Shown here: piece after piece, positions 1 to 64,000 of the stretch
How the letters are laid out: the number at the start of each line of letters is the position of its first letter
How positions within the stretch are numbered: the stretch's first letter is position 1
From: Halichondria panicea
Taxonomy: Eukaryota; Porifera; Demospongiae; Suberitida; Halichondriidae
Direction of reading: 5' to 3'
NCBI RefSeq assembly: GCF_963675165.1
Contig: NC_087386.1
Coordinates: 5,715,566 to 5,779,565, forward strand
Length of the DNA: 64,000 nt
Notes under the pieces: generated by a model
Databases searched by the model: none
Seen by the model: the letters and a program-made list of their open reading frames with translations, nothing else
Told to the model about the DNA's origin: nothing
Translations under genes and position numbers: made by a program

Positions 1-24
1 CAGCCTTAAGGGGGAGAGGCTTAC

Positions 25-1489
25 CAAGGTTTTCGTGGTCCAGGCTCTCATAGTCCTCTGGTTTGACCATGAACCCAAACACCTCGGTGTTCAGAATGTG
101 CATAGGCAGATCTACAGTGGAGGGAAGGGGACAATTCAAACTTGTTCTACATGTACATACCTGTACTATAATAAAGTGCACAGGTCAGCAAATAATGTAT
201 TCAGTGCAAGCCTCGTACATATAGACAAGTTATCCCCTCCCTATGGACTGTACACGCACTGACTTACCTTTGCTGATCCATCAGAATCCGTAGTGTCCTG
301 TTGTTCACCAGAAAGTTGTCACAGTCTAGCCGCTGGATAAACAACAATTGTATAGTTAATCTGAGCTAGATACTGTGGATACCAAAATTGCAATAACTAA
401 AACTGTATCTACTACTGTCTTGGGCAGACTAACAGTGGTTGAAATAAAGAGGTGGCCTGCTAACACAGGTCCAAACACATGCTATGGAGACTTTGGGCCT
501 CATTAACCTGGCTGTATTATAGAGGGTGACCTGCTTACAGGGTGACCACTATAGACAGCTTTCACTGTATCATAATGGCACAGTGCATCCAGCTTAGAGA
601 GTAGATTACCACAAATTTGTGAGTAGCTGTACTTAAATGTAAATCTCTTTTGATTGGAACCTTTCTAAGAAATTGTGCTGATACCAATGTGTAGGTGAAT
701 GACCAAGCTACAACATACTCAAAAATGTTTCCATGGAAACATAAGGTGGTGGGTTTGTGGTGATTAATAGAACAACAACAAATTGTTATAGTGGGTAATC
801 GTAATAAAGTAATTAAGTTTGTGGTTGATAAAGCGGCATTGGTTTGTGGTTTGCAGCTGCTGATGTCATCAAAACAGAGTAAATTATGTAGCTTTTCAGT
901 GTTATCTCAACAATGGGATATAGGATGTTCTTGGTATCAAAATGTAGCCCATTTATCTGTTAACTTACTACAAAAATTTGAAAGCTAAGCTATTAATTTG
1001 TCAGAAGTTATTACTCTAACCAAAAGTGTACCTGAAAACCAGTAAATCATGAATTATAGACACTGTGAACATTTGTAACACCCATAAAGGGATGGCCAGG
1101 ATACCTAAACCATTGAACAATTGTGTGATGAAGTCTAGGACCTTAGCTGTACAAGATTACTGTTTTCATGGTCATTCACCTACACATTGGTATCAACACC
1201 ATTTCTTAGAAATGTTCCGATCAAAAGATATTTACATTTAAGTACAGCTACCCACAAATTTGTGGTAATCTACTCTCTAAGCTGGATGCACTGCGTCTAG
1301 AGAGAGCCTTGCTAGGTCGTTACAATAGATGGGCCGGGAATGAGGCTAGAGATGGCCACACTGATAACTCACAAAGAGGTAGTCTGCCCCTGAACGCCTG
1401 GCCGCCTCCAGACCCTCCTGTCTCAGCTGGGCAACATGGACGAACCTCTCGTCATGCTCCTCGAAGGGGTCAAGGTTCGGATACAGCCA
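25..1489 (-). pseudogene. COLGALT fragment, copy 0 (exons 6, 3 and part of 2)
   Basis: Fragment of a collagen beta-galactosyltransferase (GT25, endoplasmic reticulum) gene read on the minus strand. Exon 6 (25-111) encodes DLPMHILNTEVFGFMVKPE and carries an in-frame 30-nt deletion relative to copy 3. Exon 3 (268-332) encodes RLDCDNFLVNNRTLRILMDQ with the DxD-type DCD motif. Exon 2 is present only from 1373 to about 1489. Exons 4 and 5, which copies 2 and 3 carry between exons 3 and 6, are missing. At 1489 exon 2 stops abruptly and the sequence becomes a fatty-acid transport protein exon. The fragment cannot make a full enzyme. Identification rests on order and sequence shared with the fuller copies. 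Confidence 0.75.
581..1293. mobile_element. Non-autonomous TIR transposon with ~124-bp inverted ends
   Basis: The ends 581-704 and 1170-1293 are imperfect inverted copies of about 124 bp, beginning CAGTGCATCCAGC. The element sits in the COLGALT exon 2/exon 3 intron. The same intron in the other three copies (near 20037, 33942 and 58839) reads straight through without it, which gives an empty site. A clean target duplication is not visible. The interior has a 65-codon ORF (791-988) that I do not recognise. The superfamily is uncertain; a CAGT start would fit Tc1/mariner-like elements. Confidence 0.75.
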
Positions 1490-1914
1490 GGGGGTTGGAC
1501 CAACACGTAGCGATTCAACTCCCCAATCGTGCACACCATCTGCACAGTGGGGGAGTAAGTGGATATAAATGAAGTGATGTCACCCGTACACAGTGATACA
1601 TAGCTCAAGTTGTGTAGTGAAAGCAAAGGCAAGAATAGCTGAAAGCATAACAACACGTACAGTCTATCTAAGACATGTAAGTGGGTCAGCCCCAGTCAAT
1701 TAGCCAACTCACAGTGCAGTTGTACTTTGCACTATCGGTCCAAAAGTGTTTGGGAGAAAACTTTTTCGTAATGACGAAAGTGGCTCCTGTGAAGATCATA
1801 GGCCCTCCACCGTGTGCGAGGCCGTGGGAATGGTAGAGGGGCAGGACAGATTACACACAGTCACTGTCAGTCACTCCTCCGGCAATCACAAAGAAAGTAG
1901 GAGAACGAAACAAT
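1489..1914 (-). pseudogene. FATP/SLC27A (very-long-chain acyl-CoA synthetase) fragment, copy 0
   Basis: Two pieces of a fatty-acid transport protein gene. The exon 1713-1914 (202 nt) matches the exon at 43589-43790 and encodes the AMP-binding region with LPLYHSHG and KYNCT. It ends in phase 0 at a GTGAGT donor. The next exon begins after CTGTGCAG with MVCTIGELNRYV and is cut at about 1489, where COLGALT exon 2 begins. Everything downstream of QPP is missing. FATPs import and CoA-activate fatty acids at membranes; this fragment cannot do so. Confidence 0.75.
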
Positions 1915-2443
1915 CTGTGAGAGAGAGGGACGGGATTAGTACACTCTGATACTCAAGGTGTGTGTGTGTGAGGTATCTAGTGGTGGGGTAGCTGAGATAA
2001 TAAGGTGCAATTCTGTACACAATAATAACAGACTGAAATGATAAAATCCACAGATATATGCAGCTAGCTAGCTAGATGGCCGTTGAAAGGTATGTGACTT
2101 AGGAGATCTGACGCCTCTGAGATCCAGACACATGAGAGTAATGAGAATGATATCTTAGCCAGCTGATGGAGGTATCTATTGTAGGGTGGGAGGGTACTCA
2201 CACTTACCATGAATTGTGTTGCCTATACAGTAGGTCTTTAGATTCTCCATTCGCCATGGTGGTCCAAGACACATCATGCAAGTTCTTGAATTTACGTATT
2301 ATGTGTCTGATTTGGTAAAGATCATTAAGCCTCTGAAATACACCGTGGTTACTGAATACCAATTATTTGGGCATGCGCAGTAGGAAAATGTGTCATATGA
2401 CCAACGAACACAAAGAGATACTCCCCTTTTTCTGCAAAACTCC
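1915..2443. other. Intergenic region between the FATP fragment and KA1
   Basis: Shared almost base for base with 43791-44324 upstream of KA4. On the minus strand it holds a short open segment starting ATG at 2257 (MANGESKDLLYRQ) that ends at 2208 before a GTAAGTG donor. Joining it to the FATP exon at 1914 would create TG|A, a stop, so it is not a convincing first exon of that fragment. A GCATGCGCAG motif near the right end is listed separately. Confidence 0.5.
2371..2380. promoter_or_regulatory. NRF1-like GCATGCGCAG motif upstream of KA1
   Basis: The motif lies 64 bp before the KA1 ATG. It recurs before KA2 (21689), KA3 (34909) and KA5 (60064), and in a changed form GCATGTGCAG before KA4 (44249). 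It resembles the core of the NRF1/alpha-Pal consensus, known as a TATA-less promoter element. Function here is inferred from position and conservation only. Confidence 0.45.
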
Positions 2444-5400
2444 ATGGCTACAAGAAGTGACCTTGATGCTCTGGTGGTCCAGGTGGAAGGATTGGGCTTA
2501 CAGGAGAACCAAGCTGGTCATGGGGCTTATGGCTGTGTCTTTAGAGTGACGGTGAATGGAAGAGACTGCATTGCTAAGAAGCTTCATCACATATTGCTCC
2601 AAGAGCAATCCCTTGGACAGAGGGAGAGGATTTTAACAAATTTCCGTCATGAGTGTCATATTCTGAGCGGTCTGGATCACCCCAACATTGTCGGTTTCGT
2701 TGGAGTCCATTACGGCCGTGATAAGAACGACATCAGTCTAATAATGGAGAGGCTTCATTCTGACTTGGCCAATTTCGTTGAAACCTATCGAGACACGAAT
2801 ATCGCCACTAGAATCCATATCCTGTATGATGTATCCAAGGGCCTTCACTATCTCCACTCTCTGACCCCTCCCCTCATCCATCGTGACCTCACTGCTCCCA
2901 ACATCCTGCTCACTGAGGATCTCACTGCCAAGATCGGAGACCTGGGTGTCTCCAGGTATGTGGACCTGGACAGATTGACTCATATACTGACAAGCGTCCC
3001 AGGAAATCCAAAATACATGCCTCCCGAGTGTCATGACGAACGACCCACCTACACTACCAAGCTGGACATCTTCTCATTCGGTCATCTCATCATTCACACT
3101 GTTATCGGTGATTTCCCTAAAGTCTCGTACTTAACTCACGATGCTATTAAGTACGTGGATGATGGAAAGGTGGAGCTCATGCGTCGAAGCACTGCTGTCC
3201 ATGGTGACAAAATGGGGGAGAAACACGCTCTTTATCCTCTTGTTGTTAGCTGCCTCCATGACCGACCTCAACAGAGACCATCAGTTGACGAACTGATTGT
3301 CTCACTCAGAAAGCTATGTCTACAGCACCCCAGGATGGTACGTGAGTGAGTGGGTGGAGGTATCAAATGTGCATTGTCAGCTTATATAGTGTTAGTGTCG
3401 ACTGTATGCTGGTACTTCTGTGTGGGTGGCTATAGAATCTTGAACAGTATATAACATGTACATACAATTTTTGTCATTCCATCTTTTGGGTGTGTTTACT
3501 GATAGTGTATTTTCTCCCAGGCATTTGTAGATGCTTGTGAGACGGGTGATGTGGGTGTGGTTCTGGAGCTACTGGAGTGTGGGGCTGATCCCAACCAGGC
3601 AGACAAGGTGAGGGGAATACTGTCTACAGTGCCAATATGTCCGTTGGTTGATGATGTTGTCTCTACAGTATGGTTGGACTGCTCTTTACTGGGCCAGTAG
3701 GAATGGACATGATGAGATAGTGAGGCTCCTCTTAGCAGCCAAGGCTACAGTCAACACTCAGATCAAGGTTTGTTTTGTTGTACAAATACATTTCCCACAA
3801 CATGCTGTTTACATTGTTTTCCTCCTATGTACAGGAGGGAGAGACTCCTCTTTGGACAGCCAGTTTCTATGGTCACCAGAAATGTATGGAACTCCTAATC
3901 AATGCTGGGGCCAATGTTGATGTACCCAAAGAGGTGAGTGTAAGTAGCTCTATACACATAGCCTCGATTCCAGGCCGATTAAAGTACGGCCTGGTACTTA
4001 TTGCATGGTGATAGTGAGCATGTGATAGTTTGTTCTCCAGAATCTGGGGAATCCCCTCTTTTCTTTCCATGTACATCAGCTTAGCTCTCTATTGTGTTGT
4101 TCCAGACGGCTTTCACACTAGTCTGAAGCCAAAAGAGGCTCTCATCCACTTCTATGACGGCTGTGTGGTCAGGATATCTTAGCTTGGATCTGTACAGGCT
4201 ATGGGAAGTGTATGGTGATTCTTGCATAGACAACCTGGCTATAGGACCATCGTAGACGTAGATGAGAGCCTCCAAACTAGTGTTCAAGCCTTCTAAGCAA
4301 TAGATACAGCTTCACGGAACTCAGTATGGAGATAAAATATTACGGAACATATTCTTAGGGACTAAATTACGGGTACTAAGGTTTTACGTTTGTAGTACGA
4401 TTACCCATATTCTGAAGGTACCAGGCAGTATTTTAATGCGGCCTGGAATCGAGGCTACTATACGCACATCTCAGAGGCCACTAGCCACAAAGCCTCCTCA
4501 TGTTCTGTTGACCTGGTCCATTAGACACCAGAGCTAGTCATGTTTGTGTAGAGAGCGCTGGTAGTTGGTACAACACGCATCTCGTGATCTATCCAATCTT
4601 TTTTACATTGGTTTTCAATGCAATGTGTTCCCTACAATAACTCTGTTATTTTGTGACTAAGGCTCAAGGGTAGTATAGTTTAGACCTAGATCTAACTGTT
4701 TCCGTTGCTGAACCCCAGTGAACCCTATTCAGTTAGGAGATATGCTTGCTACAAATGTTGAGAGCACTGCACCTTTCATATACATCTGGACGAGTTCTAA
4801 CCAGGACCTCAGCTGGAGAAACACTATAGCTAGCCATAGAGACCTTGAGCAATGTACAGAGCCAGCTAAATTGTCAGTTACAAGTGTTGTACAAGCCTAG
4901 AGTTTGTCGTAGCAAGGTCATGATATACTGCCAGCTAAGCAAACGTCATCAATTAAAAAAGTGTCCTCTGCCCCTGACATTAGTGTAGATAGTCATGTGA
5001 TATTGTATGAGTGATATTGTGTAATGAGTGGATCTGTACTATCTTGACTCTGTACAGGATGGGACCACAGCATTGTGGGTAGCTGCTCAGAATGGTCATG
5101 TGAGGGCAGTGGAATTGTTGATTGCTGCCAAAGCTAGAGTTGACATTCAAAATAAGGTGAGATTTACTAGAGTAGTGGATTGAGTAGTGGATTAGCTGGT
5201 CCAGTTGCGGGTTAGTGTAAAGCTGGAATCGGAATAGAACGAAAGATGGAATGACTAAAAAGAGAGCTGCTGATGGTGTTCTTAGTCTTAAATACTTGTG
5301 CTACAGAAGCCTTTTATAGACACAAAGCTACTATTATGTAAAAAAAATAGACTGAGTATAATTATAGTAGCAACATTGAACATTACAAATACACATAATT

Positions 5401-8400
5401 ATACGTGTCTATAGAATTAGCGAAGTAATTATGTTGTGCCCAAAATAAGGTGGAGTGTGAAGTCTATAGCTATACAGGACACTCCAAAGCTATACCTTTC
5501 TTCAATCTGCATGCCTGCAAAGTTTTGGCCCTTGGTGAAACTTTAAACAATTTGTGCGTGTTGAAGAGACACACTGACCAAGCCTTTTGCCATTGATTTC
5601 CACACACATTGGGTTGTGGAGTCAGCAAATTCCACATTTATACTCTCGTTATCTCAATATCTACCACTGTGCAACAGTGTGTGTAAGTTGTTGATCCTCT
5701 TTCCAATAACAGGTGTCATGTGATGATTACAGCCAGCTACATGTTCCGTTCCATATCTGCATTCCAGCTTATACACTAACCCTCCAGTTGCTGTTATACA
5801 TAATTATAATTATGATTTATGGTCTATATAACACAGGACAACCAGACAGCTCTGTATGCATGTAGCCAGTAACAACAGCATCGTGATCTCTCTTTTAATT
5901 GCATTCCAATCTTTTTTACATTGGTTTTCAATGTAGTGTGTTCCCTACAATAACTCTATTATTCTGTGACTAAGGCTCAAGGGTAGTATAGTTTAGACAT
6001 AGATCTAACTGTTTCCGTCGCTGAACCCCAGTGAGCCCTATTCAGTTAGGAGATATGCTTGCTACAAATGTTGAGAGCACTGCACCTTTCATATACATCT
6101 GGACGAGTTCTAAACAGGACCTCAGCTGGAGAAACACTATAGCTAGCCATAGAGACCTTGAGCAACGTACAGAGCTAGCTAAACAGCTAGTTACAAGCGT
6201 TCTACTGGTCTATAGAGTTTGTTGTGACAAGGTCGCGGTTAAGGTTACAGTATACTAATTGCTCATGAATGATTCATAAGATATTTATTTCTCATCACAA
6301 CGTTATTTTTGTAACTTGCAACGATTATCAATGGAAAGAGAACATGGAACAATGCTAGCTACAATAATAACTCAGAGTTTATATGTCTTGTAATCCAATG
6401 AAGTGGTCTGAGGTCAGCTGGAAAAACTGAGTATTTTGTCGTCAAATTTTGTTGACTGCATAGCTTCTAGGTTGTCTTTCTGACCAGTATTCGATGCCTG
6501 AAGACTTACTGGAGGGCGACTCGAAGAGATCTTGTTCATAGAGACCTTACAGCAAAAAATATATCCTTGTTACTACTCTACAGTCGCCATATTAGCCTAC
6601 AAAAACAGCTAGAAAAATGGCCGTAACTTTGTTGTAACTTACTCTCTTGGGAAAAACTCTTTGAGTCACCTGCCCCTTTATTCGTATAATAAGAAACAGC
6701 AGAGTATACGGTAAGGAGGGGTTTCCTGGTGCCTGGAATTAACGCAGAGTAACCATTGCCAGATGAGAGCCATTTTACTAGCTGAACTACATTGAACACC
6801 CACGCAGATTTGAGTGTGGGTGGAACAGTATACCGTAACCTTAACTACCAGCTAAACAAACGTCATCACAAATGAAGATTCAATTAAATAAGTGTCGTAC
6901 CTCCTCTGCCCTGACATTAGTGCAGATAGTCATGTGATATTTTGTGAGTGATAGTGTGTAATGAGTGGATCTGTACTATCTTGACTCTGTGCAGGATGGA
7001 ACCACAGCATTGTACATGGCCTGTACGAATGGTCACTGTGGAGTTGTTCGAATGTTGTTGGAGGCCAAGGCTGACGTTCACAACAAGAATAATGTGAGTC
7101 ACGCTGCATGGTGGTGTTTGTGTACTCTGCTGATTCCATGGTTGAGTGTGTGTACTGTCACCTCTGTGTTAGTCTCGTTCCTAGGCCGCTTTTTTCGAAG
7201 GGGGAAAAGGCCTGGTGTCCATTGCTTGGGTGTTAGTGCGCATGGTAATCGTGCACTAATGTAAAACTTTTGCAAACTAGTCCGTTTACTAGGAATATGT
7301 TCCGTAATACGTACTTCCATACTGAAGCTATGGCTTATGCCCTCTATTGCGTTGGCCAAGAATGCTGGTACACTTAGTCTGAGGCCAGTAGTCTCTAGTT
7401 CTACGATGGTTGTATAGTTGTCTTCTCAAACAGCAGTTAGAAGTACCATAGGAAGCATGCACAAAGACTTGCTATAGCCAGTCCTTCCAAGCTCAGACAT
7501 TCCGACCATACGACTGTCGTGAAGTAGACGAGATGCTCTTCTGGCTTCAGGCTAGTGTGCAAGCCTTCTTGATCAACACAATAGAAGCACAGCATGGTAG
7601 ATAGGGGGAAAAGAAGGGATTCCCCATATTTTACAGCAAAACTAAGTGCATGCGTACTATCAGTAGACACCAGGCCGCATTTTCCTCCCTTCCATTCCAT
7701 ACAAAAAAATTGGCCTGGGAACGAGGCTACCTCTGTGTATGAGTGGACTGAGTAGTGGAGAGTGTACAATTAGCTGGTCCAGTTGCTGTGATATATAATT
7801 ATATGGTTTATGGTCTATAACAGAACAACCAGACAGCTCTGTTTGTAGCCTGTCACCAGGGACATGATGAGATAGTGAGGGTCCTCTTAGCAGCCAAGGC
7901 TACAGTCAACACTCAGAATACGGTTGGTTTTGTTGTACAAAACTATTTCCCACAACATGCTGTTCACGTTGTTTTCCTCCTATGTACAGTCGGGAGAGAC
8001 CCCTCTTTACGCAGCCAGTTTCAATGGTCACCAGAAATGTATGGAGCTCCTAATCGATGCTGGGGCCAATGTTGATTTACCCAAAGAGGTGAGTGTACAT
8101 GTAAGTAGCTGTACACACATCTCAGAGGCCACTAGCCACAGAGCCTCCCCATGTTCTTTTGACCTGGTCCATTAGACACCAGAGCTAGTCATGTTTATGT
8201 AGATAGCACTGGTAGTTGGTGTACCGAGGTACGACACGCATCTCGTGATCTCTCTTTTAATTGCATTCCAATGTAATGCACAATAACTTTGACTAAGGCT
8301 CAAGGGTAGTATAGTTTAGACCTAGAGGTAACTGTTTCCGTCACTGAACCTCAGCCATTAAATTAAAGATAAGGCCTGCTACTGACTGCTTTCGGTGGTT

Positions 8401-10117
8401 AGCGATCCGACACGAAAATTAAGTCCTTGAAAATTGTTCTTTAATTACTATAACGTGCAAAGATTAAAAGACGTGTCTTCCTGTAAGCAGTCATTCCATG
8501 AACATTGTGCAACGAAATGGTTTTGAGGCCATTCCAAGAAATATAAGTGCCTCGAAAATTTCGCGCTATACGGTATGTGACATCATTACTGAGCATGCAC
8601 GTTGTTATCCTGTGTTAGCCGATATCTGGCTCTCAGAGGAAGTGCGGCCTGGGATCGAGGCTAGTGTATCCCCTGACATTAGTGTAGATAGTCATGTGAT
8701 ATTGTATAATGAGTGGGTCTGTGATAAGTGATGGTTCACCTGCTCACACTATCTTGACTCCGTACAGACTGGAGCCACTGCGTTGTATGCAGCTGCTCAG
8801 AATGGTCATGTGAGGGCAGTGGAATTGTTGATTGCTGCGAATGCTCAAGTTGAAATTCAAGAGAAGGTGAGATTTACTGCTTATAATTATCTGTATTAAT
8901 AATTATTTGGTCTTGTTGAGAAGGGGGGACAGCATTGCACATTGCCAGCTATTATTACTGGCTGTTTGTTTGTTTAAAATTTTTTGGATGTTTACAGGAT
9001 GGTTGGACGGCATTGCACATGGCCAGTCACCAGGGTCACTGTGGAGTTGTTAGAATGTTGTTGGAGGCCAAGGCTGACGTCCATATCAAGTCTAATGTGA
9101 GTCACGCTGCATGATTGTAATCACTATACGTATTACTAGAATATTTTGCGGATGAAAAACCTTTGCGAATTAACCAAGTCAGCAGAAAAATTGACCCTTT
9201 GCGATCACTATTGCGTTCTGGTGAGGATCGTGTGTATTTACTTAGGTTTTGCGATTTTATTGTTGCGAATTGATCAACTCTCGCAAAGTTGGCGTATGTT
9301 TGATGCATTCTAGTATATAGTACAGTAGTTAGGTATACCTTAATGTTACTACCGTATAGCCGGTAATTTTCGTGGGGCAAAAAATTCGTTATTTTCGAGG
9401 GCAAGCTAGCTGACCTCCACGAAATTTTAACGTATGTGCGTGGCTTACCGGAACGTATGAATGCAGTGCAGGCAATGAGACTAAACAAATTATTTACCCC
9501 ACAAAAATTACCCGCTATATGGTACATGTATGTATTATAAACGAGTACTAATTAAATTTTTAGCAAATTTGTTATTAACGCTAAATTAAGACCTCGCTAA
9601 TAATTATTATTATAACGCATTATGAATTTCAAAAAAGTTCTCTTGAGAGTAAGCTATAGCAAGCTAGCCCCTGTATCTGACTCAAAACTTTCCTTTCAAG
9701 CTTAAAACTGGTTGTCCTTAATCAGTGGACTGGCTGACTGGACTGGACTGGACTTTGACCTGACTGTTGCAACACCAATTACATTCCTTTTCTCCAAGAC
9801 CACAATGACAAATGATCTGACCATTTTGACAAATAATTAATGTGCTAATGAATTTTCTGCCAAAATTAGTACTCTAAAAAATCTGATACGCTAAAATTAC
9901 TACTGTCTATTTATTAGTAACCTTAATTAAGGTAACAATTATTCATCACCATGGCAACAGTGTTCTCCTGGTTATGTATATATTGCTGTCCACTGTTAAA
10001 ATTCCTTATTTCCCTTCATCACTAACTGCTCACATACCCACTATACAGGACGGACATACTGCCTATGATATGGCTAGTAGGAAGGGACACACTCAAGTGT
10101 GTGAACTACTACACTGA
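2444..10117 (+). CDS. KA1: protein kinase with eight C-terminal ankyrin repeats
   Basis: Predicted 613 residues from 11 exons: 2444-3337, 3521-3607, 3669-3767, 3835-3933, 5058-5156, 6995-7093, 7824-7922, 7990-8088, 8768-8866, 8998-9096, 10049-10117. All introns are phase 0. The kinase domain fills exon 1: glycine loop GHGAYGCV at residues 25-32, ATP lysine K45, helix-C E70, HRDLTAPN at 146-153 with D148 and N153, DLG (not DFG) at 166-168, and PPE at 193-195. The Ser/Thr-kinase lysine two after the catalytic Asp is Thr, so substrate class is unclear. Exon 2 is a 29-residue linker with a partial ankyrin motif. Exons 3-10 are one 33-residue ankyrin repeat each, in the order ABCDABCD; exon 11 ends in CELLH. 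No signal peptide or membrane segment is seen, so it is probably cytosolic. The order resembles RIPK4/ANKK1. I chose ATG 2444 because [17 protein letters not shown] is conserved in all copies, although the frame is open to 2390. Confidence 0.88.
3959..4457. mobile_element. MITE, TAGCCTCG family, 499 bp with 9-bp target duplication
   Basis: Ends TAGCCTCGATTCCAGGCCG and its inverse. Flanks are CTATACACA at 3950-3958 and CTATACGCA at 4458-4466; the equivalent KA5 copy has a perfect 9-bp duplication. It lies in the intron between exons 4 and 5. A 9-bp duplication suggests a Mutator-like origin. Confidence 0.8.
4718..4900 (+). other. Conserved intronic ORF (MNPIQLGDM), 60 codons
   Basis: One of six copies of the same unrecognised ORF in KA introns; the others start near 6031, 38714, 47471, 62393 and 63736. 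This copy ends early, after SVVQA, compared with the 75-codon versions. A CCCAG acceptor-like trimer precedes it, but no donor in a fitting position was found. It is probably part of an inserted repeat rather than an exon. Confidence 0.3.
5209..5782. mobile_element. MITE, GGGTTAGTG family, 574 bp with 9-bp target duplication
   Basis: Ends GGGTTAGTGTAAAGCTGGAA and an inverted near-copy (…CCAGCTTATACACTAACCC). Perfect 9-bp duplication TCCAGTTGC at 5200-5208 and 5783-5791. The related intron at about 7771-7800 in the same gene retains the unfilled site (GGTCCAGTTGCTGTG). Confidence 0.85.
5837..5872 (+). pseudogene. Relic 5' part of an A-type ankyrin exon
   Basis: After an acceptor (AACACAG) the sequence encodes [11 protein letters not shown] and then TAA. 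It runs directly into intron sequence normally found after a B-type exon (CGTGATCTCTC). The last two-thirds of the exon and its donor are gone, so it should be skipped. The same relic is in KA3, KA4 and KA5, so the deletion predates their duplication. Confidence 0.7.
6031..6258 (+). other. Conserved intronic ORF (MSPIQLGDM), 75 codons
   Basis: Longer version of the ORF at 4718, ending DKVAVKVTVY. Its last codons run into the left end of the 6238-6845 inverted-repeat element, so the C-terminus is element-derived. No known domain recognised. Confidence 0.3.
6238..6845. mobile_element. Inverted-repeat element, GTTAAGGTTAC family, ~608 bp
   Basis: Left end GTTAAGGTTACAGTATACT and right end its inverse with one mismatch. 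Near the right end is a short hairpin around CACCCACGC/GTGTGGGTG. Copies lie at the same place in KA3, KA4 and KA5. The target duplication is not resolved. Confidence 0.65.
7170..7729. mobile_element. MITE, TAGCCTCG family, 560 bp with perfect 9-bp target duplication
   Basis: Begins TAGTCTCGTTCCTAGGCC and ends GGCCTGGGAACGAGGCTA. The flanks CCTCTGTGT at 7161-7169 and 7730-7738 are identical. It lies in the intron after exon 6 (D-type). Reading frames inside it are not genes. Confidence 0.85.
8391..8575. mobile_element. Truncated MITE, TACCGTATAGC family
   Basis: Matches the right 185 bp of the complete 213-bp element at 50075-50287 in KA4, ending TTTCGCGCTATACGGTA. The left inverted end is missing. 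It lies in the intron before exon 9. Confidence 0.7.
9134..9315. mobile_element. Short MITE with TACTAGAAT ends, 182 bp
   Basis: Begins TACTAGAATATTTTGCG and ends GCATTCTAGTA, inverted copies over the outer bases. It is AT-rich with TTGCGAATT motifs. Related copies lie at 50848-50994 and, partial, at 19232. Confidence 0.65.
9350..9524. mobile_element. MITE, TACCGTATAGC family, 175 bp
   Basis: About 27-bp imperfect inverted ends starting TACCGTATAGCCGGTAATTT on the left and, inverted, TACCATATAGCGGGTAATTT on the right. The same insertion is at 51029-51201 in KA4. Confidence 0.75.
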
Positions 10118-10746
10118 CTCTGTACCTTATTAACTGTACTGTTACCATGGCAGCTAGCCTCTGATAGATACGTAGATTGCTTTACACTACATCATTTTGT
10201 CTTTTTTGTCTACAGTTTCACCACATTTTATTACAGTTACATTTGAATTTTCTTTGATCATGTAAAACTTGAAATTTGGTCAATAATGGGAGCGATGTGC
10301 AAAATTAATAGATTGTTCGATTAAAAAGTTTGTCTGCTAGCTATAGCTATAAGTGTTTGATTCTCAATCACATCTTGAGGTAGCTATAGGAATCTGCAAT
10401 GTCTCCACTTGCAGTAGATAAGAGATGACAGCATGATGATCACATGACACAGCTGTAGAGGAAATATACAATAAATCAATAAATCAAGGAGAAAATAATT
10501 ATTACCACGAATAACTAATTCATCAACCAGCTCAACTTCTATAGCTATAGGGTATGTTTCTTCGATCACCATCATTAATGCAAATACAAGATCTCCAAGG
10601 TTACCATAGATACACAGCCAAACTGACTTCCCTCACTATTCAGTAGAGGGAGCATTGGACTCAAACAAAGATCTACAAACAGACAGCTAGCTTCAACATC
10701 TATTAACACACAAACACCCTCTGTAAAGGAATACTCCATCTCTCAC
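10118..10746. other. KA1 3' flank, converging on the ACBD6-like exon
   Basis: No coding region seen. Two AATAAA hexamers lie at about 10470 and 10478, some 350 nt after the stop codon, and could serve polyadenylation; neither is conserved clearly in KA4. The region is AT-rich and shared with the flanks after KA2, KA3 and KA4. Confidence 0.4.
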
Positions 10747-10866
10747 CATAATGAAGAGGTGTCTGATTGTCTGTGTCCTCAATATTAACATCTGCTCCCC
10801 TCTTCACAAGTAGTTTCACCATGTTCAGGTTGCCACGGTCACAGGCCCAGTGAAGAAGACCATCCC
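10747..10866 (-). pseudogene. ACBD6-like ankyrin exon, copy 1
   Basis: One exon with acceptor ATACAG and donor GTGAGA. It encodes LLHWACDRGNLNMVKLLVKR and then GADVNIEDTDNQTPLHY, an ankyrin repeat resembling the C-terminal repeats of acyl-CoA-binding protein ACBD6. One base is missing in the GGGATGGGT start compared with the copies at 24740 and 42261, which shifts the frame. Upstream on its strand lies COLGALT exon 9 instead of its own earlier exon. It is a stranded, broken exon. Confidence 0.6.
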
Positions 10867-11928
10867 CTGTATCATGAAATGCATCTCTATATACAACAAT
10901 CTAGCGTTAATTTGTTGTAAGTTCGGACAATCCAAACTTGCATGGTTATGGTTCAAGGAAATTAGACAGCAATTTTCTTACTTCTAGACTACTGTCAGCT
11001 GATTATAAGGTGTGCCTTATTTATGGTGTTGCACTGAACTACTTGTAAGCAAAGATTGGAATATTGTCTAACGAGATACGGACATTGCATATAATAATAG
11101 ACTTTATATCTCCAGAGCTCTCACATGAGGTCCCAGTTTGGTGTGATCCGATTGGCCTCTTCCAGCACTCTAGTGAGGTCATGTCGGAAGTAGGGCTCAA
11201 ACACGACATCATCCTCCAGAATCAGGATTTGATCCAGACCCTCCGTCATCATCTGGGGGGTAAGAGAGGTACAGTAAGACTTGTCTATACTGGTCACCCT
11301 TGGACAGACCAACAGTGGCTATTATAACAAGATGCTCAGTAGAGCATTCATCCGTGCGTTGACATAACGGACACGCAATCAACTTTTTATTGTAATGACT
11401 TTAACATTATGGGGATTCTACAAAGCAACGATTGGATCGATTAGAAAACAGTGTTTTTTGTCGCCTTTGAAGACAAGTAGTTTATTATTTTTCAACCACC
11501 GCCTCATTATCAGTTAAAGCAGTTCATGAAAGTGTCTAGTTTGCTCAAACAGCTAATGTTTGTGTCCGCACACAGGAGACTTAGGAGCACATTAACCTGG
11601 CTGTAATATTATAGAGGGTGACCACATTAGACAGGTTTCACACAGTTACAAGTGCCCACAATGCAACAGGTAGCAATACTTTCTGTACACATCAACAAGT
11701 GTTCACTAACGCCCACTCACCTGCTGCCATATCGTGTGGTGACTAAGGAAACAGCCAAACTCTCCAAAGGTCATAGGTCGTTCTCCCCAAGGGTCCTTCC
11801 AGCCGGGTAGGTACTTGATGCCCAGACTGTCCAGGTAGCTCTGATTCAACTGTCTGTAGTGGCCAGGGATAAAATAAACAAAAGAGGTTCTTTTAAATAT
11901 GAGTTCCCCACCACATCCTTGTGTATCA

Positions 11929-12070
11929 ATTAGTGTGTATTGTCTTCTCCCCCATCCCTCTGTATTGTACAGCCAGTTATGTCTCCCCTCACACACAGTG
12001 AACCTATACTCTACACCATGCAGTACATCTCAAGACTACCCTCTCTCAATGACAATTTGGGGTTGGACGT
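11929..12070 (+). repeat. Inverted, unamplified copy of COLGALT exon 6b and its acceptor
   Basis: On the plus strand, opposite to the gene, a TGTCTCCCCTCACACACAG acceptor is followed by TG, then CCTATACTCT, and then 12022-12070, which encodes QYISRLPSLNDNLGLDV. This parallels QYISRPPPVKDNLGLDA of exon 6b. It lies in the E7-E8 intron. It differs by a 4-nt deletion from the real exon and ends GTGATAAG rather than a good donor. Upstream, 11929-11956 looks like one degenerate minisatellite unit. Confidence 0.65.
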
Positions 12071-12374
12071 GATAAGCCACTATCTAAAACCTTACTCCAT
12101 ACGATGTATAATTATTAATTTTCTCTCACCTTCCATCGACAGCATCAAAGAGGGTGTAGTTGAAGTTGAGCTCGTCCAGGCTTAAAATCATCCGGTTCCT
12201 TCTTTCTGGCCTCCGTACTAGCCCAATCATAAACACCTACCAAATATTGTTTGGAAATTATCAGTGAACTTTTATGATTTCCGTACACATACAACATAAC
12301 TGTAATAGTAGAGACAGCGTACCGCGTCCAACCCCAAGTTGTCTTTGACAGGGGGTGGTCTGGAGATGTACTGA

Positions 12375-15300
12375 CTGTACAGTATAGGGGGGTGGTCCAC
12401 TGTGTGGGGGGAAACAATACACACACTAATGCAGTATAGGGGTGTGGTCCACTGTGTGGGGGGAGACAATACACACACTAATGCAGTATAGGGGGGTGGT
12501 CCACTGTGTGGGGGGAGACAAGACACACACTAATGCAGTATAGGGGATGGTCCACTGTGTGGGGGGAGACAAGACACACACTAATGCAGTATAGGGGGGT
12601 GGTCCACTGTGTGGGGGGAGACAACACACACACTAATGCAGTATAGGGGGGTGGTCCACTGTGTGGGGGGAGACAACACACACACTAATGCAGTATAGGG
12701 GGGTGGTCCACTGTGTGGGGGGAGACAAGACACACACTAATGCAGTATAGGGGGTGGTCCACAGTGTGGGGGGAGACAATACACACACTAATGCAGTATA
12801 GGGGGGTGGTCCACTGTGTGGGGGGAGACAACACACACACTAATGCAGTATAGGGGGGTGGTCCACTGTGTGGGGGGAGACAATACACACACTAATGCAG
12901 TATAGGGGGGTGGTCCACAGTGTGGGGGGAGACAATACACACACTAATGCAGTATAGGGGGTGGTCCACTGTGTGGGGGGAGACAACACACACACTAATG
13001 CAGTGTAGGGGGGTGGGCCACTGTGTGGGGGGAGACAACACACACACTAATGCAGTGTAGGGGGGTGGGCCACTGTGTGGGGGGAGACAACACACACACT
13101 AGTGCAGTATAGGGGGGGGGGTGGTCCACTGTGTGGGGGGAGACAATACACACACTAATGCAGTATAGGGGGGTGGTCCACTGTGTGGGGGGAGACAACA
13201 CACACACTAATGCAGTATAGGGGGGTGGTCCACTGTGTGGGGGGAGACAACACACACACTAATGCAGTATAGGGGGGTGGTCCACTGTGTGGGGGGAGAC
13301 AATACACACACTAATGCAGTATAGGGGGGTGGTCCACTGTGTGGGGGGAGACAAGACACACACTAATGCAGTATAGGGGGGTGGTCCACTGTGTGGGGGG
13401 AGACAATACACACACTAATGCAGTATAGGGGGGTGGTCCACTGTGTGGGGGGAGACAACACACACACTAATGCAGTATAGGGGTGGTGGTCCACTGTGTG
13501 GGGGGAGACAATACACACACTAATGCAGTATAGGGGGGTGGTCCACTGTGTGGGGGGAGACAACACACACACTAATGCAGTATAGGGGGGTGGTCCACTG
13601 TGTGGGGGGAGACAATACACACACTAATGCAGTATAGGGGGGTGGTCCACTGTGTGGGGGGAGACAATACACACACTAATGCAGTATAGGGGGGTGGTCC
13701 ACTGTGTGGGGGGAGACAATACACACACTAATGCAGTATAGGGGGGTGGTCCACTGTGTGGGGGGAGACAACACACACACTAATGCAGTATAGGGGTGGT
13801 GGTCCACTGTGTGGGGGGAGACAATACGCACACTAATGCAGTATAGGGGGGTGGTCCACTGTGTGGGGGGAGACAACACACACACTAATGCAGTATAGGG
13901 GTGGTGGTCCACTGTGTGGGGGGAGACAATACACACACTAATGCAGTATAGGGGGGTGGTCCACTGTGTGGGGGGAGACAATACACACACTAATGCAGTA
14001 TAGGGGGGTGGTCCACTGTGTGGGGGGAGACAATACACACACTAATGCAGTATAGGGGGGTGGTCCACTGTGTGGGGGGAGACAAGACACACACTAATGC
14101 AGTATAGGGGATGGTCCACTGTGTGGGGGGAGACAAGACACACACTAATGCAGTATAGGGGGGTGGTCCACTGTGTGGGGGGAGACAACACACACACTAA
14201 TGCAGTATAGGGGGGTGGTCCACTGTGTGGGGGGAGACAACACACACACTAATGCAGTATAGGGGGGTGGTCCACTGTGTGGGGGGAGACAAGACACACA
14301 CTAATGCAGTATAGGGGGTGGTCCACAGTGTGGGGGGAGACAATACACACACTAATGCAGTATAGGGGGGTGGTCCACTGTGTGGGGGGAGACAACACAC
14401 ACACTAATGCAGTATAGGGGGGTGGTCCACTGTGTGGGGGGAGACAATACACACACTAATGCAGTATAGGGGGGTGGTCCACAGTGTGGGGGGAGACAAT
14501 ACACACACTAATGCAGTATAGGGGGTGGTCCACTGTGTGGGGGGAGACAACACACACACTAATGCAGTGTAGGGGGGTGGGCCACTGTGTGGGGGGAGAC
14601 AACACACACACTAATGCAGTGTAGGGGGGTGGGCCACTGTGTGGGGGGAGACAACACACACACTAGTGCAGTATAGGGGGGGGGGGTGGTCCACTGTGTG
14701 GGGGGAGACAATACACACACTAATGCAGTATAGGGGGGTGGTCCACTGTGTGGGGGGAGACAACACACACACTAATGCAGTATAGGGGGGTGGTCCACTG
14801 TGTGGGGGGAGACAACACACACACTAATGCAGTATAGGGGGGTGGTCCACTGTGTGGGGGGAGACAATACACACACTAATGCAGTATAGGGGGGTGGTCC
14901 ACTGTGTGGGGGGAGACAATACACACACTAATGCAGTATAGGGGGGTGGTCCACTGTGTGGGGGGAGACAATACACACACTAATGCAGTATAGGGGGGTG
15001 GTCCACTGTGTGGGGGGAGACAACACACACACTAATGCAGTATAGGGGTGGTGGTCCACTGTGTGGGGGGAGACAATACACACACTAATGCAGTATAGGG
15101 GGGTGGTCCACTGTGTGGGGGGAGACAACACACACACTAATGCAGTATAGGGGGGTGGTCCACTGTGTGGGGGGAGACAATACACACACTAATGCAGTAT
15201 AGGGGGGTGGTCCACTGTGTGGGGGGAGACAATACACACACTAATGCAGTATAGGGGGGTGGTCCACTGTGTGGGGGGAGACAATACACACACTAATGCA

Positions 15301-18300
15301 GTATAGGGGGGTGGTCCACTGTGTGGGGGGAGACAACACACACACTAATGCAGTATAGGGGTGGTGGTCCACTGTGTGGGGGGAGACAATACGCACACTA
15401 ATGCAGTATAGGGGGGTGGTCCACTGTGTGGGGGGAGACAACACACACACTAATGCAGTATAGGGGTGGTGGTCCACTGTGTGGGGGGAGACAATACACA
15501 CACTAATGCAGTATAGGGGGGTGGTCCACTGTGTGGGGGGAGACAATACACACACTAATGCAGTATAGGGGGGTGGTCCACTGTGTGGGGGGAGACAATA
15601 CACACACTAATGCAGTATAGGGGGGTGGTCCACTGTGTGGGGGGAGACAACACACACACTAATGCAGTATAGGGGGATGGTCCACTGTGTGGGGGGAGAC
15701 AAGACACACACTAATGCAGTATAGGGGGGTGGTCCACTGTGTGGGGGGAGACAACACACACACTAATGCAGTATAGGGGGGTGGTCCACTGTGTGGGGGG
15801 AGACAACACACACACTAATGCAGTATAGGGGGGTGGTCCACTGTGTGGGGGGAGACAAGACACACACTAATGCAGTATAGGGGGTGGTCCACAGTGTGGG
15901 GGGAGACAATACACACACTAATGCAGTATAGGGGGGTGGTCCACTGTGTGGGGGGAGACAACACACACACTAATGCAGTATAGGGGGGTGGTCCACTGTG
16001 TGGGGGGAGACAATACACACACTAATGCAGTATAGGGGGGTGGTCCACAGTGTGGGGGGAGACAATACACACACTAATGCAGTATAGGGGGTGGTCCACT
16101 GTGTGGGGGGAGACAACACACACACTAATGCAGTGTAGGGGGGTGGGCCACTGTGTGGGGGGAGACAACACACACACTAATGCAGTGTAGGGGGGTGGGC
16201 CACTGTGTGGGGGGAGACAACACACACACTAGTGCAGTATAGGGGGGGGGGGGGGTGGTCCACTGTGTGGGGGGAGACAATACACACACTAATGCAGTAT
16301 AGGGGGGTGGTCCACTGTGTGGGGGGAGACAACACACACACTAATGCAGTATAGGGGGGTGGTCCACTGTGTGGGGGGAGACAACACACACACTAATGCA
16401 GTATAGGGGGGTGGTCCACTGTGTGGGGGGAGACAATACACACACTAATGCAGTATAGGGGGGTGGTCCACTGTGTGGGGGGAGACAATACACACACTAA
16501 TGCAGTATAGGGGGGTGGTCCACTGTGTGGGGGGAGACAATACACACACTAATGCAGTATAGGGGGGTGGTCCACTGTGTGGGGGGAGACAACACACACA
16601 CTAATGCAGTATAGGGGTGGTGGTCCACTGTGTGGGGGGAGACAATACACACACTAATGCAGTATAGGGGGGTGGTCCACTGTGTGGGGGGAGACAACAC
16701 ACACACTAATGCAGTATAGGGGGGTGGTCCACTGTGTGGGGGGAGACAATACACACACTAATGCAGTATAGGGGGGTGGTCCACTGTGTGGGGGGAGACA
16801 ATACACACACTAATGCAGTATAGGGGGGTGGTCCACTGTGTGGGGGGAGACAATACACACACTAATGCAGTATAGGGGGGTGGTCCACTGTGTGGGGGGA
16901 GACAACACACACACTAATGCAGTATAGGGGTGGTGGTCCACTGTGTGGGGGGAGACAATACGCACACTAATGCAGTATAGGGGGGTGGTCCACTGTGTGG
17001 GGGGAGACAACACACACACTAATGCAGTATAGGGGTGGTGGTCCACTGTGTGGGGGGAGACAATACACACACTAATGCAGTATAGGGGGGTGGTCCACTG
17101 TGTGGGGGGAGACAATACACACACTAATGCAGTATAGGGGGGTGGTCCACTGTGTGGGGGGAGACAATACACACACTAATGCAGTATAGGGGGGTGGTCC
17201 ACTGTGTGGGGGGAGACAACACACACACTAATGCAGTATAGGGGGATGGTCCACTGTGTGGGGGGAGACAATACACACACTAATGCAGTATAGGGGTGGT
17301 GGTCCACTGTGTGGGGGGAGAAAATACACACACTAATGCAGTATAGGGGTGGTGGTCCACTGTGTGGGGGGAGATAATACACACACTAATGCAGTATAGG
17401 GGGGTGGTCCACTGTGTGGGGGGAGAAAATACACACACTAATGCAGTATAGGGGTGGTGGTCCACTGTGTGGGGGGAGACAATACACACACTAATGCAGT
17501 ATAGGGGGGTGGTCCACTGTGTGGGGGGAGACAACACACACACTAATGCAGTATAGGGGGGTGGTCCACTGTGTGGGGGGAGAAAATACACACATTAATG
17601 CAGTATAGGGGTGGTGGTCCACTGTGTGGGGGGAGAAAATACACACACTAATGCAGTATAGGGGTGGTGGTCCACTGTGTGGGGGGAGACAATACACACA
17701 CTAATGCAGTATAGGGGGGTGGTCCACTGTGTGGGGGGAGACAACACACACACTAATGCAGTATAGGGGGGTGGTCCACTGTGTGGGGGGAGACAATACA
17801 CACACTAATGCAGTATAGGGGGGTGGTCCACTGTGTGGGGGGAGACAATACACACACTAATGCAGTATAGGGGGGTGGTCCACTGTGTGGGGGGAGACAA
17901 TACACACGGGGGGGGGGGGGGAGACAACACACACACTAATGCAGTATAGGGGGGTGGTCCACTGTGTGGGGGGAGACAACACGCACACTAATGCAGTATA
18001 GGGGGGTGGTCCACTGTGTGGGGGGAGACAACACGCACACTAGTGCAGTATAGGGGGGTGGTCCACTGTGTGGGGGGAGACAACACGCACACTAGTGCAG
18101 TATAGGGGGGTGGTCCACTGTGTGGGGGGAGACAACACGCACACTAGTGCAGTATAGGGGGGTGGTCCACTGTGTGTAGGGGAGACAACACACATACTAA
18201 TGCAGTATAGGGGGGTGGTCCACTGTGTGGGGGGAGACAATACACACACTAATGCAGTATAGGGGGGTGGTCCACTGTGTGGGGGGAGACAACACACACA

Positions 18301-19226
18301 CTAATGCAGTATAGGGGGGTGGTCCACTGTGTGGGGGGAGACAACACACACACTAATGCAGTATAGGGGGGTGGTCCACTGTGTGGGGGGAGACAACACA
18401 CACACTAATGCAGTATAGGGGGGTGGTTCACTGTGTGGGGGGAGACAACACACACACTAATGCAGTACAGGGGGTGGTCCACTGTGTGGGGGGAGACAAC
18501 ACACACACTAGTGCAGTACAGGGGGGTGGTCCACTGTGTGGGGGGAGACAACACACACACTAGTGCAGTACAGGGGGGTGGTCCACTGTGTGGGGGGAGA
18601 CAACACACACACTAGTGCAGTACAGGGGGGTGGTCCACTGTGTGGGGGGAGACAACACACACACTAGTGCAGTACAGGGGGGTGGTCCACTGTGTGGGGG
18701 GAGACAACACACACACTAGTGCAGTACAGGGGGGTGGTCCACTGTGTGGGGGGAGACAATACACACACACTAGTGCAGTACAGGGGGGTGGTCCACTGTG
18801 TTGGGGGAGACAACACACACACTAGTGCAGTACAGGGGGGTGGTCCACTGTGTGGGGGGAGACAACACACACACTAGTGCAGTATAGGGGGGTGGTCCAC
18901 TGTGTGGGGGGAGACAACACACACACTAATGCAGTATAGGGGGGTGGTCCACTGTGTGGGGGGAGACAACACACACACTAATGCAGTATAGGGTGGTGGT
19001 CCACTGTGTGGGGGGAGACAACACTCACACTAATGCAGTATAGGGGGGTGGTCCACTGTGTGGGGGGAGACAACACACACACTAATGCAGTATAGGGGGG
19101 TGGTCCACTGTGTGGGGGGAGACAACACACACACTAATGCAGTATAGGGGGGTGGTCCACTGTGTGGGGGGAGACAACACACACACTAATGCAGTATAGG
19201 GGGGTGGTCCACTGTGTGGGGGGGAG
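12375..19226. repeat. Minisatellite array 1, ~52-bp unit, about 131 copies
   Basis: G-rich on the plus strand: each unit contains GGGGGGTGGTCCACTGTGTG, then GGGGGGAGACAA, a short CA tract, CTAATGCAGTATA. Units differ by single bases (51-53 bp). A block of about 30 units repeats three times with a period of 1564-1569 bp between about 12.4 and 17.2 kb. A G-run in the block is 10, then 11, then 14 G at about 13111, 14675 and 16241. On the minus strand each unit reads TCTCCCCCCACACAG, a polypyrimidine tract and CAG as at the acceptor of COLGALT exon 6b. Open frames through it are by-products of the unit length and are not genes. Confidence 0.95.
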
Positions 19227-19231
19227 CCTAT

Positions 19232-19410
19232 TACTAGAATAATTATTTTGTTGGTGAAAAACCTTAGCAAATGAGCCCACCCTTTGCTAGATCTAACTAT
19301 TGTGTTCTGGCGAGGATCGTGTGTATTTACTAATAATAATTTAGGTTTTGCGATTTTATTGTTGCAAATTGATCAACCCTCGGCAAGTTCACATAATCAT
19401 GTTTGATGCT
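19232..19410. mobile_element. Partial MITE with TACTAGAAT left end
   Basis: Related to 9134-9315, starting right at the edge of minisatellite array 1. The right inverted end is not preserved. It lies in the COLGALT copy 1 intron. Confidence 0.5.
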
Positions 19411-20915
19411 CGCAAAACATTAATGATACAGAGAGTGTCTAGTGGGCAAGTAGAGGCTTACCAAGGTTGTCCAGCTGAAAGAGGAGGCAGCGTGGTCCAG
19501 GCTCTCATAGTCCTCTGGTTTGACCATGAACCCAAACACCTCGGTGTTCAGAATGTGCATAGGCAGATCTACAGTGGAGGGAAGGGGACAATTCAAACTT
19601 GTTCTACATGTACATACATGTACCATAATAAAGTGCACAGGTCAGCAAATAATGTATTCAGTGCAAGCCTCGTACATATAGACAAGTTATCCCCTCCCTA
19701 TGGACTGTACACGCACTGACTTACCTTTGCTGATCCATCAGAATCCGTAGTGTCCTGTTGTTCACCAGAAAGTTGTCACAGTCTAGCCGCTGGATAAACA
19801 ACAATTGTATAGTTAATCTGAGCTAGATACTGTGGATACCAAAATTGCAATAACTAAAACTGTATCTACTACTGTCTTGGGCAGACTAACAGTGGTTGTA
19901 ATAAAGAGGTGGTCTGCTAACACAGGTCCAAACACATGCTATATGGAGACTTTGGGCCTCATTAACCTGGCTGTATTATAGAGGGTGACCTGCTTACAGG
20001 GTGACCACTATAGACAGGTTTCACTGTATCATAATGGTACGTCTAGAGATAGCCTAGCTAGGTCGTTACAATAGATGGGCCGGGAACGAGGCTAGAGATG
20101 GTCACACCGATAACTCACAAAGAGGTAGTCTGCCCCTGAACGCCTGGCCGCCTCCAGACCTTTCTGTCTCAGCTGGGCAACATGGACGAACCTCTCGTCA
20201 TGCTCCTCGAAGGGGTCAAGGTTCGGATACAGCCACTCGTCTGATGACTTCAAGTCCACCGATTTGTACAAGAGCTTAACGTTTTCTGCCCACTCAGCAA
20301 GTATTGCCGTGGTGTTGTCACCGTTATGGTCTGTTCTGATCCTACAGTGTAGTTAATGATATTCATAGGTGGGTGGGGCTGGTACAAACACAATAGGGTT
20401 TTGTTTGCATGCAAGAAACAGAAATAGAAATTCTGCAAACTATTGCATCTGATATAGAGTAACATCTAATTATGATGCATAGTGGCAGGTGCAACTTACC
20501 ACAATGAAATCCTGTCTTTAGGATAGTCCAAGTTCTCCAGATAACCGAGAAAGTTGGGTAGCATGTGAGCTGAATTTCTAGCCAGAATAGCAAGGAAGAC
20601 ACTCGGCAGATCTTCAGCTGCTTCTAACGAGGAGTCTCCATTGTCCAACATGTATACAGACGGTATGGCAGTCACTAGGAGAGCTATGCACACAGCAAAT
20701 GCACAGCAAGTGCAATCCAGTGTATCGAGAGACTATTCATAGATGATCCGTGGAGCTGGGAATTTGATGGATATTTCTGACTGGTAATTATTTCACTGCT
20801 TCTGGAGCCTTACTCCTTCCTTAATCTACGCTCTCAGAGTCTGTGTGGCAGCCTCGCTTCTTTGATGGAGAACTGTACTTCTTTATCTTGACAAGAGAAG
20901 GATGTTATTGCTAAC

Positions 20916-21659
20916 TAGCCTCTACACAGGCTCTCCTTTTTCTGTTCTTTATCACAATCGTTCAATAAGATAAAATACTGTATTATTCGTTCAATGAGAT
21001 AAAATACGGTATTAATTGGAGGAATAAAGAAAGAAATAGACGTAAAGTTAGGAAAAAGGAGAGCCTGTATCGGGAAGTCGCGTGAGGGTAGAAGGGTGGT
21101 AGAAGGGTGAAAATGAGCGTGGGCATACTGAGCTAGAGATGTTGGACTGCCCACGCAGAGGTCTACGACTAATAAAACTTTGCCTGCAGCAAGCTGGACA
21201 TGGACTTGGAACTGGAAGTTTGCAAGCACTATAGCTAGCTATACCTTAGGCTTAGCTAGATGATCTACTAGTCTAGATTGTGTGTTTAGATTCTATCACT
21301 ATTACCTTTTCTTGTGTAGAATAGCTTAGTCATCATTATCATATAGCAGGTAGCTACTGCCACCAGAGCTGGCCACGCTGGTTCTCTGATCTGACTTGCA
21401 GCACAGCTTGGTGGTTGTCTCAGTGCAGTGCAGTACAGTACAGTCTTACTCTGAATGCGTGGGAGAATACCTTACGTCACGATTGTGGGCTACATATCGC
21501 CCACGTTCATAAAAATCCTTGTGGATCACGCGATTTCCCAAACCAGGCCTTACTTTTTCTTAACTGTACGCCCATTTCTTCCCTTGCTGCCTCACTATGT
21601 CTTGTTTATGGATGAACAGTGACAACAGCAAGAAAAAGTAAGGCCTGGGAACAAGGCTA
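20916..21659. mobile_element. MITE, TAGCCTC/AGGCTA type, 744 bp with perfect 9-bp duplication
   Basis: Ends TAGCCTCTACACAGGC and GCCTGGGAACAAGGCTA. The flanks ATTGCTAAC at 20907-20915 and 21660-21668 are identical. The COLGALT-KA promoter regions before KA3 and KA5 lack it. Internal inverted pairs include GGGAAGTCGCGTGA with TCACGCGATTTCCC, and AGGCCTTACTTTTTCTT with its inverse near the right end. It pushes apart the divergent promoter of KA2. Confidence 0.8.
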
Positions 21660-21688
21660 ATTGCTAACTGCCATTCTTGGACATCTGA

Positions 21689-21698
21689 GCATGCGCAG
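21689..21698. promoter_or_regulatory. NRF1-like GCATGCGCAG motif upstream of KA2
   Basis: Lies 39 bp before the KA2 ATG and just right of the inserted 744-bp element. Confidence 0.4.
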
Positions 21699-21736
21699 TA
21701 AGCACGTGTCATGCCCCTTATATGTAAACTGTGCAA

Positions 21737-24070
<2,334 letters not shown>

Positions 24071-24739
24071 CTCTGTACCTTATTAACTGTACTGTTACCA
24101 TGGCAGCTAGCCTCTGATAGATACGTTGATTGCAAATTTATACACTACATCATTAATTTTTGTCTTATAATAAATTTTTTTTCTATATACGGTTTCTCAT
24201 GTATTTCACCAAGTTACATTCTGATCATGTAAAACTTGAAAGTTAATTGGTCAATAATGGGAAATGTGCAAAATTAATAACCTGAAACTAGATTGAATTG
24301 TTTGTCTAAAGGTGCGGCCTGGAATCGAGGCTATATAATTATATAGGTGCTTGATTCTCAATCACATCTTGAGATAGGAATCCCACTTGTAGTAGATAAG
24401 AGATGACAGCATGATGATCACATGACACAGCTGTAGAGGAAATACAATCACGAATATAATTATAAGGAATTCAAAAAAAGACAATAATTATTACCGCGAA
24501 TAAATCTAATAACCAGCTCAACTTCTACAGCTATAGGGTATAATATGTTTCCTCGATCACCATCATTAATGCAAATACAAAAAGATCTCCAAGGTTACCA
24601 TAGATACACAGCTAACTGACTTCCCTCACTATTCAGTAGAGGGAGCATTGGACTCAAACAAAGATCTACAAACAGACAGCTAGCTTCAACATGTATTAAC
24701 ACACAAGCACCCTCTGTAAAGGAATACTCCATCTCTCAC
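24071..24739. other. KA2 3' flank
   Basis: Non-coding, AT-rich. AATAAA at 24169-24174, 99 nt after the stop, is a plausible polyadenylation signal. A solitary right end of the TAGCCTCG element family (GCGGCCTGGAATCGAGGCTA) is at about 24313-24332. Confidence 0.45.
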
Positions 24740-25764
24740 CATAATGAAGAGGTGTCTGATTGTCTGTGTCCTCAATATTAACCCTTTCCCTGCTTTAATT
24801 AAAAGTGAATATTTGCATATTTTGTTTAAAAAATTTATAACTCATGAACCGTATATTAAAAACACTTGTAACAAAGTTCCACAGGTAGAACCGGACCTGT
24901 CGCATTCATGGACTCATCATCGTTGCCTAGCAACCAACCACCACCCCACAAATAACAATTGTTAACAAAAATTCATAATTATGTTCACAAACAATACTGT
25001 ATGATGTTACGAAGTGACTGAACACATGATATAAGTGTTCAGAATGTTCTCACGGTGACATGGCTCACTCAGGACTCAATCATGATCTGCAGAAACTTGT
25101 ATTTGAGGTTCTATTGGCAGATGCCCTTTTCCCGGGAAATATTTTCTTCACCTACACACAGGATTACAAGTTCAATGGTGGCTCATGATGTCCACTGTTG
25201 TACTAACTAGCCTAAATAAACCTATAGTGAAGCTATCAAGACTACAAATGCTACTCTATAGTGACTTACCAGGTTCAGGAAGATGGTCCACCTCAAGTGC
25301 GTCTTCCTCAGGATTCTCAGGCTCTTTCTTTTTAGTTTGACCTCTGAAAGGAAGCTTCCTACCTAGCTATGATCTCAGTCACTGTCCTCTCACTGTACAA
25401 GGCCATAAGCATCGATATTCTCACTCTCTAGCTTCCCTAGAACCTCCCTGAGGTTGTACTACAAAGATCTTGTAGCAATTATAAAACGGTCACTTTTCTT
25501 TCGATGATTCTGATCGAACCGTACCTTGAAGCAAAATATTAAAAATACCACGTGGAAGAGCAGCTCAATGCGCATGTGCTGGTACCTGCAGTGTGTGCAT
25601 AGCTCCAACACAGCGTGCACAATGATTTTTTTTTATTTATCAGTAGCCATGCCGACTATAGTCGGCTAAAGCGGGGAAAGGGTTAACATCTGCTCCCTCT
25701 TCACAAGTAGTTTCACCATGTTCAGGTTGCCACGGTCATAGGCCCAGTGAAGAAGACCCATCCC
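24740..25764 (-). pseudogene. ACBD6-like ankyrin exon, copy 2, split by a transposon
   Basis: Same exon as at 10747, with the intact GGGATGGGT start. It is interrupted at a TTAA by a 901-bp element (24782-25682) and has lost one C in the CTCCCCTCTTC stretch just right of the element. It cannot encode the repeat. Confidence 0.7.
24782..25682. mobile_element. piggyBac-like non-autonomous element, 901 bp, TTAA target
   Basis: Ends CCCTTTCCCTGC and GCGGGGAAAGGG (one mismatch as inverted repeats), flanked by TTAA at 24778-24781 and 25683-25686. The empty site, a single TTAA in the same exon, is present at about 10795, 42300 and 52433. Near the right end is a perfect 16-bp palindrome GCCGACTATAGTCGGC. 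No transposase is seen. TTAA targeting and a CCC start are hallmarks of piggyBac. Confidence 0.85.
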
Positions 25765-26819
25765 CTGTATCATGAAATGCATCTCTATATACAACAATCT
25801 AGCGTTAATTTGTTGTAAGTTGGACAATCCAAACTAGCATGGTTATAGTTCAAGGAAATTAGACAGCAATTTTCTTACTTCTAGACTACTGTCAGCTGAT
25901 TATAAGGTGTGCCTTATTTATGGTGTTGCACTGAACTATTTGTAAGCAAAGATTGGTCTAACGAGATACGAACATTGCGTATAATAATAGACTGTATATC
26001 TCCAGAGCTCTCACATGAGGTCCCAGTTTGGTGTGATCCGATTGGACTCTTCCAGCACTCTAGTGAGGTCATGTCGGAAGTAGGGCTCAAACACGACATC
26101 ATCCTCCAGAATCAGGATTTGATCCAGACCCTCCGTCATCATCTGGGGGGCAAGAGAGGTACAGTAAGACTTGTCTATACTGGTCACCCTTGGACAGACC
26201 AACAGTGGCTATTATAACAAGATGCTCAGTAGAGCATTCATCTCGTGCGTTGACATAACGGACACGCAATCAACTTTTTATCGTAATAACTTTAACATTA
26301 TGGGGATTCTACAAAGCAACGATTGGATCGATTAGAAAATAGTGTTTTTTGTCACAATTTGAAGACAAGTAGTTTATTATTTTTCAACCACTGTCTCATT
26401 ATCAGTTAAAGCAATTCATGAAAGTGTCTAGTTTGCTCAAACAGCTAATGTTTGTGTCCGCACACAGGAGACTTAGGAGCACATTAACCTGGCTGTACTA
26501 TTATAGAGGGTGACCACATTAGACAGGTTTCACACAGTTACAAGTGCCCACAATGCAACAGGTAGCAATACTTTCTGTACACATCAACAAGTGTCCACTA
26601 ACGCCCACTCACCTGCTGCCATATCGTGTGGTGACTAAGGAAACAGCCGACCTCTCCAAAGCTCATAGGTCGTTCTCTCCAAGGGTCCTTCCAGCCAGGT
26701 AGGTACTTGATGCCCATACTGTCCAGGTAGCTCTGATTCAACTGTCTGTAGTGGCCTGGGATAAAATAAACAAAAGAGGTTCTTTTAAACATGAGTTCCC
26801 CACCACATCGTTGTGTATC

Positions 26820-26961
26820 AATTAGTGTGTATTGTCTCCTCCCCCATCCCTCTGTATTGTACAGCCAGTTATGTCTCCCCTCACACACAGTGAACCTATA
26901 CTCTACACCATGCAGTACATCTCAAGACTACCCTCTCTCAATGGCAATTTGGGGTTGGACG
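26820..26961 (+). repeat. Inverted, unamplified copy of exon 6b in COLGALT copy 2
   Basis: Equivalent of 11929-12070: acceptor-like CACACACAG, then the QYISRLPSLNGNLGLDV segment on the plus strand. Its presence in both copies shows that the inversion predates the duplication. Confidence 0.65.
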
Positions 26962-27276
26962 TGATAAGCCACTATCTAAAACCTTACTCCATACGATGTA
27001 TGATTATTAATTTTCTCTCACCTTCCATCGACAGCATCAAAGAGGGTGTAGTTGAAGTTGAGCTCGTCCAGGCTTAAAATCATCCGGTTTCTTCTTTCTG
27101 GCCTCCGTACTAGCCCAATCATGAACACCTACCAAATATTGTTTGGAAATTATCAGTGAACTTTTATGATTTCCGTACACATACAACATAACTGTAATAG
27201 TAGAGACAGCTTACCGCGTCCAACCCCAAGTTGTTCTTGACAGGGGGTGGTCTGGAGATGTACTGACTGTACAGTA

Positions 27277-30200
27277 TAGGGGGGTGGTCCACTGTGAGGG
27301 GGGAGACAATACACACACTAATGCAGTATAGGGGGGTGGTCCACTGTGTGGGGGGAGACAATACGCACACTAATGCAGTATAGGGGGGTGGTCCACTGTG
27401 TGGGGAGAGACAACACGCACACTAATGCAGTATAGGGGGGTGGTCCACTGTGTGGGGGGAGACAACACACACACTAATGCAGTATAGGGGGGTGGTCCAC
27501 TGTGTGGGGGGAGACAACACACACACTAATGCAGTATAGGGGGGTGGTCCACTGTGTGGGGGGAGACAACACACACACTAATGCAGTATAGGGGGATGGT
27601 CCACTGTGTGGGGGGAGACAACACGCACACTAATGCAGTATAGGGGGGTGGTCCACTTTGTGTGGGGAGACAACACGCACACTAATGCAGTATAGGGAGT
27701 GGTCCACCGTGTGGGGGGAGACAACACACACACTAATGCAGTATAGGGGGATGGTCCACTGTGTGGGGGGAGACAACACACGCACACTAATGCAGTATAG
27801 GGGGGTGGTCCACTGTGTGGGGGGAGACAACACGCACACTAATGCAGTATAGGGGGGTGGTCCACTGTGTGGGGGGAGACAACACACACACTAATGCAGT
27901 ATAGGGGGGTGGTCCACTGTGTGGGGGGAGACAACACGCACACTAATGCAGTATAGGGGGGTGGTCCAGTGTGTGGGGGGAGACAACACGCACACTAATG
28001 CAGTATAGGGGGGTGGTCCACTGTGTGGGGGGAGACAACACGCACACTAATGCAGTATAGGGGGGAGGTCCACTGTGTGGGGTGGAGACAACACACACAC
28101 TAATGCAGTATAGGGGGGAGGTCCACTGTGTGGGGGGAGACAACACACACTAATGCAGTATAGGGGGGTGGTCCACCGTGTGGGGGGAGACAACACACAC
28201 TAATGCAGTATAGGGGGTGGTCCACTGTGTGGGGGGAGACAACACGCACACTAATGCAGTATAGGGGGGTGGTCCACTGTGTGGGGGGAGACAACACGCA
28301 CACTAATGCAGTATAGGGGGAAGGTCCACTGTGTGGGGGGAGACAACCCACACACTAATGCAGTATAGGGGGGTGGTCCACTGTGTGGGGGGAGACAATA
28401 CGCACACTAATGCAGTATAGGGGGATGGTCCACTGTGTGGGGGGAGACAATACGCACACTAATGCAGTATAGGGGGGTGGTCCACTGTGTGGGGGGAGAC
28501 AACATGCACACTAATGCAGTATAGGGGGGTGGTCCACTGTGTGGGGGGAGACAACATGCACACTAATGCAGTATAGGGGGGTGGTCCACTGTGTGGGGGG
28601 AGACAACACGCACACTAATGCAGTATAGGGGGGTGGTCCACTGTGTGGGGGGAGACAACACGCACACTAATGCAGTATAGGGGGGTGGTCCACTGTGTGG
28701 GGGGAGACAACACGCACACTAATGCAGTATAGGGGGGTGGTCCACCGTGTGGGGAGAGACAACACGCACACTAATGCAGTATAGGGGGGTGGTCCACTGT
28801 GTGGGGGGAGACAACACACACACTAATGCAGTATAGGGGGGTGGTCCACTGTGTGGGGGGAGACAACACGCACACTAATGCAGTATAGGGGGGTGGTCCA
28901 CTGTGTGGGGGGAGACAACACGCACACTAGTGCAGTATAGGGGGGGTGGTCCACTGTGTGGGGGGAGACAATACACACACACTAATGCAGTATAGGGGGG
29001 AGGTCCACCGTGTGGGGGGAGACAATACACACACTAATGCAGTATAGGGGGGTGGTCCACTGTGTGGGGGGAGACAACACACACACTAATGCAGTACAGG
29101 GGGGTGGTCCACTGTGTGGGGGGAGACAATACACACACTAGTGCAGTATAGGGGGGTGGTCCACTGTGTGGTGGAGACAACACACACACTAATGCAGTAT
29201 AGGGGGGTGGTCGACAACACGCACACTAATGCAGTATAGGGGGGTGGTCCACTGTGTGGGGTGGAGACAACACACACACTAATGCAGTATAGGGGGGTGG
29301 TCCACTGTGTGGGGGGAGACAACACACACATTAATGCAGTATAGGGGGGTGGTCCACCGTGTGGGGGGGAGACAACACGCACACTAATGCAGTATAGGGG
29401 GTGGTCCACCGTGTGGGGGGAGTCAACACGCACACTAGTGCAGTATAGGGGGTGGTCCACCGTGTGGGGGGAGACAACACGCACACTAGTGCAGTATAGG
29501 GGGGTGGTCCACCGTGTGGGGGGAGTCAACACGCACACTAGTGCAGTATAGGGGGTGGTCCACCGTGTGGGGGGAGACAACACACACTAATGCAGTATAG
29601 GGGGGTGGTCCACCGTGTGGGGGGAGTCAACACGCACACTAGTGCAGTATAGGGGGTGGTCCACCGTGTGGGGGGAGACAACACGCACACTAGTGCAGTA
29701 TAGGGGGTGGTCCACTGTGTGGGGGGAGACAACACGCACACTAGTGCAGTATAGGGGGTGGTCCACCGTGTGGGGGAGACAACACGCACAGTAGTGCAGT
29801 ATAGGGGGTGGTCCACCGTGTGGGGGAGACAACACGCACACTAGTGCAGTATAGGGGGATGGTCCACCGTGTGGTAGGAGACAACACGCACACTAGTGCA
29901 GTATAGGGGGGTGGTCCACCGTGTGGGGGGAGACAACACGCACACTAGTGCAGTATAGGGGGGTGGTCCACCGTGTGGGGGGAGACAACACGCACACTAA
30001 TGCAGTATACGGGGGTGGTCCACCGTGTGGGGGGAGACAACACGCACACTAATGCAGTATACGGGGGTGGTCCACCGTGGGGGGGAGACAACACGCACAC
30101 TAATGCAGTATAGGGGGGTGGTCCACCGTGGGGGGGGAGACAACACGCACACTAATGCAGTATAGGGGGGTGGTCCACCGTGTGGGGGGAGACAACACGC

Positions 30201-32224
30201 ACACTAATGCAGTATAGGGGGTGGTCCACCGTGTGGGGGGAGACAACACGCACACTAATGCAGTATAGGGGGGTGGTCCACCGTGTGGGGGGAGACAACA
30301 CGCACACTAATGCAGTATAGGGGGGTGGTCCACCGTGTGGGGGGAGACAACACGCACACTAATGCAGTATAGGGGGGTGGTCCACCGTGTGGGGGGAGAC
30401 AACACGCACACTAATGCAGTATAGGGGGGTGGTCCACCGTGTGGGGGGAGACAACACGCACACTAATGCAGTATAGGGGGGTGGTCCACCGTGTGGGGGG
30501 AAGACAACACGCACACTAATGCAGAATAGGGGGGTGGTCCACCGTGTGGGGGGAAGACAACACGCACACTAATGCAGTATAGGGGGGTGGTCCACCGTGT
30601 GGGGGGAGACAACACGCACACTAATGCAGTATAGGGGGGTGGTCCACCGTGTGGGGGGAGACAACACGCACACTAATGCAGTATAGGGGGGTGGTCCACC
30701 GTGTGGGGGGAGACAACACGCACACTAGGTCCACTGTGTGGGGGGAGACAACACGCACACTAGTGCAGTATAGGGGGGTGGTCCACTGTGTGGGGGGAGA
30801 CAACACGCACACTAATGCAGTATAGGGGGGTGGTCCACTGTGTGGGGGGAGACAACACACACACTATTGCAGTATAGGGGGGTGGTCTACTGTGTGGGGG
30901 GAGACAATACGCACACTAATGCAGTACAGGGGGGTGGTCCACTGTGTGGGGGGAGACAATACGCACACTAATGCAGTACAGGGGGGTGGTCCACTGTGTG
31001 GGGGGAGACAACACGCACACTAATGCAGTACAGGGGGGTGGTCCACTGTGTGGGGGGAGACAACACGCACACTAATGCAGTACAGGGGGGTGGTCCACTG
31101 TGTGGGGGGAGACAACACGCACACTAGTGCAGTATAGGGGGGTGGTCCACTGTGTGGGGAGAGACAACACGCACACTAGTGCAGTATAGGGGGGTGGTCC
31201 ACTGTGTGGGGGGAGACAACACGCACACTAGTGCAGTATAGGGGGGTGGTCCACTGTGTGGGGGGAGACAACACGCACACTAATGCAGTATAGGGGGGTG
31301 GTCCACTGTGTGGGGGGAGACAACACACACACTATTGCAGTATAGGGGGGTGGTCTACTGTGTGGGGGGAGACAATACGCACACTAATGCAGTACAGGGG
31401 GGTGGTCCACTGTGTGGGGGGAGACAATACGCACACTAATGCAGTACAGGGGGGTGGTCCACTGTGTGGGGGGAGACAACACGCACACTAATGCAGTACA
31501 GGGGGGTGGTCCACTGTGTGGGGGGAGACAACACGCACACTAATGCAGTACAGGGGGGTGGTCCACTGTGTGGGGGGAGACAACACGCACACTAGTGCAG
31601 TATAGGGGGGTGGTCCACTGTGTGGGGAGAGACAACACGCACACTAGTGCAGTATAGGGGGGTGGTCCACTGTGTGGGGGGAGACAACACGCACACTAGT
31701 GCAGTATAGGGGGGTGGTCCACTGTGTGGGGGGAGACAACACGCACACTAGTGCAGTATAGGGGGAGTGGTCCACTGTGTGGGGGGAGACAACACGCACA
31801 CTAGTGCAGTATAGGGGGGGTGGTCCACTGTGTGGGGGGAGACAATACACACACACTAATGCAGTATAGGGGGGAGGTCCACCGTGTGGGGGGAGACAAT
31901 ACACACACTAATGCAGTATAGGGGGGTGGTCCACTGTGTGGGGGGAGACAATACACACACTAGTGCAGTATAGGGGGGTGGTCCTCTGTGTGGGGGGAGA
32001 CAACACGCACACTAATGCAGTATAGGGGGGTGGTCCACTGTGTGGGGGGAGACAACACACACACTAATGCAGTATAGGGGGGTGGTCCACTGTGTGGGGG
32101 GAGACAACACACACACTAATGCAGTACAGGGAGGTGGTCCACTGTGTGAGGGGAGACAACACACACACTAATGCAGTATAGGGGGGTGGTCCACTGTGTG
32201 GGGGGAGACAATACACACACTAAT
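27277..32224. repeat. Minisatellite array 2, ~52-bp unit, about 95 copies
   Basis: Same unit as array 1, but many units carry CACGCACAC and CCACCGTG, so this array has its own variant spectrum. A block containing CTATTGCAG and GGTCTACTGTG occurs twice, at about 30865 and 31333, giving a 468-bp (nine-unit) higher-order period. One unit is internally shortened at about 30724. It lies in the E6-E6b intron of COLGALT copy 2 and ends at ATACACAGTCAAGG. Confidence 0.95.
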
Positions 32225-33120
32225 GGATACACAGTCAAGGATGTTGTGGGAACACTATTAAAAGAGCACCTCTTTATATGACCTGCACTAATTATACCCG
32301 CCCACACACATTGTTCACAGCAACAATGGAGCTACATCAGCACACACTGAGATGGCTACTGGCTATACTAACAAAGAGCAGATGACACCGCAGCCTTAAG
32401 GGGGAGAGGCTTACCAAGGTTTTCGTGGTCCAGGCTCTCATAGTCCAGGCTCTCATAGTCCTCTGAACCCAAACACCTCGGTGTTCAGAATGTGCATAGG
32501 CAGATCTACAGTGGAGGGAAGGGGACAATTCAAACTAGTTATGGTTTGGGTAATTTGATAAGCTTGAAGAGTCTGTCCAATACAGTACCTGCCATTTTTG
32601 CCGAGTATGCCAAGTGTGTGACCTCATCCATGGGTCCAGTGAACCCGTCCAGTGCCGGCCAGTGTTGGAGCCTCTCTGACCCCGCCCACCTCAGGTCAAC
32701 GAGGAGGGCGGAGTGAACCACAGGGACTGGGATACAGCCCACCTGCGTCCCTTGGAGGATAGGGATATAGTCAGGGGTACGTTTGTAGTAGCCCTGAGGG
32801 GAAACAGTCAAAAGATGAAAACGCATTATTTTTTCAAGTTGTCAGACACAGGTCACACTTGATTGACACTTGACATTGGGAATGACTTAATTTGTACACA
32901 GTGCATTGGCACAGTACAGCTTGTGGGCATGTTCATGATAGAGAGGCAGACTTTACACAAAAGTACAGTGCGACAGTATGGTATAATCCATGAAATGGAG
33001 TACCCTCCACTCCACTAGATCTAGACCTCCTTAGCTCAACTCACCCGGCTGTCTATTCCACACCAGAAGTTGGAGTAAGCAGCATCCTTGCCCGACTTTA
33101 GCATCGGAGCCACTATTGCC

Positions 33121-33163
33121 CTGTGTGTGGTGTGTGTGTGATGTGTGTGTGGGTGTGGGGGGG
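33121..33163. repeat. TG-rich microsatellite in the COLGALT E4-E3 intron
   Basis: Impure TG/GTG tract ending in a G run, immediately on the acceptor side of exon 4 on the minus strand. The counterpart in copy 3 is 58006-58054. Confidence 0.7.
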
Positions 33164-34636
33164 ACCATACAATGTTGACTATGTAATCAATGTGAGAGTG
33201 TTGATGAATGGTAATAGCGACTAAATGCTGTGTGTCTATATGTTAAGACAATAAGAGTATTTTTTGAGACAATGGCTTTAGCCTACACGCTGTATTTATC
33301 GCTATAGTAACACACAGGAAAAGGTCAGCTGACTCTCAGAGTACGTTGTCTGACTCTCACTCTATTACAGACAAATCAAATAGTTCAACAATGGAGAAAA
33401 AATAAACAGTAATCCAATGTCAGCCATAACTAAGGACCAGGCACTCACAGACAGAGGAAACTCTTAATGCTTTACACTGTACATATCTGAGCAGAGCTAC
33501 AGTGTGGTCACCCTCTAATAATACAGACAGGTTAAAAAGCCCCAAAGTCTCCATAGCATGTGTTTCAATCAACCTGTGTTACTGCCCAAGGGGGATCCCC
33601 TCCCTATGGACTGTACATGCACTGACTTACCTTTGCTGATCCATCAGAATCCGTAGTGTCCTGTTGTTCACCAGAAAGTTGTCACAGTCTAGCCGCTGGA
33701 TAAACAACAATTGTATAGTTAATCTGAGCTAGATACTGTGGATACCAAAATTGCAATAACTAAAACTGTATCTACTACTGTCTTGGGCAGACTAACAGTG
33801 GTTGAAATAAAGAGGTGGCCTGCTAACACAGGTCCAAACACATGCTATGGAGACTTTGGGCCTCATTAACCTGGCTGTATTATAGAGGGTGACCTGCTTA
33901 CAGGGTGACCACTATAGACAGGTTTCACTGTATCATAATGGTACGTCTAGAGATAGCCTAGCTAGGTCGTTACAATAGATGGGCCGGGAACGAGGCTAGA
34001 GATGACCACACAGATAACTCACAAAGAGGTAGTCTGCCCCTGAACGCCTAGCCGCCTCCAGACCTTCCTGTCTCAACTGGGCAACATGGACAAACCTCTC
34101 GTCATGCTCCTCGAAGGGGTCAAGGTTCGGATACAGCCACTCGTCTGATGACTTCAAGTCCACCGATTTGTACACGAGCTTAACGTTTTCTGCCCACTCA
34201 GCAAGTATTGCCGTGGTGTTGTCACTGTTATGGTCTGTTCTGATCCTACAGTGTAGTTAATGATATTCATAGGTGGGTGGGGCTGGTACAAACACAATAG
34301 GGTTTTGTTGAAACAGAAATAGAAATTCTGCACACTATTACATACAATGCATCTGATATAGAGTAACAACCTCTAATTATGATGCATAGTGGCAGGTGCA
34401 ACTTACCACAATGAAATCCTGTCTTTAGGATAGTCCAAGTTCTCCAGATAACCGAAAAAGTTGGGTAGCATGTGAGCTGAATTTCTAGCCAGAATAGCAA
34501 GGAAGACACTCGGCAGAACTTCAGCTGCTTCTAACGAGGAGTCTCCATTGTCCAACGTGTATACAGACGGTATGGCAGTCACTAGGAGAGCTATGCACAC
34601 GGCAAGTGCAATCCAGTGTATCGAGAGACTATTCAT

Positions 34637-35000
34637 AGATGATCCGTGGAGCTGGGAATTTGATGGAGTTTATCTTAACATCTGACTGGTGATTATTTCA
34701 CTGCTTCTCGAGCCTTACTCTGTGTGACAGCCTCGCTTCTTTGATGGAGAACTGTGCTTCTTTATCTTGACAAGAGGAGGATGTCCCTAGGCCCTATTGT
34801 TAATGTTATCATGTTATTGCTTAATTAAATAGTCAGCATGCTCGTTTAACTATTATATTGAGTTTGTTTCATTAATGATCTTTTCCATTCTCTGCTAGAT
34901 CTATCTGAGCATGCGCAGTAAGCATGTGTTTTGCCCCTTATTATGTAAACCCCAGAGTAAACAGTAAGAATGTGCCCTGCCCTTTATGTAAACTGTGTAA
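34637..35000. promoter_or_regulatory. Divergent promoter region, COLGALT copy 2 / KA3
   Basis: 364 bp separate the minus-strand ATG of COLGALT E1 from the KA3 ATG. GCATGCGCAG lies at 34909-34918, 83 bp before KA3. No TATA box was recognised at a convincing distance. Shared in part with the KA2 and KA5 upstream regions. Confidence 0.5.
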
Positions 35001-38000
35001 ATGGCTACAAGAAGTGACCTTGATGCTCTGGTGGTCCAAGTGGAAGGATTGAATCTAGAGGAGAACAAAGCTGGCTCAGGGGCTTATGGCTGTGTCTTTA
35101 GAGTGACGGTGAATGGAAGACACTGCATTGCTAAGAAGCTTCACTCCATATTGCTCCAAGAGCGATCCCTTGGACAGAGGGAGAGCATTGTGACAAAGTT
35201 CAGAAATGAATGTCATATTCTGAGTGTTTTACATCACCCCAACATAGTTGGTTTCGTTGGAGTCCATTACGGCCGCGATAAGAACGACATCAGTCTAATA
35301 ATGGAGAGGCTTCATTCCGACTTGGCTGATTTCGTTGAAACCCATCGAGACACGAATATCGCCACTAGAATCCATATCCTGTATGATGTATCCAAGGGAC
35401 TGCACTATCTCCACTCTCTGACCCCTCCCCTCATCCATCGTGACCTCACTGCTCCCAACATCCTGCTCACTGAGGACCTCACTGCCAAGATCGGAGACCT
35501 GGGTGTCTCCAGGTATGTTGTTGTTTTTGCAACAAAGGAAAATGTTTGTTTTAATGAGTTAGAAACAAAAATGAGTAATATGGGAAAACAAAGGCAAAAA
35601 TGTAAAACCTAATGTTCATTTACAGGTATGTTGATCTGGAGAGATTGACTCATGTTCTGACAAACGTCCCAGGAAATCCAACCTACATGCCTCCCGAGTG
35701 TCATGTGGAGCCACCCACTTACACTACCAAGCTGGACATCTTCTCATTCGGTCATCTCATCATTCACACTGTTATCGGTGATTTCCCTAAAGTCAAGATT
35801 GTACCTCATAGTATTCGCAACTATTTCAAGTCCATCGGAGGAAAGGAGGAGCTCATGCGTCGAAGCACTGCTGTCCATGGTGACAAAATGGGGCAGAAAC
35901 ACGCTCTTTATCCTCTTGTTGTTAGCTGCCTCCATGACCGACCTCAACAGAGACCATCAGTTGACGAAGTGATTGTCTCACTCAGAAAGCTGTGTCTACA
36001 GCAGCCCAGGATGGTACGTGAGTGAGTGGGTGGAGGTATCAAATGTGCATTGTCAGCTTATATAGTGTTAGTGTCGACTGTATGCTGGTACTTCTGTGTG
36101 GGTGGCTATAGAATCTTGAACAGTATATAACATGTACATACAATTTGTGTCATTCCATCTTTTGGGTGTGTTTACTGAGAGTGTATTTTCTCCCAGGAAT
36201 TTTTGGAGGCTTGTAAGACTGGTGATGTGGGTGTGGTTCTGGAGCTACTGGAGTGTGGGGCTGATCCCAACCAGGCAGACAAGGTGAGGGAATACTGTCT
36301 ACAGTGCCAATATGTCCGTTGGTTGATGATATTGTCTCTACAGAATGGTTGGACTGCTCTTTACTGGGCCAGTAGGAATGGACATGATGAGATAGTGAGG
36401 GTCCTCTTAGCAGCCAAGGTTACAGTCAACACTCAGACCAATGTTGGTTTTGTTGTACAAATACATTTCCCACAACATGCTGTTTACATTGTTTTCCTCC
36501 TATGTACAGTCGGGAGCGACTCCTCTTTGGGCAGCCAGTTTCTATGGTCACCAGAAATGTATGGAGCTCCTAATCGATGCTGGGGCCTATGTTGATGTAC
36601 CCAAAGAGGTGAGTGTAAGTAGCTATATACACATAGCCTCGATTCCAGGCCAATTAAAGTATGGCCTGGTACTTATTGCATGGTGATAGTGAGCATGTGA
36701 TAGTTTATTCTCCAGAATCTGGGGGATCCCCTCTTTTCTTTCTTTCTATCTATGTACATCAGCTTAGCTCTCTATTGCGTTGTTCCAGAAGGCTTTCACA
36801 CTAGTCTGATGCCAAAATAGGTTCTCATCCACCTCTATGACGGCTGTATGGTCAGGATATCTTAGCTTGGATCTGTACAGGCTATGGGAAGTGTATGGTG
36901 CCTCTTGACTGCTTCTTGCGAAGACAACCTGGCTATAGGACCATCGTAGATGTAGATGAGAGCCTCCAAACTAGTGTTCAAGCCTTCTAAGCAATAGATA
37001 CAGCTTCACGGAACTCAGTATGGAGATAAAATATTACGGATCTTAGTAAAGGGACTAAATTATGGGTACTAAGGTTTTACATTCGTAGTACGATTACCCA
37101 TATTCTGAAGGTACCAGGCTGTATTTTAATGCGACCTGGAATCGAGGCTACTATACACACATCTCAGAGGCCACTAGCCACAGAGCCTCCCCATGTTCTG
37201 TTGACCTGGTCCATTATTAGACACCAGAGCTAGTCATGTTTGTGTGGATAGCACTGGTAGTTGGTGTACCGAGGTACGACACGCATCTCGTGATCTCTCT
37301 TTTAATTGCATTCCAATGTAATGCACAATAACTTTGACGAAGGTTCAAGGGTAGTATAGTTTAGACCTAGAGGTAACTGTTTCCGTTACTGAACCCGTAA
37401 ACGTCATCACAATGGAATATTCAATTAAAAAACAATGTCGTACCTCCTCTGCCCTGACATCAGAGGAGGTACAACTAGTGTGCCTCGATTAGGCTAATTG
37501 CCTCTGCAATACCGTTGAGCGTGGATGTAACCACGCCTCGATTATCTGCCCACGCTCAACGGTATTGCAGAGGCAATTAGCCTAATCGAGGCACGCGTGT
37601 CGTACCTCCTCTACCCTGATATTAGTGTAGATAGTCATGTGATATTGTATGAGTGATATTGTGTAATGAGTGGATCTGTACTATCTTGACTCTGTACAGG
37701 ATGGAGCCACTGCGTTGTGGGTAGCTGCTCAGAATGGTCATGTGAGGGCAGTGGAATTGTTGATTGCTGCCAAAGCTAGAGTTGACATTCAAAATAAGGT
37801 GAGATTTACTAGAGTAGTGGATTGAGTAGTGGATTAGCTGGTCCAGTTGCGGGTTAGTGTAAAAGCTGGAATGCGGAATAGAACGAAAGATGGAATGACT
37901 AAAAAGAGAGCTGCTGATGGTGTTCTTAGTCTTAAATACTTGTGCTACAGAAGCCTTTTATAGACACAAAGCTAATTTTAGAAGACTATTACTATAGGAG

Positions 38001-41000
38001 TAAAAAAATTAGACTGAGTATAATTATAGTAGCAACATTGAACATAACAAATACACATAATTATACGTGTCTATAGACTTAGCGAAGTAATTATGTTGTG
38101 CCCAAAGTAAGGTGGAGTGTGAAGTCTATAGCTATACAGGACACTCCAAAGCTATACCTTTCTTCAATCTGCATGCCTGCAAAGTTTTGGCCCTTGGTGA
38201 AACTTTAAACGATTTGTGCGTGTTGAAGAGACACACTGACCAAGCCTTTTGCCATTGATTTCCACACACATTGGGTTGTGGATTCAGCAAATTCCACATT
38301 TATACTCTCGTTATCTCAATATCTACCACTGTGCAACAGTGTGTGTAAGTTGTTGATCCTCTTTCCAATAACAGGTGTCATGTGATGATTACAGCCAGTG
38401 TTCCGTTCCATATCTGCATTCCAGCTTTTACACTAACCCTCCAGTTGCTGTTGTACATAATTATAATTATGGTTTATGGTCTATATAACACAGGACAACC
38501 AGACAACTCTGTATGCATGTAGCCAGTAACAACAGCATCGTGATCTCTCTTTTAATTGCATTCCAATCTTTTTTACATTGGTTCAGTGTAGTGTGTTCCC
38601 AACAATAACTCTATTATTCTGTGACTAAGGCTCAAGGGTAGTATAGTTTAGACATAGATCTAACTGTTTTCGTCGCTGAACCCCAGTGAACCCTATTCAG
38701 TTAGGAGATAATTATGCTTGCTACAAATGTTGAGAGCACTGCACCTTTCATATACATCTGGACGAGTTCTAACCAGGACCTCAGCTGGAGAAACACTATA
38801 GCTAGCCATAGAGACCTTGAGCAACGTACAGAGCTAGCTAAACAGCTAGTTACAAGCGTTCTACAGGCCTATAGAGTTTGTTGTGACAAGGTCGCGGTTA
38901 AGGTTACAGTATACTAATTGCTCATCAATGATTCATAAGATATTTATTTCTCATCACAACGTTATTTTTGTAACTTGCAACGATTATCAATGGAAAGAGA
39001 ACAAGGAACAATGCTAGCTACAATAATAACTCAGAGTTTATATGTCTTGTAATCCAATGAAGTGGTCTGAGGTCAGCTGGAAAAACTGAGTATTTTGTCG
39101 TCAAATTGTGTTGACTGCATAGCTTCTAGGTTGTCTTTCTGACCAGTATTCGATGCCTGAAGACTTACTGGAGGGCGACTCGAAGAGATCTTGTTCATAG
39201 AGACCTTACAGCAAAAAATATATCCTTGTTACTACTCTACAGTCGCTATATTAGCCTACAAAAACAGCTAGAAAAATGAACTTACTCTCTTGGGAAAAAC
39301 TCTTTGAGTCACCTGCCCCTTTATTCGTATAATAAGAAACAGCAGAGTATACGGTAAGGAGGGGTTTCCTGATGTCTGGAATTAACGCAGAGTAACCATT
39401 GCCAGATGAGAGCCATTTTACTAGCTGAACTACATTGAACACCCACGCAGATTTGAGCGTGGGTGGAACAGTATACCGTAACCTTAACTACCAGCTAAAC
39501 AAACGTCATCACAAATGAAGATTCAATTAAATAAGTGTTGTACCTCCTCTGCCCTGACATTAGTGTAGATAGTCATGTGATATTGTATGAGTGATAATAA
39601 TTATTATTGTGTAATGAGTGGATCGCTGTACTATCTTGACTCTGTACAGAATGGAGACACAGCATTGGTCATGGCCAGTCTGAATGGTCACTGTGGAGTT
39701 GTTCGAATGTTGTTGGAGGCCAAGGCTGACGTTCACAACAAGAATAATGTGAGTCACGCTGCATGGTGGTCTTTGTGTACTCTGCTGATTCCATGGTTGA
39801 GTGTGTGTACTGTCACCTCTGTGTTAGTCTCGTTCCTAGGCCGCTTTTTTCGAAGGGGAAAAAGGCCTGGTGTCCATTGCTTGGGTGTTAGTGTGCATGG
39901 TAATCGTGCACTAATGTAAAACTGTTGCAAACTAGTCCGTTTACTAGGAATATGTTCCGTAATACGTACTTCCATACTGAAGCTATGGCTTATGCCCTCT
40001 ATTGCGTTCGCCAAGAAAGCTGGTACACTTAGTCTGAAGTCTGAGGCCAGTAGTCTCTAGTTCTACGATGGTCGTATAGTTGTCTTCTCAAGCAGCAGTT
40101 AGAAGTACCATAGGAAGCATGCACAATGACTTGCTCTATAGCCTGTCCTTCCAAGCTCAGACATTCCGACCATACGACTGTCGTGAAGTAGACGAGAGGC
40201 TCTTCTGGCTTCAGACTAGTGTGCAAGCCTTCTTGATCAACACAATAGAAGCACAGCACGGTAGATAGGGGGAAAAGAAGGGGATTACCCATATTTTACA
40301 GCAAAACTAAGTGCATGCGCACTATCAGTATACACCAGGCCGCATTTTCCTCCCTTCCATTCCATACAAAAGAATCGGCCTGGGAACGAGGCTACCTCTG
40401 TGTATGAGTGGACTGAGTAGTGGAGAGTGTACAATTAGCTGGTCCAGTTGCTGTGATATATAATTATATGGTTTATGGTCTATAACAGGACAACCAGACA
40501 GCTCTGTTTGTAGCCAGTAGGAATGGACATGATGAGATAGTGAGGGTCCTCTTAGCAGCCAAGGCTACAGTCAACACTCAGGAGAAGGTTGGTTTTGTTG
40601 TACAAACCCATTTCCCACAACATGCTGTTTACATTGTTTTCCTCCTATGTACAGTTGGGAGTGACCCCTCTTTGGGCAGCCAGTTTCAGTGGTCACCAGA
40701 AATGTATGGAGCTCCTAATCGATGCTGGGGCCAATGTTGATGTACCCAAAGAGGTGAGTGTAAGTAGCTGTACACACATCTCAGAGGCCACTAGCCACAG
40801 AGCCTCCCCATGTTCTGTTGACCTGGTCCATTAGACACCAGAGCTAGTCATGTTTGTGTAGATTGAGAGCACTGGTAGTTGGTGTACTGAGGTACGATAC
40901 GCATCTCGTGATCTCTCTTTTAACCAAAAATTTTACAATGTAATGCACAATAACTTTGACTAAGGCTCAAGGGTAGTATAGTTTAGACCTAGATCTAACT

Positions 41001-41603
41001 GTTTCCGTCCCTGAACCAGTAAACGTCATCACAATGGAATATTCAATTCAAAAACGATGTCGTACCTCCTCTGCCCTGACATTAGTGTAGATAGTCATGT
41101 GATATTGTATGAGTGATATTGTGTAATGAGTGGATCTGTACTATCTTGACTCTGTACAGGGTGGAGGCACTGCATTGATGGTAGCTGCTCAGAATGGTCA
41201 TGTGAGGGCAGTGGAAATATTAATTGCTGCAAAAGCTAAAATTGACATTCAAGCGAAGGTGAGATTTACTATTTGTCTGTTAGTAATTATTTGGATCTGT
41301 ACACAGAACGGAGCCACGGCATTGTACATGGCCAGTAAGAATGGTCATTGTGGAGTTGTTAGAATGTTGTTGGAGGCCAAGGCTGACGTTAAAATCAAAA
41401 CTAATGTGAGTCACGCTGCATGATTGTATATAATTATGATACTGTATATCACCATGGCAACATTAAATCCAGTGGTTGTGTGATAAATTCCTTATTTCCC
41501 TTCATCACTAACTGCTCACATACCCACTATACAGGACGGACATACTGCCTATGATGTGGCTAGTAGCAATAGACACACTCAAGTGTGTGAACTACTACAC
41601 TGA
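35001..41603 (+). CDS. KA3: protein kinase with eight ankyrin repeats and an extra intron
   Basis: Predicted 615 residues. Exons: 35001-35512, 35626-36013, 36197-36283, 36344-36442, 36510-36608, 37700-37798, 39650-39748, 40489-40587, 40655-40753, 41160-41258, 41307-41405, 41535-41603. The kinase is split by a phase-2 intron between SR and Y of the DLGVSRY segment; all other introns are phase 0. Kinase motifs are intact (AKK lysine, [14 protein letters not shown]), with a divergent stretch KIVPHSIRNYFKSI where KA1 has SYLTHDAIKYV. The ankyrin exons follow ABCDABCD with changes at binding-face codons (SGATPL, LGVTPL, NGDTALVMAS, GGGTALMVAA). The last C and D exons resemble KA2 rather than KA1. 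Probably cytosolic. The fused reading frame depends on the predicted splice sites, all GT-AG. Confidence 0.87.
35513..35625 (+). other. Kinase intron present only in KA3 and KA4 (113 bp)
   Basis: The intron is bounded by direct repeats: CAGGTATGTTG spans the donor and again the acceptor. KA1, KA2 and KA5 are uninterrupted at this point. It is AT-rich and ends CATTTACAG. KA4 has the homologous 116-bp intron. Confidence 0.85.
36634..37150. mobile_element. MITE, TAGCCTCG family, ~517 bp, in KA3
   Basis: Orthologous to 3959-4457. Starts TAGCCTCGATTCCAGGCC and ends GGAATCGAGGCTA, then CTATACACA, matching the left flank ATATACACA except for the first base. Confidence 0.75.
37440..37593. mobile_element. 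Fold-back element with perfect 43-bp arms
   Basis: Arms 37481-37523 and 37551-37593 are exact inverted copies (beginning TGCCTCGATTAGGCTAATTG), separated by 27 nt. Just left, GTACCTCCTCTG (37440-37451) and CAGAGGAGGTAC (37461-37472) form a second 12-bp inverted repeat. It lies in the intron before the first C-type exon of KA3. It could extrude as a cruciform. Confidence 0.8.
37851..38439. mobile_element. MITE, GGGTTAGTG family, in KA3
   Basis: Orthologous to 5209-5782, with TCCAGTTGC on both sides. About 589 bp. Confidence 0.8.
38494..38529 (+). pseudogene. Relic A-type ankyrin exon in KA3
   Basis: DNQTTLYACSQ followed by TAA, after an intact CACAG acceptor. Same truncated remnant as at 5837. 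Confidence 0.65.
38714..38917 (+). other. Conserved intronic ORF (LGDM family) in KA3
   Basis: 67 codons from [16 protein letters not shown]; a small insertion (AGATAATTATG) breaks the upstream MNPIQLGD part. This argues against strict coding constraint. Confidence 0.3.
38897..39488. mobile_element. Inverted-repeat element, GTTAAGGTTAC family, in KA3
   Basis: Orthologous to 6238-6845. Confidence 0.6.
39825..40394. mobile_element. MITE, TAGCCTCG family, ~570 bp, in KA3
   Basis: Orthologous to 7170-7729, with CCTCTGTGT duplicated on both sides. Confidence 0.8.
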
Positions 41604-42260
41604 CTCTGTACCTTATTAACTGTACTGTTACCATGGCAGCGCCTCTGATAGATACGTTGATTGCAAATTTATACACTACATCATTTTGTCTTATAATTAA
41701 ATTTTTTTCTATATACGGTTTCTCATGTATTTCACCAAGTTACATTCTGATCATGTAAAACTTGAAAGTTAATTGGTCAATAATGAGAAATGTGCAAAAT
41801 TAATAACCTGAAACTAGATTGAATTGTTTGTCTAAAGGTGCGGCCTGGAATCGAGGCTATATAATTATATAGGTGCTTGATTCTCAATCACATCTTGAGA
41901 TAGGAATCCCACTTGTAGTAGATAAGAGATGACAGCATGATGATCACATGACACAGCTGTAGAGGAAATACAATCACGAATATAATTATAAGGAATTCAA
42001 AAAAAGACAATAATTACTACCGCAAATAAATCTAATAACCAGCTCAACTTCTACAGCTATAGGGTATAATATGTCTCCTCGATCACTATCATTAATACAA
42101 AAAGATCTCCAAGGTTACCATAGATACACAGCCAAACTGACTTCCCTCACTATTCAGTAGAGGGAGCATTGGACTCAAACAAAGATCTACAAACAGACAG
42201 CTAGCTTCAACATGTATTAACACACAAGCACCCTCTGTAAAGGAATGCTCCATCTCTCAC
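41604..42260. other. KA3 3' flank
   Basis: Non-coding. ATTAAA at 41696-41701, 93 nt after the stop, corresponds to the AATAAA after KA2 and may be the polyadenylation signal. A solitary right end of the TAGCCTCG family is near 41839-41858. Confidence 0.45.
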
Positions 42261-42775
42261 CATAATGAAGAGGGTGTCTGATTGTCTGTGTCCTCAATAT
42301 TAACATCTGCTCCCCTCTTCACAAGTAGTTTCACCGTGTTCAGGTTGCCACGGTCACAGGCCCAGTGAAGAAGACCCATCCCCTGTATCATGAAATGCAT
42401 CTCTATAATTATACATGTGCAAGTATGTGTACAGCATTCTACAATCAGCATTAGTTTCAAACATTAAACAGGCTCAGTTAGTTCAAATTATACAGCAATT
42501 TTCTTATAATTGGAGAGTCTTTTCAGAATGTGTATATCAACTATATAACTATTTTGGCACATAATTACAGGAATGAACTATATTATAACATTATTAACCT
42601 GTCTACTCACCTCTTGGTCAGTTTGATTGACATTGGTGTCAGAGAGTAGAGATCGTAATTTCTTTTCATTCCCTCCTTACACCAGTCGAACATTGTCGTC
42701 TTGTCGTCAGTTAGTGCCCTCCTCTGTGTCTCATCCAGCCAGAGTGCTCCCCTGCATGACCAGAGTCCCCACAAT
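42261..42775 (-). pseudogene. ACBD6-like gene fragment, two exons, frameshifted
   Basis: Upstream exon (about 42611 to 42770, donor GTGAGT) encodes [20 protein letters not shown] and then, one frame over, NEKKLRSLLSDTNVNQTDQE. One G appears to be missing in the GAGGGAATG stretch. The next exon, 42261-42382, encodes GMGLLHWACDRGNLNTVKLL in phase 0 with it, and has one extra base in the AAGAGGGTG stretch that scrambles the end. The order (acidic linker, then LLHWACDRG ankyrin) matches the C-terminal half of ACBD6-type acyl-CoA-binding proteins, from memory of that family. It is fused on its 5' side to FATP sequence. Confidence 0.6.
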
Positions 42776-43790
42776 GGCAGCCATTCCAGCACGCCCCTCG
42801 TTACCAGGCACCTCAACACCATACACCACCACATCCGTCAACTTTAACACAGTAGCAATACGAGTCTCAACCTCTGCCGTGGATACGTTCTCCCCCTTCC
42901 AACGAAACGTGTCCCCAGATCGATCACACAAATACACCCAACCTTCCTCGTCAATGCGCATTATGTCTCCAGTTCTGAAAAAAGCATCTCCTGCTTTGAA
43001 ACAATTCCTAAGAAATTTTTTGCTGAGTTCTCTTTGTTTCGATATCCGTAGAAGGGAGAGACTGTAGTAGGTTCGCTCACACCACACTCGACACAGAAAC
43101 CATTCTCATCTCTTAGGTAATCGCCAGTCTCCGGATGAAGCTTCAGGATAGTGACGTTTTGAAGGGATGGTACAAACAGTGGGAGAGCTCCAACAGATCC
43201 TGGCTTATTGTCAATGTTGATGATACCAAAGTTACCCTCAGCAGAGCCATAAAACTCGATAATGTGATCAAATCGTTTCTGGAACTCCAGCCACAGCTCT
43301 TTTCTGAGTCCTGCAGTGATGATTAGACGTACTTTGTGATGTGTGTTAGTGGGTTGAGGGGGTTGGGCCAACACGTAGCGATTCAACTCCCCAATCGTGC
43401 ACACCATCTGCACAGTGGGGGAGTAAGTGGATATAAATGAAGTGATGTCACCAGTACACAGTGATACATAGCTCAAGTTGTGTAGTGAAAGCAAAGGCAA
43501 GAATAGCTGAAAGCATAACAATACGTACTGTCTATCTAAGACATTAATGTAAGTGGGTCAGCTAGCCCCAGCCAATTAGCCAACTCACAGTGCAGTTGTA
43601 CTTTGCACTATCAGTCCAACAGTGTTTGGCAGAGAACTTTTTCCTAATGGCGAGAGTGGCTCCTGTGTAGATCATAGGCCCTCCACCGTGTGCGAGGCCG
43701 TGGGAATGGTAGAGGGGCAGGACAGAGTACACACAGTCACTGTCAGTCACTCCTCCGGCAATCACAAAGAAAGTAGGAGAACGAAACAAT
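42770..43790 (-). pseudogene. FATP/SLC27A fragment, copy 4
   Basis: Exon 43589-43790 encodes the AMP-binding region (LPLYHSHG, IRKKFSAKHCWTDSAKYNCT). After a phase-0 intron, a long exon from 43407 encodes MVCTIGELNRYV, FYGSAEGN (the FATP form of the adenylate-forming motif), and then [19 protein letters not shown] and [17 protein letters not shown], hallmarks of FATPs that couple fatty-acid uptake to CoA activation. Between the two halves one A is missing in an A run (43016-43021 on the plus strand), which shifts the frame. All 5' exons and the last ~90 residues of the family are absent; the 3' end is replaced by ACBD6-like sequence. Homopolymer errors in assembly could mimic the frameshift. 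Confidence 0.75.
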
Positions 43791-44324
43791 CTGTGAGAGA
43801 GAGGGACGGGATTAGTACACTCTGATACTCAAGGTGTGTGTGTGTGAGGTATCTAGTGGTGGGGTAGATAATAAGGTGCAATTCTGTACACAATAATAAC
43901 AGACTGAAATGATAAAATCCACAGATATATGCAGCTAGCTAGCTAGATGGCCGTTGAAAGGTACGTGACTTAGAAGATCTGACGTCTCTCAGATCCAGAC
44001 ACATGAGAGTAGTGACAATGATATCTTAGCCAGCTGATGGAGGTATCTATTGTAGGGTGGGAGGGTACTCACACTTACCATGAATTGTGTTGCCTATACA
44101 GTAGGTCTTTAGATTCTCCATTCGCCATGGTGGTCCAAGACACATCATGCAAGTCCTTGAATTTACATTATTGTATTTATGTGTCTGATTTGGTAAAGAT
44201 CATTAAGCCTCTGAAATACACCGCGGTTACTGAATACCAATTATTTGGGCATGTGCAGTAGGAGTATGTGTCATATGACCAATGAACACAAAGAGATACT
44301 CCCCTTTTTCTGCAAAAGTCCAAA
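43791..44324. other. Intergenic region between FATP fragment and KA4
   Basis: Near copy of 1915-2443, including the 50-nt minus-strand open segment (44079-44128) with a GTAAGTG donor. No supported gene. Confidence 0.5.
44249..44258. promoter_or_regulatory. Changed NRF1-like motif upstream of KA4
   Basis: GCATGTGCAG, 67 bp before the KA4 ATG. One base differs from the motif before the other kinase genes. Confidence 0.35.
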
Positions 44325-47300
44325 ATGGCTACAAGAAGTGACCTTGATGCTCTGGTGGTCCAGGTGGAAGGATTGGATCTAGAGGAGAACCAAGCTGGTC
44401 ATGGAGCTTATGGCTGTGTCTTTAGAGTGACGGTGAATGGAAAAGACTGCATTGCTAAGAAGCTCCACTCCATCTTGCTCCAAGAGCGATCCCTTGGACA
44501 GAGGGGGAACATTGTGACCAAGTTCAGAAATGAATGTCGTATTCTGAGTGTTTTACATCACCCCAACATTGTCGGTTTCGTTGGAGTCAATTACGGCCGC
44601 GATAAGAACGACATCAGTCTAATAATGGAGAGGCTTCATTCTGACTTGGCCAATTTTGTTGAAACCCATCGAGATACGAATATCGCCACTAGAATCCATA
44701 TCCTGTATAATGTATCCAAGGGCCTTCACTATCTCCACTGTCTGACCCCTCCCCTCATCCATCGTGACCTCACTGCTCCCAACATCCTGCTCACTGAGGA
44801 CCTCACTGCCAAGATCGGAGACCTGGGTGTCTCCAGGTATGTTTGTTTGTTTGTTTGCAACAAAGGAGAATGTTGTTTTTTAGAGACAAAATGAGAATTA
44901 CTTAATGTGAGAAAACAAAGGCAGATATGTAAAAACTAATGTTCATTTACAGGTATGTTGATCTGGAGAGATTGACTCATGTTCTGACGAATATCCCGGG
45001 AAATCCAAGCTACATGCCTCCCGAGTGTCATGTGGAGCCACCCACCTACACTACCAAGCTGGACATCTTCTCATTCGGTCATCTCATCATTCACACTGTT
45101 ATCGGTGATTTCCCTAAAGTCTCTTACTTTACTCCTGAGGTTATCAAGCACGTGGATGATGGAAAGATGGAGCTCATGCGTCGAAGCACTGCTGTCCATG
45201 GTGACAAAATGGGGGAGAAACACGCTCTTTATCCTCTTGTTGTTAGCTGCCTCCATGACCGACCTCAACAGAGACCGTCAGTTGACGAAGTGATTGTCTC
45301 ACTCAGAAAGCTGTGTCTACAGCACCCCAGGATGGTACGTGAGTGAGTGGGTGGAGGTATCAAATGTGCATTGTCAGCTTATATAGTGTTAGTGTGCTGG
45401 TACTTCTGTGTGGGTGGCTATAGAATCTTGAACAGTATATAACATGTACATACAATTTTCATCTTTTGGGTGTGTTTGCTGATAGTGTATTTTCTCCCAG
45501 GCATTTCTAGATGCTTGTAAGAGGGGCAATGTGGGTGTGGTTCTGGAGCTACTGGAGTGTGGGGCTGATCCCAACCAGGCAGACAAGGTGAGGGGAATAC
45601 TGTCTACAGTGCCAATACGTCCGTTGGTTGATGATGTTGTCTCTACAGGATGGTGCTCTTTACTGGGCTAGTGAAAATGGATATGATGAGATAGTGAGGG
45701 TCCTCTTAGCAGCCAAGGCTACAGTCAACACTCAGATCAAGGTTGGTTTTGTTGCACAAACACATTTCCCACAACATGATGTTTACATTGTTTTCCTCCT
45801 ATGTACAGTCGGGAGAAACCCCTCTTTGGACAGCCAGTTTCGATGGTCACCAGAAATGTATGGAGCTCCTAATCGATGCTGGGGCCAATGTTGATGTACC
45901 TCAAGAGGTGAGTGTAAGTAGCTGTACACATAGCCTCGATTCCAGGCCAATTAAAGTATGGCCTGGTACTTATTGCATGGTGATAGTGAGCACGTGATAG
46001 TTTATTCTCCAGAATCTGGGGGATCCCCTCTTTTCTTTCTTTCTATCTATGTACATCAGCTTAGCTCTCTATTGCGTTGTTCCAGAAGGCTTTCACACTA
46101 GTCTGAAGCCAGAAGAGGCTCTCATCCACCTCTATGACGGCTGTATAGTTAGGATATCTTAGCTTTGATCTGTACAGGCTATGGGAAGTGTATGGTGCCT
46201 CTTGACTGCTTCTTGCAAAGAAAACTTGGCTATAGGACCATCGTGGACGGTATTGCAGAGGCAATTAGCCTAATCGAGGCACGCGTGTCTCGGTTACACC
46301 CACGCTCAGTGGTATTGCAGAGGCAATTAGCCTAATCGAGGCACGCGTGTCGTACCTCCTCTGCCCTGATATTAGTGTAGATAGTCATGTGATATTGTAT
46401 GAGTGATATTGTGTAATGAGTGGATCTGTACTATCTTGACTCTGTACAGGATGGGATCACAGCATTGTGGGTAGCTGCTCAGAATGGTCATGTGAGGGCA
46501 GTGGAATTATTGATTGCTGCTAAGGCTGGAGTTGACATTCAAAATAAGGTGAGATTTACTAGAGTAGTGGATTGAGTAGTGGATTAGCTGGTCCAGTTGC
46601 GGGTTAGTGTAAAGCTGGAATGCGGAATAGAACGGAATATGGAATGGCTAAAAAGAGAGCTGCTGATGGTGCTCTGTATTTTTTTAGTGTAGTATGACTT
46701 AAATACTTGTTAAAGTGCTACAGAATCCTTTTATAGACACAAAGCTAATTTTAGAAGACTATTATGTAAAAAAAGTAGACTGAGTATAATTATAGTAGCA
46801 ACATTGAACATTACAAATACACATAATTATACGTGTCTATAGACTTAGCGAAGTAATTATGTTGTGCCCAAAGTAAGGTGGAGTGTGAAGTCTATAGCTA
46901 TACAGGACACTCCAAAGCTATACCTTTCTTCTATCTGCATGCCTGCAAAGTTTTGGCCCTTGGTGAAACTTTAAACGATTTGTGCGTGTTGAAGGGACAC
47001 ACTGACCAAGCATTTTGCCATTGATTTCCACACACATTGGGTTGTGGAGTCAGCAAATTCCACATTTATACTCTCAACAATGAAACTGTTATCTCAATAT
47101 CTACCACTGTGCAACAGTGTGTGTAAGTTGTTGATCCTCTTTCCAATAACAGGTGTCATGTGATGATTACAGCCAGCTACATGTTCCGTTCCATATCTGC
47201 ATTCCAGCTTTTACACTAACCCTCCAGTTGCTGTTATACATAATTATAATTATGGTTTATGGTCTATATAACACAGGACAACCAGACAGCTCTGTATGCA

Positions 47301-50300
47301 TGTAGCCAGTAACAACAGCATCGTGATCTCTCTTTTAATTGCATACCAATCTTTTTTACATTGGTTTTCAATGTAGTGTGTTCCCTACAATAACTCTATT
47401 ATTCTGTGACTAAGGCTCAAGGGTAGTATAGTTTAGACATAGATCTAACTGTTTCCGTCGCTGAACCCCGGTGAACCCTATTCAGTTAGGTGATATGCTT
47501 GCTACAAATGTTGAGAGCACTGCACCTTTCATATACATCTGGACGAGTTCTAACCAGGACCTCAGCTGGAGAAACACTATAGCTAGCCATAGAGACCTTG
47601 AGCAACGTACAGAGCTAGCTAAACAGCTAGTTACAAGCGTTCTACAGGCCTATAGAGTTTGTCGTGACAAGATCGCGGTTAAGGTTACAGTATACTAATT
47701 GCTCATGAATGATTCATAAGATATTTATTTCTCATCACAATTATTTCTCATCACAACGTTATTTTTGTAACTTGCAACGATTATCAATGGAAAGAGAACA
47801 TGGAACAATGCTAGCTACAATAATAACTCAGAGTTTATATGTCGTGTAATCCAATGAAGTGGTCTGAGGTCAGCTGGAAAAACTGAGTATTTTGTCGTCA
47901 AATTTTGTTGACTGCATAGCTTCTAGGTTGTCTTTCTGACCAGTATTCGATGCCTGAAGACTTACTGGAGGGCGACTCGAAGAGATCTTGTTCATAGAGA
48001 CCTTACAGCAAAAAATATATCCTTGTTACTACTCTACAGTCGCTATATTAGCCTACAAAAACAGCTAGAAAAATAGCCGTAACTTTGTTGTAACTTACTC
48101 TCTTGGGAAAAACTCTTTGAGTCACCTGCCCCTTTATTCGTATAATAAGAAACAGCAGAGTATACGGTAAGGAGGGGTTTCCTGGTGTCTGGAATTAGCG
48201 CAGAGTAACCATTGCCAGATGAGAGCCATTTTACTAGCTGAACTACATTGAACACCCACGCAGATTTGAGCGTGGGTGGAACAGTATACCGTAACCTTAA
48301 CTACCAGCTAAACAAACGTCATCACAAATGAAAATTCAATTAAATAAATGTCGTACCTCCTCTGCCCTGACATTATTGTAGATAGTCATGTGATATTGTA
48401 TGAGTGATAATAATTATTATTGTGTAATGAGTGGATCTGTACTATCTTGACTCTGTACAGAATGGAGATGGAACCACAGCATTGTACATGGCCAGTCAGG
48501 AGGGTCACTGTGGAGTTGTTAGAATGTTGTTGGAGGCCAAGGCTGACGTTCACAACAAGACTAATGTGAGTCACGCTGCATGGTGGTCTTTGTGTACTCT
48601 GCTGATTCCATGGTTGAGTGTGTGTACTGTCACCTCTGTGTTAGTCTCGTTCCTAGGCCGCTTTTTTCGAAGTGGGAAAAGGCGTGGTGTCCATTGCTTG
48701 GGTGTTAGTGCGCATGGTAATCGTGCACTAATGTAAAACTTTTGCAAACTAGTCCGTTTACTAGGAATATGTTCCGTAATACGTACTTCCATACTGAAGC
48801 TATGGCTTATGCCCTCTATTACGTTGGCCAAGAAAGCTGGTACACTTAGTCTGAAGTCTGAGGCCAGTAGTCTCTAGTTCTACGATGGTCGTATAGTTGT
48901 CTTCTCAAGCAGCAGTTAGAAGTACCATAGGAAGCATGCACAAAGACTTGCTATAGCCAGTCCTTCCAAGCTCAGACATTCCGACCATACGACTGTCGTG
49001 AAGTAGACGAGAGGCTCTTCTGGCTTCAGACTAGTGTGCAAGCCTTCTTGATCAACACAATAGAAGCACAGCACGGTAGATAGGGGGAAAAGAAGGGGAT
49101 TCCCCATATTCTACAGCAAAACTAAGTGCATGCGCACTCTCAGTAGACACCAGGCCGCATTTTCCTCCCTTCCATTCGATACCAAAGAATCGGCCTGGGA
49201 ACGAGGCTACCTCTGTGTATGAGTGGACTGAGTAGTGGAGAGTGTACAATTAGCTTGTCCAGTTGCTGTGATATATAATTATATGGTTTATGGTCTATAA
49301 CAGAACAACCAGACAGCTCTGCATATAGCCAGTAGGAATGGACATGATGAGATAGTGAGGGTCCTTTTAGCAGCCAAGGCTACAGTCAACACTCAGACCA
49401 AGGTTGGTTTTGTTGTACAAACACATTTCCCACAACATGCTGTTTACATTGTTTTCCTCTTATGTACAGGAGGGAGAGACTCCTCTTTGGACAGCCAGTT
49501 TCCATGGTCACCAGAAATGTATGGAGCTTCTAATCGATGCTGGGGCCAATGTTGATGTACCCAAAGAGGTGAGTGTAAGTAGCTGTACACACATCTCAGA
49601 GGCCACTAGCCACAGAGCCTCCCCATGTTCTGTTGACCTGGTCCATTAGACACCAGAGCTAGTCATGTTTGTGTAGAGAGCACTGGTAGTTGGTGTACTG
49701 AGGTACGACACGCATCTCGTGATCTCTCTTTTAATTGCATTCCAATGTAATGCACAAAAACTTTGACTAAGGCTCAAGGGTAGTATAGTTTAGACCTAGA
49801 TCTAACTGTTTCCGTCACTGAACCTCAGCTAGCTAGAGACAGAGCTATAGGCTTGTTGTACAGCTATTTTCTTTCAGTAGCAGTAGTATAGTAGACTTTC
49901 ATCGAAGTTAGTATTAGATGGGCGTGGCCTGTCCATATAGGCTATTGTCAGCCTTCACTCCTTTCAGACGATTGTCATCCACACTGTTGCTGGTTATGAG
50001 TATTTTGTTAACATAGCAGGCTAGGGGTAGCTATCAGAATGCTATCAGATGGCAACCTTCCATCTAACTTTCTATACCGTATAGCACGAAATTTTCGCGA
50101 ATTTCGGTGGTTAGCGATCCGACACGAAAATTAAGTCCACGAAAATTGTTCTTTAATTACTATAACGTGCAAAGATTAAAAGACGTGTCTTCCTGTAAGC
50201 AGTTATTCCACGAACATTGTGCAACGAAATGGTTTTGAGGCCATTCCAAGAAATATAAGTGCCTCGAAAATTTCGCGCTATACGGTATGTGACATCATTA

Positions 50301-51770
50301 CTGAGCATACACGTTGTTATCCTGTGTTAGCCGGTATCTGGCTCTCAGAGGAAGTGCGGCCTGGGATCGAGGCTAGTGTATCCCCTGACATTAGTGTAGA
50401 TAGTCTTGTGATATTGTATAATGAGTGGGTCTGTGATAAGTGATGGTTCACCTGCTCACACTATCTTGACTCCGTACAGACAACTGGAACCACAGCGTTG
50501 TGGATAGCTGCTCAGAATGGTCATGTGAGGGCAGTGGAATTGTTGATTGCTGCGAATGCTCAAGTTGAAATTCAAGAGAAGGTGAGATTTACTGCTTATA
50601 AAATTATCTGTATTAATAATTATTTGGTCTTGTTGAGAAGGGACAGCATTGCACATTGCCAGCTATTATTACTAGCTGTTTGTTTGTTTAAAAATATTTG
50701 GATGTTTACAGGATGGTTGGACGGCATTGCACATAGCCAGTCAGAATGGTCACTGTGGAGTTGTTAGAATGTTGTTGGAGGCCAAAGCTGACGTCCACAT
50801 CAAGACTAATGTGAGTCACGCTGCATGATTGTAATCACTATACGTATTACTAGAATATTTTGCGAATTAACCAAGTCAGCGGAAAAATTGACCCTTTGCG
50901 ATCACTATTGCGTTCTGGCGAGGATCGTCTGTATTTTATTGTTGCGAATTGATCAACCCTCGCAAAGTTGGCGTATGTTTGATGCATTCTAGTATATAGT
51001 ACAGTAGTTAGGTATACCTTAATGTTACTACCGTATAGCCGGTAATTTTCGTGGGGCAAAAAATTCGTTATTTTCGAGGGCAAGCTAGCTGACCTCCACG
51101 AAATTTTAACGTAGGCGTGGCTTACCGGAATGTATGAATGCAGTGCAGGCAATGAGACTAAACAAATTATTTACCCCACAAAAATTACCCGCTATATGGT
51201 ACATGTATGTATTATAAACGAGTACTAATTTTAGCGAATTTGTAATTAACGCTAAATTAAGACCTCGCTAATAATTATTATTATAACGCATTATGAATTT
51301 CAAAAAAGTTCTCTTGAGAGTAAGCTATAGCAAGCTAGCCCCTGTATCTGACTCAAAACTTTCCTTTCGAGCTTAAAACTGGCTGTCCTTAATCAGTGGA
51401 CTGGCCGACTGGACTGGACTGGACTTTGACCTGACTGTTGCAACACCAATTACATTCCTTTTCTCCAAGACCACATTGACAAATGATCTGACCATTTTGA
51501 CAAATAATTATTGTGCTAATGAATTTTCTGCCAAAATTAGTACTCTAAAAAATCTGATACGCTAAAATTACTACTGTCTATTTATTAGTAACCTTAATTA
51601 AGGTAACAATTATTCATCACCATGTTCTACTGGTTATGTGTAATTGTGTTAAAATTCCTTATTTCCCTTCATCACTAACTGCTCACATACCCACTATACA
51701 GGACGGACATACTGCCTATGATGTGGCTAGTAGGAAGGGCCACACTCAAGTGTGTGAACTACTACACTGA
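44325..51770 (+). CDS. KA4: protein kinase with eight ankyrin repeats and an extra intron
   Basis: Predicted 614 residues. Exons: 44325-44836, 44953-45334, 45501-45587, 45649-45741, 45809-45907, 46450-46548, 48461-48565, 49304-49402, 49470-49568, 50480-50581, 50712-50810, 51702-51770. The kinase has the same phase-2 intron as KA3 and intact [11 protein letters not shown] and PPE motifs. Repeat order is ABCDABCD. Three repeats change length in frame, all at the beta-turn: exon 4 lacks WT (93 nt, DGALYWAS), exon 7 has two extra residues ([12 protein letters not shown], 105 nt), exon 10 has one extra ([11 protein letters not shown], 102 nt). The 5' flank and last exons match KA1, while the kinase intron matches KA3. 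All splice sites are GT-AG. Product likely cytosolic. Confidence 0.87.
44837..44952 (+). other. Kinase intron shared with KA3 (116 bp)
   Basis: Same position and phase as 35513-35625. The donor side reads CAGGTATGTTTG and the acceptor side CAGGTATGTTGATC, again a direct repeat. Confidence 0.85.
45931..46246. mobile_element. Truncated MITE, TAGCCTCG family, in KA4
   Basis: Left part of the element seen at 3959, cut at about 46246 where fold-back arm sequence begins. The right end is gone. Confidence 0.65.
46247..46343. mobile_element. Fold-back arm sequence, two direct copies
   Basis: The right arm of the 37481-37593 element (GGTATTGCAGAGGCAATTAG and onward) occurs twice in the same orientation. 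The inverted arm is missing, so this is a rearranged remnant. Confidence 0.6.
46601..47222. mobile_element. MITE, GGGTTAGTG family, in KA4
   Basis: Orthologous to 5209-5782, with TCCAGTTGC on both sides. About 622 bp, with small internal insertions. Confidence 0.8.
47277..47312 (+). pseudogene. Relic A-type ankyrin exon in KA4
   Basis: [11 protein letters not shown] then TAA after an intact acceptor, as at 5837. Confidence 0.65.
47471..47698 (+). other. Conserved intronic ORF (MNPIQLGDM) in KA4
   Basis: 75 codons, ending [10 protein letters not shown] inside the adjacent inverted-repeat element. See 4718. Confidence 0.3.
47678..48301. mobile_element. Inverted-repeat element, GTTAAGGTTAC family, in KA4
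   Basis: Orthologous to 6238-6845, with a small internal duplication (TTATTTCTCATCACAA). Confidence 0.6.
48642..49209. mobile_element. MITE, TAGCCTCG family, ~568 bp, in KA4
   Basis: Orthologous to 7170-7729, with CCTCTGTGT on both sides. Confidence 0.8.
50075..50287. mobile_element. Complete MITE, TACCGTATAGC family, 213 bp
   Basis: Ends TACCGTATAGCACGAAATTT and, inverted, TACCGTATAGCGCGAAATTT. It lies in the intron before exon 10 of KA4. KA1 has only the right part at 8391. Confidence 0.8.
50848..50994. mobile_element. MITE with TACTAGAAT ends, in KA4
   Basis: Orthologous to 9134-9315 with internal deletions. Confidence 0.6.
51029..51201. mobile_element. MITE, TACCGTATAGC family, in KA4
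   Basis: Orthologous to 9350-9524. Confidence 0.7.
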
Positions 51771-52392
51771 CTCTGTACCTTATTAACTGTACTGTTACCA
51801 TGGCAGCTAGCCTCTGATAGATACGTTGATTGCTTTACACTACATCATTTTGTCTTTTTTGTCTACAGTTTCACCATATTTTATTACTGTTACATTTGAA
51901 TTTTCTTTGATCATGTAAAACTTGAAATTTGGTCAATAATGGGAGCGATGTGCAAAATTAATAGATTGTTCGATTAAAAAGTTTGTCTGCTAGCTATAGC
52001 TATAAGTGTTTGATTCTCAATCACATCTTGAGGTAGCTATAGGAATCTGCAATGTCTCCACTTGTAGTAGATAAGAGATGACAGCATGATGATCACATGA
52101 CACAGCTGTAGAGGAAATATACAATAATCAAAAAGAGAAAATAATTATTACCACGAATAATTTAAATCTAATTCATCAACCAGCTCAACTTCTATAGCTA
52201 TAGGGTATGTTTCTTCGATCACTATCATTAATGCAAATACAAGATCTCACAGGTTACCATAGATACACAGCCAAACTGACTTCCCTCACTATTCCGTAGA
52301 GGGGACTCAAACAAAGATCTACAAACAGACAGCTAGCTTCAACATGTATTAACACACAAGCACCCTCTGTAAAGGAATACTCCATCTCTCAC
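51771..52392. other. KA4 3' flank
   Basis: Non-coding, close to the KA1 flank at 10118-10746. No clear polyadenylation hexamer near the stop. Confidence 0.4.
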
Positions 52393-52500
52393 CATAATGA
52401 AGAGGTGTCTGATTGTCTGTGTCCTCAATATTAACATCTGCTCCCCTCTTCACAAGTAGTTTCACCATGTTCAGGTTGCCACGGTCACAGGCCCAGTGAA
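52393..52500 (-). pseudogene. ACBD6-like ankyrin exon, copy 4, truncated by array 3
   Basis: Encodes WACDRGNLNMVKLLVKRGAD and onward with an intact donor. The start of the exon (GMGLLH and the acceptor) is replaced at 52500/52501 by minisatellite sequence. COLGALT exons E6b-E9, present at this place in the other two loci, are missing. Confidence 0.7.
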
Positions 52501-55500
52501 GGGAGACAACACGCACACTAGTGCAGTATAGGGGGGGTGGTCCACTGTGTGGGCCGGGAGACAACACGCACACTAGTGCAGTATAGGGGGGTGGTCCACT
52601 GTGTGGGGGGAGACAACACGCACACTAGTGCAGTACAGGGGGGTGGTCCACTGTGTGGGGGGAGACAACACGCACACTAGGTCCACTGTGTGGGGGGAGA
52701 CAACACGCACACTAGTGCAGTATAGGGGGGTGGTCCACTGTGTGGGGGGAGACAAAACGCACACTAGTGCAGTATAGGGGGGTGGTCCACTGTGTGGGGG
52801 GAGACAACACGCACACTAGTGCAGTATAGGGGGGGTGGTCCACTGTGTGAGGGAGACAACACGCACACTAGTGCAGTATAGGGGGGTGGTCCACTGTGTG
52901 GGGGGAGACAACACGCACACTAGTGCAGTATAGGGGGGTGGTCCACTGTGTGGGGGGAGACAAAACGCACACTAGTGCAGTATAGGGGGGTGGTCCACTG
53001 TGTGGGGGGAGACAACACGCACACTAGTGCAGTATAGGGGGGGTGGTCCACTGTGTGGGGGAGACAACACGCACACTAGTGCAGTATAGGGGGGTGGTCC
53101 ACTGTGTGGGGGGAGACAACACGCACACTAGTGCAGTATAGGGGGGGTGGTCCACTGTGTGGGGGGAGACAACACGCACACTAGTGCAGTATAGGGGGGT
53201 GGTCCACTGTGTGGGGGGAGACAACACGCACACTAGTGCAGTATAGGGGGGGTGGTCCACTGTGTGGGGGAGACAACACGCACACTAGTGCAGTATAGGG
53301 GGGTGGTCCACTGTGTGGGGGGAGACAACACGCACACTAGTGCAGTATAGGGGGGGTGGTCCACTGTGTGGGGGAGACAACACGCACACTAGTGCAGTAT
53401 AGGGGGGTGGTCCACTGTGTGGGGGGAGACAACACGCACACTAGTGCAGTATAGGGGGGGTGGTCCACTGTGTGGGGGGAGACAACACGCACACTAGTGC
53501 AGTATAGGGGGGTGGTCCACTGTGTGGGGGGAGACAACACGCACACTAGTGCAGTATAGGGGGGGTGGTCCACTGTGTGGGGGGAGACAACACGCACACT
53601 AGTGCAGTATAGGGGGGTGGTCCACTGTGTGGGGGGAGACAACACGCAAACTAGTGCAGTATAGGGGGGTGGTCCACTGTGTGGGGGGAGACAACACGCA
53701 AACTAGTGCAGTATAGGGGGGTGGTCCACTGTGTGGGGGGAGACAACACGCACACTAGTGCAGTATAGGGGGGTGGTCCACTGTGTGGGGGGAGACAACA
53801 CGCACACTAGTGCAGTATAGGGGGGGTGGTCCACTGTGTGGGGGAGACAACACGCACACTAGTGCTGTATAGGGGGGTGGTCCACTGTGTGGGGGGAGAC
53901 AACACGCACACTAGTGCAGTATAGGGGGGTGGTCCACTGTGTGGGGGGAGACAACACGCACACTAGTGCAGTATAGGGGGGGGGTGGTCCACTGTGTGGG
54001 GGGAGACAACACGCACACTAGTGCAGTATAGGGGGGTGGTCCACTGTGTGGGGGGAGACAACATGCACACTAGTGCTGTATAGGGGGGTGGTCCACTGTG
54101 TGGGGGAGACAACATGCACACTAGTGCTGTATAGGGGGGTGGTCCACTGTGTGGGGGGAGACAACACGCACACTAGTGCAGTATAGGGGGGTGGTCCACT
54201 GTGTGGGGGGAGACAACACGCACACTAGTGCAGTATAGGGGGGTGGTCCACTGTGTGGGGGGAGACAACACGCACACTAGTGCAGTATAGGGGGGTGGTC
54301 CACTGTGTGGGGGGAGACAAAACGAACACTAGTGCAGTATAGGGGGGTGGTCCACTGTGTGGGGGAGACAACATGCACACTAGTGCTGTATAGGGGGGTG
54401 GTCCACTGTGTGGGGGGAGACAACACGCACACTAGTGCAGTATAGGGGGGGGGTGGTCCACTGTGTGGGGGGAGACAACACGCACACTAGTGCAGTATAG
54501 GGGGGTGGTCCACTGTGTGGGGGGAGACAACACGCACACTAGTGCAGTATAGGGGGGTGGTCCACTGTGTGGGGGGAGACAAAACGCACACTAGTGCAGT
54601 ATAGGGGGGTGGTCCACTGTGTGGGGGAGACAACATGCACACTAGTGCTGTATAGGGGGGTGGTCCACTGTGTGGGGGGAGACAACACGCACACTAGTGC
54701 AGTATAGGGGGGTGGTCCACTGTGTGGGGGGAGACAACACGCACACTACAGTAGGTCCACTGTGTGGGGGGAGACAACACGCACACTAGTGCAGTATAGG
54801 GGGGGTGGTCCACTGTGTGGGGGGAGACAACACGCACACTAGTGCAGTATAGGGGGGTGGTCCACTGTGTGGGGGGAGACAACCCGCACACTAGGTCCAC
54901 TGTGTGGGGGGAGACAACACGCACACTAGTGCAGTATAGGGGGGGGTGGTCCACTGTGTGGGGGGAGACAACACGCACACTAGTGCAGTATAGGGGGGTG
55001 GTCCAGTGTGTGGGGGGAGACAACACGCACACTAGTGCAGTATAGGGGGGTGGTCCAGTGTGTGGGGGGAGACAACACGCACACTAGTGCAGTATAGGGG
55101 GGTGGTCCACTGTGTGGGGGGAAACAACACGCACACTAAGTCCACTGTGTGGGGGGAGACAACACGCACACTAGTGCAGTATAGGGGGGTGGTCCACTGT
55201 GTGGGGGGAGACAACACGCACACTAGTGCAGTATAGGGGGGTGGTCCACTGTGTGGGGGGAGACAATACGCACACTAATGCAGTATAGGGGGGTGGTCCA
55301 CTGTGTGGGGGGAGACAACACGCACACTAGTGCAGTATAGGGGGGGTGGTCCACTGTGTGGGGGGAGACAATACGCACACTAATGCAGTATAGGGGGGTG
55401 GTCCACTGTGTGGGGGGAGACAACACGCACACTAGTGCAGTATAGGGGGGTGGTCCACTGTGTGGGGGGAGACAACACGCACACTAGTGCAGTATAGGGG

Positions 55501-57084
55501 GGTGGTCCACTGTGTGGGGGGAGACAACACGCACACTAGTGCAGTATAGGGGGGTGGTCCACTGTGTGGGGGGAGACAACACGCACACTAGTGCAGTATG
55601 GGGGGGTGGTCCACTGTGTGGGGGGAGACAACACGCACACTAATGCAGTATGGGGGGATGGTCACTGTGTGGGGGGAGACAACACGCACACTAGTGCAGT
55701 ATAGGGGGGTGGTCCACTGTGTGGGGGGAGACAACACGCACACTAGGTCCACTGTGTGGGGGGAGACAACACGCACACTAGTGCAGTATAGGGGGGTGGT
55801 CCACTGTGTGGGGGGAGACAACACGCACACTAGTGCAGTATAGGGGGGTGGTCCACTGTGTGGGGGGAGACAACACGCACACTAGTGCAGTATAGGGGGG
55901 TGGTCCACTGTGTGGGGGGAGACAACACGCACACTAGTGCAGTATAGGGGGGTGGTCCACTGTGTGGGGGGAGACTACACGCACACTAGTGCAGTATAGG
56001 GGGGTGGTCACTGTGTGGGGGGACACAACACGCACACTAGTGCAGTATAGGGGGGTGGTCCACTGTGTGGGAGGAGACAACACGCACACTAATGCAGTAT
56101 AGGGGGGTGGTCCACTGTGTGGGGGGAGACAACACGCACACTAGTGCAGTATAGGGGGGTGGTCCACTGTGTGGGGGGAGACAACACGCACACTAGTGCA
56201 GTATAGGGGGGTGGTCCACTGTGTGGGGGGGGACAACACGCACACTAGTGCAGTATAGGGGGGTGGTCACTGTGTGGGGGGAGACAACACGCACACTAGT
56301 GCAGTATAGGGGGGTGGTCACTGTGTGGGGGGAGACAACACGCACACTAGTGCAGTATAGGGGGGTGGTCCACTGTGTGGGGGGAGACAACACGCACACT
56401 AATGCAGTATAGGGGGGTGGTCCACTGTGTGGGGGGAGACAACACGCACACTAATGCAGTATAGGGGGGTGGTCCACTGTGTGGGGGGAGACAACACGCA
56501 CACTAATGCAGTATAGGGGGGTGGTCTACCGTGTGGGAGGAGACAACACGCACACACTAATGCAGTATAGGGGGTGGTCCACTGTGTGGGGGGAGACAAC
56601 ACGCACACTAATGCAGTATAGGGGGGTGGTCCACTGTGTGGGGGGAGACAACACGCACACTAATGCAGTATAGGGGGGTGGTCCACTGTGTGGGAGGAGA
56701 CAACACGCACACACTAATGCAGTATAGGGGGGTGGTCCACTGTGTGGGGGGAGACAACACACACACTAATGCAGTATAGGGGGGTGGTCCACTGTGTGGG
56801 GGGAGACAACACACACACTAGTGCAGTATAGGGGGGTGGTCCACTGTGTGGGGGGAGACAACACACACACTAATGCAGTATAGGGGGGTGGTCCACTGTG
56901 TGGGGGGAGACAACACACACACTAATGCAGTATAGGGGGGTGGTCCACTGTGTGGGGGGAGACAACACACACACTAGTGCAGTATAGGGGGGTGGTCCAC
57001 TGTGTGGGGGGAGACAACACACACACTAATGCAGTATAGGGGGGTGGTCCACTGTGTGAGGGGAGACAATACACACACACTAAT
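52501..57084. repeat. Minisatellite array 3, ~52-bp unit, about 88 copies
   Basis: Dominated by the CACGCACACTAGTGCAG variant on the left and by the CACACACTAATGCAG variant on the right. Several units are deletion-shortened (CACACTAGGTCCACTG at about 52676, 54890 and 55743). It ends at ATACACAGTCAAGG, the same right boundary as array 2. Its left edge breaks into an ACBD6-like exon instead of COLGALT exon 6b. Confidence 0.95.
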
Positions 57085-58005
57085 GGATACACAGTCAAGG
57101 ATGTTGTGGGAACACTATTAAAAGAGCCCCTCTATTATGACCTGCACTAATTATACCCGCCCACACACATTGTTCACAGCAACAATGGAGCTACATCAGC
57201 ACACACTGAGATGGCTACTGGCTACACTAACAAAGAGCAGATGACACCGCAGCCTTAAGGGAGAAGGGCTTACCAAGGTTCTCCAACTTAAAGTTGAGGA
57301 AGTCCTGAGCAGCGTGGTCCAGGCTCTCATAGTCCTCTGGTTTGACCATGAACCCCAACACCTCGGTGTTCAGAATGTGCATAGGCAGATCTACAGTGGA
57401 GGGAAGGGGACAATTCAAACTAGTTATGGTTTGGGTAATTTGATAAGCTTGAAGAGTCTGTCCAACACAGTACCTGCCATTTTTGCCGAGTATGCCAAGT
57501 GTGTGACCTCATCCATGGGTCCAGTGAACCCGTCCAGTGCCGGCCAGTGTTGGAGCCTCTCTGACCCCGCCCACTTCGGGTCAACGAGGAGGGCGGAGTG
57601 AACCACAGGGACTGGGATACAGCCCACCTGCGTCCCTTGGAGGATAGGGATATAGTCAGGGGTACGTTTGTAGTAGCCCTGAGGGGAAACAGTCAAAAGA
57701 TGAAAACGCATTATTTGGTCAAGTTGTCAGACACAGGTCACACTTGATTGACACTTGACATTGGGAATGACTTAATTTGTACACAGTGCATTGGCACAGT
57801 ACAGCTTGTGGGCATGTTCATGATAGAGAGGCAGACTTTACACAAAAGTACAGTGCGACAGTATGGTATAATCCATGAAATGGAGTACCCTCCACTCCAC
57901 TAGATCTAGACCTCCTTAGCTCAACTCACCCGGCTGTCTATTCCACACCAGAAGTTGGAGTAAGCAGCATCCTTGCCCGACTTTAGCATCGGAGCCACTA
58001 TTGCC

Positions 58006-58054
58006 CTGTGTGTGGTGTGTGTGTGATATGTGCAGTGTGTGTGGGTGTGGGGGG
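58006..58054. repeat. TG-rich microsatellite in COLGALT copy 3
   Basis: Counterpart of 33121-33163, with a small length difference. Confidence 0.65.
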
Positions 58055-59491
58055 ACCATACAATGTTGACTATGTAATCAATGTGAGAGTGTTGATGAAT
58101 GGTAATAGCGACTAAATGCTGTGTGTCTATTTGTTAAGACAATAAGAGCATTTTTTGAGACAATGGCTTTAGCCTACACGCTGTATCTATCGCTATAGCA
58201 ACACACAGGAAAAGGTCAGCTGACTCTCAGAGTACGTTGTCTGAATCTCACTCTATTACAGACAAATCAAATAGTTCAACAATGGAGAAAAAATAAACAG
58301 TAATCCAATGTCAGCCATAACTAAAGGCCAGGCACTCACAGACAGAGGAAACTCTTAATGCTTTACACTGTACATATCTGAGCAGAGCTACAGTGTGGTC
58401 ACCCTCTAATAATACAGACAGGTTAAAAAGCCCCAAAGTCTCCATAGCATGTGTTTCAATCAACCTGTGTTACTGCCCAAGGGGGATCCCCTCCCTATGG
58501 ACTGTACACGCACTGACTTACCTTTGCTGATCCATCAGAATCCGTAGTGTCCTGTTGTTCACCAGAAAGTTGTCACAGTCTAGCCGCTGGATAAACAACA
58601 ATTGTATAGGTAATCTGAGCTAGATACTGTGGATACCAAAATTGCAATAACTAAAACTGTATCTACTACTGTCTTGGGCAGACTAACAGTGGTTGAAATA
58701 AAGAGGTGGCCTGCTAACACAGGTCCAAACACATGCTATGGAGACTTTGGGCCTCATTAATTAACCTGGCTGTATTATAGAGGGTGACCTGCTTACAGGG
58801 TGACCACTATAGACAGGTTTCACTGTATCATAATGGTACGTCTAGAGATAGCCTAGCTAGGTCCTTACAATAGATGGGCTGGGAACGAGGCTAGAGATGG
58901 TCACACTGATAACTCACAAGGAGGTAGTCTGCCCCTGAACGCCTGGCCGCCTCCAGACCTTCCTGTCTCAACTGGGCAACATGGACGAACCTCTCGTCAT
59001 GCTCCTCGAAAGGGTCAAGGTTCGGATACAGCCACTCGTCTGATGACTTCAAGTCCACAGATTTGTACACGAGCTTAACGTTTTCTGCCCACTCAGCAAG
59101 TATTGCCGTGGTGTTGTCACCGTTATGGTCTGTTCTGATCCTACAGTGTAGTTAATGATATTCATAGGTGGGTGGGGCTGGTACAAACACAATAGGGGTT
59201 TTGTTTGCATGCAAGAAACAGAAATAGAAATTCTGCAAACTATTACATACAATGCATCTGATATAGAGTAACAACCTCTAATGCATAGTGGAAGGTGCAA
59301 CTTACCACAATGAAATCCTGTCTTTAGGATAGTCCAAGTTCTCCAGATAACCGAGAAAGTTGGGTAGCATGTGAGCTGAATTTCTAGCCAGAATAGCAAG
59401 GAAGACACTCGGCAGATCTTCAGTTGCTTCTAAAGAGGAGTCTCCATTGTCCAACGTATATACAGACGGTATGGCAGTCACAAGGAGAGCT

Positions 59492-59817
59492 TAGTTGGGC
59501 GGAGCCCGACCGTCCCTGACGGGAGGTCGGGTTGCGCAATTGCAAGCCTATCTGGGATTTGTTCTAGCGCCACTATAGTGGCGCCCTATCAGATTGCAGC
59601 ATTTTTCACGTGGCTTGGTTACACTTCCGCTTGCATCTAGTTGCAAAACCGCATGCAGTATTGCTGTGCCATCCTTGTGGTTTACACGTCATCAAGTCGG
59701 TTAACACCCACTTGAGAATAATAATATTCATAGCAGTACTACATAATGCGCAGAACAAATCCCAGATAGGCTTGCAACCCGACCTCCCGTCAGGGACGGT
59801 CGGGCTCCGCCCAACTA
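59492..59817. mobile_element. 326-bp MITE with long inverted ends in COLGALT exon 1
   Basis: Starts TAGTTGGGCGGAGCCCGACC. The right end is the exact inverse for about 65 bp, apart from 8 extra bases (GCAATT region) in the left arm. The 9-bp duplication AGGAGAGCT lies at 59483-59491 and 59818-59826. The empty site is in copies 1 and 2. Long inverted ends with 9-bp duplications suggest a Mutator-like origin. No coding capacity. Confidence 0.88.
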
Positions 59818-59870
59818 AGGAGAGCTATGCACACAGCAAGTGCAATCAAGTGTATCGAGAGACTATTCAT

Positions 59871-60109
59871 AGATGATCTGTGGAGCTGGGAATTTTAATT
59901 TGATAGAGTTTATCTGGTATTTCTGAACATCTGACTGGTGATTATTTCACTGCTTCTCGAGCCTTACTCTATGTGACAGCCTCGCTTTTTGATCTTTGAT
60001 GGAGAACTGTGCTTCTTTATCTTGACAAGAAGAGGATGTCCCTATTGTTATTGCTTTAACTGAGCATGCGCAGTACGAACGTGCCCTGCCCTTTATGTAA
60101 ACTGTGCAA
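59871..60109. promoter_or_regulatory. Divergent promoter region, COLGALT copy 3 / KA5
   Basis: Only 239 bp separate the two start codons. GCATGCGCAG lies at 60064-60073, 37 bp before the KA5 ATG. Confidence 0.5.
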
Positions 60110-62830
60110 ATGGCTACAAGAAGTGACCTTGATGCTCTGGTGGTCCAGGTGGAAGGATTGAATCTAGAGGAGAACAAAGCTGGCTCAGGGGCTTATGGCT
60201 GTGTCTTTAGAGTGACGGTGAATGGAAGACACTGCATTGCTAAGAAGCTTCACTCCATATTGCTCCAAGAGCGATCCCTTGGACAGAGGGAGAGCATTGT
60301 GACAAAGTTCAGAAATGAATGTCAAATTCTGAGTGTTTTACATCACCCCAACATAGTTGTTTTCGTTGGAGTCCATTACGGCCGCGATAAGAACGACATC
60401 AGTCTAATAATGGAGAGGCTTCATTCCGACTTGGCTGATTTCGTTGAAACCCATCGAGACACGAATATCGCCACTAGAATCCATATCCTGTATGATGTAT
60501 CCAAGGGACTTCACTATCTCCACTCTTTGACCCCTCCCCTCATCCATCGTGACCTCACTGCTCCCAACATCCTGCTCACTGACGACCTCACTGCCAAAAT
60601 CGGAGACCTGGGCGTCTCCAGATACGTTGATCTGGAGAGATTGACTCATGTTCTGACAAAAATTCCTGGAAATCCAACCTACATGCCTCCCGAGTGTCAT
60701 GAAAAACGGCCCACCTACACTACCAAGCTGGACATCTTCTCATTCGGTCATCTCATCATTCACACTGTTATCGGTGATTTCCCTGAAGTCTCGTACTTTA
60801 CTCCTGAGGTTATCAAGCACGTGGATGATGGGAAAATGGAGCTCATGCGTCGAAGCACTGCTGTCCATGGTGACAAAATGGGGGAGAAACACGCTCTTTA
60901 TCCTCTTGTTGTTAGCTGCCTCCATGACCGACCTCAACAGAGACCATCAGTTGACGAAGTGATTGTCTCACTCAGAAAGCTGTGTCTACAGCACCCCAGA
61001 ATGGTACGTGAGTGAGTGGGTGGAGGTATCAAATGTGCATTGTCAGCTTATATAGTGTTAGTGTCGACTGTATGCTGGTACTTCTGTGTGGGTGGCTATA
61101 GAATCTTGAACAGTATATAACATGTACATACAATTTTGTCATTCTATCTTTTAGATGTGTTTACAGATAATGTATTTTCTCCCAGGCATTTTTGGATGCT
61201 TATAAGACGGGTGATGTGGGTGTGGTTCTGGAGCTACTGGAGTGTGGGGCTGATCCCAACCAGGCAGACAAGGTGAGGGGAATACTGTCTACAGTGCCAA
61301 TATGTCCGTTGGTTGATGATGTTGTCTCTACAGGATGGTTGGACTGCTCTTTACTGGGCCAGTAGGAATGGACATGATGAGATAGTGAGGGTCCTCTTAG
61401 CAGCCAAGGCTACAGTCAACACTCAGATCAAGGTTTGTTTTGTTGTACAAATACATTTCCCACAACATGCTGTTTACATTGTTTCCCTCCTATGTACAGT
61501 CGGGAGAGACCCCTCTTTGGGTAGCCAGTTTCAATGGTCATCAGAAATGTATGGAGCTCCTAATCGATGCTGGGGCCAATGTTGATGTACCCAATGAGGT
61601 GAGTGTAAGTAGCTCTATACACATAGCCTCGATTCCAGGCCGATTAAAGTACGGCCTGGTACTTATTGCATGGTGATAGTGAGCATGTGATAGTTTGTTC
61701 TCCAGAATCTGGGGAATCCCCTCTTTTCTTTCCATGTACATTAGCTTAGCTCTCTATTGTGTTGTTCCAGAAGGCTTTCACACTAGTCTGAAGCCAAAAG
61801 AGGCTCTCATCCACTTCTATGACAGCTGTGTGGTCAGGATATCTTAGCTTGGATCTGTACAGGCTATGGGAAGTGTATGGTGATTCTTGCATAGACAACC
61901 TGGCTATAGGACCATCGTAGACGTAGATGAGAGCCTCCAAACTAGTGTTCAAGCCTTCTAAGCAATAGATACAGCTTCACGGAACTCAGTATGGAGATAA
62001 AATATTACGAAACATATTCTTAGGGACTAAATTACGGGTACTAAGGTTTTACGTTTGTAGTACGATTACCCATATTCTGAAGGTACCAGGCAGTATTTTA
62101 ATGCGGCCTGGAATCGAGGCTACTATACACACATCTCAGAGGCCACTAGCCACAAAGCCTCCTCATGTTCTGTTGACCTGGTCCATTAGACACCAGAGCT
62201 AGTCATGTTTGTGTAGAGAGCGCTGGTAGTTGGTGTACCGAGGTACAACGCGCATCTCGTGATCTATCCAATCTTTTTTACATTGGTTTTCAATGCAATG
62301 TGTTCCCCACAATAACTCTGTTATTTTGTGACTAAGGCTCTAGGGTAGTATAGTTTAGACCTAGATCTAACTGTTTCCGTTGCTGAACCCCAGTGAACCC
62401 TATTCAGTTAGGAGATATGCTTGCTACAAATGTTGAGAGCACTGCACCTTTCATATACATCTGGACGAGTTCTAACCAGGACCTCAGCTGGAGAAACACT
62501 ATAGCTAGCCATAGAGACCTTGAGCAATGTACAGAGCCAGCTAAATTGTCAGTTACAAGTGTTGTACAAGCCTAGAGTTTGTCGTAGCAAGGTCACGATA
62601 AACTGCCAGCTAAGCAAACGTCATCAATTAAAAAAGTGTCCTCTGCCCTGACATTAGTGTAGATAGTCATGTGATATTGTATGAGTGATATTGTGTAATG
62701 AGTGGATCTGTACTATCTTGACTCTGTACAGACTGGAGCCACTGCATTGTGGGTAGCTGCTCAGAATGGTCATGTGAGGGCAGTGGAATTGTTGATTGCT
62801 GCCAAAGCTAGAGTTGACATTCAAAATAAG
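60110..62830 (+). CDS. KA5: kinase-ankyrin gene, 5' part, continues past the window
   Basis: Visible exons: kinase 60110-61003, linker 61186-61272, A 61334-61432, B 61500-61598, C 62732-62830. The next D-type exon would lie beyond 64000. The kinase is a single 298-codon exon without the KA3/KA4 intron. Its motifs are intact; the conserved VGFVGV is VVFVGV here, and the activation segment reads [14 protein letters not shown]. Repeats: [42 protein letters not shown]. Introns are almost identical to KA1 up to the right edge. In-frame GTG-CAA precedes the ATG, but ATG is conserved as the start. Confidence 0.87.
61624..62122. mobile_element. MITE, TAGCCTCG family, 499 bp, perfect duplication, in KA5
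   Basis: Same insertion as 3959-4457, with CTATACACA identical on both sides. This clean copy establishes the 9-bp target duplication. Confidence 0.85.
62393..62575 (+). other. Conserved intronic ORF (MNPIQLGDM), short form, in KA5
   Basis: 60 codons, the same early end (SVVQA) as 4718. Confidence 0.3.
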
Positions 62831-62882
62831 GTGAGATTTACTAGAGTAGTGGATTGAGTAGTGGATTAGCTGGTCCAGTTGC

Positions 62883-63486
62883 CGGTTAGTGTAAAGCTGG
62901 AATGCGGAATAGAACGGAATATGGAATGACTAAAAAGAGAGCTGCTGATGGTGCTCTGTATTTTTTTAGTGTAGTATGACTTAAATACTCCTTTTATAGA
63001 CACAAAGCTAATTTTAGAAGACTATTATGTAAAAAAAGTAGACTGAGTATAATTATAGTAGCAACATTGAACATTACAAATACACATAATTATACGTGTC
63101 TATAGACTTAGCGAAGTAATTATGTTGTGCCCAAAGTAAGGTGGAGTGTGAAGTCTATAGCTATACAGGACACTCCAAAGCTATACCTTTCTTCTATCTG
63201 CATGCCTACAAAGTTTTTGGCCCTTGGTGAAACTTTAAACGATTTGTGCGTGTTGAAGAGACACACTGACCAAGCATTTTGCCATTGATTTCCACACACA
63301 TTGGGTTGTGGAGTCAGCAAATTCCACATTTATACTCTCAACAATGAAACTGTTATCTCAATATCTACCACTGTGCAACAGTGTGTGTAAGTTGTTGATC
63401 CTCTTTCCAATAACAGGTGTCATGTGATGATTAGAGCCAACTACATGTTCCGTTCCATATCTGCTTTCCAGCTTTTACACTAACCC
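62883..63486. mobile_element. MITE, GGGTTAGTG family, in KA5
   Basis: Orthologous to 5209-5782. The left end is changed to CGGTTAGTG. Confidence 0.75.
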
Positions 63487-63541
63487 TCCAGTTGCTGTTA
63501 TACATAATTATAATTATGGTTTATGGGTCTATATAACACAG

Positions 63542-63577
63542 GACAACCAGACAACTCTGTATGCATGTAGCCAGTAA
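63542..63577 (+). pseudogene. Relic A-type ankyrin exon in KA5
   Basis: DNQTTLYACSQ then TAA, as in KA3. Confidence 0.6.
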
Positions 63578-63735
63578 CAACAGCATCGTGATCTCTCTTT
63601 TAATTGCATTCCAATCTTTTTTACATTGGTTTTCAATGTAGTGTGTTCCCTACAATAACTCTATTATTCTGTGACTAAGGCTCAAGGGTAATATAGTTTA
63701 GACATAGATCTAACTGTTTCCGTCGCTGAACCCCA

Positions 63736-63963
63736 GTGAACCCTATTCAGTTAGGAGATATGCTTGCTACAAATGTTGAGAGCACTGCACCTTTCATATA
63801 CATCTGGACGAGTTCTAACCAGGACCTCAGCTGGAGAAACACTATAGCTAGCCATAGAGACCTTGAGCAACGTACAGAGCTAGCTAAACAGCTAGTTACA
63901 AGGCCTATAGAGTTTGTTGTGACAAGGTCGCGGTTAAGGTTACAGTATACTAATTGCTCATGA
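63736..63963 (+). other. Conserved intronic ORF (MNPIQLGDM), frame-altered, in KA5
   Basis: A deletion after KQLVT shifts the C-terminus compared with 47471. This argues against a constrained protein. Confidence 0.3.
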
Positions 63964-64000
63964 ATGATTCATAAGATATTTATTTCTCATCACAACGTTA
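63933..64000. mobile_element. Start of a GTTAAGGTTAC-family element, cut by the window edge
   Basis: Left end as at 6238; the rest lies outside the window. Confidence 0.55.

Follow-up and report, generated by a model that had tools for sequence, protein, structure and literature searches.

Kinase-ankyrin genes of the window and their family

The window, by which we mean the whole stretch of 64,000 nt that was analysed, contains five tandem kinase-ankyrin genes (W1 to W5), all on the forward strand. Three gave intact models of 613 to 615 aa, one has stops in its kinase and one runs past the end of the window. The kinase exon of W1 (2444..3337, aa 1-298; Pfam PF07714, 1.4e-36) is followed by an N-terminal ankyrin cap exon (3521..3607), which was placed by its splice sites and frame and is only weakly matched by the HMM. 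The ankyrin exons A (3669..3767), B (3835..3933), C (5058..5156), D (6995..7093), A' (7824..7922), B' (7990..8088), C' (8768..8866) and D' (8998..9096) were all detected by the HMM, and the C-terminal cap with the stop codon (10049..10117) by the HMM and the spliced model. This model of 613 aa is free of internal stops, and its ankyrin part (aa 299-613) aligns with PDB ankyrins over nearly its full length.

The kinase of W2 (21743..22651) is a disabled copy with in-frame stops; its ankyrin exons were found by the HMM at 22974..24070 (A 22974-23072, B 23139-23237, C 23627-23725, D 23774-23872, cap from 24002). According to the spliced models the kinases of W3 (35001..36013) and W4 (44325..45334) are each encoded by two exons, 35001-35512 and 35626-36013 in W3, 44325-44836 and 44953-45334 in W4. 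The HMM places the ankyrin exons of W3 at 36197..41603 (cap 36197, A 36344, B 36510, C 37700, D 39650, A' 40489, B' 40655, C' 41160, D' 41307, cap 41535) and those of W4 at 45501..51770 (cap 45501, A 45649, B 45809, C 46450, D 48461, A' 49304, B' 49470, C' 50480, D' 50712, cap 51702), which results in models without stops of 615 and 614 aa. In W4 exon A is two codons shorter, D two codons longer and C' one codon longer. W5 starts with an open kinase frame (60101..61015; Pfam PF07714, 6e-37), and its HMM-detected exons A (61334), B (61500) and C (62732) lie within 61334..62830, from where the gene extends beyond the window.

About 35 matches to the N-terminal part of the kinase lie across 1.4 Mb of one contig (C10:5.05-6.42 Mb), a number counted by hand that includes partial and stop-bearing copies. 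Ankyrin exons were looked for in 25 of these 35 matches; as 30 exons of the window served to build the HMM, strongly diverged exons could escape detection. Of its 201 rows 28 were left out: 25 represent caps or incomplete exons, and 3 have a frameshift, a stop or a score below 40. The remaining 173 one-repeat exons come from 25 genes. The family is characterized by an N-terminal kinase and a C-terminal ankyrin stack with one repeat per 99-base exon, and genes with a visible end contain 4 to 11 repeats. No full ankyrin exon was found by the same HMM in one region each of the kinase arrays on contigs C3, C1 and C12, and these arrays were not used. Ten exon matches to Wnt in the genome agree with an animal origin; two innexin matches are weak (about 27 bits), and according to PMC10280926 sponges lack innexin-related genes. 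As judged by eye the models comprise kinase and ankyrin repeats only, and the family members are probably cytosolic.

The kinase domain is TKL/TK-like. The motifs GAYGCVF (position 27), CIAKKL (42), HRDLTAPNI (146), GDLG (165) and PPEC (193) are found in W1, W3 and W4, with DLG in place of DFG; we take them to be the glycine loop, the catalytic Lys, the HRD, the DxG and the PE motif. Going by sequence, the motifs of an active kinase are thus present. Among the best 60 of 941 PDB matches the top entries are TNNI3K (the best, 7.6e-24), CTR1, WNK1, Roco4 and MET, and no RIPK is found among these 60. A Pfam scan of three kinase frames returned kinase-type families only; neither NACHT nor NB-ARC was found. 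The kinase pN/pS is 0.45 (276 pairs, 24 copies; the disabled kinase of W2 is excluded from the kinase counts).

In RIPK4 and ANKK1, as in the window models, the kinase is N-terminal and the ankyrin repeats are C-terminal. RIPK4 and ANKK1, however, exist in few copies and are not known to be hypervariable, unlike the family described here. TNNI3K resembles the family in its kinase and also has ankyrin repeats, but these are N-terminal of the kinase, and TNNI3K is not known to form a multigene repertoire.

Variable positions of the ankyrin repeats

The preliminary description of this DNA had drawn attention to eight B exons in the window. All eight (B and B' above) could be confirmed, including the codons in front of GHQ (TAT, AAT, TAT, TAT, AGT, GAT, CAT and AAT), the first codon for E, S or L, the third for E, Q, A or V and the eighth for T, A or V. 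The residues described for the D-type exons are likewise present (Y, H or V as first helix residues; TN, HQ, LN, KN, QE and QN as the pairs before GH). That the flanking introns are almost unchanged holds upstream of the B exons, where mean pi is 0.066 over 54 columns, but not downstream, where it is 0.22 and 0.32 (57 B exons, 25 genes).

Among the 173 exons of the 25 genes variation is found mainly at repeat positions 1, 3 and 5, at the beta-turn, and at 9, 10, 13 and 14, which share a face of the first helix (all seven hereafter contact positions). Positions were assigned by numbering, by the PDB ankyrin alignment and from PMC10484509 and PMC4986451. Mean entropy is 1.61 bits at these seven positions versus 0.24 elsewhere; as the set was chosen after seeing the data, the independent tests are a paralogous array and the positions varied in designed ankyrins. 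There are exceptions within the set, as B 13 is invariant in amino acid and C 10, 13 and 14 hardly vary, and outside it, where position 29 of C and 31-32 of D are variable.

PMC10484509 gives 45, 46, 48, 56 and 57 and their repeats every 33 residues as the varied DARPin positions, renumbered here as 2, 3, 5, 13 and 14. The DARPin set (2, 3, 5, 13, 14, 33), which is not derived from our data, has an entropy of 1.20 versus 0.38 (permutation p 0.004). Like the family, DARPins combine a fixed framework with varied beta-turn and first-helix residues. The proposal that both vary the same positions applies to 3, 5, 13 and 14, whereas 2 and 33 hardly vary in the sponge repeats and 1, 9 and 10 vary here.

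For the paralogous array on contig C17 the seven positions were fixed beforehand. All 10 kinase copies were sampled, and an A exon was obtained from 7 of them, a usable B exon from 6; B exons were excluded when stop-bearing (L022 at 5102, L032, L035) or lacking GHQKC (L033), and L036 gave no match. Amino-acid differences amount to 0.435 at contact positions versus 0.022 elsewhere in the A exons (n=7) and to 0.543 versus 0.038 in the B exons (n=6). Several of the seven positions also vary in this array.

Signs of selection and recombination at the contact codons

Codon models on exon-plus-intron trees gave omega values inside and outside the seven positions of 7.9 and 0.53 for A, 5.7 and 0.39 for B, 2.6 and 0.29 for C and 4.1 and 0.31 for D, although the single-tree assumption of these models is violated by recombination. 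Likelihood ratio tests (LRT) for omega inside equal to 1 gave 87, 100, 28 and 44, respectively. With intron-only trees omega inside is even higher (A 18.2, B 9.6, C 4.0, D 19.9). Non-synonymous change is therefore not spread evenly along the exons (2.6-7.9 inside versus 0.29-0.53 outside). When the DARPin set is used on the exon-plus-intron trees, omega in C exons is 1.4 and not significant (LRT 2.7), and omega outside that set is near 1 in A (0.94) and B (1.02).

In addition, 732 exon pairs were compared. They were selected by flanking DNA separate from the measured introns, since choosing pairs by the latter would bias intron divergence downwards; for A exons the flank includes the cap exon. 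Contact pN is 0.299, framework pN 0.025, framework pS 0.067 and near-intron divergence 0.049, so that the introns are far from being as diverged as the variable codons. This bears on relaxed constraint, according to which the variable positions are free ankyrin surface that drifted neutrally after duplication. The positions in question are generally tolerant in ankyrin repeats, which speaks for such drift. Neutral drift should not, however, exceed intron divergence, which contact pN surpasses about sixfold, and omega is above 1 with LRT values of 28-100; we therefore consider relaxed constraint highly improbable.

Synonymous change is of interest with regard to a targeted mutator, either AID-like deamination or a retroelement-type diversifier, that would change contact codons under little selection. 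Contact-codon pS in the 732 pairs is 0.145, about twice the framework pS, and in the codon models the synonymous rate inside the set exceeds that outside for A and B (LRT 7.5 and 6.2), which may indicate a mutational share in these two exon types. Furthermore, 16 APOBEC_N matches were found in the genome, 15 of them clustered on contig C15, and both frames that were inspected contain the motif HAE...PCxxC. Against a mutator, the synonymous rate inside the set is lowered in C (LRT 9.3) and equal to that outside in D. Codon 12 of the B exons ends in T in 55 of 57 exons and in the synonymous C in none, though variation occurs at the first two bases of this codon. In each of the four exon types WRC/GYW sites have a lower density in contact codons than elsewhere (0.037-0.101 versus 0.124-0.175 per base), so change is not centred on these hotspots, as it should be in a target of AID-type hypermutation. 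Nor is there the specificity for A that would be expected of a diversity-generating retroelement target: mean pi at contact bases is 0.32 where the majority base is A, 0.39 for C, 0.37 for G and 0.28 for T. Taken as the main cause, a mutator appears improbable to us.

The genes are mosaics, in which the same kinase occurs with different repeats and the same first repeats with a different kinase. W3 and L008 have identical kinases over 900 coding bases, while their B exons show 9 base differences, 6 of them in contact codons; exon A exhibits the opposite pattern, with 1 of 5 differing bases in contact codons. W3 and L014 share identical cap, A and B exons while 83 kinase columns differ. One nucleotide-identical framework of 26 codons is found in 18 of the 57 B exons, combined with 18 different seven-residue signatures; on the other hand, four identical-framework exon pairs also share the signature (2 in A, 2 in B). 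All 25 genes, some of which are partial, have distinct signatures. All four state combinations occur for 2 of 10 contact-codon pairs in A, 11 of 15 in A', 19 of 21 in B, 14 of 21 in C and 17 of 21 in D, and mutual information between contact codons is only slightly above that of shuffled data.

A possible germline recognition repertoire

With a probability of roughly 0.6, in our estimate, the ankyrin binding face is under diversifying selection which, together with gene conversion, forms a germline recognition repertoire. Purifying selection would keep the ankyrin framework near-uniform, presumably helped by homogenising gene conversion, while selection would diversify seven positions per repeat. 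Gain and loss of exons as well as short conversion tracts would reassort the contact codons and provide each gene examined with a surface of its own. Such a surface may bind variable ligands, probably non-self or a self-marker, and the kinase may signal the binding.

The preliminary description had suggested a locus diversified for recognition, perhaps immune, with a kinase as output. A diversified repertoire is supported by change concentrated at the binding-face positions (omega, entropy, C17 array), and a conserved kinase is attached. As to the immune part, the same binding face could be driven by allorecognition or gamete recognition, by symbiont management or by pairing with kinase substrates or adaptors. 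The evidence for selection and mosaicism is equally compatible with all these drivers, and variation extends to aa 228-243 of the kinase, which would fit co-varying partners. No result obtained here separates these drivers, and a non-immune one seems rather unlikely to us.

The closest known case to a germline repertoire of this kind are the ankyrin repeats of fungal NLRs. PMC4986451 describes highly conserved repeats, polymorphic repeat number, positive selection in the inner helix and beta-hairpin, and inferred inter-repeat recombination. The sponge family likewise has highly conserved repeats, positively selected binding-face sites, variable repeat number (here between paralogues) and recombination. 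It differs in having a kinase and no NACHT or NB-ARC, and therefore does not belong to the fungal type, and further in its occurrence in an animal, with one repeat per exon and tens of genes on one contig. Among the papers listed by literature searches, none describes in its title or the beginning of its abstract an animal family of hypervariable kinase-ankyrin genes.

It is doubtful, but conceivable, that the family is an inherited antibody-like library and thus an animal recognition system of an undescribed kind. Tens of kinases would then share one scaffold, with codon-scale gene conversion reassorting limited residues at seven positions per repeat, possibly aided by the arrayed AID/APOBEC-like deaminases.

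If confirmed, the germline repertoire would be an addition to animal immunity or allorecognition. It would also be a natural library of ankyrin binders, possibly with a kinase readout, whose varied set (1, 3, 5, 9, 10, 13, 14) differs from that of the engineers. The repeat scaffold with hypervariable faces, documented for fungal NLRs (PMC4986451), is here combined with a kinase, in an animal and on a large scale, with the recombination still readable.

Organization of the kinase-ankyrin genes

The genome comprises 131 Mb in 39 contigs and contains Wnt matches, which mark it as animal. The window (C10:5715566-5779565) carries five tandem units, W1 to W5, on its + strand. In each of them the kinase comes first and is followed by ankyrin exons, mostly 99 bases long, that encode one repeat apiece. 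The exon order is cap, A, B, C, D, cap, stop, where A to D are types of one-repeat exon and the caps are terminal ankyrin exons; A-D is doubled in W1, W3 and W4. These three genes gave intact spliced models of 613, 615 and 614 aa, respectively, which are free of stops and have consistent GT/AG borders throughout. The W2 kinase is interrupted by in-frame stops and W5 runs beyond the window end. The window holds 31 full repeat exons; at the beta-turn tip, three exons of W4 (45649, 48461 and 50480) are longer or shorter by one or two codons, with the frame kept. A relic exon with an A'-like acceptor was found at 5837, where a stop follows, 38494, 47277 and 63542. It reads as either of two peptides, one of 11 residues and the other DNQTTLYACSQ, and is probably a truncated A' exon.

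The kinases match PK_Tyr_Ser-Thr of Pfam (W1 1.4e-36, W5 6e-37). In the spliced models the kinase motifs are retained, with DLG in place of DFG, and no domains beyond kinase and ankyrin were seen. TNNI3K, CTR1, WNK1, Roco4 and MET are the best PDB sequence matches among the matches listed. Genome-wide at least 136 kinase matches were detected (E up to 1e-20). By hand count, 35 matches with the N-terminal part of the kinase, some partial or stop-bearing, lie in C10:5.05-6.42 Mb; 25 of these genes, the window's five and 20 more, were examined. Contig C17 carries an array of 10 kinase copies, and B-like exons are also present on C8, C13 and C22 (regions on C8 and C13 were read).

Several duplicated units contain a 52-base minisatellite (about 12.3-19.4k, 27.2-31.9k and 52.3-56.7k, extents taken from reading frames; 279 copies of the 300-base reference in register), which gives rise to spurious long reading frames on the - strand. 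Between the units, the - strand carries fragments of other genes (11706-12029, 26598-26921, 42961-43557, 10751-10855, 42293-42370 and 52397-52501). Pfam identifies a glycosyltransferase 25 fragment at 11706-12029, which 26598-26921 resembles, and a weak, sub-cut-off AMP-binding enzyme match is also among the fragments. They further include an ankyrin pair that resembles ACBD6.

Variable positions and selection

The preliminary description had listed variable codons for eight B exons and variable residues for D exons, and these observations proved correct. Across 173 exons, of which 40 are of type A, 57 of B, 41 of C and 35 of D (28 of 201 rows were excluded), the variable ankyrin positions are 1, 3, 5, 9, 10, 13 and 14, here termed contact positions, with a mean entropy of 1.61 bits vs 0.24 elsewhere. 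The spacing of positions 9, 10, 13 and 14 is that of a single helix face, with 8, 11 and 15 almost invariant. As type-specific exceptions, B 13 and C 10, 13 and 14 hardly vary, while C 29 and D 31-32 are variable outside the set. In the same exons the positions varied in designed ankyrin repeat proteins (DARPins), position 33 among them, have an entropy of 1.20 vs 0.38 outside (permutation p 0.004). The other DARPin positions, 2, 3, 5, 13 and 14, were derived by renumbering from PMC10484509.

Codon models with separate rates for sites inside and outside the contact set (exon-plus-intron trees) gave omega values inside/outside of 7.9/0.53 for A, 5.7/0.39 for B, 2.6/0.29 for C and 4.1/0.31 for D; the likelihood-ratio test statistics against omega 1 inside the set were 87, 100, 28 and 44. 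Non-synonymous change is thus not spread evenly along the exons. With the DARPin set, omega inside was 5.3, 3.0, 1.4 and 3.6, the value for C being non-significant (test statistic 2.7; 6.9 on the intron-only tree); outside it was 0.94 for A and 1.02 for B, because other variable sites lie outside the DARPin set. A tree-free test on 732 exon pairs, picked via separate flanking DNA, gave a contact pN of 0.299, a framework pN of 0.025 and a near-intron divergence of 0.049, so that the introns do not diverge as the contact codons do. The ratio of contact pN to near-intron divergence is 7.2 for A, 8.2 for B, 4.6 for C and 3.9 for D.

In these pairs contact pS was 0.145 and framework pS 0.067, and in the codon models sites inside the set have a higher synonymous rate in A and B, a lower one in C and an equal one in D. 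A mutator may therefore have a share in the contact-codon change of A and B exons. However, hotspot WRC/GYW sites are scarcer in contact codons, no adenine-specific variation was found, and codon 12 of B exons ends in T in 55 of 57 exons and never in the synonymous C, although its first two bases vary. Selection is the simpler account.

The site set, fixed beforehand from C10, was also applied to C17, whose kinases are 69-71% identical to those of the window. Amino-acid differences there were 0.435 at contact positions vs 0.022 elsewhere in A exons (n=7), which vary at 1, 5, 9 and 13 with no variation at 3, 10 and 14, and 0.543 vs 0.038 in B exons (n=6). Since the C17 introns are more diverged (0.07-0.28), what this test backs is the set of positions and not the pace of change.

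The kinase is largely conserved, with a pN/pS of 0.45 in genes bearing these repeats (24 copies, 276 pairs). One variable segment, aa 228-243 (0.91), changes in blocks with an entropy of at most 2.0 bits and is possibly a partner or substrate site.

Sixteen APOBEC_N matches were found in the genome, scoring 26-42 bits at a cut-off of 25. Fifteen form a cluster at C15:4737732-4861818 and one lies at C13:3449920-3450207. Two have internal stops, and HAE...PCxxC motifs occur in two of the frames read. Judged by its sequence, the C15 cluster is an array of AID/APOBEC-like deaminases.

How the diversity arises

Eighteen of the 57 B exons share the same 78 framework bases yet bear 18 distinct seven-residue signatures. 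In this subset, which was picked for identical framework, the median difference between flanking introns is 16%. Other identical-framework sets comprise 9 A exons with 8 signatures, 7 A with 6, 4 C with 4 and 6 D with 6, and framework and signature are both common to four exon pairs. The contact codons come fairly close to linkage equilibrium. Their normalised mutual information (observed/shuffled) is 0.33/0.32 for A, 0.31/0.24 for A', 0.26/0.20 for B, 0.33/0.26 for C and 0.35/0.27 for D, and the codon pairs with all four state combinations number 2 of 10, 11 of 15, 19 of 21, 14 of 21 and 17 of 21, respectively. At position 9, states that are two bases apart, such as TGG and TAC, are combined with a wide range of neighbours, so that short conversion tracts are a likelier source than recurrent double mutation.

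W3 and locus L008 have identical kinase coding sequence over 900 bases, and their B exons differ at 9 bases, 6 of them within contact codons, their A exons at 5, 1 of them within a contact codon. Between W3 and locus L014 the cap, A and B exons are identical and the kinase differs in 83 columns. The number and order of repeats differ between genes, and no two of the 25 genes have the same signature, although some signatures are partial.

A probable diversified recognition locus

The nearest precedent is provided by the Podospora NLRs, which have conserved ankyrin repeats in polymorphic number, with positively selected sites in the inner helices and beta-hairpin (PMC4986451). In H. panicea itself LPS alters the expression of ankyrin-repeat genes and kinase-activity genes (PMC8242945); this is a hint only, as those genes are not known to belong to the present family. 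The repeats would bind variable ligands and the kinase would signal. At the evolutionary level there is good support for reading the locus as one diversified for recognition (probability about 0.85). An immune receptor with the kinase as its output is plausible, at roughly even odds.

Follow-up and report, generated by a model that had tools for sequence, protein, structure and literature searches.

Introduction

The minisatellite of the human 6-16 gene (G1P3, IFI6), described by Turri et al. in 1995, reportedly contains multiple splice donor sites in an array of 12 bp units. In ABCA7, the length of an intronic VNTR correlates with skipping of exon 19, according to the cited part of the source (PMC5954066). 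In C. elegans, the CeRep25B minisatellite is enriched near alternative splicing regions and contains over-represented intronic motifs (PMC4039745, cited part), and some novel Drosophila introns have been traced to tandem duplication of coding sequence (PMC2891723, cited part).

Here, we describe an intronic array in the sponge Halichondria panicea whose repeat unit is a splice acceptor together with the first bases of its exon. The DNA analysed (the window) is a stretch of 64,000 nucleotides, positions 5715566-5779565 of contig C10 in the 131-Mb assembly, and lies inside the COLGALT cluster of this species. We think it probable that the array is a hypermutable minisatellite born from the acceptor of exon 6b, in which the last acceptor would be favoured by exon definition while the rest would mostly be passive decoys.

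The array and its repeat unit

TRF reports a tandem repeat on the minus strand at 12380-19223 of the window, with a period of 52 bp, 130.6 copies and 94% matches, i.e., head-to-tail units within the range of roughly 10-100 bp of a minisatellite or VNTR. The unit consists of CATTAGTGTGTGTATTGTCTCCCCCCACACAG, the 32 nt at the 3' end of the intron with a C-tract and CACACAG, followed by TGGACCACCCCCCTATACTG, the first 20 exonic bases of exon 6b, and the final unit continues unbroken into this exon (12323-12399). A sequence-only reading of the window had described just such a minisatellite, built from a 3' splice site and the start of a coding exon, and had counted many tandem acceptors in the intron. 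Both descriptions agree with what we find. Divided into units, this array yields 132, and in 125 of these CAG is intact, giving an acceptor-like site. The junction 16-mer CACACAGTGGACCACC occurs 297 times in the window at up to one mismatch, compared with 0.02 expected occurrences, and is on the minus strand in all cases among the matches listed. Three arrays of the same unit are present in the window:

12380-19223, minus strand: array 1 (TRF, unit split, variant string by eye, CACACTG spacing)
27272-32225, minus strand: array 2, same 52-bp unit, 96 units, of which 62 keep CAG; stops interrupt E6 of the paralogue that carries it (TRF, unit split, frame test)
52501-57078, minus strand: array 3, same 52-bp unit, 89 units, 86 with CAG; the E6 before it is identical to that of the complete gene, and exon 6b was not found after it (TRF, exon alignment, unit split)

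In array 1, a higher-order block of 30 units (~1.56 kb each) is repeated about three times, as seen by eye in the variant string, with the block spacing taken from the CACACTG units at 16039, 14473 and 12909. The unit length is 1 mod 3, and CAT TAG is read in one frame. The plus strand has G6 runs, which may favour G-quadruplex instability.

The gene copy carrying array 1

The array sits in a COLGALT copy at 11-21 kb of the window, with the following features:

20500-20740, minus strand: exon E1, 241 nt, with an 11-nt insertion and a damaged frame (exon alignment)
20119-20341, minus strand: exon E2 (exon alignment)
19725-19789, minus strand: exon E3; between it and E6, this copy lacks E4 and E5 (exon alignment, genome search)
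19462-19568, minus strand: exon E6, 107 nt, shortened from the 117-nt form by a 10-bp deletion; its donor CTTG/GTAAGC is in phase 0 (paralogue alignment, exon lengths and phase)
12400-12451, minus strand: penultimate unit, which would be added to the exon by splicing at the penultimate acceptor (in-silico splicing of each acceptor, 52-base spacing)
12323-12399, minus strand: exon 6b, 77 nt, VDHPPILYSQYISRPPPVKDNLGLDA; acceptor CACACAG/TGGACC, donor CGCG/GTACGC (exon alignment and boundaries; homologous to the human COLGALT1 V-K-H-P-P segment)
12130-12236, minus strand: exon E7 (exon alignment)
12003-12069, plus strand: exon 6b duplicated in inverted orientation, ~80% identical, within the intron that follows E7 (exon alignment)
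11721-11853, minus strand: exon E8 (exon alignment)
11125-11252, minus strand: exon E9 (exon alignment)

Neither genome search nor exon alignment found E10 or later exons for this copy. The sequence-only reading had taken it for a functional COLGALT gene whose donor is in phase 1. Instead, it is a truncated, frame-damaged COLGALT paralogue, without the full exon set and the open frame of a functional gene: E4, E5 and the C-terminal exons are missing, E1 has gained 11 nt and E6 has lost 10. Because of the lengths of E1 and E6 and the absence of E4 and E5, the donor is in phase 0 when counted in the E6 frame, and the last acceptor shifts the frame. When each of the 125 acceptors is spliced in silico, only the penultimate one opens E6-E8. 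Even then, the E3-E6 join is out of frame, as the sums of exon lengths put the end of E3 in phase 2, not in the phase 1 that E6 requires.

The 3' end of E6 varies among copies through deletion of 10 or 30 bp and, in some, through further rearrangement with a 15-bp duplication and stops. An inverted duplicate of the intron end and exon 6b is found in the intron after E7 in 12 of the 13 copies with exon 6b and is absent from the complete gene. Such a duplicate (12003-12069; L029 2168-2257 / 2555-2644) could fold E7 into a loop.

The COLGALT cluster and its complete gene

The unit has at least 565 matches in the genome, all on C10 between 5.57 and 6.41 Mb among the matches listed, and COLGALT exons are repeated many times in this cluster. 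Its right half (6.24-6.42 Mb) was covered by search matches and one 6.5-kb piece. Membership of the COLGALT family is clear from a joined E6-E8 query with the 117-nt type of E6 end, which matches the human chain 9u7j with E = 6.7e-36.

The C-terminal part has a single match region in the genome, at 5.668-5.669 Mb within the copy at 5668319-5673188, and E4 and E5 are present at eight loci by genome search. In the complete gene (5.67 Mb, outside the window), E1-E6 add up to exactly 916 nt, which puts the donor in phase 1; exon 6b continues the frame (LENL-VDHPP), and the array has only 3 units. The sequence-only reading had given E1-E6 of 916 nt, a phase-1 donor and a Val in frame to the array-bearing copy. 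These values hold for the complete gene and fail for the copy to which they had been assigned (E1 241, no E4/E5, E6 107, phase 0). The third copy in the window would also reach 916 nt over E1-E6 if its disrupted E1 is taken at the full 230 nt (686 + 230).

Exon 6b was not found downstream of arrays of the same unit at C10 5835k, 5837k, 5861k, 5892k and 5917k and at 52501-57078 of the window. By eye, a second tandem repeat of ~70 bp lies in the E2-E3 intron of the complete gene (L010 about 2150-2500, minus strand). Protein-kinase-like reading frames, also seen by eye, lie on the plus strand at 2384-3349 and 21920-22654 of the window, opposite to and between the COLGALT copies, with ankyrin-like reading frames near them; both seem to have been duplicated along with the COLGALT copies.

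Origin from a splice junction

Exon 6b starts with V-D-H-P-P, which aligns with V-K-H-P-P of human COLGALT1 (PDB 9u7j), and six relatives cross the exon 6b junction without an insert (proteins compared by eye). V-x-HPP is found at the junction in the relatives P0003, P0004 and P0006, and near forms in Ephydatia (P0005, VFHPL), Geodia (P0007, VNYPP) and Amphimedon (P0010, VNHYP), again by eye. By these alignments, the start of exon 6b is old. At 4.578 Mb, a fragment of a paralogue contains one unit, and so does, downstream of E7, the adjacent inverted copy of the same intron end and exon.

It could be argued that the array came first and that exon 6b took its initial 20 bases from it, as exon start and unit are identical. 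However, the residues encoded at the exon start align with human COLGALT1 and other relatives, and a paralogue with one unit exists. We therefore reject this order of events, which we hold to be exceedingly improbable. The old exon start (human V-x-HPP) and the single-unit paralogue instead indicate that the array grew from a real acceptor; the proposal that the expansion began at a real splice junction is thus supported, also by the single unit in both arms of the inverted duplication. In principle, the single-unit copy at 4.578 Mb, a decayed fragment, could be a contraction rather than the ancestral form. By eye, no microhomology was seen between the new inter-unit joint and the flanks.

Length variation

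Seventeen arrays were counted, with 3, 3, 8, 11, 15, 17, 35, 43, 46, 49, 49, 59, 83, 89, 92, 96 and 132 units, the one at 5917k being cut by the end of the sequence piece taken. Over these arrays, CAG is intact in 703 of 830 units. Within one genome, the same exon stands behind 1, 3, 8, 15, about 45, about 90 or 132 near-identical units.

The copies at 5.743 and 5.878 Mb show that length changes fast. Their aligned flanks show 1 difference in 2401 bases and 3 in 1335 (4/3736), with 2 gap runs, while their arrays measure 4954 and 4278 bp (96 vs 83 units), with 11 gap runs. This instability of array length between near-identical duplicates is minisatellite-like.

Acceptor quality

The sequence-only reading had proposed scoring each unit as a splice site. 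We used a rough matrix built from nine other acceptors of the complete gene, with the 402 other AGs of this gene as background (95th percentile 4.7). Of the acceptors in array 1, 124 of 125 score above this percentile, with a matrix weak enough that 6 of its own 9 acceptors fall below it when left out. The median is 8.4, and the last acceptor, at 11.6, stays within the spread of the others (2.8 to 12.9). The true site of the complete gene scores 9.7, below the 12.1 and 10.9 of the two decoys there. As the unit acceptors score like the last one on this rough matrix, site strength does not explain why the last acceptor would win.

The A of the acceptor (column 31) is among the more variable columns, with a minor fraction of 0.144 across 825 full units, and we see no sign that selection maintains the decoy acceptors. 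Masking of the acceptor by an RNA hairpin was also rejected, as two single units and one pair of units fold no better than shuffles (z -0.28, 0.58, -0.31), and no clear pairing pattern was found between positions 11 and 31 (59 C-G, 329 C-A, 44 T-G, 376 T-A). A single-unit junction (L029 about 2180-2260) folds more stably than 196 of 200 shuffles (z -2.14, 4/200 as good), with the C-tract in a loop.

Reading frames behind the acceptors

Read off the standard internal unit, rather than acceptor by acceptor, a phase-1 donor leads to VDHPPILH and a stop. The frame test covered 10 copies and the 6.38-Mb copy; seven of the 17 arrays lie outside it, six without a downstream exon 6b or cut off, and the 5.571-Mb copy, where exon 6b is present. 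In the five phase-1 copies with an open last acceptor, the frame stays open for 2 of 175 upstream acceptors and is lost for 173. Upstream acceptors open to E8 number 0/2 in the complete gene, 0/47 at 5785k, 1/41 at 5799k and 0/31 at 5900k, and 1/54 are open to E9 in the 6.38-Mb copy. This count leaves out the phase-1 copies 5683k (0/75) and 5713k (0/40), where no acceptor, the last included, is open to E8.

In-silico splicing found no open acceptor in these two phase-1 copies, in the phase-0 copy at 5700k, where a mutation has turned the true acceptor into CGG, and in the two phase-2 copies, both of which have stops in E6. Frame rescue by an upstream unit is thus seen once, in the window copy.

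It can be speculated that the array is a self-made bank of acceptors that rescues frame-shifted paralogues and throttles others, with array length setting the mix of isoforms; we judge this very unlikely. The last, penultimate and third-from-last acceptors would suit donor phases 1, 0 and 2, and those farther away would hit a stop, since the unit has 52 nt and one TAG per standard unit. We find this match of acceptors to phases highly doubtful too: E6-E8 of the window copy are rescued by the penultimate acceptor, whereas the other phase-0 copy tested gains no rescue and none of the phase-2 cases is open.

Gene models and acceptor choice

Three public proteins, all gene models, enter exon 6b through the last acceptor, and two of these bypass 41 and 54 upstream acceptors. 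P0001 corresponds to the 49-unit copy spliced at its last acceptor, with full identity in the 411 of its 477 residues that were compared. P0002 corresponds to the 6.38-Mb copy (55 acceptors, 11 CGG units) and matches it without a difference in the 302 of 369 residues compared. In P0121, labelled isoform X1, the last acceptor is used to connect E3 with exon 6b, and the frame is unlike that of COLGALT; the label and the frame-shifted join hint at transcripts behind this model. Against the last-acceptor reading, it may be said that the public proteins are models and that gene predictors would favour an open frame. No public protein was found for the array-coded peptide, using a 357-aa query and proteins of 0.55 to 1.75 times its length (2 candidates, none scored). 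That acceptor choice may affect splicing, as the sequence-only reading suggested, is unproven.

The truncated copies might be pseudogenes that are not expressed, and the array a neutral expansion resembling a satellite, with zero consequence for splicing. Missing exons, damaged frames and stops are what such pure decay would leave, and so are the E1 insertion and E6 deletion of the window copy and the lost true acceptor (CGG) at 5700k. Its account of the origin is the one that we prefer, and the two explanations are not mutually exclusive. However, there are public proteins for two array-bearing copies, and an isoform X1 protein with a frame-shifted join would be odd if transcripts were absent. 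Furthermore, distinct changes relative to the complete gene lean synonymous, with 25 per 174 S sites and 28 plus 2 stops per 615 N sites, a hint rather than a selection test, as it comes from hand-picked, full-length, ungapped matches in five exons at 5.66-5.92 Mb, with gapped or partial matches and copies elsewhere dropped, and gene conversion or shared ancestry could also give such a lean. Overall, a complete lack of consequence for splicing seems unlikely.

At the other extreme, the array could be a working regulator, in which near-identical acceptors compete, leakage to decoys yields truncated or extended isoforms, and array length tunes the amount of functional protein from each copy. The scores of 124 of the 125 acceptors above the 95th percentile of the other AGs (rough matrix) are consistent with such competition, as are the unit length of 1 mod 3, the penultimate acceptor that restores E6-E8 in the phase-0 window copy, and the mere 3 units in the sole gene found with C-terminal exons. 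However, the variable acceptor A (0.144) indicates that the decoys are seemingly not kept by selection; rescue occurs just once, with no open acceptor at 5700k and stops in E6 of both phase-2 copies; and the normal junction is annotated in copies with 49 units and 55 acceptors. We consider regulation by the array rather improbable, less likely still than pure decay.

Proposed course of events

We suggest that in the H. panicea lineage a tandem duplication across the 3' splice site of exon 6b, taking in 32 nt of intron and 20 nt of exon, seeded the minisatellite, whose length would then have changed fast, as in other minisatellites. Such fast change would explain why 3 to 132 units now stand at the same intron end across the COLGALT copies. 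The spliceosome would mainly take the last acceptor through exon definition, as this acceptor adjoins an exon that is short (77 nt) and bears a 5' splice site. Splicing may leak to the nearest upstream units, giving exons of 129 and 181 nt, and in phase-1 genes this leak would truncate the protein (VDHPPILH-stop in the standard unit). The remaining units would be passive decoys, tolerated, we propose, mostly because the C-terminal exons are missing from all copies but one.

This origin from the exon 6b acceptor, with the last acceptor favoured, builds directly on the old exon start, the single-unit paralogue, the length series, the near-identical duplicates that differ in array length, the mostly intact acceptors and the three last-acceptor gene models. 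One genome shows how a minisatellite can arise from a splice junction, and the later fate of the gene family. With the length series, it also becomes directly testable whether the choice of a single 3' splice site from many equivalent candidates follows first come, scanning or exon definition.

Comparison with known systems

Among the open-licence papers listed, we recognised no precedent for an acceptor-type minisatellite, which is weak evidence of absence. By analogy, the closest precedent appears to be the 6-16 minisatellite. There, as in the sponge array, the unit holds a splice-site consensus and each transcript would have many candidate sites; in the sponge, 703 of 830 units keep CAG and the scores from the rough matrix make the sites plausible. 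The 6-16 repeat differs in having donors and a short unit, while the sponge has acceptors plus 20 coding bases in a 52-bp unit, up to 132 units, many paralogous arrays and a single-unit form.

The ABCA7 VNTR is likewise an intronic tandem repeat, and its length correlates with the splicing of an exon; its units, unlike those in the sponge, are not described as splice junctions themselves in the cited part of the source (PMC5954066). CeRep25B is also a minisatellite, enriched near alternative splicing, and in the cited part of its description is not derived from an exon-intron junction, unlike the sponge array (PMC4039745). In the Drosophila introns, according to the part of the source cited, tandem duplication at splice-site-like sequence alters gene structure, as it does in the sponge (PMC2891723). 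Those duplications led to intron gain, whereas the sponge carries an array of one acceptor.
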